Assembly (NCBI RefSeq): GCF_964204645.1
Contig: NC_134028.1
Coordinates: forward strand, 24,340,153 to 24,404,152
Direction of reading: 5' to 3'
Source of the DNA: Tubulanus polymorphus
Lineage: Eukaryota; Nemertea; Palaeonemertea; Tubulaniformes; Tubulanidae
DNA length: 64,000 nucleotides
Shown here: piece after piece, positions 1-64,000 of the stretch
How the letters are laid out: the number at the start of each line of letters is the position of its first letter
Position numbering within the stretch: the stretch's first letter is position 1
The notes under the pieces: model-generated
Database searches by the model: none
Told to the model about the DNA's origin: nothing
Seen by the model: the letters and a program-made list of their open reading frames with translations, nothing else
Program-made: the position numbers and the translations under genes

Positions 1-2311
1 TTCTACCGCGAATGAGGAATCGTTGTATGCGTAGAATATGATACTGGAAGCCACTCAAGTTCCTTTCAACGAGTCGCAGTACGCATATGTCTTCACGAGG
101 ATTATCCGTCTGAGAGTTTGACGATGGACCATATCATCATCTAGAAATGCTAGTTGGTGGGCATAGTTGTAGATAATCTATTCGCCGGTTCAGAGAAAAT
201 TGACCTTATTTGTTCACGTAGATGATATATGTTCATCATCGAAACCAAGTGTGATATTGTTATATACATGCAAATAAGATATCTTATACACGTCGCAAAT
301 GAAATACAGCAAATTGCAAATTTTTACAATGTTAGACATGTCCTGAATTCGATCAAAATCAGTAATGAAGCTGCACTGATAGGTTGCTGTTTGTTAACAC
401 TGCTATTTCTGATGAATTCTTAATGAAATTCATGTCCGGAAGCGTGACGTGATGAGATTCAACCGTGGGTCCAAGTTTCAGCCGTCATTTCCGAATATTA
501 AATATGGAGCGTGTCTTTCGACAGTTCAGAACATATTGTTAGACCATCTTATAGTCTAGTAGCCGATCTACCGGTTACAACTTCAGACTGGTATAAAGAG
601 TTTAGGCAGTCACGCCTCAGATAACGCCTGACAGATTACTACGAACAGACTATACACCACAGTCTTACATCCCTTTCTTCCCTTTATTTGATCAGTGTAT
701 TAGACAGCATAAGTAATTGTGAAATATATATATATCGATACTTTTTATGCCGTATAAACTCGAATCGCCAAGATTCTACTCGTCGTTTCATTGGGAAGTT
801 CTCGTGTACAGAACAGCGCGCAAGGCCGTCATCGAGTGACAATAACGTAACCCAATGTCGTACATACCCAAAATCTTTTTCTTCGAGAATATTCAAAATC
901 CGACCTATTTGGTCATTCTACAGATTGTGCATCAATGGTTTGCGGAAGGTTTGTTAACCGCCTCGACCCGAGCATGACCTCACAGACCATGCTCACATAA
1001 ATTGGTGATTATATACAACTAAAGAGGTGCCACGACCACGATCTTTTAAGTTTCACCTCATACAACATATGAGCATAGGAATGCGTTACCTAGTTTGATT
1101 CTAACTTCTGCCCGACAAAGATGCAAAACTCAAGCAAGTTCATAAATCCATGTTCGGAAAAGCTAGGTAGATAATGTTCTATGAATTTTGCGAGATAGAT
1201 TTCGCTAGTTTCGTCAAAGCGAAATACAGCTTTGATAAATAGTTACTAAAACACATCGTAATCCGCAAAAAAATAATCTAAAGGTTTATTGAAACCACAA
1301 CCGATCCATTAAACAGATGTTGACTTTCAGGAAACAGCTAGCTCATTGTAGATTGAACTGTTCAATTTTCAACTCTGAGTCTCCACTTGCGGGATTTGTC
1401 TTTGATTTGATTATGACTTTGGAGATTTAAATGATTTCCGTATAATATGTATATGCACGCACTGCATTAACAAGACTGTTCGTAGCTTCATTTCAAATAC
1501 TAGCGTCGTCGTCGCACACGAGATGCGACACTGCAACCACCACACTAGAACAACACCTAATACCTGCACCACCGACTGACTGTGTCAGCTTCATTTGCAT
1601 CGACACCGCGGTCGTTCGTGCGCAGAGTCGCAAATGTTGACGACCGAGTCACAAAACATTTAGGCGAATGAATCTACCTACCCCGTAAATACACATGCTG
1701 CCCGGACATGCTGCGGAGGGAATATCGTTAACGGTAAAAATTCGGTCGTATTTGAAAGATAAGATGAACTAGTCGTCGTCGTTTGCTGATGCAGATATTC
1801 CATTATTGAGGTAAGAACTAATTTTCAGCATGAATGAACGTGTACTGTATACAAATGAACATCGGTAATGATGATAGTAGGCTTAATTTGTTATTGCTAT
1901 TTGGGGTGTACACGGGATGGTAAGTTCAATTTTAGTTCGCTGTATGAAACATGAAAAATATTGGTAACTATTACTCATTTATCAATAAATTATGAGTTTC
2001 TCATTTTCCGTCCGAATTGCGCCTGTATATAGAAATATACATACATTACAGAATATCCCTAGGGTGCATCCTCTATACCGGTACTCTGTAACAGGACAGG
2101 AATCGAAGAGCGCCCACTTGCCTCGGATCTCACGGGACCAATAGATTTTCTACGAATCAATTGTGAATTCCGGGAAAGTCATCGCATTGATTAGTTAAAA
2201 CATTTCAAACATTTGGTCCTCCGGGGCAAGTTTTAATCCGACTCTGTGGCAAGCAGAATCTTCAGGTTGTTTTGTTTAAGTCGGTTAGTTCGGAAATGAG
2301 AGTTTAGTTAC
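1..2311. other. No gene recognised
   Basis: Only short scattered ORFs without splice context or family resemblance. Two chance ORFs overlap around 690-950 on opposite strands. I see no coding exon, RNA gene or clear mobile element here. Confidence 0.5.
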
Positions 2312-2522
2312 CTTCTGGTATAAAATGAAGAATCCTCGAATACTCCGTGTACTGTTCAAAGATCTGTGTTAAATGATGCATTTTGGAATCGTCGCAACTT
2401 GATTTGGACTCGCATCTATGATAATATGCTTCGGCGTTACAAAAGCAGATCAGTTCTTCCACCATGTTGACTACCCTCATCCCGCTCCACATCTTAACAC
2501 AGCGAAATGACCACACCTGTCG
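2312..2522 (-). CDS. Possible internal coding exon, unknown protein
   Basis: The minus strand is open for about 100 codons. Inside it a 211-nt segment is bounded by a plausible acceptor (pyrimidine run plus CCCCAG ending at 2523) and donor (AAG|GTAAC at 2312/2311). The peptide is cysteine- and histidine-bearing, with pieces such as NMVEELICFCNAEAYYHRCE and MHHLTQIFEQYTEYSRILHF, and looks more protein-like than neighbouring ORFs. I do not recognise the family and found no convincing partner exons on either side. It could be an exon of a gene running off the left edge, a relic, or chance. Confidence 0.25.
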
Positions 2523-3666
2523 CTGGGGAAAATCTATCGGACGTGACGACCACATCCGTTCGCCTGCTGCTGTCTGGGGATTAACGGTGTGATTATATGT
2601 TCTTGGCTGCAAACGACTATTTTCTGAGATTGATCACAAAAATGCATTATCGCCCCATTGTCATTTTGCCATTTGGCTTTTTCTTTTCCGCCAGGACTTT
2701 GGTCTGTCGAGGGACCGGAAGTTTCCTGTGGCCAGTAATGGTACCTTATCTGGCAGTAATGAAAAAGGGTACAAAATAAACTGCCATCTATTTTTTTCTG
2801 CCAAGCTACAAGCAAATTAGGTATTAAGAAATTTAGGAAATTGACTTACTGGCGGGGGGACCAGTAGCTCAAAGGGGGTTTAAGTTATAAGTAAAAAGGT
2901 AAAAAAGTTGACTGGGCTTTAACGTACATGATAAAGCATAGACTATTGCTATATATCACCATTCCGATGATAATAAATACGACTCTCGTGATAAAGAAAG
3001 TTGACATTATTTAGTGCCATATAGATTATTACCCCAGCTGTCGAAGCCTGGGGCCACGCTAATTTTTTACATATTGCCATTTTCATTCGACGACAGGAAC
3101 GCAATACAACATTTGCTTCCCTTGGTAATTAAGAACACGGTCTTCTGTTTTATCCCATTTTTTACGACAGTTACATTTCTGCGAAGCTATGTGCGTATAC
3201 ATATATTTACATACGTTTCTTATTGAATAACACGACATTATATAACACTATGAACTCATTCCTTCTTCTTCACGTGTATTTCGCAAATACATAATTTAGA
3301 CTATGATTGTTCTTGGGTTTCTTAGAATCTGTATATACATGTTATATCATTCAGTAGGCAATTCTATTGCCACTAGTTGCACAGCCACGGCTTAGATCTG
3401 TAAATCTAATGAGTCTTCCGCGTGTGCAACCAAGCCTTCGTAAATATTCAGCATATTTCGGGGGATTGCGTCTCTTGAGAAACTAATTCATAAACACTCT
3501 GCAAAAGGAGTGATAACTGAAGCTAAGCCTCCACTGTGGGTCTTCGACCCCACAGAGCGGTAATCAAATTCATTAAGGCACATCTTAGTTCTTAGCGCTT
3601 GCATAATTAGCTTTTACATAATACGTGTGAAATGGACTGGTAATCCATTTATCAGCTATATATGAA

Positions 3667-3896
3667 TCTCTCCCTCTCCTCTCCCTCTCCCTCTCCCTCT
3701 CCCTCTCCCTCTCCCTCTCCCTCTCCCTCTCCCTCTCCCTCTCCCTCTCCCTCTCCCTCTCCCTCTCCCTCTCCCTCTCCCTCTCCCTCTCCCTCTCCCT
3801 CTCCCTCTCCCTCTCCCTCTCCCTCTCCCTCTCCCTCTCCCTCTCCCTCTCCCTCTCCCTCTCCCTCTCCCTCTCCCTCTCCCTCTCCCTCTCCCC
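3667..3896. repeat. (CCCTCT)n hexanucleotide array
   Basis: About 230 bp of nearly perfect CTCTCC hexamers, roughly 38 copies, all pyrimidine on the plus strand. It translates as Ser-Pro or Arg-Glu dipeptides in the two long ORFs that cross it; both are artefacts of the repeat. Being a mirror-type polypurine/polypyrimidine tract, it could form triplex (H-)DNA. Confidence 0.95.
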
Positions 3897-4763
3897 CTGT
3901 GAATTTGACAAATTCGTCGAAACTGTGTGTCTAAATGGGAATTATTGTAACGTATGTGTGTGGGCTACATCTCTGGCTAAACCTCGGGGACTGAATGCAT
4001 GATATCTTAATTGTGAAATCAGAATAATTGATTTCATGTTCACTTCTCTATGAACTCCATCGCGCGACCCATATCAGTCATTCTCGATTCTCGTGTTCCT
4101 AGCCGCCAGTGTACAGTCCATTTTTCACTTCGACGCGTCGGATTTTACGATCGAGAAGAAATTAATTATCAAAGCGAACGAGACAATCGTTCGGATTTCT
4201 GTAAAACGCGGGGACCATTAATCATTCCTGCCGATAGTATTACCTTATCTCCGCGATGGGATTCAAGCAGGTGGCGGTGATCTATACAGTTTTACCAGTT
4301 TCCCGTATTATCTAGGTACTTTCGTCCATCTACCAGTTTCAATTGGAAGTTTATGGTTACACCAGATTTATGGTTCAGATTTCGACTGAAACGATTCGAA
4401 TTTCTATCTTATATCTATAACAACAGACGCGCACACCATTGGTGCCATTAACTATTGAGATCGCAATCATTTAATTCCGATAAGCTCAGGTCATTTACAT
4501 GATATGACAATTAGAGCATAATTTATTGATTTACCCACAGAAGAAAATAAAAAAGGCACATTTTTTACGGATAAAACATTAACTGAATGTTTTTATAACA
4601 ATAATGAGACTAACATACACAACATTTCTTAATTCATATTCGTTTTAGAGTTGCATTAGAACTTTGAATTTGAAAGGAGTCGGATTAGCAAAAAAAGAAA
4701 TTAGGAGGGATTAACTCTAGGGTCATTGTTGCTAGTAACACCGTACGTGTTTTACGGTCCATG

Positions 4764-4862
4764 GTTAAGCCCGACGCACACGACGCACGGAAACATGGAA
4801 ACGCAGAAACAGAGAAACGCGAAATCAAACATGCTCGGAAACATGTGAGCTTGTTTCGGGTA
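4764..4862. mobile_element. MITE fragment, GCCCGACGC-terminus family
   Basis: Begins TTAAGCCCGACGCACACGAC and runs through purine-rich GGAAACA repeats to about 4862. It matches the left half of the complete foldbacks at 28.6, 35.5 and 42.5 kb, but the right terminal repeat is missing, so this copy is truncated. Confidence 0.55.
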
Positions 4863-6308
4863 TTATCAGCCAGAAGAGGTAACTGAGTTTAAACACCACA
4901 CGTCACATAATTATCGAAGAGTAGCGTTAATTTCCATTTATCAACCACACATCTAGCTGCTAATGACCTTTCCAGAACTGTTTGTTTCGTAAGTTTCTAC
5001 GAAGAAGTCTGAGAACGGCTTACATGGAAATACGCTTCTTCTATGGAAGCCGTCGATATTCAACAACTTTCGGAAAAACCCCATATCGGGCAAATATTCG
5101 TCTGGTATAACCTGTCATCTAGTAGTCTGCAAATATTCGACGATTCAAATCAAGCCGTCATCGGAGTAAGATATTCCACGCATATCGTTCAATAATCTAA
5201 AAAATAAGCACTGCATCATATAGCGCTTGGCAGACGACACGAGAACACAAGCATAAACACTTTTAAACCCCCCTTCTTAGTATATTATGTAATGATGACT
5301 AGATGTGACGGATGAATACAATTAGCGGCTATGCTTGCCTACGGTAACCTGATCAGCTACTCCCGAGATTCATCTTCACAGAACGGAGTGAACGTTGGTC
5401 AATGATGCAGCATCTACAGCCGTCACGAAGGAAGCACGGAAGAAGGTCAATTGCTTAGTTTTAGGATTGGGTATATAACCATTCCGGTTCTTATTTACCA
5501 TCAAACCTGAACCGGCAAGGCACCAAAATCGCCTGCCACCCCCTTCCCCATTTGTGTTCGCATTCGTAGGAGTTGCGGTAGGCGGCAACCACGTCTCGAC
5601 CCGGGCGTCTTGCCAAGTGATGCTGGCAAAGGACTTGGTTTTGGTTTCATTCACCAACGCGTAATACACTATCGAACGGTTTTAGCTTGAACTCGTCACT
5701 GGTTAAATAGAAACCAGTGACATGCCAGAGCAACGGACGGTGTTCTCAACGATCATTAAATCTAATTATCAAACCATACGTTCCGTCGGTAATGTTTGTC
5801 GACAGCTGATCCATGTAGATATGATTTGAAGTGCGTCCTGCGCCGGAGACGAGAACATCTTTTTCTCCCTCTTTCTCCATCGCGCGGTGCTTGTCATATT
5901 CAATAAAGTCGTCGCCTAGCCTTTCTTTGTAACGCGGACATATAGTTACAGCCCAACTTTAGTTTTACGCTATAACTTAGCCTCGGTCAACGTATTGGCA
6001 TTTACCTAAGGGCGCTTCACAATGTACTACACCTAGCACATTAAGTTTTACCCTGCCTGATTATAAGCGATTTCTCCTCTCCTCATAAAAAGAAAATAAA
6101 TTAGCTACTAGTAGATCCCTCGACCTAGTAAACAACTAAATGGTTGGCAATCTTATGACATGCGTTTAGTAACCTTTTATGTGAGTAACCTGGATGTATT
6201 GTTTGAGTCCGGGTCCGTCTTTCAGTCATCCATGGACTGTTGAGTCCACGAGTCATCCAACCACATTTCAACGCAATTTGAATAATCACCATCTGTGTAA
6301 ATAAACAG

Positions 6309-6406
6309 TTTTATAGGTTGGTTATTCTTTTTAACTAGGGGGCTAATTCAATTCGTTTTCAATTGACTTAACCCCCTGGCTAAAGTCGGGTCTATAAAAC
6401 CAGTCA
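6309..6406. mobile_element. Foldback (palindromic) element, family 1
   Basis: An imperfect inverted repeat. The left arm starts TTTTATAGGTTGGTTATTC and carries AACTAGGGGGCTAA; the right arm carries TTAACCCCCTGGCTAAAG and ends GGGTCTATAAAACCAG. The loop region is AATTCGTTTTCAATT. It shares arms and loop with the element at 7002-7119, so the two form one family. Confidence 0.6.
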
Positions 6407-7001
6407 ATTAGCGCTCGGGTTAATCATAAAATTGGGCCTTGAAGTTTACAATAAGGTTTCTCGTAAATCTCGTTAATATTTTCTCCTGTTTCTCACGCGG
6501 ATCGGTGAGTGCAGCGATGTAATTTTAGAATTGAACTCAGTTTGTTCGTAACGCTTTGATTGAGTGCGTTGTCCCTTGAGAAATCCGATACACATATTTT
6601 CCTGCCGCTCGCGAACACGGGCCTAGTTTGATATTAATTCCACCCGAAGGAACCGTCGATAATTTCGTAATTAATGGCTGCATCAGAAATCACCTGCAGT
6701 TGACGCAGTGAACGATTACGGGACTAATCAACCAAAACGTTTCAGTTTTACTCGAGGATTTTCGTGTCAAGTTTCAATTAACGAAACCGAGTCGTTTTTT
6801 TTCGTTTTCAGACTTGTATCGACCGTCACAGCGTATAACATACGGGACCGTCGAGCGCACGCGGTTCATCTCAAGTAAAATAGTCTCAATCGATTTCCAA
6901 TTGGCGGCCTGTGAATAAGGTCTATTACTAATAGAGAATTTCTTCACTTGACGTCGCCAGAGGACGTTCCACTTATTGGCTTGTGTCATGAACGCGCGCC
7001 C

Positions 7002-7119
7002 GAGCCCAGGGGCCGGTTTTATAGACTGGTATTTACTTTAACCCGGGGGCTAACTTAATTCATTTTCAATTGAGTTAGCTCCCGGGTTAAAGATAATACC
7101 AGTCTATAAAACCGGGCTC
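7002..7119. mobile_element. Foldback (palindromic) element, family 1, near-perfect copy
   Basis: A long inverted repeat. The left arm GGTTTTATAGACTGGTATT followed by AACCCGGGGGCTAA pairs with the right arm TTAGCTCCCGGGTTAAAG and ATACCAGTCTATAAAACCG. The loop TTCATTTTCAATTGA matches the element 600 bp upstream. The short length and lack of an ORF suggest a non-autonomous foldback MITE. Confidence 0.7.
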
Positions 7120-8610
7120 AGGATTGTATAGATTAAGAAATAATCGCATGGGCAGGCAGATAAATGACTTGTGGGATGAATAATCTACACCATTATAAAT
7201 CTGCCTCATGCAATTTTCGTTTGTTGTGTCGGTATGTTCGCCTTTATGAATGTATAATTCTCAAATATCGCTGCTGCTGCCATCAGACTGACGGAATTAG
7301 TTGTAATTAACTCTTGCCAGAAGACAGTGTCTATTCATGTCTGTTGTTAATGAGCTATGAACCTAATTTCACCAGTTCTAAACACATGACATGCCCGGCA
7401 GCCCGGTAGACTCGATGCACCCGTGACGACACCCGGAAATTTCTCATTTTAAGGTCGAGGACAAACTAAGGACCCTACGTATTCACATTTTATAAGTGAA
7501 TCATCGCCCGTACTGGATAGATTCTCAATACCGTAAAAATCTAAATGATATTTTGAGTATTTTTGTTCATGGATTTTTATGAACCAGTCCTCCTTTATTC
7601 AACGAATTGTAAGTCATGGCGAAATTCGGTTTTCGTAGCTATTTGACTAAATGTCGCAACTAACCGAATTTCAGAGTGTCGGCCATCTTGAAACTAGGTC
7701 CGAACTACAGCGACTGCACTCGTTGCGTGGTTCGCTGTTTCCAGACTATAGTTCTAACTAACCGATATTCGATTTCACCTAGTTCGACTATAGTCGACTA
7801 ATCCCTCTAATTGAAGATAAAACAAAAATCTATGACGAGTTACTTGAATATTTCCGGCGGAAGAAATCGGTGCAAACCATTTTCTGAGGTAAAAAAAACA
7901 CGGATATACGTAACCGCCATAATATTCTTCCTATAAACCAAAGGTTAATCCGATATGAAACCTGAAAATGTTGCAGCGCAGTTTGTAGCGATGACGACCG
8001 GTCGGTGTAAAAAAAATGGACAAACAACAACGCACCGATCTACGCGATAGCTGGAACTTAAAAAAGAAATCGAGGCAGATTTTATAAGTAATGCGATACG
8101 AGTGCTTTTACTGCCGTGAAGACAAAACCTCCACCATGGCTCAGTTTTTGTCAACCAGCAAAGCTTCTACTAATGTATAAAAAGAAGTATCTTTGTGACG
8201 GATTATGCATCGCATATTATTATTCTCTGATCAATCGCGATATATCTTGCTGTTTCCATCAACAGTACTAGACTCGTTCAAATCGACATGAAGCGGGTTG
8301 AAGTTTTGACGGTCATTGCTATTGTAGCTTTTGGAAGTGTGGGATGTAAAAGTGCACACAGTTTCACTGTTATAAGTTAAGGTTTGACTTTAGATTCGTT
8401 GTCGAATGAACTAATCTACCACGTACTATAAAGTCATATCTAACGAAGAAACGTAGAATGGAGTCCTAGTCCAGTATAGCGGCTTTCGTCATCTACGGTT
8501 TCATGCTTCTTCAAAAGCAGAATAAGCCAAATGCTATATAAGCAACAGTGAGCAATGTCTATAGCATAGTCAGAGCCAGTGATAGCCAATGAAGGATGGA
8601 TATTGTTCTA

Positions 8611-9077
8611 CACCTGGTGGATCCTCGATTGCCACAGTTAGTAGTTCGATCGCTGCAGTCGTACTCCGCTATGTCCATCAAACTAGAGACACCTGGTGGA
8701 TCCTCGCTTGCCACAGTTAGTAGTTCGATCGCTGCAGTCGTACTCCGCTATGTCCATCAAACTAGAGACACCTGGTGGATCCTCGCTTGCCACAGTTAGT
8801 AGTTCGATTGCTGCAGTCGTACTCCGCGTCGTCCATCAAACTAGAGACACCTGGTTGATCCTCGCTTGCCACAGTTAGTAGTTCGATCGCTGCAGTCGTA
8901 CTCCGCGTCGTCCATCAAACTAGAGACACCTGGTGGATCCTCGCTTGCCACAGTTAGTAGTTCGATTGCTGCAGTCGTACTCCGCGTCGTCCATCAAACT
9001 AGAGACACCTGGTGGATCCTCGCTTGCTACAGTTAGTAGTTCGATTGCTGCAGTCGTACTCCGCTACGTCCATCAAG
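8611..9077. repeat. 79-bp minisatellite, 6 copies
   Basis: Units begin CACCTGGTGGATCCTCGCTT at 8611, 8690, 8769, 8848, 8927 and 9006, a strict 79-bp period. Copies differ by a few substitutions, for example GCTATGTCC versus GCGTCGTCC. Because 79 is not a multiple of three, the array reads in rotating frames and gives repetitive ORFs that are not genes. The segment TGGATCCTCGCTTGCCAC is the complement of a short motif dispersed elsewhere in the window. Confidence 0.93.
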
Positions 9078-9099
9078 ACGGTTATTCTAAAAAAATGCC

Positions 9100-11480
9100 T
9101 CCCTCGCGTGAAAAATTGATTACGGTTTAAATGCCAAAAGCAATTTACTCGCTATGTCGGCGATTTCGCGATGGATTCGTCGTCATTTATTAATGTCCAT
9201 TCATGCGTCGCGTTGGAGGAGCAGGTGTTCTCGAATCTCATCGTGTGTAGGAAATATCCATCGTCGCTGCGACTACAGGTTTCTTGAAAACAAATTATGA
9301 CAGCTAATCGAAAATAAAAACGAATCTGAAGTTTCGGCACCTTTTGGATATCACGCGTAGTAATGATATTGCTCGTATTTTCAAGACCGACTTTAAATTG
9401 TTAGATTGGCTACGGACTAAAACTGGCTTTTCTTGTCTTAGCCTTAAAACAGTAAAACGCTAGGTTTCCATACAGTGACAGCTACATCGCTATTTTTCAA
9501 TAGGAGAAAAACCCGCAATAAAAGAAATTCTTGGAAATCGAATTTCTTATGAAAATGGCCTAAAGTATCTCAGTCGAAACGTTAACATTGACTCATAGTT
9601 TCATCCATTGTGGGGTTTTCTTCAAAATCACAAGCTGTTTTAAAGGCACAAAATGGTCATTGCTAAAGACGACCCTATCGTTTTCAACTTCCGCGATTCG
9701 GAGCAATTCTGGTTCTCGAACGAAAATTCAACCTACACCAGGGGGCAGGTCCCGGAAAAAAGCATCCATATTGTCTGAGAAGCTAAGGTTTTTCTTTCCC
9801 AAAGACATGCTATTAGTTTGATTGATCGATAGGAAGTTAATAATGACTTTCTGAGACGCATTTCCAATTCAAAAATCTGGCTTGAAAGAAAATCTATCGT
9901 AAACATTTCAAGATTTCAAGATGTGAAACGACGACGTTTGAAACGCGTTTTTAAATTCATGTTTTCTGATATGAGAACCAAGAAATCACAAAATAGAAAT
10001 ACGATTTATCGATATCACGATATCTTGTTTATTCAGTTGTCATCAAATTTTACGACTGAATTTTTATAACATTTCATTTTCAGTCTACGGAAGCTGATGT
10101 TTTTTTAGCTTTGCTTGAATGAATTTTGATCGTCTGCGAACTTAAAACACTGAAGCTTGCTCTGTTTTTCGTTGCGTCATAACTTCCTATAAAATCGTAA
10201 CGCGTGCGAAACAGCTTCCGAGATATCGAACAATTCAAGTCCTGGGACGAATGATAAGAATCATAATTGTTCGATTTAACAAATGTAAAAATATTTAGGA
10301 TAGCTCGGGCGGTCTAGAATTATGGTCTTAAAGAGGAACGGTTGTAGATAAAAGTACTCAAATGTTCAACATTGTCATCGACTATTCTAGTCAATTAACA
10401 ATCGTGTGGTTTTTATGTTTAAAACGTTTCGGTTTAGCAATTGAACTTCTTTGCGTGTAGTAGTGACAGGGAATACAGAGCGCGATTTCCTTTGAGATAA
10501 ATTTTACCGAACGTTTTAATAGGCTTTCGTTGAGCAATACCACCAGGGAGCAAGCTAGGCGCTGAAATTGTCGACTACAATCATTGGTGACAAATAAACT
10601 ACTGTTTGTATCATATGAAGCTGTGTCTGACTGATGCGCTTGAGTCAGTACGTTTTTTTCAATTGTGACTTTATTCTTCCTTTATAGGCTTTATAAGTAT
10701 TTGCAGACTTGTCAATCGTCGGTTTTTCTCGATGGTCATAAATCTAATTTCGCTCGTAAACGATACAGTAAATTTTCGGTAGACTGAATTAACGTCCATC
10801 TGCCTCGGCGACATGTTGGATGTAAGCACATGTCACCCGGAAATTCACAACAAAAATAACCATTGAAACTGAGACACTCTGGAACGATAATATAGAAACT
10901 CTAGACTACAGTACAAATTATATCATCCGCTTTTCTATATTGTATACAACGACGATAGGTCGAAAAGATTCCTTGAAAGATGCGGCGTAATGTCCCAAAT
11001 ATAGTTTAGAATTTTAAATCTTTTTCTGGAATTATTATGAGATCTTTCACACACACAAAGGTTACACATGTTGATTCAAAACTAGTAACGAGATATCAGA
11101 CTGATAGTGATATCCGCAACAACAGCAGTAGCTGCAGGGGTGGTATCTTGTTTTTTATTGCATCACATTGTTCGGGTATTAATAAGATCTTGATTCGACT
11201 GCGATCTTGTCACAAGGCTGTTGCACACGAAACGATCCTAACGACAGAAACCGACGAGAATTGAATACTCACACCATCGATTAGCTAAATACTCGAACTT
11301 ACAGTAGAACTAGCTGATGATTTTCTGCTCTTAGCTTTTTCGTCATATTTACACAACTGTCGCGAGGTTTATTCATAGTCAACAACTCATTCATTCAATC
11401 AATATTTATCATTATTCTCACAACTTTGTAAAGTAATAACTAAGATGATTGAATACGAAAAATCCAAAATATAACGAACG
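9100..11480. other. No gene recognised
   Basis: AT-rich sequence with short ORFs only. I see no exon with convincing splice sites and no large repeat. It lies downstream (3') of the minus-strand TIMP-A gene, whose AATAAA signal is near 11509. Confidence 0.5.
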
Positions 11481-11503
11481 ACTTATAAACAGAAAAGTTT
11501 TAG

Positions 11504-11509
11504 TTTATT
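11504..11509 (-). terminator. Polyadenylation signal of TIMP-A
   Basis: TTTATT on the plus strand is AATAAA on the gene strand, about 235 nt after the stop codon. It is conserved in the TIMP-B copy at 21607-21612, and recognisable homology between the copies begins here. Confidence 0.6.
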
Positions 11510-11741
11510 GCATCGGATAAGTTCGTTCAAATATCTCCCAGTATCTAGATTCAAAACTAAAGAATTTGTGTCAAATGTATTTTGAAAAAGGTCTCTCTAT
11601 CTGTACGTAAATTCTTGGAATTATGCTGTGTTTATATGAAATGGTTCTCGTTTTAAGTTTTGATAATGGTCATATTACAATCATGATATCATTATACGGT
11701 TATTATCATGATATATACGATGATATCATCATTCAAGAGAC

Positions 11742-13070
11742 TCAGACTTTAGGTATGTAGTCCAGACAATCGTCAGGACATTGTTTACCAATGAGTTGTT
11801 CCTCTTTGCTAGTCAACGCTTGATATTTGAAGGTCATGCACGAATAAATATAAGCAGTCCCATTGACAACATTACCTGAAGAAAAAATCAGCAAAACTGT
11901 TTACGATACTATAAAATCATGTTAGTGTCGGATATTTAACGAGACCATCTCGTTTATATAGCCAATCTAACGGCATTAAAACAAGTCTTACAATACCACA
12001 CGACTGTACAAGGCCCAGAGAAAATAGAAAAATTCGATCTTGCAAACTAATGAATCAGATTTGTGGGATTCGAACCACCAGTAATCCGTGCACTACAACT
12101 TACCAGCTAGCAAGTAACGACTTTCATTCTGTAGATAGGCTCCGCACAAGGCTCCATCTGAAGGAGTATATATTTCCATTGCATCGTTTATCGGATTTTG
12201 TTTGAAAATTTCCGTTTTAGAACCTTTTACCTACAAAAACCACCGAATGAATACAATAAATTTGACGGGTCAAAGACAGGGATCAGTAGCACAAGCCAAA
12301 CGTATTAGATTGTAAGATTGGTTATAAAACAGGGAACCTTTTTCCACAGAACACCTATACAATCCCATTAAATCAGATTCTTTTGTCGTCGTGACTAGTT
12401 AATCGTTGAAATTCAAGTCAGTGAAACAGTTCCCAAGATGTGTTTTAGGTTAAAAGTTAAGGTACCTAAGGCCCAGCTTAATAGCCGCATAACCGCAAAC
12501 TATCAGTGCATATATGGCCAATGATACTGAGGTACTAACCCGGGCTATTTCCAACAATGTAGTAGTGTATACGCGATTATCCCCAATGACTTCATTGCTT
12601 TCCACCTGGACACGGATTACTGAAAGTAATCAAATTGGCGTATATAAAAAGTACCCAGTAATTGACCGTAATTGGTTTTTCGAATTAAAAGTTAACGGGC
12701 CCTTGGGGTCTTGGGTGTTTAAACCAATGATTTTCCTTTTCAAAATTCAAAAGACCAAGGATAGACTCTTTATATTCTTTGTCTTTCAAACTCTGCTCCA
12801 ACCATCCGCATTTCTTTTGGGAACTGAACTCGGGCTGATTAGGCAGGGTTTCGGGTCGTGGCCGGCTCGATGCCATCAGGCTCGAATCCTTGCCAAAGCT
12901 CAAAAGGATTTCGATTTTTCAAGGATTTGAATAATTCGTGGTTTACCGAAATCATTGTTGCAGTATAGGTCCATCGCAAGAGGAATAATAGATGGGGGCA
13001 TACAGGAACAAGCCTCCGATCCCGCTGCCAATGACGTCACCAATATAACCACGGAAAGAATGAGCTTCAT
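11742..13070 (-). CDS. TIMP-like secreted metalloproteinase inhibitor, single N-domain (TIMP-A)
   Basis: Four exons on the minus strand: 13070-12947, 12619-12540, 12230-12104 and 11875-11742. They join in phases 1, 0 and 1 to 154 codons plus TGA, with GT/AG at every junction. The signal peptide is residues 1-20 (MKLILSVVILVTSLAAGSEA). The mature protein starts CSCMPP, the Cys-X-Cys N-terminus that in TIMPs chelates the active-site zinc of metalloproteinases. Cysteines lie at mature positions 1, 3, 17, 77, 103, 123 and 127; the first six fit the N-TIMP disulphide set. The TIMP-like blocks YTPSDGALCG and YLLAG are present. Possible N-glycosylation sites are NES and NGT. It stops 11 residues after the sixth cysteine, so the C-terminal TIMP domain is absent. 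Family assignment is firm; the target protease is unknown. Confidence 0.88.
12104..12230 (-). other. TIMP-A coding exon 3
   Basis: 127 nt, with acceptor TTTTTGTAG and donor CTG|GTAAGT. It encodes residues 69-110, including the TIMP block with Tyr-Thr-Pro and the fourth conserved cysteine (LCGAYL). Listed separately because it is too short to stand out as an ORF. The same-length exon in TIMP-B is 22286-22412. Confidence 0.85.
12847..12895 (+). repeat. tRNA-like (SINE-type) remnant in TIMP-A intron 1
   Basis: Contains a decayed B-box-like GGCTCGAATCC after a short stem-like segment, antisense to the gene. The orthologous place in TIMP-B (23218-23265) keeps the better GGTTCGAATCC, so the insertion predates the duplication. 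I could not fold a full cloverleaf. Confidence 0.35.
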
Positions 13071-14031
13071 CGTGTGACACTATTCAATATGGAAACCTGT
13101 GATAAAACAAAACTCAAATTTCAATGAAATGAAAATAACGAGATGGAAAATGTTCTTCAAAAATACTATCAAGTAATTTGGACCCGGGCCGTATTTACAG
13201 AATACTATCTAATAAAACTAGAAACGCCTGTGAATTGGGCCCGAAATTGGTTTTATATAGAAAGAGTTCCAAACGCACAAAAAAATCGTTCTTCAATTAT
13301 TCTTAATGGCAGCAAAAATCGTTCTTCAATTATTCTTAATGGCAGCAGATTCGAGCCATTGAGTAAAAATCACATTTGAATCATTTTTTCTTTGAGGTTT
13401 TGAAATAGGTTGTTTTTATCCAATTGATTTGAGATGAACGGCGCTCAGTAGCGATTGATTTTCGATAATTACTCGTACAGATTTTCCTTAGAAAATGGGA
13501 GGAAATTAAAGAAAATGAGAAATAATTTTTTTTTATAATAGGCGCTTCAAATAGATATGAAAAGGAAAAAAAAGTGAAAATAATTTTTTTTAATCATTTG
13601 AATAATTTCGACATACGGACTTTAAAGATAAAAGCGGAGTGAAAATTGTGTTTCAAAAGATAAGAGAAATGAATAAAAATAGATTTTTGCAAATTACGAT
13701 ATATAAGACGGAAATAACAAAAAGAAATCATCACTTTCTTAAAATTTGATTGATTCTGCAGGACTCCGGAAGGTGGGTCCATTCTAAGTGATTAACAAAT
13801 AAGGCATAAGGAAAAACCTTTTTTATCATTGTTCTAATCTTCGCGACTTACTTAAAGAAATAAGCGGCTGAAACTTTCTCTGTTTAAACAAGCGTTTGAA
13901 AATAAGGATCGTTGAATACAAGCAAAGCTAATAAACAATCATCTTTGTGGTATTTATAAAATCTATTTTTCGACGTCAGTGAATCAGAAATTTACTTCTC
14001 GTACTTCTGAAAAAAAGTAGCCGCGTCTTAC

Positions 14032-14094
14032 CTTCTTTCTTCAATGTGAATATTAAGTCTCCTCTTTTTTTTAAATGAAGATCGCAGGCTTATA
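14032..14094 (-). promoter_or_regulatory. Putative TIMP-A leader exon and TATA box
   Basis: On the minus strand, TATAAG (14094-14089) is followed about 57 nt downstream by a donor, AAG|GTAAGA at 14032/14031. This suggests a very short 5' UTR exon spliced over about 1 kb to the ATG exon. The same TATAAG-to-donor arrangement, 55 nt apart, is conserved in TIMP-B (24346-24286). The start site itself is not visible. Confidence 0.5.
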
Positions 14095-15616
14095 TGAATT
14101 TCTAGTTGAATCGTATCGGAGTTACCAGGCTGCGCGGAGGATACGGTTCATCAGATCGAAAAGATAAGTTTGCTTTTTGCATTGTTTACGCCCGTTCCGC
14201 GATTGTTTTAGGATCGGTGACATGTGGTTTCTCTCATCAGACAACGTGCGTGCGTTTCACACAATAGAATCTTATCTATTTCACGCATGACGTGTCAAGA
14301 TGCAATCAAAACATATCTATTGGGACTGATCGAACATTTTGAAAAACAATCCTAGTGTCATCGACTTTAAGTATTCCCTATGCTATAACGGAAGTATTGT
14401 ACTGAATTTATGTAGCCGTGTTCCGAACACATAGCTTTTAGTTAAATAGAATTGAGTTGAAAGAAATGTATCTAGTTTTCGATGAGTCGATGAATTTGCT
14501 CCAGATGTTACCGCGTGTTTAACGTCCATATGGAGCTAAATGTGGAACGGAAATATTCTTCTTTTTCAAATTCTTATTTGCGGCTTTCCCGAAAGTCCAA
14601 CAGGTGCATTTTCCTTCGGCTGGGATTCGAGCTTGATGGTACGAAACCCAGCCTGGTGCACACAATACTCTGTGTCCCAGACAGCGCATATCAGATTGCC
14701 CGTTTTATAATCACTTAGGCAAATTCGTCTGGATAGACCAGGCCACCAGGACCCAGTTCTACAGCTGTGAGTAGAGATTTGACTCGGAGTTAACTCTAAC
14801 TCACAACTATGGAACTGAAATCTAGGCTGAAAGTAAACAAACTGAATTTCTGATTGGCTAATAATAACATCACAACAACGCACAAAAGATTCTTTATTTT
14901 GTAACGTGTCAGAATCAAGTTCCGTGCCGGGAGTAGAAGATCGCGTTGATAAATAAGCAAATGTCACCATCTCAGCTCTATGGACCACACATCGAAATCA
15001 GACATTGTTTTGTTCAGAAAAGCCAACCGTTCAATGCCTGCTTGTTGGTGCATAGTAAAAGATGATGGAAAAAGCACTTGTGTTCATTCATTGATAAAAT
15101 CCATAGATATGTATGTATATTGTTTTTCTTTTTTTAGGATTGAAAGAAAACAAAACGCTGTTTCGAGGACATTTCCTGTTGGTCGACGCCACACGACAAA
15201 CAACCCCTGAACATGGTTTGTTTCAAGGCATGGCGGCGTTTGTGAAACAGTGTATATTTTTTTAGCGTCAAATCATCAACTTTTGAAGTCGAAGTTTAAC
15301 CGCGATTAAACTGGATTGCGAAAGAGCACGCATTTCATCAAACGGGTGATTATCATCTACTTTCGCGATTACGTTTCGTCTTCGATGGTATTTGTATCCG
15401 TCGACGGAGGCTTAATGATTCTTGCCTCGAAATATCGCAATTAACGTCTGCGAATTATACCCCCTTCCGCTATCGGAAGCCAGCTCTAAAATAAATGGCT
15501 TGTTGCTAAGCTGCGGTACGTTTTCGATTTTCTATCATCTGCCATCGGTAGTGTTGGGAGAAAAAATCTCGCACGCGACAACTGAAAGGGGAACTGCGGC
15601 AATCGAGGATTCCACT

Positions 15617-15641
15617 TATGGCAAGCGAGGATCCACCAGGT
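15617..15641. repeat. Dispersed short motif related to the 79-bp minisatellite
   Basis: GGCAAGCGAGGATCCACCAG matches the complement of the minisatellite unit. Similar copies are at about 19806-19830, 32141-32155, 42356-42370 and 63776-63791. Probably the conserved end of a short interspersed element. Confidence 0.5.
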
Positions 15642-16028
15642 TCGCTAGTAGTTACTCGGTCTCGCGTTCAGTTCCTTCTACATTTCATCTGAATTCGAAT
15701 GAACCTCTACCGTTATCGTTTAAATGAATCAATTATCAAAGAAAATGCAGAAAAAAGGAAAAAGAAAAATGAATTCATTGTATATTTAGCGGTTCTACGT
15801 ATCACACCCCAACCATTTCAATGGTACAAGGAGGAGAATTACAATTAATTACAAAAACAGAAAATAAAAGCATTTTAAAACATAACAAACGTTTATTTAC
15901 AAGTTACATAATATATACATTTTATGTTTTGGATTTTTATACATCAAAGTTCCTAAAGGTTAGACTGATTGCTCGTCACGCCATCTGGTAGAATAGTTAG
16001 TGTTGCAGCTCTCCATAACCTGCGCAAG

Positions 16029-19000
16029 ATGGAACAGGCGGTGCATCTAGACCAATTCAAGCATAACAACACGACTTCTCTAACGTCGCAAGGTAGCGGT
16101 GTGCCGGTCGACACCGACGGCGCTCTGTTCAAACTGCAATTCGTTCAGTACGGGCAGTGGCTGCAGAATCACTCGTTACTAAAATCAAGACACATTCCAT
16201 TCGACATCCATTATTCGCTGGAACGAATCGACGACACGCCGAAAGCCTTTTTGATTTTAGCTTATTCGATTATCACCGTATTAGCTATCGTCGGTAATGT
16301 GCTTATCTTATGCGTGCTCGGACTGAGCAAGCGGCCGTCGACCGAGCGAACGTTGACGATCTATTTTGCAAATCTCGCCATCGCCGATATTTTGATGGCT
16401 TGTTTCTGTATTCCGTTCACTTTTACGCAGACGATTCTACGACGTTGGATTTACGGTCCTGTAATGTGTCCGCTCGTGTTGTTCATGCAGGTTTTGTCGG
16501 TGACGTGTAGCGTGTTTATCTATATAGCTATCGCTATAGACAGGTACGTACGAAAGTGAGTTTTGAATTCTGAAATCGGCAATCGACTTGTTCTGATTGG
16601 TCCGTGTTGTTTCAGCGGGACCAATCAGAACAGGATATTTATAACGGTCTTGAAAATATCCTTTTACGTATGAAATTTCGAGTTCTAAAAAAATCACGTG
16701 GCCACAAAATACGTAAATATTCTTTCATATAAAAGCGCTTGTGTATTTACAGGTTTTGGGCCGTGTTGTATCCGATGAAATTAAGAATGGGCAACGTCGG
16801 CTCCCGCGTGGTCTTACTGATAATCTGGGTAGCGGCCGGCGTTTTCTCTACATTTCAAATCTTCCTGGCGCGGTTACAGGAAATGTCGACGACGACCCCT
16901 AGCGGCGTTAAAGTACACTACTACGTTTGTAACGAGGTTTGGTCGACGGACCGACAGCGAATGATCTACTCGATAGCTATGACTAGTATTACTTACGTGA
17001 TTCCGTTCTTCCTGCTCACAGTTATGTATTCGAGGATCTGCTGCGTTCTTTGGGGAGATCTATCGGTGTCGGGGGTTAATCAACGAATCGATGACTGTCA
17101 GATCAGTGTCAAAAGAAAGGTAATGCATTTCAATTTATCACCGATCACGATTTATTTATGATAATGACGCCACGAACCCGTAAATGATCGATGTTGAAGT
17201 AGCACTCTACAGCAGACGCAACGTGACGTAGACTGGTGTGTCAAACCACCAAACAAATCTGTTATTAACTATTTTATGAATTGCTCATTAGTTAAGTACT
17301 AATAATAAATGATGAACGACGAAAGGATAGGACTATAGATTAGTATAACGGCTATTATCAAATGCATTCTACAGAAATGACTTGAACAGAAATGTCTCGA
17401 GCAGTCCGCTGGAAGAGAGGCAATATCTCGGAATGGCTGGAACAGGGAATTCCACAACGTTGGCTGAAAATGTCCAAAATGAACGTTCGCCAAATGACTT
17501 CAGACGATAAGATATATTTGGCCAGAGCAGCACTTCAGCGCCCACCTAACGCCATAATGAAAGAATATTTTCCTCGCATTAAGTGATGAACTCTATTTTC
17601 CTATTCTTTACTCATAACTATCCTTTGCTTTATATTCTCTTCCTATACGTTCTTAACACCTTTCAGAACATCATAGTTAACCAAGGACTGCTATATCCAA
17701 TTAAATCTTTTCAATCTTTGATTCAGATTAGGTAATTTCCCGCAGAAAAAGAATTAGATATGAAATCAAATTGCAAGTTTGATTGACATCTTGATTGATA
17801 TTCTATTTTTCAATGCCAGGTTACCTCATACAAAGATTATCTAGTTCAACTAATTTTTTCTAGCCATACTTTTCTGAAAAAAAAAACAGCAAAAGAGATA
17901 TTGAATGATTCAATTCTTTTGCAGGCGACGAAAATGTTGATCGCTGTCATTGTCGCTTTTGGGATTTGTTGGTTTCCGTTGAACTGCATCAACTTGATAA
18001 TGGACACGGCACCGGATTTTTTCCAGACGATCCTGACCGGTGCTGAGAAGCAGTTCGCCGCGGTATTCTACACCTGCCACTGGCTTGCTATGTCGCACAG
18101 TACGGCTAATTTCGTCATATTTTTGTGGCTGAAGAAAAGTTTCAGGGTTTGTAATAATCAGCATAATCTCTTACCAAAGAAGAATCCCTTGCAGAGCTCA
18201 AGACCTGGATCTGCGACGTTATGTTCATTCATCTCGAGTTATTTTGATTATTCACTCGTTTGTATGAGTTGATAGTGTATACGACAATCTGTCATATAAC
18301 CGTGAAAAATGTTTCGAAAACAATATTTCGTGTAAAGGGTCTTACAGTTATTGAAACCGACATCGCATAGATAACCATAGCAGTGCCGAAAATTCCATGG
18401 ATGAATTCCTGGTGAATTTGATAAAGTAGGGTGTATTTCCAGATCTTAAATGATTTCATTTGTTGTAAAGGCCTAAAAACGTTTTTATTTGCAAACTTAC
18501 ATAACTACATAACCAAGATTTGACCCCATAGAGTAAAAACATTGGCAATGAAAACCGAGAACTGTGGAGCTTTGTCCATCGAAAAACCTAACTTAAATCG
18601 TTTTGAATATTGAAATATCTATTGAATTTTCCAGGAAGAACTGACGACAATGATGAGAATCTGCTGCTTACGAGCGACAAATCGTAATTCGAAACTCCGA
18701 CCAACCGACGATCTACAAAAAACACGCCACGTGGCCTTGACCGTGAACGCTTCGTCGGTGCGTACTCGGAACCCGTCTAAACGTCTGCGCAAACTAATGT
18801 CGGTTCGTTCGTCCAGCGGAGAAGAATCTGCCCAATCACCGCACACTCCAGTCAGCAGGATCGAACTATTTTTGTAAGCTAACCTTTTTGAATTATTTGG
18901 ATGACAGAGTTTTCTTTACAGCAAATTATTAGCCCTGACAACTAACTAGTCGACTATTCACGAAAACCCAGGTTCGTCTCACCCGATACGGCACAGAGGC

Positions 19001-19440
19001 ACTCTGGCTTGTCTTGGTGAGCGGTCTCTCTTGTCAATACAGGTTTCGCGGGTTGTCGAGTTTTGGACCTGCTAATAATTCGACGAAGTGGCACTCACTG
19101 TTCTGAGGGTCGGATAATGGTCTCATATGCATATATCGGATAAATGAACGTTGTATTCATTTTCAGCTCCGCAACGGACGAAGACGAGGACGCATTCGAA
19201 GACAACGTCTCGACGAATCTGACGGCGGTCAACTCGAAAAAGCGGACGAACTCCGGGCCGGATTTCTCGGTGCCGAAATTAAAGAATCTACTGAAAACTA
19301 ACGCGACTCTCACGGTGGATTTGGACTGGCAGCCGATGCAAGAGATTGGGTTATTAAATACATTCGCGCACCTGTCCGCTGAGAACGTTCACAACGAAGC
19401 GGCGACTAACGGCCATTCTGTGAACGAAACGAATGTATGA
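16029..19440 (+). CDS. Class A (rhodopsin-type) neuropeptide-like G protein-coupled receptor
   Basis: Five coding exons: 16029-16543, 16753-17119, 17925-18146, 18635-18873 and 19167-19440, total 538 aa, all with GT/AG borders in phase. The ATG is chosen because an acceptor (GTGTTGCAG) ends at 16008, just before it, implying an upstream leader exon. Landmarks: GNVLILCVL (TM1, Asn90), NLAIADILM (TM2, Asp120), Cys147 and DRF (171-173) at TM3, second-loop Cys in YYVCNEVW, CWFP in TM6, and HWLAMSHSTANFVIF in TM7. A Cys-Cys pair after helix 8 could be palmitoylated. The N-terminus has two N-glycosylation sequons (NNT, NHS). The pattern resembles the tachykinin/NPY/RYamide-type peptide receptors; the ligand cannot be named. 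DRY is DRF and NPxxY is NFVIF. Intron 2 is small-repeat rich. Confidence 0.88.
17392..17586 (+). CDS. Small ORF within GPCR intron 2, unrecognised
   Basis: A 64-codon ATG ORF starting MSRAVRWKRGNISEWLEQG and ending KEYFPRIK. Its composition is protein-like, rich in Arg, Lys and Trp. It is not part of the receptor reading frame. The DNA immediately after its stop (17575-17650) reappears at 25229-25310. It could be a fragment of an inserted element, an unused exon, or chance. I do not recognise the family. Confidence 0.2.
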   Translation: MSRAVRWKRGNISEWLEQGIPQRWLKMSKMNVRQMTSDDKIYLARAALQRPPNAIMKEYFPRIK

Positions 19441-19805
19441 GCATGATTACACGACTTTTGAGAGCCTTCATTTTCTCTTTTATGATGATTTGTTGTAATC
19501 CAGAAAAGTTATCATCCTCGCAGAGCTTTTTGTACCCCGAGATCAGATTTTTGAAAGAAACGAGGGACCGTGAATTTTAAACAAGTCACGATATTCACCA
19601 ACACTTTTGTTATCATAGATGATTGAATTGAGTTTCACCCTCATTTTTTCAATCGGTTCATTTTCTTTGGGTTCTTTGTTGTATAAGTTATAGCCTTAAT
19701 AGTGTATTTAAATGTTTGTATTCCATCCCAAAATGGTATAATGATGAAAGCATATATATACCAAAAAGTCATCCGGGTAATTGAATGAGGGCTCCGCAGT
19801 CGGTT

Positions 19806-19832
19806 GTGGCAAGCGAGGATCCACCAGGCTCG
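19806..19832. repeat. Dispersed motif copy in GPCR 3' region
   Basis: GTGGCAAGCGAGGATCCACC, the same motif as at 15617 and as the minisatellite complement, here about 370 nt after the receptor stop codon. Confidence 0.5.
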
Positions 19833-20653
19833 CGAGTGTGCATTCGACAAGGATGTCGAGTTTCTTTCCAGATTCTACTAAAATCTATCCAATACTTCTT
19901 ACATTCTATGAATGATGAATAAATGTATCCGAGATATCCAAAATACTTGTTTGTAAATATGTCATGCTTCCAGGATGTTTACTTAGAGATCTTACTCTAT
20001 CAATAAATTGATTCACTGATTTATATTGAGAGGCGAAAAAGAGATTGTGTTTTGCTTATTCTTGTTTAACGTGATTTTTTTCGTATAACAAAATTACTGA
20101 TATACTCAATTATACTAAATCATACGTAATAATGATATTGCCGTTTACAATAGATATAATCGTTTATATAACTGTTTGTAACTTTTATTGTCTTTTCATT
20201 TTTTCCAACCATTTGAACTATTCATTTTTGTTCAAAGCAGTGTTGGTTATGTATAAGTCTTCGAGTTAGACAGCGCCTTGCTCTTTCGTCAAATGGTTGA
20301 GATTTTGAATAATCAGATTCCAATCCCTAAGCGTTTAATGACTATAAAGTACAACGGGTAAACTAATGAGGATGGTTGTTGAATGTTGGAAGGCGAATGA
20401 CTGGTCTATCTATAATTCCAACGACTGATGTATTGACGTAAATACCACCGGGTAAAATACAAATCTTTAAAACATAGAGCACTAGAGCCTTTTGGATTAC
20501 ATGTTGGTCAATGATTGCGCGTAAAATGGTCTGTGAAGAAAGTGTTTATAAATCCGTGTGTTAAGATGACAGCCATCATGCAGCCATTAGGCTTTGCTGG
20601 TCTTGCATTGTGTATCATGTACATATTGTATTGTACATAATATTTTCTATGTG

Positions 20654-20659
20654 AATAAA
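20654..20659 (+). terminator. Possible GPCR polyadenylation signal
   Basis: AATAAA followed by a T-rich stretch, about 1.2 kb after the receptor stop. Several other A/T-rich signals lie between, so the true 3' end is uncertain. Confidence 0.35.
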
Positions 20660-20798
20660 GTTTATTGTATTATACAATATTGTTATTTATCGTTAACCGT
20701 CTCGACCTGGGGCGAACTTGGGTTTACGTAGTTAGTCGAGTCGGGGCTAGTAATCAAACACACGCACCATAGTTCCATAGTTCGATCATACGCATTTC

Positions 20799-21490
20799 AC
20801 AGTGTCGGCCATCTTGGAACTAGGTCTGGTTTCCGTTGCATGGGTCGCTAGACGACTAACTCCGATAGCCGACGTTCGCCCAGACAGTGGATATCTAACA
20901 TAATGCTTACACAACCAGGTAATGTATGAAAATACCATAATAATAATGATAGATAATATAAGTCCGAAAATGAGGCGATTCCTGAAGATGACTGTTAGAA
21001 TATTGTCAAAACGTCGAAAATTAGCTGAAGGAAACGTTTTCGGACCTTATACTATTTTTCGTTAATAATTGTGGGAATCTTTATACATTATCGTCACAAC
21101 ATAGTATTCCATCAATGGTTAGTACACAACCAGAAGATGCCACGACCACAAACTATGGTTCGGTTTTTTATCTCGTATTTTGACCGCACTCGTTTTCGAT
21201 CATCTTGGCGTCGCCGAGTAAGAGAAGCAACTATTGTTTACAACATACATTGATTCGATTTTTGCGAACACGGAACACGCGGCCACCACTAAGTTCAATA
21301 AATTGCCCCAATCAGTGAATCATCCCCGCAGCTCGGTTTTGTTCTCTTCACTTGCTCGACGCTTATGTATGTAATTGCAACTACCCCGCGTTAGAACGCG
21401 TAAAACATAATCATCTTCAAATAAGAAACGTTACGCTTTCATGCGCAATGTTTCTATTTGTGACTAGCACTGCGAACGTCCAGTTTTCAT
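20799..21490. repeat. Direct repeat R, copy 1
   Basis: Partner of 25800-26441. The first part (to about 21110) is diverged and contains a GAAGATGACTGTTAGAA / AACGTCGAAAATTAGC motif dispersed in the window. From ATCAATGGTTAGTACACAAC at 21111 to CCAGTTTTC near 21488 the two copies differ at only a few bases. R1 lies directly before TIMP-B. No convincing protein is encoded: the frame differs between copies by one T in a T-run. Confidence 0.85.
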
Positions 21491-21606
21491 AGTTATCGTC
21501 ACGGACGAAACGGAGGTCTGGTAAGGTCAATGGGTGTCCAGTAACGTTTCGTAAACGTTTATGTATAAAATCGAAAACGAACGATTTACAGTCACAACAA
21601 TTTTAG

Positions 21607-21612
21607 TTTATT
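21607..21612 (-). terminator. Polyadenylation signal of TIMP-B
   Basis: TTTATT on the plus strand (AATAAA on the gene strand), about 220 nt after the stop, in the same context TTTTAGTTTATTGC as in TIMP-A. Confidence 0.6.
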
Positions 21613-21827
21613 GCGTCGAATAAGTCCGTTCAAATATCTTCCAATATCTAGTTTCAAAACATTCGAATTCGTGTAAAATATATTTTGAAAAAGGCTACGG
21701 TTTCTTTGAATTATGCTGTATTTATATGAAATGGTTCCCTCTATTCATTATAATAGTAGTTATAATCACGATATCTTTTACACGGTTATTATCATGATAT
21801 ATACGATGGTATCATCATTCAAGAGAC

Positions 21828-23455
21828 TCAGACTTGAGATATGTAGTCCAGACAATCGTGAGGACATTGTTTACCAATGAGTTGTTCCTCTTCGCTAGTC
21901 AACTCTTGGAATTTGGAGGTTGTACAGGAATATATGGTAGCTCTCCCGCTGGCAACATTACCTGAAGAAAATGTCAGCAAACTGTTGAGGTTCTATTTAT
22001 GAAAATCTGTCAAATTTGGGCGGATCCAGAGACTGATTTTGAAGGAATTGTCACAGCCCAAAAGGGCACTTTGAAAAAGGAATGTTAAGCGCATTCCTGC
22101 ACTGAAATTCACCAATTGTCTTTGTTGAATGAAAAATGGCACCAATAGAATTTGATGGACTTGTACAAGTCTCATAAGTCCCCCGGGATCTGACCCTACA
22201 AATCGGGAGTGTACTAAAGAAAGTTCTTTCATAACAGATTTTGTGGTATTCGAACCCACCACCAGTTGTAATCAGTACAACCTACCAGCAAGGAGGTAAT
22301 TCCCTTCATTTCGAAAATTGACTCCGCACCTGGCAGAATCTGAAGGAGTGTATATTTCCATATCTTCACCAAGCATAATATTGTTGAAAATTCCCGATTT
22401 TGAAGCTTTTACCTATAAATATCGCAAAATGGATGAATTCAAATTTGACGGTCAAAGACAGAGATCAGTTGCCAATCAGGGATAAAGTCTAATGTATTGG
22501 ATCGTTAGATTAATTATAGAGTCTGCAGGTGATACGTTCCACAGAACACTTATAAAATCCCATTTAATCTTCAATTTGTATTACCGGTATCGTGACTATT
22601 TGCCTAATCTTATAAGTCGTTCTGTGAAACGATGTTTTAAGTTAGTGATTTAGGTTAAAGGAAAAGCCCCTAAAGCCGAGCCTTATAGTAACGAAACCGC
22701 ACACAGCAATGCATATGAGAAATGATACTGAAGTCAAGTTTTTACACAATTATCGATTTGTTTTTTTCATATTTTTGACTGTACTAACCCGGACTATTTC
22801 CAGCAATTTAGCATTGTATACGCGATAATCCCCAATGATGTCGTTCTCTCCCAGATGGGCACCGATTACTGAAAGTAATCAAATTTGCAAATATACAAGT
22901 ATCAAGTAATTAACCGGCCCTTAGTCGATGGAGGTGCCGATTGTACCTAATAGGATCGGATTTATGACCGTTTATGACTTTTAACCAAGGTTTTAAACTT
23001 AATCATTCATTAGTCAAAAATAGCCGCGGGTTATAACTAATCTTTACATGAGTAGACCCGAGAGTCTTGAGTGTCGAAACCAATGATTTTCCTTTTCAAA
23101 ATGTATAAAACCAAGGATTGACTTTTGTGCTCTTAGTCTGTCGAACCCTAATTCAATCATCCGAGGATTGCTTTTCTTTTGGAATCCGGACTCGGGCTTA
23201 TCGGGCAGGGTTTCAGGCCGTGGCCGACTCGATGCCACCTGGTTCGAATCCAGGCCGGGGACCGATGAGTCGTAAATACATTTTTTGTTTTTTCTAATTG
23301 AAAACTCGGATTTGAATAATTCGTGGATTACCGAAATCATAACCGCAGTATTTTTCCATCGTAAGAGGATCCAAATATGGGGGTAAACAGGAACAAGCCT
23401 CCGAACCCGCTGCCAATGACGTCACCAATATAACCACGGAAAGAATGAGCTTCAT
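21828..23455 (-). CDS. TIMP-like secreted metalloproteinase inhibitor, single N-domain (TIMP-B)
   Basis: Four exons on the minus strand: 23455-23332, 22868-22789, 22412-22286 and 21961-21828. Their lengths (124, 80, 127, 134 nt) and phases are identical to TIMP-A, giving 154 aa. The 20-residue signal peptide is identical to TIMP-A at protein level, with one silent base change. The mature protein begins CSCLPP and keeps all seven cysteines, YTPSDSARCG, NYLLAG and the tail GKQCPHDCLDYI. By hand alignment about 53 of 134 mature residues differ from TIMP-A. All frames are open and splice sites intact, so it appears functional. Intron 1 is a little over 450 nt and contains a tRNA-like remnant. As in TIMP-A, the C-terminal TIMP domain is missing. 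Confidence 0.88.
23218..23265 (+). repeat. tRNA-like (SINE-type) remnant in TIMP-B intron 1
   Basis: Carries GGTTCGAATCC, a good RNA polymerase III B-box, after GTGGCCGACTCGATGCCACC. No complete tRNA fold was found, and a more decayed copy sits at the same place in TIMP-A. Confidence 0.4.
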
Positions 23456-24285
23456 CGTGTGACACTATTCAATATGGAAACCTGTGATAAAACAAAACTC
23501 ATATTTCGATGAAATGAAATGTTCTTAAAAAATACTATCAAGTAATTTGGACCCGGGCCGTATTTACAGAATACTATCTAATAAAACTAGAAACGCCCGT
23601 GAATTGGGCCCGAAATCGGTTTTATATTGAAAGTGTTCTAAACGCGTCAAAATCATTCTTCAATTATTTTAATGGTGGCAGATTCGGAAGGAAAATTGAA
23701 ATAAGAACAGGAAAAATGGAAAATACATTTTCATCATTCGAGTATTTCCCCCATACGATCTCGGAAGGACTGGAGAATAAAACAAAGAGTGAAAGTTGTG
23801 ATGAAATTGAATTCAATCGATTGGAAAAAGGAAAAAAAACTTTTTGCAAATCGCTAGATTGGAAATTGAGACGGCTATAAGAAAAACGAAATTGATGGAA
23901 AAATTGTGATGAAAACACGAAGTGGGACTAAACAAAAAGGATTTCTATTTAATTTGATTAATTATGCAGAATTATGGGAGAGTCTAATTAATTAACAAAA
24001 TAAGGCCTTTGTAAAATCCTTCAATTATTGTTCTAACGACACGACGAAATAAATGACTTTGAACTTCGACTTTGAAAACTTTCTCTGTTTAAACAAGTGT
24101 AACTTTGTATGTTTAAACGAAAGTTCGAAAATAAGGGTCGCCGAATACAACGAATCCTAATAAACAATTATCTTTGTTGTAATTATAAAATCTGTTTTTC
24201 TACGTCAGTGAATCAGCAATTTTCTTACTACAGGTAGATCTTACAGGCTTTCTTACCAGATCGTACTTCTGAAAAAATGTCTTAC

Positions 24286-24346
24286 CTCCTTTTCTATAGT
24301 GAATATTAAGTCCCCTGTTTTTCTCAGTGAAGATCGCAGGCTTATA
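24286..24346 (-). promoter_or_regulatory. Putative TIMP-B leader exon and TATA box
   Basis: TATAAG (24346-24341) and a donor (GAG|GTAAGA at 24286/24285) on the minus strand, mirroring TIMP-A. The stretch CGCAGGCTTATATGAATTTC and about 50 nt upstream of the TATA box are nearly identical in both genes. Confidence 0.5.
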
Positions 24347-25228
24347 TGAATTTCTAGTTGAATCGTATCGGAGTTACCAGACTGCGCCAAAGATACGGTT
24401 CGCTTGATCGAAAAGATAAGTTTGCATTTTGCAATCTTTATGTTCGTTCCGTGATTGGTGACATGTGGTTTAAGTGTGTTTCGCACAATAGAGTCTGATC
24501 TTCGTCGCGCATGACGTGTCAAGATATAATTTAGCCAAACTCGTGCCATACAATGTTTTGTGGTACTTTTTCTATTGGGGACTGTTCGAACATTTTGAAA
24601 AAAATGATAGTGTCCTTTGATATTAAGCAATTCCTATACTATCGGCGGAAGTGTTATACTGAATGTATATTGTCGTCTTCTGAACACGTAGTTTTTAGTT
24701 CTATAAAATGAGATAAGATATGTATCTTATTTTGAAGGATCGATGAATTTGCTCCAAACGTTACCTCATTTATAACGTCCATGCTGAGCTAAACTTAAGG
24801 CTACGAAACCCAGCCCGGTGCACTCAATACTCTGCTTCCCAGACAGCGCATAAAAGATTGCCCGTTTTATAATTAAGCAAATTCGTCTGGATAGACCAGG
24901 CCACCAGGACCCAGTTCTACAGTTATGAGTAGAGATTTGACTCGGAGTTAACTCTAACTCACAACTATGGAACTGAAATCTAGGCTGAAAGTAAACAAAC
25001 TGAATTTCTGATTGGCTAATAATAACATCACAACAACGCACAAAAGATTTTTTATTTTTTAACGCGTCAGAATCTATCGATGTCATCAAGTTCCGTGGCG
25101 GGGAGGGGGTAGAAGATCGCTTTGATAAATTAGCAAATGTCACCAATAGAATTGACTGATATCAGTCACAGTCACTTCGCAGCTTTAGAGATCACACATC
25201 GAAATCAGACATTGTTTTGTTTAGTTAG

Positions 25229-25502
25229 GCATTCCGCATTGAGTGATGAAATCTATTATTTTCCTCTTCTTTACTCATAACTATCCTACACTTTATATCC
25301 TCATCAACAACTCTTTTAGTAGTTAAACTCACAGCTTGTTACGTGCGGTTGAAAACGCCATTTCATCATACTCGAGATCGGATTTTGGAAGAAGAAGTTT
25401 GTTGGAAGTTAGGAGACGAGTGTTCTATATCTATTATTCCAACGACTGATGTATTGACGTAAACATATACCAGATAAAATACAAATCTTTTGATATCAAA
25501 TC
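25229..25502. pseudogene. Relic of the GPCR locus (intron and 3' flank)
   Basis: 25229-25310 resembles 17575-17650 in GPCR intron 2 (shared TTCTTTACTCATAACTATCC). 25421-25502 resembles 20402-20480 downstream of the receptor (shared AACGACTGATGTATTGACGT). A weaker match joins about 25368-25390 to 19537-19560. They occur in the same order and orientation as in the parent, between a TIMP copy and an R copy. No receptor coding exon remains. Confidence 0.65.
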
Positions 25503-25799
25503 TGACTGTAAGGCCATGGTCCAGAGAGAAAGAAAAGACATAAATCGCATAAAGCAGCCATATCAAAGGTCACAGGCGGGGTCCCACCCTCGATGTTAAG
25601 ATATCTTTGAAGAATTACCAGGCCCGTGCTGAGGGGGATACCCCCTAAAATACTCTTCAAATTACTAGGACGAGTATCAAAGTTGCAGGTTTTAACGATA
25701 TCCATCTTGACGAAAAAGGTAACTTCAATGAGAAGACAAGGGTTCAGACCACCGGATGGCCACACCACTGAGCCTATACAGCGACCGTGCTCCATCGCA

Positions 25800-26441
25800 T
25801 GGGCCCCTATTTCAAATATACGACTAACTCCGATAACAGACGTTCGCCCAGACAGTGGATATCTAACATTGAGATAACACAACTAAAAAAAATTATATGA
25901 AGTCCGAAAACGAAGCGATTTCCGAAGATGACTGTTAGAAAAAAGTCGAAACGTCGAATAAACTACTAGCTGAAGGAAACATTTCGGACCTTAAAATATT
26001 TTTTCGCCATAATTGTGGGTTCCTTTATTCATTGTCGCCACAACACGGATATAGCGTTTTAATCAATGGTTAGTACACAACCAGAAGATGCCACGACCAC
26101 AAACTATGGTTCGGTTTTTTTATCTCGTATTTTGACCGCACTCGTTTTCGATCATCTTGGCGTCGCCGAGCAAGAGAAGCAACTATTGTTTACAACATAC
26201 ATTGATTCGATTTTCGCGAACACGGAACACGCGGCCACCACTAAGTTCAATAAATTGCCCCAATCAGTGAATCATCCCCGCAGCTCGGTTTTGTTCTCTT
26301 CACTTGCTCGACGCTTATGTATGTAATTGCAACTACCCCGCGTTAGAACGCGTAAAACATAATCATCTTCAAATAAGAAACGTTACGCTTTCATGCGCAA
26401 TGTTTCTATTTGTGACTAGCACTGCGAGCGTCCAGTTTTCG
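25800..26441. repeat. Direct repeat R, copy 2
   Basis: Partner of 20799-21490. The near-identical core runs from ATCAATGGTTAGTACACAAC (26063) to CCAGTTTTC (about 26439), after which the two copies diverge abruptly. In this copy one extra T makes an 86-codon ORF (26066-26326), which I do not consider a gene. Confidence 0.85.
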
Positions 26442-27630
26442 TCAACGAGTCTTATTGCACCATCATCGACGATAGCGGCGGCCGTCGTTACCGCGACCGA
26501 CCCGATATGAATATCCGTATATACCGGCGGGAGTTCATCCTTCGCGATCCCTCTTCAGTTTAGACGGAGCCACGTAACTTTTCGACCGGATTATCAACTC
26601 TGAAACCGGTGGAAATTCAAAATGTTGAACGTATAACAAACCATCCCAAAACGTGATATGGTTTATAATAATGCATCGAGAAGTTTCGTTCACTACGAAG
26701 CAACTAAACATTAGGGATATATTGATTAGGGTAAGTAAAAATATACGTAATTATATCATCGAAATTCCACTTCCGAAAAACTGGTAGTAGGTTTAAAGCA
26801 TTTTCAGTAGTCAGAACAATTCAGAACTTAATATCTAATGTGCACCAGCCTTCGCCGGAGGTAGCTGGATGGTGAAATTAGTGCTCGAACTTATTGCGCA
26901 GTTCACGGCTCTGACAAGACGGACCAATAATGACCGGGTTACTGGGCGTACATTTTTGGCAATGGGTCCATGTTTCAGTGTCAACAAGTGCAGACTGTAA
27001 TATTTATAGGGTTAGTAGATGATCACCTACATCTGTTCAAATTAACGCCGCTTTCTTCGCGCGGCCGTGACGTAAAACCGTTGGCAACTATATAACGTGA
27101 GCTGTCTTAAGTCGGCCGCTTTCAGCTTCGAACAACTGTCAAATTTCATTATAGAAATGTTGCATCTGATAGGAAGGTCTACAACCTAACTCCCGCGCGC
27201 TCAACATGTATTCTATGAATGAAATAACCTTCTATTCAAAAAATTACACCGCTCGTTATTCTGCATCTTACGTACGCGGAAGTGACGTCAGAAAATAATA
27301 CGTTCCTTAAACTTGCAAAACTTCGGAGCACTCCCATAAAACAATATTTCCAAATTACTCTGGTGGGAGTTAGAAAGAGGCACTGACCGTACCACGGCGT
27401 GTATAATCACGCCATATTGGGGAGTTTGTACACAAAGTCATACCATTTCTTTATTCCATTTAAAAAGTCATTCGTTCCAAGACCACAGGCTTATACCTTA
27501 CAAAAAATGTGTGTTGTGGCTGTGAATTATTCAGGTTTTGCGTGTGTTCGGCTGCTGACTATGCATAATGTTGGGGTAATTTGTCTGTCGATTCAGTCTA
27601 CGATGTTCCCCGTGATCTACCTGTAGTAAT
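26442..27630. other. No gene recognised; promoter-like sequence near 26515
   Basis: CCGTATATACCGGCGGGAG near 26513 resembles a TATA region, followed by GC-richer sequence with CACGTAAC, but no coding exon follows that I can support. The rest is anonymous. Confidence 0.3.
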
Positions 27631-27633
27631 TGA

Positions 27634-27834
27634 CTACAGCTGGACTCTGCAGGTATCGGGGCTGTCTAAATTAGCCACTAAACCACTAGTTGCTTGCCAG
27701 ACAGGTCTTTGAGGGGAAGCGTACAGCACAACGATGACGCCATGTCTGACGGCTGATAAACTGCCGGCGTTCACAAAAACTATGTCTAACATACGCCCAT
27801 CATTTGCAGCCATATCATTCACTACTTCACTCAT
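27634..27834 (-). CDS. Small ORF, unrecognised
   Basis: A 66-codon ATG ORF on the minus strand with a fair start context (GCAAGGATGA). It includes DIVFVNAGSLSAVRHGVIVV. The composition is protein-like, but no family, signal peptide or splice structure is recognised. It could be one exon or chance. Confidence 0.2.
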   Translation of the reverse strand: MSEVVNDMAANDGRMLDIVFVNAGSLSAVRHGVIVVLYASPQRPVWQATSGLVANLDSPDTCRVQL

Positions 27835-28640
27835 CCTTGCGGCGAGTATTCAGAATTTAATCTAGTTTGGAAACTTTTCTAGTTACTCATAGAACACTGG
27901 GGCTTCAAGTCTCGATACGAAACATCACCTTCAACTAAGAATTTTCTTCATTTTATATATTTAAACCATCAATCAGCCATTCACCATTTAGTCAGAGATG
28001 AGAAACCAGGACGAACAGTTTTTGAGAGTTTGCTGATGAACATCGAATGTCCGACGTTCGTTGTCGCAGGCGAATTCGTAAACTGTGACGCGTGGACGAT
28101 AAAAACATTGGACGAATGGTGATAAATGTACGTTAACTGTCTGAAGGGGTGTAGAGTTCAGGAAACATATCGATACCTGCTCAACTATTACGCTATCAAC
28201 CGCGTCCATTATTCGTGTAATTTGGTTTTTAATCAGGAACCGAAGTCATATTTCAGTCTCTCAATTGGATTACGTCGCAAATGTACATAAAGTCTGGTCG
28301 AACCAGATTGAATTCTCAACAGACAGGGAAGGAATCCTGTCGATAAATTGCCAATTCCTTAAATAAACATTTGTCATGTTCGCCGCTGCCTCGATCTCCG
28401 GAGATTCGAGGGAATATCAGAGCGACAACGCATTCCGCGATCATCGCGCCGAGACGACAATCTCTGGGGTGACTTCAGGGCTTACATTCGACGTATCAGG
28501 CTGATATGAAATGACATGATATCTCCTTTTTGGAAAGAAGGGGACTATGTAGATTGTGAATAATGACGCCATAGTTTGTTTGCCCGCTAGCGCTCGAGAT
28601 TTACCATGTACACGACCAAAAAAAACCAATATGGTCATTC

Positions 28641-28818
28641 AAGCCCAACGCATACGAAACAGAGGGAAACAGAAACACTGAAACATACATGTTTGATTTC
28701 GAAAGCGTTGTTACCGAATCCACGTTTCTCATAAACGCGCTCGACACATGGAAGCGCCCAGAAACATTTTTCTATTTTCTGTGTGCGTGTTCCCTTGCGT
28801 CGTATGAGTTGGGCTTTT
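28641..28818. mobile_element. MITE, GCCCGACGC-terminus family
   Basis: Inverted termini AAGCCCAACGCATACGA and TCGTATGAGTTGGGCTT, with internal purine-rich GAAACA segments and ACGTTTCTC. About 180 bp, non-coding, a full-length member of the family at 35464-35650. Confidence 0.65.
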
Positions 28819-29427
28819 AAGATTCTGAGTAACCGCCAAAAGAAGATATCTAGCCGTCAAAGTGACGTCGATCGCGTGAACGAAAGCTCACGGCTACACG
28901 ATCCCCACGATCCCCATGTAAATGTATACTCGTAGGCTTACTACAAATTATCCCAGACCTGTGTGTGCATACACAATGCACCAGGGTCACAAAAAACATA
29001 AGTTCGCGTACTTTCGGTAGAAATGTTTGGTTGGATCGATTTGAACAGGTTGAACACTCGGCTCCCAGGTAGAAGTGCGAGCGGCAAAGATGCAAGAGAA
29101 ATTTCACCACAGGATATCCTGCAACGCGTTAACCGATACACTCTTACCTCAGTCAGTAATTGGTTTAATAATATGAATCGGTATAGCTCGCCGTCGCTGA
29201 ACAAAACGCGAAAATCACTGAGCAGAAACAAGCGTAAACAATTGATACAGATTTCTTTTTTTTTTATTTTGCCGATGAGGGATTCGTCTGGATCGAAGGT
29301 CGGCACGAGTCCAACTATGGAATTATATTGATACGACCTTGAAGGTGACCTCATAACCGAAGAACGGGCTCGAAATAAAAAAAAAGTTGTCATGAAAAAA
29401 TAAAGCTATTGCCCCTAGGTACAACAA

Positions 29428-29450
29428 TATATATATATATATATATATAT
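29428..29450. repeat. (TA)n microsatellite
   Basis: About 11 TA dinucleotides. Confidence 0.9.
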
Positions 29451-31853
29451 CTAAAATGCAATGGGAAATAACGCGCGGTAATTTCGGGAGTCGCGTTTGA
29501 GGCTGAGCCCGAGAACCAGTGTCGCCTATGGCTTGCTTTTATGGAACTTTACCATAATTCATCTGCCGCAACTACACGCGCACTGGGTTCAAATCGACAG
29601 AGTTTCTCGATGTCATCAGGGTCGAGTCCCGCCGAGGTAGAATGGCGACTTTGTTGATTGACTCAAAAAACTCAGTCACGAAAACGATGACACATCGTTT
29701 ATATTTAGAACAGTAATTGTTTGGCTTGGAGCCCGAATTTTTTTTGGTACGTAATGATTAGTGAGTAGGCGATGGGATGACCGACTCATCGCCTGCCATC
29801 ACTCGAAGAGTCCAATCAAACTTTTACTCATGGCTTCAATCCCCGATAATCTCGGCGTTATCGATGGTTCGCTGTTCGGACTAAACTAATCGATACTCCC
29901 AATCGATAAATCAATGTATAGTCACACGATTCAATAAAATCTTTTGATACGATTCGGAATCGTGTCCCAGCAGTGATGCTAGATCACGAGCGAATCTTTA
30001 TCGCTTTTTTTTCTATTTCCTTTTTTTTCTCTGTATTTTTCTCATTCGATCGTTTGACGAAACTGCAAATTGCAATTTCTGAAATTTATCCTTAATTTGC
30101 TTAAGATTACGCAGAAATAGCTTTTCCAGAACGAATTAAGATGATATGAGTAAATAAGAAGTTCGTGTTTGAGTTGGCATTTTCCTGATTTCATGCGGTG
30201 AAAATTCAAAGTAAGCAATTCATTCCGAAGATAAGACCGTCAAATCACCATTGATAAAACACTATGGATCCGCGTTGTGACGATGATAATAACGAAATTC
30301 AATGACAAAAAACTTAAATCAGATAATGTTTCCTTTAGCTGGTAGTTTATTCAACGTTTCGACAGTATTCAAATCATCAATTCAAGTCATCTTCAGGAAT
30401 GCAGTTGTATTCCTCGTTATTCCAATTTTACGGACTTTTTTCGTCATTATTGTGGGATTTCTGTGATATGAAAAAGAATTTCGCTGATATAAGCCTAAAG
30501 ATATTATCCTGCGCAACAATCATTGGGATTTTCATTGTTTTGGTCTGGCTATATTTACAACATAATGCGAGATGAAACTATGGAGGCTGATTCGGGCCAT
30601 ATGAAAATTATGAATATGAATATCACCACCAATTCTTTTTTATATGACTCAGAAACGCCAGGTCAAAACGAACTTTTCGATCTAAAAGAACAGATTCGTG
30701 GAGATTGCGTCTAACTTGCGTCTAAATGGTTTCAACGCGGCGTTAAAAGATTAATGGAGATTGAGTATTAGACATATTTTGTATTTCGGTCGGATCCGCC
30801 ACCATAAAAAAACCGATAATATATGCATAACTTGATTGATATTGGATGGAAATATGAATTATTAAAAGTACCACTGACACTAGCAACAGGTTCAGTGAAT
30901 TAAAATTCCAGACATGAAACGCCCGACCGACCGACCGGTCGACTGATCGAGACGTGTCGGTGATGGTGTTTTTTTCTGGTGCCTGGACGCGTCGCACGCT
31001 CCGCCACATATAATCTTACGATGTAAAATCGATCATAATGCATTTTCGGAGTCAATATGACGCTGACAAAGTACTTCCGCGACTGTTTGGATGCCTTAAG
31101 TAAACCGGACTTCATTTCTCTCCTCTCTCGACGCTCTCACAAATAGCGATATAATTTTGCGCTCTAATTTCATCATCAGATCGTCGATCGCCGTTACGAA
31201 AGATTGGTCTTTAGAATTAAGTACCATTCGCAATATTTCCAAACGAACGATCTAATTCAAGCAATGCTTTTGCAATTTCAGCTTTTTGTTGAAATCCCAT
31301 TTAAAAATATATTCGCGTAGCAGAAATTATTGTACGGAATATCACTCATTCCGTATTTTTGGAAAGTAAAAACCGCAGTTGCTCGAAATTTGGTTCAGGT
31401 TAATCGGATATACTCAAGGCTTCACTGCAAATCTAAACGTCACCAACGACCGTCTGGTTAACTCCAACCAATTTTTGAGCAACTGGTCCCACAGGTTTAC
31501 GCATTAAGTTACTTCTTTTCGTGATTAGTTTAAGATATCTTTCTCATTTTATATTCAATGAAGTTTACGAGATGATTGTGGCGCTTTCTCTGCAATTTTC
31601 AATTTTGCAACTGGTGTCGTGTGCAGTGTGTGCAGTGTGTGTGTCCGCTGCACATACTGACGATGTGAACCCTACAGACTCCACGGAGACGTCACAGAGC
31701 ATATAAACGCTTGATTATGGGGAAGATTTCAAATATGATCGGCCATGGCTATCCTGATTATTGGATATCAAATTTGATTAGCCGGCTAGATATAGGGCCA
31801 ATCAGTTGAGTTATTAACTGGCAGAGATATTGCAAGACGTGAGTTAGCTATGT

Positions 31854-32060
31854 GTGTGTGTGTGTGTGTTGAGTATGTTTGTGATGTGCGTGGCTACTGC
31901 CTCCAGAACTGCTGAAGTTACTGACGTCTTGAGCCACGAAGGTCGAATATTTCTTTTCGATCATCTCGATATTTTCGATAACAAAATAACGTCAGAAGGA
32001 GAAGAAAATGAAAAGTACATTAAAAAGGAAGAGCTCGAAACAATGATTTCTTTACTTTGA
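31854..32060 (+). CDS. Possible small secreted protein with a degenerate EF-hand-like end
   Basis: A 68-codon ATG ORF. Its N-terminus MCVCVLSMFVMCVATASRTA looks like a signal peptide. The acidic C-terminus (FDHLDIFDNKITSEGEENEK followed by YIKKEELETMISLL) resembles an EF-hand helix-loop-helix, but the loop lacks standard calcium ligands. The start of the ORF is a (TG)n run, which weakens the case. A similar hydrophobic-start ORF ends 150 nt upstream (31521-31706). It could be a real small gene, one exon of a larger one, or chance. Confidence 0.3.
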   Translation: MCVCVLSMFVMCVATASRTAEVTDVLSHEGRIFLFDHLDIFDNKITSEGEENEKYIKKEELETMISLL

Positions 32061-32140
32061 TAAAACATCATATTGAAGTCGATTTTTTGGGTGCACTAAT
32101 AAATCCGGAAGTCTAAGGAGGGTTCTGCACTCGCCTAGTG

Positions 32141-32160
32141 GCAAGTGAGGACTCCAAGGC
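32141..32160. repeat. Dispersed motif copy
   Basis: GTGGCAAGTGAGGACTCC, followed about 75 nt later by AATGAATGATAAATGA, an arrangement also seen after the copy at 19806 (ATGAATGATGAATAAATG). This supports a common element of about 120-150 bp. Confidence 0.45.
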
Positions 32161-32199
32161 GAAAACAACATGCATTAAGACAACGATGTCATCGGTCAG

Positions 32200-34660
32200 A
32201 ATCTAACTAATTTCCTAAAATTCAATGAATGATAAATGAAAATCCCGTCATATCAATATCTACGAATCCAAAAGATCAATTTTCGTTTATCAATGCGAGA
32301 CGGGATTTAGTCTAATTCTAGTATGCGAGAGGCTGAATATCTAGATGAAAATGAACAGCATTAACTTCTATACAACATTATCTACTCAGGAAAGAAAAAA
32401 ACTAATAGAAACTATTCTGACACGTGGAAAATTACCAACAAAATACAATACAGAATAAGAGGGACCGTTTTCTATTTCACGATCAAAATGAACTTTTGTT
32501 GATTGAGTCGTCCTTTCCGGTTGAGGTTACTGGTTGCACGGGGTCGTCGTTCTAACAAGGTCTTGTCTGGCAATGGAACACGAGAGAGAAGCTTCATCTC
32601 ATCGATCGCGGTTAGATAAGTTTCCTATGATCTATTAGTACAGTAATTAAGACGCGCTTACTGTTACTCCATTCGTTTATCTACGCTACAAATACCACCG
32701 GCGGAGAAACCAACCCTAACCTCTCCCGCGCCGGCCAGAAGCGTCTATCACCCCAATATACACCCCGGGGTCACGCCGTTACGCGTATTGAAGACAAGGC
32801 CAAAGGCCAGAAAACCTTCGAGTCTGAATTAGTTCGTTTAAGGGCCTTATTGCAACAACGCCCGTAAAAGATAAATGTTTGTGAAAACCCAAGCTAACCT
32901 CATTTTGGTTTCTTTGAGGATAGAATTTAGTGAGAACTGCGAATCTGTCAGAAAATAAATGGTTTAATCGTAAACTAGTGGTTTTAACTTTTACACTGTT
33001 TTTATCAACGATGGGTGAATCGTTTATTGGTTTGTTACGATGCGACGGAAAAGGCAGAGCGTTTCAGACGTCGTGGTGGGAAAAAAGGAGTTATGACGAA
33101 ATGTTATACACCTGTAAATACGAGGTGGAAGACGTTACTGACTCTATAGCACTCGGTTGAATGGTGGAAGCGTGCATCACCTGGTGTATCTGTGAGTGAA
33201 CCTGGAAACTGGAAGAGCAACATTGTGGATTAGCACTGAAGGCTACACGGATATCTGACCCAATAGAAATGGATGCGAAGCTTACAGCGAGATGAGATGT
33301 GCTGATGTTACTGATGTTTGCTGCTGTTCCTCTTTAACACGCACGCTAACCAACCGACGCTTGTTTCAAGACACACGATTTTGATATCGGCGCAGATATA
33401 AACTGACTATCTGGACGTAAAAGCTGCGCATCTATTATTGAAGCCGCTACAACCGATCGAAAAATGGATTATCGCAACAGTGTCGGATATACTTGCCGGA
33501 TTAACTTGTTTGGCTTAGTGCGGAGATAAGCGTCCCGGCTGGCTATACGAGCCAGAAGCACAAACCAGATTCCCGTAAGGCAAATACACCACGCAATCTC
33601 TTGGACCATTTCGATCCTGTGAGTTCAGCGTTCTGTTCATCTTCCACTTCAACGAGTAGAATTCGAACTACAAAAACTGCAGATATTGCGTCGACGCGAG
33701 TTTTTTGGATATGATGGCGTCTGTTCGTATTGGGATCCAGTTTGCCCCCTTTTACAGTAAAATCAGGAAGTGCCGTTGGTTCAGTCATATCCCAGGCTGA
33801 ACCGGACGACTCTCTCAGCGCGACGGATGTCCAAATCTGCGCCGTCATAGTTGCCGCTTAACCCGGCCGGTGCTGTCAACGGTTCGACTGCCGTCATCGG
33901 CGACTGTGTCCCGACCACAACGCGTGAGCAAGATGGCTAACGGGCAGCCATTGTATACTTAATAGGCGAGGAAATCACCGAAATCTCTCAGTATCGCCAA
34001 AACCTTTCACGCCTTATCTCGCCCTCGACAATAGGATACTATAAACACTATAAACACTGTTATATACGAAATCATATCAACAAAAACAACAACAGTTTTT
34101 CAATATCGGATATATTTGTGTATATGTATTATTGATACGAAAACGCAAACAATTCTCTGAATATAAGGTAAGTAAGTTCGTAGAAATATTTCTTCATGAC
34201 GGCGGTTCCGTACTGTGACGACGAGATAGATTCCGTATGAATATGTATGTGCATTTTTCTTCTTCTCAGACGTTTTAGAAAAAATGACGGGAGATATTCA
34301 TGTACCAGACCGTCATCGACTGAAGTTCGGATCGAAACTGGGTTACTACTAATTTCAACTATTTAATTAGGAACCCTCGACTAAGCGATTTGTTTACGTT
34401 GCGATGTTATTTTCGAAGAATCGAAAACTACTTAAGCTCCGATCGAAAACTGTAACGACAATTTGTAAGCAACTATATAGAAAAAAGGTTAAGTCGAATT
34501 CATCGACGTCACATTTGTATCGGCCGCATACACCTAATAAAATAAACTCCAGTTGTAACGGAAATTAACATCGCAATTTCGAACTTAATATTTTGATTAT
34601 AGGATTTTCTTTGATTTCATACATTGATTAGTGAGTTCTATAGAAACTCGTTAACTATAC
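32200..34660. other. No confident gene; one open stretch at 33543-33848 (minus)
   Basis: A GC-richer patch with a 101-codon minus-strand ORF (MTAQIWTSVALRESSGSAWD and onward). It has an ATG and no stop, but no recognised domain or flanking exon. The rest shows only short ORFs. Confidence 0.35.
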
Positions 34661-34661
34661 G

Positions 34662-34833
<172 letters not shown>

Positions 34834-35463
34834 GATGTTGATGAAGTGGCTATAGGCAAGAACTTGTGTTCGGTTTATTTAAGATGTTGTCGCCAGATAT
34901 ATCGCTATTTCAATAAAGATAACGCCCATATAACGTTCCCGTACAGATACGCTTTATAGATAAGGATATAGTGCGTAGTATGAGTGAGAGATGTCGTAGT
35001 GGTTCTAAAACATATGTATATTTCATGGATAGTACCATAGGTAAACGTTCGGCGTATTTTCTAACCAAACAGTAGAATCCTGAACACCCACTAGGCACTG
35101 TTTGTAATAGGCCTGAAACCTCGGGGCATAACAACATCATCGTATAGCTTAGCGGCATTTTCGGTTTGAATTTATTCAATCGTGAGTTTTTGCAATTATT
35201 AGCGATTGGGTGACGTGGGCTTGCGAATTGCGATGCTCTCGAAACTATAGTAGAAGTATATATAAAGCATAATAGAAATTTTAGTTAAATACTCACTACT
35301 TCATTAGATATTTAATAAGTAAATTATGGTATATATTAGTGATTAGTAAATAGCTGATTATTTCGTAAATAACCGATTTTTCCAAATATAGAATAAAGAT
35401 TTGTGGATATCAATATCGATTGAAGATGATACTCGAATTGAATAGTAAAGCCTTCAAGTCCAA

Positions 35464-35650
35464 TAAAGCCCGACGCCACAGGAAAACGCGCAATAATTAG
35501 ACGCACGGAATCAACCACGTTTGATCTAGGAAACATCGTTCCCGAAACTATGTTCTCGTAAACGCACACGACACGACACGGGGAAACGCTCGGAAACATG
35601 TTTCTATCTTCTGTTTCCGTGTTTCCAAGCGTCGTGTGCGTCGGGCTTTA
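35464..35650. mobile_element. MITE, GCCCGACGC-terminus family, complete copy
   Basis: Termini AAAGCCCGACGCCACAGG and GTCGTGTGCGTCGGGCTTT form an inverted repeat; the inner part carries GGAAACA and TGTTTCC blocks. It is bordered by TA-rich bases, and a TTAA or TA target duplication is possible but not certain. About 187 bp, with no coding potential. Confidence 0.7.
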
Positions 35651-35659
35651 ATTGTGGGA

Positions 35660-38210
35660 CGACAATCGATGTTTAATACGGAATGTACGTAAAATCAGGG
35701 ATTTCATCGATCGTAGGAAACAAGATATCAATTCAAAAATGCCATCGCGCGTACTGTTCGCAATTCGCCGAAAATATATGATCTGGCATATTAAGGCGAT
35801 AGCGTTAGATTCTTGACATTTTCACCACGCGGCGGGAGGGTTTGCCGCCGATGAATTCATTGGAGAAATAAGTGAACGGGTCAGACGAAGCGGTTACACA
35901 TCTACTGTATCATGTATTTTTATAATGTGATTTACACTCGCAAATAGATAAGAAATACCACGAAATACATTTGAACATATTCCTACGAAGGGTTCTTTGA
36001 GTGCATCGACGCCGAAACATGTGTTCGTTTTTCAGAATCACGATACTCGGAAGCGCTTTTCACTTTTCCAGAACGATATTCGGGAGCGTCTTTTCGGTCC
36101 GATACCATCATAAATCGATTTTCTCGCGTTCTTTATTACGCGCAGTCACGAATCAAATGAATTCCATGCGAAATTCCTTACAACCAACTAAAAGTGACCA
36201 AGCAATTCACATTTTTTGGTACAATTCATAAAATGGCGAAATCCCCTCTTATTTTTTGCTTGATGAATTTTGCTTCTTAATTGAATTATATGTTGGGTCC
36301 CTTACAAACCCACTACATCGTCGTAAGATGTAACAGAGGGTTTGATTTTGAGATCGAAGTACAGATTTAGTTGGACGCTACCTGATATTTTAGTTCCAGT
36401 TCATATTAACAATCGTGACCATTTGGAATCTAATGTTTAAACCCTGGAACCAGAATTCCTTAAATCCAATATTCATCTATTCAATATGGAATTCCCAGTC
36501 AATTCATGGTAGGGCAAAATGGTTTTAGGTTTGAATTTGAAAAAAAAGAATAACCCGTAATGTAAAAAAGCACGAATAATGACGGTATTACTGTTTGTTT
36601 CATAAGACATTTTTCCAAAAAAGATGAAATACGATGTTACGTCATGAGGGGCCGTTTCGATATTAATTCGAGTCGTTCCGTGAAACGGGCCCCAGGTCTG
36701 TACGCGTGTTTATTTATAACATTTCCGATGCGAAAATATCCCCCCTGACAGACACTTACTATTCCACGCGTACCATTTCAACTCAACAAACGTTGCATTT
36801 TCTGAATGGGAAGATTTATTCTTGAGATTCCACACACTATAGCGACATTCCACGCAGAAGCGTCTGACTTTACAACTTTCAACACTTAACATTTACCGTT
36901 TCGACGTTCGAGATAAGACTTTTTTAAACACGGGAATTATTAGGCAGTAAATAAACTCGAAGTCATATTATACTCTATCATAAGTCTTTCGATAATGTCT
37001 GACGTTAATTTGATGAAGGATATAAAATCTACGCGTAACAGCGTGTTGCGTCGATGTTAGACGAAGTTGATCTATAGCCTGATTTAAGACTAGTCGTAGG
37101 TGTGTGTGTCTACCCAGGAGACGACGGTCAACATCCACTCCCGGGACGCCAAATCAACATCCACCCCCGATATAACTGCCTAAAGTCTCATAATTAATGA
37201 CGAATAAAGCCACCGTTTTCAGCCGATCATCCGAACGACGCCCACGCCTTGTAATTTCCGTTCGTTTCGTTCTTCAAATCTTCCGCCATTTGAAGGGCAA
37301 TGTAATCACGATGAAGTTTACCTGCTGTCTTATAAATTATAAAACAACGAGTTGATATTGGTTTAACGTTCATTTACTATAGAACGAAAATAAACAATCG
37401 GATTCCGATAGTGAACGTCTTTTCAGTTGTCGACGGTGGAACTTCAAATACAACAAATTCAGTCGCCAGCAGCAGCGCCCTCAGGACGAGTTTCTTTTAG
37501 AGAGCTTGTAACCGATATCATAAAATTTACGTTCTCGTTCGAATTCCTACAAAAAAATTCTTCCATTTCCTTCTCTTCTCTATCGTTATCTGCCTTATTT
37601 CATTGGGTGTCTACGTCAGCGGCCTTTAAGGCTCCGCAATTCAATTCAATCCAACGTTTATTTGCTCCATATAAGAAATAGATTAATTTGAGCATGGATG
37701 ATTATTCATATTCTTCAGTAAACAAATGTTCATTTCATGCCGGAATACATTAATAGCGGACTACATCGAGGGAAAAAGAAATTAGTGGGTGTAGTTTTAT
37801 CGCTGTTTACTGGCTGCCTTATGTATTGGCCATGCGTGGAAAAGCACTGTCATTATTTGTAAATATTTCTGCCGTTTTAGATTTTTTCCGAATTTTGTGT
37901 TACTGCTTTTCTATGAAATATATATTTTATCGAACTGAATTGAGAATTGTGGAATTACTGGGTATTCTAATTACTCATTACTCTTATTCTATGAGTCTAT
38001 GAGATTTTGGATTCCAGAATCAGGAATACCGCTGAAACGATTATTTCAATACACTGAAACTAACAGCGATCATTAGGTTCATTCGGAAAAATCTATTCAA
38101 AACTCCTGATCAATCTTGCGCACTATTCAGTGTCCATCTTTTTTCAAATTTCCTAAACCATATATGAACTGCGATAAAATAACGATGCCAATTTTATAGT
38201 AAATTAGTGG
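35660..38210. other. No gene recognised
   Basis: Short ORFs only. A stretch near 37420-37500 follows a fair acceptor (CTTTTCAG) and is open for about 85 codons, but has no recognisable content. Confidence 0.4.
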
Positions 38211-38213
38211 TGA

Positions 38214-38330
<117 letters not shown>

Positions 38331-38339
38331 TTCTCCTTG

Positions 38340-41300
38340 TATCTTGTCGTTATCCGGCATCGTGAGTCGTCATTTAAAGATGCATTTATCTTGTATAATC
38401 GGCTGGCGCTCTATATAGTGTTGGTCGGGCAGACATACAGACAGATTGTATAGATGCGAAGGCACTTGTCTAATTAGTTTGACCGATGTAAGTTGCTCGT
38501 TGCCGATACGTCGGTACAACTATTGCATTGATTGATCGATACGCTCGATCAATCGGTATTGATTTCATCGAGTCCAGTCTTTCATCTTACCGCTTTCGAC
38601 CTCGGATGTCTATCTAACTCACAGGTTATGGCTGGCTATTCATCTGTCGGCGGATCAGAAGCTCGTCTTGCGCTTCTGATTCGACGTCAACCGGTGCACA
38701 CAGTTCACCTCAAATGAATGACCCTTAACCTTCTGTTACAACAGTGTGTTAACCCGAAATACGACCGGATTTTCAATTTCCAATTATGCGCTTCGATTTA
38801 ATCGGAGAATTCTGAAGATTCGCATTGATTCATTTAACTCCACCAGTGTTCTCAAAATGCTGGAATTCAAAAAGGGTTACATTATGACGACGTGGCTGCT
38901 GCAGTAGTAAGGCTTTTGATCTCTCAAAAATACAGAAGATCTACGCTAAATTTTAGTATAGTCTTCCATTTTTCACATTATTTGTTGGCTCAATACATTT
39001 CAAAGCAATTATCAGCATTGATAACCATTGGTTGGGGTAGCAGATTTTTAATGAGGGGATTAAGGATTTTAAGAGGGCTGAATGTAAAGACAAAAGGTGG
39101 TGGCCGCCCTTCTACAACCTGTTGTGGTGAACACTGACTCCACTTTTCAAAGTCTAAGCCCCTGCTCTGCTTCACTTCCGACAGATGTGATGAATTTATA
39201 AGGAACATGGTTAATAAGATAAGAGATTAATCTCTACTTCAGAGGCTTCAGCCAGAATGGGGGTTTTATTCTGTTTCGTGGATGCGTAGAATTAATTCCG
39301 ATTTGAAGCTCTGTTTTCTGGAAGTTGACTTTTTTTGTTTTCTGGAATTTGATTTTTTTCCACTTCATTTATCACAGTTACAAATATCCACTTCATTTAT
39401 CACAGTCACAGTTCGCATCCATAATCTATACTCTAGACATACTTCTGCTATTATTTGTACAATCATTGGCATGAGCTTCCACACTAGCTCGTTTAATTCA
39501 TGGGCGAAATCAATAAGAATCGATAAATCCGCATGAACTGTACAAACCCCCTTGAAAGTTTACTGTCGCCCTGAAGAAAAATAACACATATTTTGCATGT
39601 TATTATCGACAATGAATGATATAGTGTATTATTAAGGATCAGTCAAGTTGTTTTGAATTTGAATATATCGATAATTGAATCGAACTGAACGGCAACCAGT
39701 CTAGCCTCAATATTGATGACGTATGGTACTTCCGCTCGAAATCCATTATTGGAAAATTGAATTAAATTTGTTAAAATTAAATTTATTGAATAGAAAATGA
39801 AATGTAATCAATCAAAAAAATAAACGCTAAGATTCGCAATAACTGTTAATGATATTTTGAAACGTCAATGTTGATGACGTAGTACACACATCGACGCACA
39901 CAGAGCCCCTTAAATAACGCATAGTAAGTTATCAATGTGAATAAACATTATTGTAACGGTTTCTACGGCGTAAGAAACTTCAATATTTCGTGGATGAATA
40001 TTACTATTAAAGATACCATCGTGGCGATCATCAACGATTTACGTACGTTCTATGAATGGAAGCACTTAAACTATAAACACTAACTTAGAAACTGTTTTAG
40101 TTAGTGTTGTAAAATCGCCAACGAGCTTCAGTTGTTGTAACGAGCAGGTTTTAGTGCGAGTTTGCGGTGTTCGGAGCGGTTTTCTATCCCGATCCAGGCA
40201 CAGCGTCGATTATTTACTAGAACCGGCAGTGTTGTTGAAGCAATCATGTTTCGGTGCTGCAAATGGCTACGATCCAGCAGTTCAACTTGACTAGGTTGTT
40301 TACTTCACGTCTTATGCACAATCTACCCACGGTCGACCGAATATTCAACAAAAATCATTATGCAATCGTACAGGTATCCCGATGTATTGCGAATTCCAAT
40401 TTCCATTCAGACAATACATATAACATGTATATACGTGATGTATACTAAGTATACTAAGGTTGTCTATGCAAAATCTTCTAACCTCCAGTGCACTTCACTC
40501 GATGCATCTCCACGATCATCGAGACTTGTCTCGTTAGAGCCGGTTTTCTAGAAAGCTCGTAATATTGGCGATATTCAATGTATCCCACCTAATCAAAAAG
40601 ATTCCACCGCTTTCACGAGCAATATATAGTAATTACAGATAAAATACATCGAATATTTATTTTCTCATAACGTAACCTCTTTCACGGGTGGTATATATCT
40701 ATAGCACATGTATCGCTTGCTTATTAAGATATTTACTTTGTGTTTGTAGAGATTCGTTTTTCTGTATTCGTCAATATCTAATTTTTGTTGTTTCGAGTTG
40801 TTAGATGTAAAACCACCGCGCTTCTGGTGCTGCTATTGCCAACAATAATCTGCTCATTCTATACATCATTATCTGGTTCCGCAGTTCGGATTAGAAGCCG
40901 CTCGCGACTTTGAATAAAACTATAGTTGTACATATACAATTAAGTTTTTCTTTCTTAACGGGTCCCAGTTCTCGGTTATGTTTGACTCCGGAGTTAAATT
41001 CATTTTCAATTTGTTAAATCAAGGCCTACAGTAAATCAAACGTTTATTGATCCCCTAAACTCAGAAGTGCCGTGAACTGGTGTTTAGTGCAGTTTATACA
41101 AACGCTTACTTTTTATATTATTTTTATATTTTCCCTTCCATCCGTTCATCTGTAGAGATATGAAATCACGTTTAAAAAGAACTTCCTGCAAAAAGTCAAA
41201 TTGAAACTAGCAAATCTTTCATATCTATCCTACTTATATCTTGATTTCATTTGTTCGCACCTTTGACATTAATTTACGTTGGCCAGTCTTAATAAAATCA

Positions 41301-41755
41301 GATTAAAAATGCTATTCGTTTCGTTCATTTATGATCGCTTAAAACGGAATTAGACGAATCGGATTTCACTCTGATTTATATGCAGTTGAATTTATACTGG
41401 AATTTAAATTTTCACAAAAACGTCTCATGCAAGAGCTCGGGTAATAGAGTAGTTGTTATTCAACCGTGTAGATTTCTCTCATCCGTTTAATTTCGCCTAT
41501 CGCTTCTGTCATAAACATGCTCTTCGTAAGAGTTTTTGAAGCCCATTGTTCAAGGCTTTACTGCCGAATATGAAACTTCGTGCATTCGGTCGTATACATA
41601 ATTATAATATTGTCGATATGTACGTATACTTTTTGTACTATCATGAAAATGAATGCCCAATGAATATCTGGGTATGATTTATAGAGCTTAAAATGCAAAT
41701 ATAAATTAACGAGTTGCACACGATTGAAAATTTTATGTAATAAATTCTTATTTCA
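38340..41755. other. Upstream region of the NDNF gene; no coding exon seen
   Basis: A small tandem repeat (ATCCACTTCATTTATCACAG, two copies) lies at 39360-39408. GC-richer sequence at about 40080-40371, ending CGTACAG|GTATCC, could be a leader exon for the NDNF gene, because an acceptor (TTATTTCAG) ends at 41756, 11 nt before its ATG. This link is a guess. Confidence 0.3.
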
Positions 41756-41767
41756 GTTTAGAAAATA

Positions 41768-44700
41768 ATGGATGGTTTGACAATGTGCTATAGATGGATA
41801 TATGCAGTGGGTTTCCTCGTTTTACTGATGCTTTATGAACGAACGCGGGCGCAGATATTTCCCAGCAAGGACCAGAAACGTTTTCATCGAAATCACCCAG
41901 AGATGTTCTACGACAGTAAGATTCTACCCGACGGCATTGAAGTAACTACGTATCTATTCAGAGGAGAAACGCAAAGGTAAGGACTCGATCTGTTGCTCTT
42001 GAACGCGATGTCATCGTTTGTTCACGCCACGATTTTTGGTTGGGGCATCTTCACCCGTCAAGGGATTCGAACCCACTACGCTGAAGCTGTTCGCCGAACC
42101 CCTTGACCTCACGAGTCGTTGGAGTCGTTACTAGCCGACCAGAATCCGGTCGTACCAATCACAGCGCTTGTAACAAACGACTTTAGGCTTCTATTGGTTT
42201 TCCCGTTAAATAGACCAATCAGCGAACGTTTTACTGAACAAGGGAGTATTTTGCAAATCGATATATGACGTCATACGCAACAGCGCCAGTAATGAAATCA
42301 TGCTTCGTGAGGCCAGGGGGCTGGTGGAAGCGAGTTCGGGAGTGATACCTGACCCCTGGCAAGCGAGGATGTGGTTGGGGTATAATATATCATTCGTTCA
42401 AATACAAACCACTCCTAAAACCTATACGGCATTTTGAATTTACTAGGTTTTCAAAGATGGTCATGAATTAAGTCCAACGCACATGATGATGCAGGGAAAC
42501 AGGGAAACACAGAAAGGACCATTATTAATGCTGTTTCCGAAAACATGTTTCTCGTTTCTCGTAACGCTCAAAAACGTGTTTCCCGCGTTTCCCTGCGTCG
42601 TAAGCGTTGGGCTTTCAAACAAACACGTGTAGCTTATATATAGACTAACGTTTTGAGGATTTAGAAAGGACAAAATCCTGAAATGGGGAATGTAAAAAAT
42701 TGATCTGCCATGTAAATATGTTGTTTTTGACCGAGTCGTGACGCATTGTGTACATGATTTCTACACTGTGTTGTTAATCACATTATTCTGAAACGTCTTT
42801 AGAAAAACTTTTCGAAACGTACTTTAAGATTCTCTTCAAATCTCCAGCGCCGTTAGTTTCAATACAATCAGCGAAAAAAGCGCTTTTTCGTCGATGATCG
42901 AGAGGGGTAAAATTACTTGAAATTGGGACTTAACAAGAAAACTGTTTGACATTTCGGTTTTCGCTCACAGATATCGGTTTCGTGCACCGTTTGAGATGTG
43001 TTGTTTATCCCAGTGAAGCCGTTGTTAATTGCATACGATCCAGAATAAATGTTTTCAGTCAAATACGAGACAACGAACCCGCAGACAAAATGGGCCACAT
43101 TGCCTTGACCTTTTGAAATGGATATCATGAATTTTAGTCGTTATAAATGGAGAACCTCAATTATGCATCATCTGTCTGGGTCCCGAGAGATGTTCCGAAA
43201 GCAAACCTCTTCGATTGTCGGTGTCAAATATAAGAATCTTTTTTTTGCATATTTTTCAATTTTGACTCCTCTGATATTTCTTCGACTAGTCTTTACATGG
43301 TATAAGTATATAGATATTTCTCTCAGTATCGGTGATCCAGTTATCCGAGGAGGCTACATTCATTTCGACGTGGTCAACGTTCTAGCATGTGAAGTGTTGT
43401 ATACACACATTACTGCCATAGTCCCGCGGTTTCATCGTTGTTGCTTGATAGTCACGTGCCCCTCCTTCAAGTCTTGGTGACCGTCGGGTGAATTTTCACT
43501 TGGAAAATAAACAATCGCGAACCTGCTTTAAACGTAATAGCCAAAAGTAATAAGTTAAACGAGCCAGGGTTTTTAAGGGTGGGGGAGGGGTTGGTGAGTT
43601 GTCTGTACCATCTTCGAGAGATCATCTCATAAAAATGTAACATTGATTTTGGTATCTAACGCTATGAAAATAAAGAATAGGAGGGACACTTTCCAAAGGG
43701 GTGGGTGTTCATGCACCCAACAGCAACCCTTTCCTAGATCTTCGCTTGCCTATGGTAAAAATCTAATCTAAATGAACTTAACTAGAAAGCATACAGTTTA
43801 TTTCGTGTAATCTTGATCGTGGCTTCGAGACTGATTTTGCGTTGTACGATTAGTCATAGAACTAAGATGGACGTAACTGGTATCGAAAATGAGCTTTCAC
43901 TGCTTTCGCTATGCAATTGTGTAAAAGATCGAGAGTCCGCTTTAAAAGAAAAACAGGAAAGTGCGTAAAGCGGTGTCGTTGACAATGCGAATCAAATTGA
44001 AAACGTTAAGAAGTGAACAGCTGAAAACCACTGATCTCGCAAGTTTGTTAAACGACTCCCAGTTGTAGTATAGACATCGTGGACACTATCCCGCTTATGT
44101 CATTCGCTCCCGGGTCTGTGTGTAGAAACTTTCGTCTGGATTCCGTTTAATTATCTGTCAATCTCGAACTATATTACGCCATTCCCAGTGTCACGAAGGA
44201 CAAGGCCGCAAGCGACGGATCAATATATCGACGCCGCGCTACCCGACACTAATCTTATAGATACAGACACAAGTGGACCATTTAATGTTTCTATATTAAT
44301 CAAAATTTATCCATCGGAGATAGTTTTGTCAGTTTTATTCGACGATAGGCAAACAACTCGATAACGGCGGAGTTCATCGATTATAAATTGAGTGCAGCCG
44401 AATTTTATGACGAATAGATTAACGGATAACGAAATAGAACTGAACATGAACGACAGCGTTTGTAAAATAAGTGGTCAGGAACAAATTGAAGCTTACTCGT
44501 CTAGACGGTTAACTGATACAAGAGCTATTCTTTTTTTTTCGACCATCCATCTTAGTTTCTGTTGGTTTATCGTGTACTTCTCGAACTTATTTAATTTTCG
44601 ACGTATATGTTTCAACTGAAATTGTTAATTGTCTCTTGGTGAGAACCTAATTGACTGAATCGCTATTATTTTTCTATCTGGCACGAGCAGTTGAAGCATT

Positions 44701-47700
44701 CGAGGTTGAAAGCGAGAGTCGTTCGTGATTACAGAATTTGTGTCATCATTATTCTAACGTCCGAAATGGACTTACTTGCCCCGGAGCATCCAGTGCTAAC
44801 GGGGCAAGAATCGATGTCACTGGAGACAGTCGCGTCTTACTCGAGAACGAATTGGAGCCAGATCTCGTGACCGACCGCAACGCGACACACTCTTACCGAC
44901 ATTATCATTCGTCGAAAATATCTTGAGCACAGGCAGCTTTATCGAGAAGTACCCGTCGGAACCCTCCGAAAGTACCATAAGTACACCGGCGCTACAGAAT
45001 TGCATCATAGCCCTCGAGATGTACACAGACGCCTTGGCAGGTAACAACCTGTTGAATGCAGACAGTGCTGGGATAAAAACATTCAACAAAAACCGTGGAG
45101 GAGATTTGAACAGTTTCTTCATTTGTCGAAAATAGCGGAACGTTAAACAAATTAATCGTTAAAGCGTGTGTTAAGAGCTATGTTTAACAAGTCGAAGGTG
45201 TTGTCGGCTTCGTTACTCGAAATAGACTAACACGGCGATTTGTCCATGAGTCTATGGAGAACTGGGACCTTGATGGGAGATAATCTTAAGGCCTACCTCG
45301 TTTATCAGCTTTAGATTAATATAAAACTGAAATAAGAACCATTTATCTAGACCTATTGTTTCGGAGGTACAAGATAGCATAGCAGAACTTGACTATTTAG
45401 CAATGCTCAAAGGACAACCACCCTTACACGAGTACAGATTATCTATTAATGCTGCTACGCGCTCAGAAGATGGAATTCAAATTTTCGAAATGTGTTAAAC
45501 ATAAATGATACTTTGAAGAAAAAGTGCGTTTGGTGAACATTTCGTGAATGTTTGCGTTGGCGGTTCACGTGTGCGTGACATATGTTGCGATCAGTAACGT
45601 TGAATTATCGTGTCGTGAATTATCGGGCAAAACCTCAACCAATTTCATCTACATGTTGCGCTATTTGAAGAACAAGTCGCTATGAAGAAAACAATGAGTG
45701 TAGTGAAATTTCGAATTGTTTGAGCCATTCTCAGTCACTAATCCCATAGTTTTTTTTCTTCATAAGTGTACTTTTTCTTCAATTGTATTACAAACAGTGG
45801 AAACCAATCTTTTTCTCGATTAACACGTTTTTCGGTAGCCTAAGTTTTTTGTTCCGGGGAGCCCTCCCTAACGTATACGAAGATATCCATCTCCCCACTC
45901 GACCCTATGAACATCGTAAATTACTTTAAGTGCACTAAATTTTCTTCCTTCATAAATGAAACTTATCCATTAAATGGTCCCAACATGGTTTTCCGTGTTG
46001 TTCTTCCAGCCGACTAGTGTTTTCTTGATATATGGCCGCTGAAACAAGACTTCTTAACTATTCTTAGTTTAACTCAGTGAAAACAGCCTGGGATTTCTGT
46101 TTGTTGAGGTAGAACGGTGAGGCGGCTCTGACCTGAACACCCAGTGCGGGGGCGAAGCAATAAAATTGACTAGATACATTTTTTCAATGTTTTTGAACGA
46201 ATTTCGCGAAATTTTTTCGACGATGTTCGAACCCGGACGTCGTTTCCTCTCTCGCAGTTGAAGCTTTAGTTTTTGCGTGTAGAAGTCATTCAATCCTTCG
46301 AGTATCATGTCTTATTCTGAAACCATTTGAAACTAAAAATATACTCCTAATTGATAAACAATTAACGGGCGCACGTGCGAGTGATAAAAACCTGAGACCG
46401 AAACATACCATAATAACGAATCGTTCCTTTCATACGATGTTTACGTTAATGAAATTGTTTCCTCTTGATTTTGTCAAACAATCGTTACATCTTTACGTCG
46501 TTCGGGCAATTTTCTAAATCACCTTTGATCCGATGTGACCGCAAATATGAAGTCGGTTATGTAAATGTGTCTATCATCACGGTGTCAGTATAGATACAAC
46601 TCTGATGATGGGATATTGTACTTTTAAGGTTTATTTTCTGCATTTCGTTACATGTCATAATATGAAGCATCTAACTTTTAAAGAGGCCGTGTGCTCCCTG
46701 CATATAGTTATCAATATTTAGATGTAAGCGATGGTAAGAGAAACATTATGTGATGGTGACTATGTTGTTGTCTTTGAACAGTAACGCATTTGTTATTCTA
46801 TAAATTCAAGGCAGGTGTCGTGTCATAGTATCAGATGCCTTCGATGTCAGATGCCTCTCACCCCCCACACCAGCAATAGAATGGCGGATGAAGTGGATAG
46901 ACATAATGCGGCTGCTGACCCTTCCCTTGCCATTAATCCTGAGATATATGAAATGGGGGGTATAAAATAAGGCGAGGCTTTTTACTTTATGACACCGGAA
47001 TCCAGTTCCATTGTTCTCGCAAGATTTAAGAAGTCAGTTCTTTTCAAAAGTTTGTAACTCTAAATCAAAATAACCGGGAACTAATGAAACTGGCTGTGGG
47101 GTCGGGGGAGGTTTATTGAAAACAAATATTATTATTACAGAAACATCTAGGAATTGATTGTATGTAATCATTACAAGCCGAACGATTTGACCTAACGTTG
47201 AACAATGTTTGATTTCAGGCGGTTCCCTTTATCAGAATTCCGAACAATTTTGAATTTGTCGAAATAAATTCGAGTACGCATAGCGTTAACTATCAGACAA
47301 TAAACAAATGCTTAAAAATTAACCGTCGATTTTTACTTGATTTCACAGTCGTATCTTAATTCAAGATGAAAGTTTGTGATACAAACTAACGTTAAACGGT
47401 ATTTGTTCGGTGATAGATTTGAAAAAAATAACCAACAAATCATCGAACGCGACGAGCACACAGGAACTAACGATGATATATGCGTTGGTAAATGTACTGA
47501 TGGTTATTTTCTTTGGATAAACGAATACTGGACAAATGTGTGGACACTGTTACCTTTGTAAACACGAGCACACGACTGATGTTCTATAGATTAATGCTTT
47601 CTTCGTATTTGCAGGTATTTTTTCATCGTCGAGCGCAATACACCGGTGTCAATCATAGTTACACCATGTACAGCTCCGGTCCTGTTCAAGCTTTATCTAA

Positions 47701-50338
47701 GAGACATGCCACCTCTCAATGCGCATAAAGGTAAAAAGTTAATACGTTTCTTATGGCAGAAAAATCTCTGCCTATCCGTACATAAAACTCGCAAGTTTGT
47801 TTTACCAACGTAAATGTTTATTTCTCGAAACGTAAACGTTTAATTGGTTTGTAAACACAATATGGTTATCTGTTTCGGAATTTGCATCGCGCTGCCACGA
47901 TCCAAAAGACCGCTACGATTCTAGTCCAGTAATTGTGGAAAGAAAAATTTGACTGCGCGACACGCCTCACTAGAAAATATTTTCGAGGCTGAAATTTCAT
48001 TAAAAATCGCATTTCAAACTACGACGAGTGAAGTGCCATCGAAAAGAAACGTAACGATAGTCTAAACAACTTAGTAGAAAGTTAGTCGAGACCTTGGGAA
48101 AGCTAAGTTGTCGTTTGAACCGAACAAGTTTTAAAAAGTTAAGAAAACAAGAAAAATTCTCAAAAAGAAAGATAGTGAAAGACATAGTACGTGTCTGATC
48201 GTACGAAGATGTGCGAGGTTTAGTAGTTGATCTTACTGACTTTAAGCAGTAGTTGTTTAGTGCTAAAACTACTTCTAATATTCTCTCTCAATGCGCGTTA
48301 TCAAATCAGATACCGCACGTATGCCAACCGCTTCATAAACCGCAGAAACGCCGACTTCGTTCTCACCTCCGACGATGAATGTACGCAGTCGTCGAGTTAG
48401 GCGCTAAGTTGAAAACAAAGACCGCAGGGGATAGGATCAAGTGAAGAGAAAACTAAGAGAGTATCGACGTTTCGATTCTAGTCTATGAGCAGTTTTCGGA
48501 ATTCAAACTAAAACTATAAACTTAAAAAGACAGAAAAATTGAATAAGTTGAAACGTATCAACCCTCTCTTAGTTTGTTTTAGATAGTTATGGGTTTTTTC
48601 TTCGATTAAATCATAGACAGCGACTCGTCTAAATCCCAGGGATACGGTGTAAATCTACTGCAGGTTCGACTCGCCGCAATGAATAGAAGCTTTGTGACTG
48701 AACGTTATTTCAAAAGGGTCCAACTTCAAGTAATTTGCGCAGATAAAATTCAGTTCAGCCGAGGGGCGTTTCTTAATTTCGGGTTTGTTTTTCATTCGAA
48801 AACTCAATTATGAAAACTCAACGGGGAACAAAAATTCTTTTCCGACCTTTTTAATTTTTCACGAAGTTTTGACGGAATTTAGGGTGGTGGATCCGTATTT
48901 AAATCAATTTCCATTCGTCCCTAAATTGATAAAAGAATCGCATTGATTTGTAATGATCGTTTTCTGATTTTTTCTCACAGTTGCCGATGGTTTACAGTAT
49001 GAACAAGGCGGTGGGGAAAATAGCGTCGACCAAACAAACGCCCGCGAGGTGTTCTCAAAAACTGACCAAAAACGTATGACCTACCAAACCGACAATAGCC
49101 CGGTTGGTATATATATGATTGACCTGTTAAGTAACGGAACAGACAGTAGCATTCGAGTGTTCGCCACATCGAATCCTTCGATAGACTGGCCATATCCGGA
49201 CCTTCCGGGTAACAAGAAAATACGGGTGACGCGAGCGACCTCGCGAAGTTTGCGCGTTTCGTGGGATCCGAGTCCGACGCACGCTTTGCTCGGACAAAAA
49301 GTAAAATATTGCGTCGCTTTGCGGCGTCGAAAGCATTCTTTCAGCCACTGCGACGCTTTGGCGCAGGTGCGCGGTGATATCCCGCCTACGGTGCCGCCCA
49401 ATGCCGGTTTCGGTTGGGGTTGGGAAAAGGACATACGCAAACGAATAAACGCTAAACGCAAGCTTACACGACCGAAAAATCGAAACGTGAAATACGCCTG
49501 TGTCGGTAAAAAGAGGCGTTATAGATTTCGGGGTCTACGACCCAAAACGAGGTATTACATCGACGTGTTCGCAATGAACCCGTCGAATAACGCGAGTGTG
49601 CGGTACACGGGCACCGTATCGCGCACTAAACCCAAGGTGAAATCGACGAGAATCGACCACGGGCGACTGGCGGCCATTTTACTTCGCAAAAGAAACGGTT
49701 ACAGGCGATACAGATTACGCGTCAGACAATCGACGCCGAAATTGACAATTCAAATATTGTCGTGCGACGGTCAAATCAGCGCCGATATCGTGCGCGACAG
49801 GAAAGTGTTGAAAAAAGAAACGTTCAAAGGTTTAAAAACGATCGAAATTGACAAGGTCGATAAAGATAGCAATTACAGCGTGAAACTAATTTTAGAACAC
49901 CGACGGACTGGGTTAGTGAAGCTGTTTTATACTACAGCTGTAAACGGAGTGTTACCACTGCCGAGAATATCAAACGACACCAGCGTGAAAGTATTCGAAC
50001 ATTTAACTACTTGTAATTCCGTAACAGTGGCCTGGCTGGGCACCGAGGATAATCTAAAATACTGTTTATACAAACGAAACGTGAATACGAACGATTACCA
50101 ATCGACGTACTCGCAGAAGAGCCAGTGTTTGCGGCGCGGTAGTCGGACGGTCGGGAAGAGGGTTATGTGCAGGTCGTTTCGAGCGCAAAACAACAAGAAA
50201 ATGGTGATGACGCAAACGATTACGGGTCTAGCCTCTGACACGCAGTATGAATTCAGCGTGTACGTATCGAATAAATTCGGCGAGTCGATATTATATCAAT
50301 CCGCCTACACGAGAACTAAAAGACGCTGTTCGAAATGA
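41768..50338 (+). CDS. NDNF: NDNF/Nord homologue, secreted fibronectin type III protein
   Basis: Three coding exons: 41768-41976, 47615-47730 and 48981-50338 (phases 2 and 1), 560 aa, near the usual vertebrate NDNF length of about 568. Exon 1 encodes a signal peptide (cut probably after TRA at residue 28) and the block PDGIEVTTYLFRGETQ. The small exon 2 gives RYFFIVERNTPVSIIVTPC, typical of the NDNF N-terminal domain. Exon 3 has GIYMIDLLS, a fibronectin III domain from about residue 188 (YCVALRRRK, YYIDVFAMN), a beta-rich middle, and a second FN3-like domain from about 445 (SVTVAWLGTEDNLKYCLYKR, YEFSVYVSN), ending in RRCSK. In vertebrates NDNF is a secreted glycoprotein; the fly homologue Nord modulates Hedgehog/BMP signalling. 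Introns are 5.6 and 1.25 kb. An acceptor just before the ATG implies an upstream 5' UTR exon. Confidence 0.93.
42050..42125 (-). repeat. tRNA-like (SINE-type) segment in NDNF intron 1
   Basis: On the minus strand GTGGGTTCGAATCCCTTGAC is a strong B-box, preceded by CGTGAGGTCAAGGGGTTCGG. No full cloverleaf is evident. A dispersed GGCAAGCGAGGAT motif follows at 42356, so a larger composite SINE of about 350 bp is possible. Confidence 0.4.
42469..42616. mobile_element. MITE, GCCCGACGC-terminus family
   Basis: TTAAGTCCAACGCACATGA at the left and CGTAAGCGTTGGGCTTTC at the right, with GGGAAACA and TGTTTCTCG internal blocks. About 148 bp, inserted in NDNF intron 1. Confidence 0.65.
42913..43480. other. 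Two opposing open stretches in NDNF intron 1, unrecognised
   Basis: A minus-strand ORF (43128-42913) includes VAHFVCGFVVSYLTENIYSG and ICERKPKCQTVFLL. A 120-codon plus-strand ORF (43118-43480) follows back to back. Neither shows a known domain or splice-supported structure. They may be part of an old inserted element. Confidence 0.2.
44392..47600. other. NDNF intron 1, remaining part
   Basis: Short ORFs at 44738-45135 on the plus strand read like degraded coding sequence but are broken by stops and match nothing I know. Otherwise anonymous AT-rich intron. Confidence 0.35.
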
Positions 50339-51615
50339 TCAGGGAGAGGAGAGCGCATTTTTTCTGTAAGTTCAGTAGGAAGGTTTCATGTCTGGTGCGT
50401 GCGGATGAGTACACCAGGTGGCGCTGATCAGTAGGAGAGACACGCTTGACGACGTTTAAGCGTCACTTCTTGGCGGTCAAGGTCGTGTCAGTACGCAGAC
50501 GGACGACAACTTGCACATTTTCTCTCGGCTTATATCATTTTCTGCGTTCGTCTCGCTCTTTACTCACTTCATTTGCTCCTTTGCACTGAAGAACATCTGA
50601 CAGTAATGTGGCACTACTAAAGAATCGGGGTCAATTATGTTGTTTAATTTTCTAATTCGACAATTCGTGATAGTACTTATTTCTACGTACCTTGTGGATC
50701 TTAGAGAGGTAAGAGGCCTCCTGAGTCGAGTTTCGAATCTCGTAAACCAGCATTTGTGACCCGTGGCTGTAGTTACAGTGTACTGTATATATTTATGTAT
50801 GTGTAATCACGGAGTAATTCAAGGATTACTCCAAGGTGTAATAGACTTACCGTAAGCGGTCGAATTGAGGATCGTTTGAGTGTAAAATATGGGGGGACGA
50901 AAAGACTTATTACCTCTAGCTACTCGTTTACTTCCGGGTTCAGTTAAGCTGTGATGTACCTATTTGTATAATTGTATAAAGGAATATATTCTTCTACGAC
51001 GATGAAGGCTGAGTGCCAATCAAAATAACATATTACAAACATTATTATAATATATCAATTGTTCTTGTAAGAAACGATACTATGCTATTAACTTTATACA
51101 ATTGGTTGTGATGGAATCACAAATTAAGAGATTGTATTTTTTTTTGTCTACCGAGATGTAATGATATTTCAGTTTGTTACAAATTTCTATTATATTAGTG
51201 TATGTAATGATTGGGTTTGTTAATGATTTCTCTTATTTTTGTGTTTGATTATTATTACTTTTTAGAATCTTTCAGAACGGCACGCATTCCGCATTTTTGA
51301 ATTATCGCTTCCTTGTTCTGCCGTCTTTTTAAAGAGTTCACACTTAGAAAACAACTTGAAATACGATGTAGCAAACGTGTTATAGGTCAGCTGTACCCCC
51401 ATTTCACATTTCTTTTGATTTACCCGAATAATATTTCCTGTGGCCATTTTACGAGGCCAATTTAGCGTTTAATAGTTTTGTATTTTGGGGAAAGCATCTT
51501 TATACAATAAGGAGAAGTTTCAATTCGTAAAATATCGATATCGTAATTTGTCTATAGGATCCTACTACTCGTTAGTCTGGTATTCAATATCTAGATATTT
51601 CATAAAGAAAAACTG

Positions 51616-51631
51616 AATAAAAACGAATAAA
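51616..51631 (+). terminator. Probable NDNF polyadenylation signals
   Basis: Two AATAAA hexamers 10 nt apart, about 1.28 kb after the NDNF stop, followed by T/G-rich sequence. They imply a long 3' UTR, with no other gene between. Confidence 0.45.
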
Positions 51632-51639
51632 AAATATTG

Positions 51640-53820
51640 TTTCAATGTGGTCGTATTGAACCGTTGAATGTTGTGTATCTCATTATAAAAAGAAATCTAT
51701 GTAAAACAAGCCTGCTTCAGAATGTCTTTCAGTGCTACAGAATACGCACACGATACTGAAAAAAATACTAAGCTTTCAATTGATTACTAAGTGAACTTAT
51801 GTCATTGTAGCTTTACTGAATGGGGGTTCGGAATTAATTTTTGAGCAGCCATCTTGGCCGGAAGTACCGCTGAGGTTGGTTATTTTGAACGGATAATTTT
51901 GGCCGGAAGTACAGTACCTCTGAGGTTGGTTCTTACTAAAATGGCCGCTCGGAAATCAATAGATAACCAATTCAATATAGCTCACTCCGGACTGATGTCC
52001 GAGCGGACTATTGCGTTCACTTTAAGTCCGTCGTCCGGACGTTCGCCTGTCCGTTAACAGAATTCAGTTACTTTGGAAAAGTTTTGAAGACGCTTCAAAT
52101 TATACATGCATCTGTCCTAGATAAATCTGGATAAATACATGCATCTGTCCTGTCCCATATACAATTTGTCTATTCATATTTGTACCTTGCATATTTTGTA
52201 ACCGCAATCAATTGCAAAGTTGTAGCTCATGGCATGTTCTATGATTGCGGTGAGTTTCAAGGTCGTTGTTTTAGTGTATATTTACCAGGGGGCATTGAAT
52301 AATGAAATCATCAGATTGTTGAGCATCTCAAACCACTTCCTAAGTGGGCGTGGTGTCCCTCGACTCCTAGTTTAGATGATTAATGTACAATTGAATGCGC
52401 CTGATACATGTGTATGTGCTATGATAGTATTGCAGTATACACCTATCATCATGAGCGACGCGGAAAAATTACGCTCTCCACCACTCGTTAATCCGACATC
52501 AAAGCATTTTAACCCAGCCATTGACAGACTCCTGATGAATGTGTCTGGCAAAGCCGCGCTACTGACCTTTAGAGTATGCACACCAAAAATGGTTAGACGA
52601 CGAACACACTAACTGCCGAAACAAGACTTAATATCTATGTAATATCATAGAACTCAAACCAAATTTGATTTGAGTTCTATGGTAATATATCGCGCTCGAT
52701 GTAAATGGTTTTAAATATTGATCTTTTCGCATCACTAGGGCTCTGATCATTATTCGTATATATTGCAACTGTTGTAAATAATATAAACAAGGCCAGTATA
52801 CGAGACGTGTCATAGTCGTTTCTTTTTTCTCAATGTAAATTCTGATAATAGAGGTCGCTCGTTGCATGTGACGGATCGTTTGTTCGTGAAGCCATTCAAA
52901 GCGCTACCGAAAATCACAACCAAAATACCGCAATTTTTTCTAATTTCATTAGATTTTTGGAAACTATTTTTAATCCCGTTTCTAACACGCTTATGAACGA
53001 CGTGGTTTGACCGGTCAAGTATTACATTTGCATAAAATGGGGATAAAGGAACAAGTGGGACATGTCCAGTGAACATTAACATAGAATGGGGATGTAGAAA
53101 CTACCGAGATCGGTCATGCAAATTTTCGATATTGCACGCCCATCAATATGACGTCGTCATGTGACCAAAGCGTGACCTCCATAGACAATTGGATGAGTAG
53201 AGCCATCCATGCTAGAACACACAAGATATACTTATTACTGTACCATTAATGTTTCCTGTGCCACTTTACTGAAAACAAATTATTTGCGCAGACTACGGAA
53301 ATTTATCAAAGATGAAAAGACAAAAAAGGTGTAAAATATGTATACAATATATTTATTCTTCATATGTAAAAAAAATCATACTGAAGTAAATGAAATAAAA
53401 TGCTTTAAATATACATTTTCCGTTTCGTTTCTGCCATACGGTTCATTCATTTGTTCGTTCATTCGTTCATTCGTTCGTTCCACAATAGCCCTGTTACCAG
53501 CCCGATCATCCGGGGACCATTAGCTGCTGGTTGTTACTAGTTCTAGTTTAGTTAAGTTTAGTTTACTTTGCTCACTAAAAAGAATTTAGCTGAAGAATCT
53601 ACAATTCATGTGTTAATACATGTGTCGGTAGGACAATATTTAAAAAACGTCTATAATTTACACTACACATTTCATTTACAACAAAAGCAGAGATAATATT
53701 TTCGATTCATTCGTAGAAAATTGTGAAATGATGACGTTACAGTAAATACAATAACCAAATCGTGAATTCATTAATGTTCAAACTTACTTATACAGTACTA
53801 TCGACTGTTACTCGAAGTTC
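51640..53820. other. Intergenic region with small repeats
   Basis: A two-copy repeat (CTTGGCCGGAAGTAC / TTTTGGCCGGAAGTAC with CTGAGGTTGGTT) lies at 51853-51930. A 12-bp stem hairpin with arms ATAGAACTCAAA and TTTGAGTTCTAT lies at 52647-52682. A TTCATTCGTTCG tetranucleotide run spans about 53442-53480. No gene recognised. Confidence 0.45.
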
Positions 53821-53895
53821 GATGAAATGCTGGAAAAATCCAATATTGAATTTAGATTAAAATCTGTTTTTTTAAGGCGGCATCTGTCGCTTCTG

Positions 53896-53940
53896 TATAA
53901 ATATTCGAATCGTAGGCCCCTGATAGAATACTGTTTAAAG
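53896..53940 (+). promoter_or_regulatory. TATA box and leader exon of TIMP-C
   Basis: TATAAATA at 53896-53903, then a donor AAAG|GTAAGTGA at 53940/53941. An acceptor (TTAAAGCAG) ends at 54029, two bases before the ATG. The transcript would thus have a very short non-coding first exon and an 89-nt intron. The region is conserved upstream of TIMP-D. Confidence 0.6.
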
Positions 53941-54031
53941 GTAAGTGATGCGCGTATATTTATTCTCGTGGCCGAATTATTTATTGCAGATATATTTAAA
54001 GATAACCGTTTGATTGTAGTTTAAAGCAGAT

Positions 54032-54791
54032 ATGGCGAACATCATTTTGAGTTTGGTTGTTGTATTGACGACTTTGCTGGTTTTCGGCAAGACGTGTTCA
54101 TGCCCCAACATGCAAAAACCACTTAATGAAAGGTTTTGTAGCGCCAATTTTGGTAAGATTGTTATCACTCCGACAAAATGCGAGGTTTATTAAATAATGC
54201 CAAAAGTCGTTTTAAATAGATCATCATCCAACATAGTGTTATCAATATTTTAGTTATCCTCGGTAGACCTAAGAGAAATGATACGTTCATCCAGTCTGGA
54301 CTGGTCATAGAGAATGATATGAGCGTTTTTGCGGTTTACAAGGTAATTTTCAATAAACCAAAATCACAACCGAGACTCGACAGATTTTACACGCGGCCTT
54401 CTATTAAACCGTTAGACATCCCGGAGACCCTTACCAAGACTATCAACACATCATATTATTTGTGGTATTTTTGTTGTTTCGTTGCAGGGAAACAAATACC
54501 AAGATTTCTCGAAGATATATTCGATCGCGCAATCAGCAGCATGCGGAATGCGTTTAAGGAGATGGGTTATCTACGTTATTTCTGGTAAGTCTTTAAGTAT
54601 GTGTATTCCGACCTGTTTCTAGAGTTAAGATTCATACATAGAGTCAATTAATGAACTTACAAATTTTGCGGCGTATTTCAGGTTGGATAAACAGCGATGG
54701 AAAACCTTATTTTAACTCATGTGGTTTCTCCCGGAAATGGAAAAGTTTGACAAGCGACGAGCAAAAATTTCTGATACAAAAAGAATGCTGA
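54032..54791 (+). CDS. TIMP-like secreted metalloproteinase inhibitor, N-domain only (TIMP-C)
   Basis: Exons 54032-54152, 54254-54342, 54488-54584 and 54682-54791 (phases 1, 0, 1), 138 aa. Signal peptide residues 1-21 (MANIILSLVVVLTTLLVFGKT). The mature protein starts CSCPNMQKPLNERFC, then VILGRP (second strand), SVFAVYKG, SAACGMRLRRWVIYVISG and SDGKPYFNSCGF. The last codon before the stop is Cys138. Cysteines at mature positions 1, 3, 15, 68, 95 and 117 are exactly the six of a TIMP N-terminal domain. Asn49 is in an NDT sequon. The exon phases match TIMP-A/B, so all four genes share one ancestor. No C-terminal domain. The expected role is extracellular inhibition of zinc metalloproteinases; this is family inference. 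Confidence 0.9.
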
Positions 54792-54852
54792 ATCGACGCA
54801 ATAACTTCTATCGAAATCTTCATCATTTCATTTTTGTTTATTTCTATTCAGA

Positions 54853-54858
54853 AATAAA
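54853..54858 (+). terminator. Polyadenylation signal of TIMP-C
   Basis: AATAAA 62 nt after the stop codon, in the block GAAATAAATTGACA, conserved downstream of TIMP-D and in a third relic at 57266. Confidence 0.65.
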
Positions 54859-55379
54859 TTGACAATTCTTTCCCTTAACATACATGTCTTACATTTGCGA
54901 AAAGCATCGATTTGTCAATTGCTAAGAGGACGTGGGACAATGTATATTAGTTTTTTGGAACTATACAAATGAGATCGTAACGACGGAATGCTCCACATCA
55001 GCGAGAGTGGTACATGTATAAATCTGTTGGAGAGAACAGGTTCATACCGTTCGTAGAAATGAGAGTTAAATTTGTAATCCAGGCAGCAACATGAATATTG
55101 AAGAATAGCGACTAAATATTACATTCAATCGAAAGCCTTTGAACCCCTTAGTTCCAGGTGTTTATATATATATTTGGAATGATATGATATATCAGTATAC
55201 AAAGTGTGAAAAAACTCTGTTGTCAAAAGGCTTGACAAATCATCGATATTGAACCAGCACTAAAAACGTCTATATCCTATACGTCAGGTGTTTCGTCAAA
55301 GTACCTTATAAATGTTGAAAACACATCTCAAGTATGAATTTGCCTAAAATATGAAATATGATAGTAGAGGCAGGGGACT

Positions 55380-55520
55380 ATTTGATAAAGTCCATTCCAT
55401 AAACAATGTGGAGCAGTGTGGAGTTTGGGGTGCCAGATGGTGGGTTCGAACCCCTTTCATTTATGTAGTGAACCAGGGCAAGACCTAATGTGAGGGGGCA
55501 GTACCTGGTCTGATAGATTA
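55380..55520 (+). repeat. tRNA-like (SINE-type) segment between TIMP-C and TIMP-D
   Basis: GGTGGGTTCGAACCCCTTTC is a good B-box. An A-box-like part may lie upstream near GTGGAGTTTGGGGTGCC. No complete tRNA fold was found. Confidence 0.35.
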
Positions 55521-55885
55521 ATCCTGGGCAGATAGATCTGTAACTTTGATGTAACTTCTGCGCTCAATTGGGAACACGCCTTGTGAGTTTGAGTAGTAGA
55601 TCTGGTGCCACTATTCTCAATGAAGAGATGACTGTCGTCTCGACTGTCTAGAGTGTCACTGCTTCTCTTCTGTTCCCATTTACATTAGGCGTTAGAAAAC
55701 AACGGACAGAATTATCCATTTCTTCATCGAAAATCGTTAGATATTCGTTTTTAAGTAAAATGCGCCGAACTTACATCATGAAAAGTACCATCGACTTTTA
55801 CTCGATATGATCGATCAAATACTGGAAACAACTAATATTGAATTAAGATTAGAATGTGTTTTTATAAGGCGGCAGCTGTCGCTTC

Positions 55886-55931
55886 TTTAAATACTAGCAT
55901 CGTAGGCCTGTCATAGCATATCGGCTGAAAG
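55886..55931 (+). promoter_or_regulatory. TATA-like element and leader exon of TIMP-D
   Basis: At the place of the TIMP-C TATA box this copy reads TTTAAATA. The donor AAAG|GTAAGTGA is at 55931/55932 and the acceptor AAAAGCAG ends at 56135. The leader intron is about 204 nt, against 89 in TIMP-C, owing to added AT-rich sequence. Confidence 0.5.
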
Positions 55932-56137
55932 GTAAGTGACGCACGTATATTCATACTGGTGGCCAAATAATTCATTATAAATGAATAAATACTTTCATAA
56001 ATCACCAGTTGTCAAATTAGTTTCATCAAAAACTATTATCAGATGAGAATATACCTTCATCATAACAATTCAGTTTGAGCTGTATATATTTCTTTTCATA
56101 ATATCATTAGAGTAAAACCGTTTGATTAAAAGCAGGC

Positions 56138-56885
56138 ATGGCGAACATCATTTTGAGTTTGGTTGTTGTATTAACGACTTTGCTGGTTTTCGGCGAGACG
56201 TGCCGTTGCGCCCGGCAAAAACCACTAAGTCAAAGGTTTTGTGAGGCCGGATTCGGTAAGATCTTTATCACTCCAACAAACATACCATAATTACTGTAAC
56301 CACTGGGCGTGAAAGAATGCCAAAAGTCGTTTTAAATAGATAATCATCCGACATAGTCTCTTATCGATCGTTTAGTTATCCTCGCTGGAACGATAAAAAA
56401 TGATACGCTCGTCCAGTCTGGACTGGTCATAGAGAATGAGATGAGCGTTTTTGCAGTTTACAAGGTAATTTCCAATGATCCAATGTAACGTCTGACACTC
56501 GACAAACCTTAGCCGGGGTTTAGTTTCACGCCGGCATGAACGTACCGTTATCTGCATCGTTTTTGAGTGCTGTTTTATTGCAGGGTGACAAATACCAAGA
56601 TTACTCGAAGATATATTCCCGCGTTGGATCAGCAACATGTGGAATGCGTTTAAGGAGATGGGTTATCTACGTTATTTCTGGTAAGTCTTTAAACATGTTT
56701 ATTCCGCCGACCTGTTTTTAAAGTTGAGATTGAAACATAGAATCGATTAATGTATTTAAATTTTGCGTATTTTAGGTAGGATAGGGAGCAATGGAAAACC
56801 TTACTTTAACGTGTGTGGTTTCAACCGGCAATGGAATGATTTGACAAGCGACGAGGAAAAGTTGCTGATACAAAAAACATGTTGA
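56138..56885 (+). CDS. TIMP-like secreted metalloproteinase inhibitor, N-domain only (TIMP-D)
   Basis: Exons 56138-56255, 56376-56464, 56584-56680 and 56776-56885, 137 aa, intact. The 21-residue signal peptide differs from TIMP-C only by Lys to Glu at position 20. The mature protein starts CRCARQKPLSQRFC, with one residue fewer than TIMP-C before the third cysteine. All six cysteines are kept and the chain again ends at the sixth (QKTC). The block CGMRLRRWVIYVISG is identical to TIMP-C, while the N-terminal wedge and later loops differ. The NDT sequon is kept. Position 2, which in TIMPs points into the S1' pocket of the protease, is Arg rather than the small residue seen in TIMP-A, B and C (Ser). 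A changed specificity or a weaker inhibitor is possible. Confidence 0.9.
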
Positions 56886-56946
56886 ATTGACACAATAACT
56901 TCTATCCAAATCTTCATCATTTCATTTTTGTCTTTTTCTATTTAGA

Positions 56947-56952
56947 AATAAA
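56947..56952 (+). terminator. Polyadenylation signal of TIMP-D
   Basis: AATAAA 62 nt after the stop, within AGAAATAAAACTTT, equivalent in position to the TIMP-C signal. Confidence 0.65.
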
Positions 56953-57224
56953 ACTTTTCTATGCCTTAATTAACACGTCTTACTTTTGCACCTAAAACAG
57001 TGATTTGTCACTTTCTAAAGGGGATATACTACGGTGTAACAATAAAAAGCCTTTTTTACAGTTTCCAGGCTCCATTTTTTGGGTACCCGCTGGGTCCGCA
57101 TTGTTGAGTTTTTGTCCCTATTTTTTCCCCGTTCAATTTTTTTATTTCGTTCATATCTCTGGATTGGATTAAGATAGAAACAAAGTAAAAATATCGATGA
57201 ACTCAGCAGATAATTAACCTTTTT

Positions 57225-57340
57225 ATGAGAAAGCCTTCATCATTTCACTTTTGTTTATTTGTAGTTAGAAATAAAGTGACTATCCTTTCCCTGGACCTAT
57301 GTCTTATTTAACACCTTAAACATCGGTATGTAAATCGCAA
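57225..57340 (+). pseudogene. Third TIMP C/D copy reduced to 3'-UTR sequence
   Basis: TTCATCATTTCACTTTTGTT, then GAAATAAAGTGAC and CCTATGTCTTATTTA, match the 3' UTRs of TIMP-C (54818-54900) and TIMP-D (56918-57000) in order. No TIMP exon precedes it. It is either the tail of a deleted gene copy or a partial duplication. Confidence 0.6.
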
Positions 57341-57349
57341 AGAGAATAT

Positions 57350-60160
57350 GGAACTATATAATGGTAGATATCAAGGGACCGATCAGTGCTAAGTTAGGCG
57401 TAAGTGTGTCATTGGCACTCAGATTCGGTTGTTAAGATCAAGATTTCAATTCCATCTTTCCAGAAATTATACATTTTTTTCGAGCACAAGATACAAAATA
57501 ATAAAAACTAACAGTTACAGTTACTCCAGATTTTACACAGTTCGCTTATATCATTATATTCGGAAGTAGATGTACGCAGCGATGACTACATAATGATATC
57601 TGCCTTTTTACAAATACTGCTGGCTTCCTTGTTAAGGTATTTGGGTCTACTGAAGTAAACAGATTCATTTTCTTAATTTGGGAAAGTTACTAGTTACTGA
57701 GGTCTTCTCAAACGTTCGAAGAAAGTACACACCATTAAAAGATGGTATTCATCGCCGATTTTGCTGTGGATTTTGGGCGCTTTATATACGCATTGGTTTA
57801 TTGAATTAACGTATCAATGAACATATCGGGCTAAATATCAGATTTTTCAGTAGAGCTCTCGTGGATGACGAAGGATATCGAGCACAAACTCGCCATCTGG
57901 CGGTGGACAGCTATACTAATTGATAACATCGCGTCTTCGTTGAGTATGCACGACCGAACGAATAGACCGAAGTTAATTTACTTTCGAGATCGAAACTCAT
58001 CGACGTCAAGATGATACCTGCGGAGAGTGAGAGAGGAGAGAAAGGCGGTTACTGATGAAGAATGACATGAGGCGTATGCTCCGATGCATTCACGACACGA
58101 GGTGTGATAAACTTATTATTCTCAACATCACTGACCACTGATAAGTTCACATTCACTATTCGAAAAGGTAAGACATTAACTGCACTATACAATACGAATG
58201 AACAGTTTACTTCAATTTCCAGATTATTAATTGCTACCTTGGAATTTTGCGTAATCAGTCACAACGATTACTCCAAGCTTGAACTAAATGTCTACGTTTG
58301 CATTATCTACCACATTTTATGTAATCATCGCATCAGTCCCGCTTGTAGACATATGTCCTGTGATGTATCCCCACGGTCACGTGATGCATGTTTTTCCATC
58401 CCATTGATTAAGCTGGTGATCGTCGCAGTGTTATAAAGTCTGTTTGTGAGTCCGAAACGTTTCCTTCCGCATTCGACGTTTCGGTTTTATCCTAATACGG
58501 AGCATTCCTGAAGATGACTACATAAGACTCTGCTCAAGTCGGATTATTTGGGACCGTTAGAATGTGTCCGACTTGAGTTAATATCTGAGGTCGATGTTTG
58601 TTAGATCTTAAATAGTGTCACAAAAATACGTATTTCAACACACGACTGAGTTGACCGGTTATCAGAGTCGATCGGGGTCCAACTCGGGCGAAGTCTACTG
58701 TATTCAAATATAGTCGAAACATCGAATAAATATCAGCTCAGGAAAACATTTTCAACTCGTTTTTTTCTCAGTGTTGGATTCTATATTATTCGGTGATCAT
58801 CCAAACACACATATGAGATGGAATATATATTGCCAATTTACGGAATGTTGTTTTGATATTCGTGCGTCTGAGAACCTCAAAATAACTCATTTGCTACCAC
58901 TGACAATCTCTCGGCGTTTGATAATCAGAATTATTACAAAAAGTCGAACGAAGACACGTAATCGGGTTACCTGCGCATACAGTCAAAGCTCGTCATAACA
59001 CCGCGACCGTGCGGACTGTTTGGCGCTAAATCCATATTTCTGCGATTAGACAGCAAATTCAGACGATGCAGCATCAGCCATGAAAAAAGTCAGCAAAAAC
59101 AACTAATCTTTATCTCTAATATACATATAACATTATGTATTAGAAAAATAGTGAGGCGAGGTGACAGGGTTATACAAGGTTTATATAGGCAAGTTAACGT
59201 AACACAAAGGGCAGCAGGTTACACATCATCACAGTGATCACATCCGCGAACGACACCGATCACGGTCAACGGGGCACGTGCCTTCAACAGAGGACCAAGC
59301 AGATTATGGCAATACGAAGAGCAAATTTTGAATCATAAACAATGGTATTTTCATCACATTTGAGTTAAGCATCATCTTCGTCCTCGCAAAAAATGCAGGA
59401 ATATATGAATTAGCGAATAGCATGACACCGATACGTAGACCTATTTTTTTCCGTACGTGTGAACATTGGTAGAAAGTATTGCATGATAACGAGCTGGTTC
59501 AACAAAGTACAACATAGATTTTTCTGATTACCACTAATACAGATGATGATCTTTCTCATTGATCGATAACGAAGCATTCGGTACCTGATGCTGATCAATA
59601 TGTCATGTCACGTGCTGTACAATTTCATGCACAATATGTTATGATATGAGATATGAAAGTATGGTTTGTTTTCGTGTGAAATCGTTACAACATTAACGAA
59701 TTATCATTATAGACATGAAAAATGTAGGACTGCCTCGAAGCAATGCGTAGAGCTCGAGCGAGAAAGCAGTCCTAGAAAAGAAAGAAAGTAAATTAAGGGG
59801 AAAGTTATGCGAGCTCATAAGATCATTTACCATAGAAGCGTAAACACGATGAATCTAATTTTCAAATCAGTAAATAAGTTTATTAATAATAATAATAGAA
59901 ACTATATTGTCAAATAACATTAATTTTATGAAAAATACATAATTAACAATATTTAGTACAAAGATGGCGGATAACCGCATACAAAGATAATGCGGATATT
60001 AGTACGGAGAGTAGAAAGGGGTCTTCTTTAGGACTTTATTAACAACGGACGTTTTCGGGAACATTTCCCCTCATCAGGTATAAAACAAGTGACTACAAAT
60101 GGAAAACATAGAACTATTTATATACAAACATATCGTTGGTAATTTTCGGTTTGTAATAAC
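57350..60160. other. No gene recognised; dispersed repeat pieces
   Basis: Contains copies of a dispersed motif (CGACGTTTCGG, GAAGATGACTACA, TCGAAACATCGAATAAAT) at about 58475-58530 and 58710-58760, related to motifs in the R repeats and at 30340-30400. No coding exon was found. Confidence 0.4.
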
Positions 60161-60164
60161 TGCG

Positions 60165-60226
60165 CTGTTCTCGTGCTGTTGTCGTGCTGTTGTCGTGCTG
60201 TTCTCGTGCTGTTCTCGTGCTGTTGG
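60165..60226. repeat. 12-bp tandem repeat
   Basis: Five copies of TCTCGTGCTGTT or TGTCGTGCTGTT in a row. Confidence 0.85.
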
Positions 60227-60490
60227 TTGATTCAGACTTTTGAGCACCTGATCCAGGTACGACGGTCCCCACTTGGATTTTAACCTCGGGGTAAAATTAT
60301 TCAATTTCAAATAAGTTTACTCCGAGGTCAAACCTCAACTCATAACTGGATTGATAGCGATCTTCTCACAACTTGCGCGACTGGGTCTCGTTTCGTGGTA
60401 TGAGGAAATTACCTTACCGAGGATCGCTTTATAAAACCGGATGGAATAATTGCTTCGGATATCGATTTATTTTCTACGAGAAAAAGAAAT

Positions 60491-60506
60491 TTCATCATCG
60501 TCGTCG

Positions 60507-60564
<58 letters not shown>

Positions 60565-60608
60565 TAGGATCGTTGTCGCTAACGTAACGACGACGACGAC
60601 GACGACGA
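60491..60608. repeat. (TCA)n and (ACG)n trinucleotide microsatellites
   Basis: A TCA/TCG run at 60491-60565, then 20 nt later an ACG run at about 60586-60608. The poly-His and poly-Met ORFs over the first run are artefacts of the repeat. Confidence 0.9.
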
Positions 60609-60619
60609 AAAATGATATC

Positions 60620-63600
60620 GACATTAGTCATTACTGTGCGCGGCTCAGGAATTCTATTACTATCGTTGTTTTCATTCGACGACGAGGAATGAAGTCACGA
60701 TCCACACAACGTCGAAGATGTCAACAACAAAAAAACCTAATTAAGCGAGAGCTTCTCCTTATATAGGTATTACCCTCTCCCATCGGGATTGGCAATCGGA
60801 AACAATAGACGCTAAGTCAAGGTAGCGCGGATAATGGACTGCCGATCATTTAATATGTACAATATATAAACCACGCGCGTTTTTAAGCGAGGCTTCCGTT
60901 CATGTTTATCATAACGATGCAATCCCTAAATAAGCCTCAATATATAAATGGACGAAATGACAAAATTAAATTGAAGAAACATAAGGAGAAGGATTATCAT
61001 TGTTATAAACACTTCATTAACAACGTTTTTATGAAATGGTCCGTGCAGGGATTTAATCGACGAGATAGACAACGCTTTATTCACGTGCGTCGTTGAATTC
61101 TGCGTATTGTTATTCTGGTGATGCGCATTTCCAAAAACCCGAAACCAGGCAATCTTCATCGTGAGCCCCGCGCGTAACACCCATCATTGCCACTCAATCT
61201 CGCCGAACTCTAGACATCAAATACCGGCTAAACACGATGAAAACACTGTAATCTATGCATCTATCAGTGGTATTTGCATCAATTGCTTCCGCGGTCACAG
61301 TTATACTAAAACGGTGCGCGCTATTTTTGTACCGTTTACATCTTTTCGCCGTTGGTTTTCCTTTAGATCGATGTCCGTCGCTTGTGCGCCGCTGTTTCTC
61401 AACGTTGGCAATTGATTATTTCCTCTTCGAGACGTCATTCACTTGTCGTTATCGTTCCTCGGGGTAAGTTCAGCGACACGACTGTTTTCTGAATAAGGCT
61501 CATGCACGGAAGTTACAAAATCATAAAGCTTACGTGCGTCATGTTGTCCGTCATAATGGCCGTCAGTGACGTTTAACTATACAGTTAGCCGCAAAAGCCC
61601 AATCCACCCAATACAGGATAACAAGGAATAAAACATGAATGAAGAAGTCCCACAATCGAATTTCAAGTGATCAAATTTATCATAACGAAACCACAACGTC
61701 CCGACTGATGACTAACAGCCACTATCAGGTGGAATGGTTCATTCCTTCATCTACAGTTTACACAGAGTGCTTTATTCAATTATTAACAGGAATCAAACAT
61801 GTTTGAACTCGGAAAGATTGTTTCCCGAAACCGTATTCTCATAAACGCGCACGAAACTGGGAAGCATAGTATGAATATATAATGATAACATATCATATTT
61901 GCTCGACAGTTTTGGAGACTTGCAATAGGTAATTACAAAATGATATAATGCGAAGGTCCAAAGGAAATTATAAGCAATTACAAATATTATAGAAATAACA
62001 GTGACATTTGACGGTGATCAAAAATATATGCAGTACTTCGGTAACAACTGTGGTTATAGCAAAGTGCTGTTCCAGTCATTACTTCTATCGGATTTTCCAA
62101 AACTAAATCTGTAACCGTGGCTACCGTTGTTGCTGAAGTAGTTGGTGGATGTTCTTCGTTAGCGGCTCGGCGGCAATGCAGTAACCGTAGAAATCTTCGA
62201 GAGTCAAACTATATAGCGCTTAAGGTTGGACGTTGTCCGGTGTAAGTCAATATCAGGTCCATTGCGTGTATTCGAAGCTGTGAAGTGGTGGCCGCGCTTT
62301 CTAACGCTACAGCTAATACACTCTAATTGCCACTCTACCGGCCGGCCTCAACAAGCTCTACCACAGTCTAACGATGAAACTTGAAATTGAGTTAAAAATC
62401 GTACAAGAATGTTACGCAAATTAGAACACGATATTTAGGTAATTCTCTACGATAGAGGTGATATCTCATTGGCGTCACAAGTGTCAGGTCAAGGTTATCT
62501 CTCGGAAAGCTAAGATTGTACCGGATGGGTTACCAAAATGACAGTATATTTGGTCATGTGGACTGCGACTTGTTATTAGGTCATGTGGACTGCGACTTGT
62601 TGTCATATCACGGTTTAGCCCTCTGCTTCAAGTATCGTTCGGACTACAACACCTACCATTCTCTTCCCGTCGATGGTGGCTGGTTTCGTGTGTTTACCTG
62701 AAAAGCGAAAAACGAATTTAGATTAAAGAATAATGAACGAAAGCTTGAGAAGTGAATGCTTTTATTTACAATGAAAACTTCCTTTCGCAGAAGAAAAAAG
62801 AGCGATCCATCTCCTTCAATAAACACTCCATACTGCGGAGTGAAACCTCTACCGGAAATTCAAACAGAATTGCGGTATACCTCAAACCGATAAGCTGAAA
62901 GTGATGGATCTAGCGACGGAAAGTTGGACTGATGATTTAGTCTGAAATCCGTTATTTCCGAATAAGAGCCTACTTCAAAGACCGGCAATGATGTGGCCGT
63001 ATTGGCAATAATATATATAATGCCTGTTGAAATGACTCTTACGACTCAATCAAAGACTTTTCATTTGGCACTGGTCCAGCGTGTATCATGATTCCATGTC
63101 TTCTCGACTATATTTATATATAGGTCTCGTGTATAACGGTGTATAATCAGATGTATAACGGTTTTTTACACGGATGATTATTTATGGCTGTTGGGCATCA
63201 CAGATCAAAGTAGACATTGATGATACATGTAGATTGTAATACGTTCATTACGCGTATATAACGTAGATGTCAATGTGTATGATGCATCAATCTTGGAGTA
63301 TTTATTTCCATACGACTGGGACAAAAGACCCAAAGCATCCGTCTAATTCCACCTATGTTCGGGTTTCTGCGTATAGATTGGTTTGAAATTCAACCACGGG
63401 TTAAATCGAGTATTGAATCAATTCTGATTAACGCCGTCCTCAAATAGATTGACGGATTCCTATTTGACGCCGAAATCGGAGCCAACTTGGTATTGCTGAC
63501 CAGACGTTGGACCTTGTTGCAATAATGTCTTGAATGTCAAGCGTCTACGAAATACAAAAACCATGACTATGAAATGAAATCCTTATTTGTATTAACTAAA

Positions 63601-63770
63601 TTTTTTTGATGGCCATGTCTTTGTTGGTTTATACCCCATGTTGATTTGTACCCACCAGCAAAAATAGAATGCGATGAGAAGTAACGCTTGAATAAACGTT
63701 ATATTAATTTGTGCAATATCAGTTCGAAAAAAGGTCGTTCCAATCAGTAACAATGGTTACTCGTCAGTCG
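60620..63770. other. No gene recognised
   Basis: Short ORFs only. A fragment of the GCCCGACGC MITE family is at about 61798-61867 (CATGTTTGAACTCGG, CTCATAAACGCGCACGA). A two-copy 27-bp repeat (GGTCATGTGGACTGCGACTT) is at 62552-62602. Confidence 0.4.
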
Positions 63771-63775
63771 ACTGT

Positions 63776-63791
63776 GGCAATCGAGGATTTC
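63776..63791. repeat. Dispersed motif copy
   Basis: GTGGCAATCGAGGATTTCAC, a diverged member of the motif related to the 79-bp minisatellite, again followed within about 35 nt by GATGAATAAA. Confidence 0.4.
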
Positions 63792-64000
63792 ACTAGAAGA
63801 AAGTGATGATGCACTAATAAAGATGAATAAAAATCGCGCAATATATTGAACCGTAATAGATATAAACATGAGTTCATCTAAAAAACATGATTTGCCTATA
63901 GATCTGTTTTATGTAGGAGGCTAAAAAATCTATAGATGAAAAGGTCAATTTAAAATGAACTTAATTTTAAGAGCTGCTAGTTTTTTGCGCGCACCATATC

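Follow-up and report, generated by a model that had tools for sequence, protein, structure and literature searches.

A local cluster of four single-domain TIMP genes in two tandem pairs

Four genes in two pairs

The window (the whole 64,000-nucleotide stretch of DNA analysed here) contains four genes for single-domain TIMPs, named A to D. Gene A lies on the reverse strand at 11742..13070 (exons 13070-12947, 12619-12540, 12230-12104 and 11875-11742) and encodes 154 amino acids with seven cysteines and a predicted mature start of CSCMPP. Gene B, on the same strand at 21828..23455 (exons 23455-23332, 22868-22789, 22412-22286 and 21961-21828), also encodes 154 amino acids with seven cysteines, the predicted mature start being CSCLPP. 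The other pair is on the forward strand. Gene C, at 54032..54791 (exons 54032-54152, 54254-54342, 54488-54584 and 54682-54791), encodes 138 amino acids predicted to start with CSCPNM when mature, and gene D, at 56138..56885 (exons 56138-56255, 56376-56464, 56584-56680 and 56776-56885), encodes 137 starting with CRCARQ, with Arg at position 2. Both products have six cysteines, the sixth being the C-terminal residue. Unrelated genes, a 7tm_1 GPCR and NDNF, lie between the pairs.

All four genes have four coding exons of 80-134 nt with intron phases 1-0-1, and GT...AG borders flank all 12 introns. No spliced frame contains an internal stop, the stop codon falls at an identical position within each pair, and in every product Cys-X-Cys follows a hydrophobic leader (both the leader and its cleavage site assigned by visual inspection). 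The coordinates, exon number and phases given in a preliminary description of this DNA are all borne out. Note that these are splice reconstructions whose sites were chosen so as to yield a TIMP reading; the Pfam match of the spliced proteins is therefore the independent test. An AATAAA follows all four stops within the stretch inspected.

The description had also held that ORF-based annotation would miss all four genes. Indeed, none is present whole among the 26 ORFs of at least 110 aa, but an intron-aware gene finder should detect them. A whole-genome Pfam search, run exon by exon, placed none of the four above cut-off. Such TIMP genes thus escape exon-wise family searches.

Upstream of gene A, a candidate promoter on the reverse strand (13193..13257) combines TATAAA at 13257-13252 with a donor-like GTAAAT at 13198-13193, which would mark the end of a non-coding first exon. 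Gene B has a TATAAA/donor-like pair at 23626 and 23567, with the same 59-base spacing as A. The putative promoter of gene C (53896..53946, forward strand) has TATAAA at 53896-53901 and a donor-like GTAAGT at 53941-53946. Gene D keeps the donor-like site (55932), and its sole TATAAA (55976) lies downstream of it. Because shuffled upstream stretches contain TATAAA in 25-47% of cases, these promoter candidates are weak.

Neither Rfam (gathering threshold) nor tRNA scans found anything in the window, and a COX1 search turned up no mitochondrial contig. A miR-2012 pattern, miR-2012 being taken as ambulacrarian, had no match with up to one mismatch. A miR-1992 pattern matched at two sites lying 277 bases from each other, with 20 of 21 bases identical and no match for the backward control, and the surroundings fold as a hairpin of -33.8 kcal/mol (a value without shuffle comparison). 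The cited passages describe miR-1992 as spiralian-specific (PMC6468455) and as lophotrochozoan, with a printed seed that fits the match here (PMC4326209); the hairpin probably points to Spiralia.

TIMP identity and domain content

Profile search confirmed the proposed TIMP/NTR identity. All four spliced proteins exceeded the PF00965 (TIMP) cut-off of 23.1 bits: A with 53.5 bits (E = 3.3e-14), B with 34.3 (2.7e-8), C with 43.0 (5.6e-11) and D with 44.1 (2.5e-11). Against PDB, A matched TIMP-1 (4.2e-6), C matched TIMP-2 (1e-5), and a joint profile of A-D matched the TIMP-2 N-domain at 3.7e-11. Six N-domain cysteines are invariant in A-D and align with those of the human TIMPs and of a two-domain paralogue from the same genome.

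The claim that only the N-domain is present also holds. Matches are confined to positions 1-132 of the 183-position profile (A 1-126, B 1-132, C 2-125, D 1-124), and the profile end, its C-domain part, is uncovered in all four proteins. C and D stop at the sixth Cys; A and B extend 11 residues beyond it, with an odd seventh Cys and a Cys-X3-Cys tail. The paralogue's C-domain, used as a probe, found itself at E = 1.3e-44 and nothing in the window better than E = 0.32, although a C-domain exon of strongly diverged sequence could evade this one-sequence probe. Hidden C-domain exons, giving no match to this single probe, were set aside. We are highly confident that A-D are single-domain TIMPs by descent.

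It is very improbable that exon 4 is just an alternative ending and that the same genes splice to an unseen fifth coding exon to give two-domain forms. Five exons are found in most molluscan TIMP genes in the cited part of one survey (132/142; PMC10755359), and Cys-rich open stretches do occur downstream: the richest, some 3.3 kb past D, packs 7 Cys into 46 aa, and past A and B there are 5 Cys within at most 60 aa. However, the stops coincide within each pair, nothing in the window matches the paralogue C-domain, and the C-D gap is only about 1.35 kb, with no open stretch of more than four Cys.

The two-domain paralogue, on another contig (G000:C3:10329-6179, reverse strand), covers PF00965 from 1 to 183. 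It shares with A-D the place and phase of introns 1 and 2 and a Cys-Ser-Cys start, but it has a C-domain exon and the HPQ motif, and intron 3 of A-D is missing from it. A count of TIMP genes in the rest of the assembly, as the description had proposed, gave this two-domain gene as the one further certain member, by insensitive searches. Querying the genome with the two-domain protein and three of the window genes (A, B and C) found no additional certain TIMP genes. A and B miss C/D, C misses A/B, and the two-domain protein fails to retrieve any of A-D at E <= 10, so a gene equally diverged would be missed genome-wide. We set aside weak matches at C9 and C4:22167848 (E 0.2 and 0.34) and at C3:12055493 (E 0.77); another, at C2:23554925-23555314 (E 0.2), starts Thr-Cys-Lys-Cys and has neither a Pfam match nor a relative. 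Within the window, a profile built from the four genes was run against 2199 ORF pieces and, by construction, recovered all 16 of its own exons (E <= 7.2e-6). The next piece (E = 0.36) scored close to the best hit of the reversed control (1.8), and thus no fifth TIMP gene is seen in the window.

Probable duplications, divergence and possible C-domain loss

Collinear repeats surround both pairs. A first copy of a unit of ~10 kb, with gene A and the GPCR (11466..21488), matches a second, shrunken copy with gene B (21567..26440) in seven collinear blocks of 67-88% identity, the extent of the first copy being approximate. GPCR coding exons are absent from the second copy; the matching block inside the GPCR gene spans 71 columns only, and three GPCR pieces had no other window match at E <= 0.1. 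Genes C and D lie in copies of a ~2 kb unit (53781..55767 and 55768..57018), in which 53781-53985 pairs with 55768-55976 and 53990-54925 with 56101-57018. A third copy, limited to the 3' flank (57235..57360, forward strand; 75% to 54818-54944), is perhaps a relic of further duplication. These repeats point to a head-to-tail duplication of ~10 kb as the likely origin of A/B, with the GPCR inside the unit and subsequently lost from its second copy, and to a separate duplication of ~2 kb as that of C/D. The cluster would then have grown by two separate duplications, their extents being estimates.

The preliminary description read the locus as a local radiation of N-domain-only inhibitors interleaved with unrelated genes. 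The N-domain-only content, the two pairs and the intervening GPCR and NDNF are supported; a single radiation of all four genes is not. The mature parts of A/B and C/D are only 26-29% identical, and A scores higher against the two-domain paralogue (55.1 bits) than against C (42.7 bits). In the tree, the pairs are deeply diverged, with no supported grouping at the deep forks, and we set the one-radiation model aside.

The Cys-X3-Cys tail of A/B resembles the C-domain border of the paralogue, suggesting that A/B are shortened two-domain TIMPs. According to the cited part of one review, scattered single-domain TIMPs cannot represent the ancestral form, and a two-domain TIMP apparently predates the eumetazoan radiation (PMC9409782). 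If this view is right, single-domain TIMPs arise by loss, and we infer the same direction of change here. A more speculative scenario, which we consider doubtful, is that the C-domain was lost twice at one locus. This would have produced two minimal inhibitor kinds, A/B with a left-over seventh Cys possibly linking dimers or matrix and C/D trimmed to the sixth Cys. Each kind would then have duplicated, its mature part diversifying under a fixed signal peptide, and Arg2 would have retargeted D. If single-domain forms do arise by loss, this genome, with one two-domain gene and four clustered single-domain genes sharing introns 1 and 2, is a good place to study C-domain loss.

The dN/dS values are near 1 (A/B 0.91, bootstrap 0.56-1.55; C/D 0.72, 0.39-1.34), making relaxed constraint possible. 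Such values would also fit decaying pseudogenes whose frames are open by accident, but we consider decay extremely unlikely: splice sites, frames and N-domain Cys are intact in all four genes, and an open frame with all Cys survived uniform neutral change in only 0.08% (A/B) and 0.5% (C/D) of 5000 simulations at the observed exon divergence. In both pairs, the predicted signal peptides are nearly fixed and the mature parts fast-changing. For A/B, nonsynonymous changes affect 0/44 signal-peptide sites and 69/315 mature sites (Fisher test, P = 6e-5), and for C/D 1/47 and 46/276 (P = 0.006), all rounded counts. The leader also shows less synonymous change, a difference short of significance (P = 0.18 for each pair), and the contrast may thus partly reflect gene conversion or 5' constraint. 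The 5' part of A/B is near-identical (sliding-window identity of 92-100% across some 250 bases), for which gene conversion, alongside constraint, is a possible source.

Predicted function and known TIMPs

Judging from sequence, we think it reasonably likely that A-D are secreted single-domain TIMPs that inhibit metalloproteinases through an NTR/OB-fold inhibitory domain without a C-terminal domain. By homology, the leader would be cleaved immediately before Cys1. The alignment predicts three disulfides (Cys first-fourth, second-fifth and third-sixth, the N-domain pairing of human TIMPs) that would lock the barrel. The free amino group of Cys1 and residue 2 would wedge into the metalloproteinase active site and bind its zinc, and the further contacts provided by a C-domain would be lost. 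Possible targets include 17 Peptidase_M10 pieces in the genome, which we grouped into about 9 places; the M10 profile also gives matches in six of the 14 prokaryotic control genomes, so some of these pieces may be something other than MMPs.

Residue 2 is Ser in A, B and C (Cys-Ser-Cys, like TIMP-2) and Arg in D; vertebrate TIMPs carry Ser or Thr at this position. HPQ, a usual but not universal motif after the Cys-X-Cys start, is absent from all four proteins; at least 70% of TIMPs conserve it in the cited account (PMC4807446). These two features count against inhibition, as do the odd seventh Cys in A/B and the dN/dS near 1. The TIMP fold may instead have been kept while inhibition was lost and the proteins recruited to a different secreted function, an idea already put forward for certain helminth TIMP-like proteins; we regard this as the less probable course, yet a real contender. 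Arg2, the missing HPQ and the fast mature parts beside a nearly fixed signal peptide would suit it, and the activity of Ac-TMP-2 is doubted in the paper cited. Conversely, Cys-Ser-Cys is retained in three of the four proteins, the leader contrast may have the other sources given above, and helminth TIMPs conserved at position 2 are expected to inhibit in the cited passage of PMC3679795. If the predicted inhibition holds, A-D offer compact natural inhibitors differing at residue 2.

The four genes form a genuine local cluster, of a TIMP type already known; the novelty lies mainly in the cluster itself and in its origin. A-D share the Cys-X-Cys start, the six Cys and a match along the N-domain with PDB 2tmp and 1d2b, which we take to be the human TIMP-2 and TIMP-1 N-domains. 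They differ in lacking HPQ and, in D, by Arg2; full TIMP-1 and TIMP-2 carry a C-domain and A-D none. Single-domain TIMPs and tandem TIMP expansions have both already been published (PMC9409782, PMC3679795, PMC10755359, each as cited in part). Pteriomorph bivalve TIMPs expanded by tandem duplication, like the A-D cluster, and Owenia fusiformis and echinoderms have many-copy, duplication-driven TIMPs, with four to six exons usual (PMC10755359). A-D are four clustered copies without a C-domain, whereas the cited portion of that survey does not sort the bivalve, Owenia and echinoderm copies by C-domain presence. The single-domain TIMPs of nematodes and Hydra are also close in kind, being N-domain only and several per genome, and some phyla have them beside two-domain TIMPs, as the excerpted sources report (PMC9409782; PMC3679795). 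Compared with those forms, A-D occur in a spiralian-looking genome, as two pairs in one 45 kb stretch, and keep the six-Cys pattern of the human N-TIMPs.

Gene structure and TIMP identity

When spliced as in the preliminary description, genes A (13070-11742, minus strand), B (23455-21828, minus), C (54032-54791, plus) and D (56138-56885, plus) have the expected structure. All 12 introns begin with GT and end with AG, the intron phases are 1-0-1 in each gene, and all four frames are open. The products, of 154 (A and B), 138 (C) and 137 (D) amino acids, start with what by eye is a hydrophobic leader, followed by Cys-Ser-Cys in A, B and C and by Cys-Arg-Cys in D. Profile search bore out their membership of the TIMP family, with all four spliced proteins passing the cut-off of the Pfam TIMP profile (PF00965); that of the wider NTR family is passed by A only, with B just under it. 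A and C, the two proteins searched singly, match TIMP structures in the PDB, and a joint profile of A-D matches 2tmp (E 3.7e-11). Among 2199 pieces of the window, this joint profile recovers its own 16 exons and no further piece of weight (seventeenth listed piece, E 0.36; best match in a reversed control, E 1.8).

The single-domain state and a two-domain paralogue

The four genes appear to encode an N-domain only, as had been proposed. Their matches span positions 1-126 (A), 1-132 (B), 2-125 (C) and 1-124 (D) of the 183-position TIMP profile, and the C-terminal domain (C-domain) of a two-domain paralogue, used as a single probe, has no window match better than E 0.32 (self-match, E 1.3e-44). 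Cysteine-rich open stretches do lie downstream of the genes, with up to 7 Cys in 46 amino acids after D. The six N-domain cysteines align in all four genes, and the stop codon follows directly on the sixth in C and D. A and B end 11 residues past it and carry a seventh cysteine within Cys-X3-Cys, a spacing that recurs in the paralogue where its N-domain meets its C-domain. We infer that this cysteine is a remnant of a lost C-domain.

The paralogue (contig C3, 10329-6179, minus strand) is the one further certain TIMP gene in the 267.8-Mb, 77-contig assembly, as counted by searches that are blind to strongly diverged genes; the window itself occupies positions 24340153-24404152 of contig C4. It lies close to the start of this 27.8-Mb contig, at most about 10 kb from its tip, covers profile positions 1-183 (E 6.5e-34) and has the HPQ motif. 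The last of its four coding exons encodes the C-domain; introns 1 and 2 are identical in position and phase to those of the window genes, and the third window intron has no counterpart at its place. Genome queries with A, B and C led back to the query's own pair in the window, besides a few weak matches: A and B missed C and D, C missed A and B, and the paralogue was recovered only by A and B, weakly (E 0.05 and 0.02). The two-domain protein as query recovered none of the four window genes. Because these groups miss each other, equally diverged genes elsewhere would escape. In a whole-genome Pfam search, one exon of gene C scored, below the cut-off, and no other exon of A-D did. Note that an open 130-residue piece on contig C2 (approximately 23554925-23555314), which starts Thr-Cys-Lys-Cys soon after a TAG, matches gene C weakly (E 0.2), with no Pfam match and no relative found; it is perhaps a highly diverged relative, or chance.

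Probable duplications and sequence change

The proposed local radiation is supported within the two pairs, each of which probably arose by local duplication; the tree described below gives no support to a single radiation of all four genes. Positions 11466-21488 and 21567-26440 share seven collinear blocks of 67-88% identity, and the simplest reading is that A and B stem from one head-to-tail duplication, about 10 kb long, which took in a G protein-coupled receptor (GPCR) gene. This rhodopsin-type gene (15969-18272, plus strand, at least three pieces; 7tm_1 match E 5.8e-32 from two joined, trimmed pieces) apparently lies within the duplicated unit, where we place it because blocks occur on both sides and one 71-column block occurs within the gene. 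The second unit is without GPCR exons, which have no other match anywhere in the window at E <= 0.1. Such a duplication would account for the unrelated gene between A and B. C and D probably derive from a duplication of about 2 kb, and a third piece of 3' flank lies at 57235-57360. The two pairs are long diverged, with 26-29% identity between the mature parts of A/B and those of C/D. A small tree that combines A-D with the paralogue and three PDB N-domains of TIMPs gives support to no forks other than A+B, C+D and the vertebrate one, and leaves two deep forks without it; the single-domain state may have arisen once or twice.

The signal peptides of both pairs are nearly fixed. Nonsynonymous changes affect 0 of 44 signal-peptide sites versus 69 of 315 mature-part sites in A/B (Fisher, 6e-5), and 1 of 47 versus 46 of 276 in C/D (0.006); the synonymous contrast runs in the same direction in both pairs and is not significant (0.18 each). 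In A/B the conserved block continues for about 190 bases ahead of the start codon, so part of this pattern may reflect gene conversion or constraint on the promoter; the C/D upstream flank shows no higher conservation. For the mature parts, dN/dS is 0.91 in A/B (bootstrap, 0.56-1.55) and 0.71 in C/D (bootstrap median 0.72, 0.39-1.34). Retention of frames and cysteines by neutral drift is nonetheless unlikely: both survive in 0.08% (A/B) and 0.5% (C/D) of 5000 runs of a simple uniform model of one lineage at the observed exon divergence.

Elsewhere in the window are an NDNF-like gene (long open piece, 48968-50338, plus strand; NDNF_C E 2.2e-50), a tandem repeat (8610-9076, period about 79 bases, shifted copies 94-97% identical), a 103-base stretch (7013-7115) with 87% identity to its own reverse complement, possibly a hairpin or mobile-element end, and a long GA/CT simple repeat (3585-4002) in which Arg-Glu and Ser-Leu ORFs arise spuriously. 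Contig C1 carries a tandem pair of miR-1992-like hairpins around 25379119 and 25379396, at a spacing of 277 bases; a hairpin of this kind makes it probable that the genome belongs to a spiralian.

Likely function and known single-domain TIMPs

In the known TIMP mechanism, Cys1 coordinates the catalytic zinc through its amino and carbonyl groups while residue 2, which is Ser or Thr, occupies the S1' pocket, and isolated N-domains fold and inhibit MMPs (PMC3679795). Residue 2 agrees with this rule in A, B and C, and is Arg in D. The genome holds Peptidase_M10 pieces: of 26 candidates, 17 reach E <= 0.001, in about nine places by manual grouping. The profile used also scores in 6 of 14 prokaryote control genomes. 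Given this mechanism, the fit of A, B and C, and the M10 pieces, inhibition of metalloproteinases is the best-supported reading of A-D, rather than a result.

In the open-access literature covered by a limited survey, we found no description of clustered single-domain TIMP genes from any spiralian. Published work reports tandem TIMP expansion in bivalves (PMC10755359), high copy numbers in Owenia (PMC10755359) and echinoderms (PMC10755359; PMC4807446; PMC8467561), and single-domain TIMPs in nematodes, other helminths and Hydra (PMC3679795; PMC9409782). As both single-domain forms and expansions are already published, genes A-D are further cases of a known class, the single-domain TIMPs.
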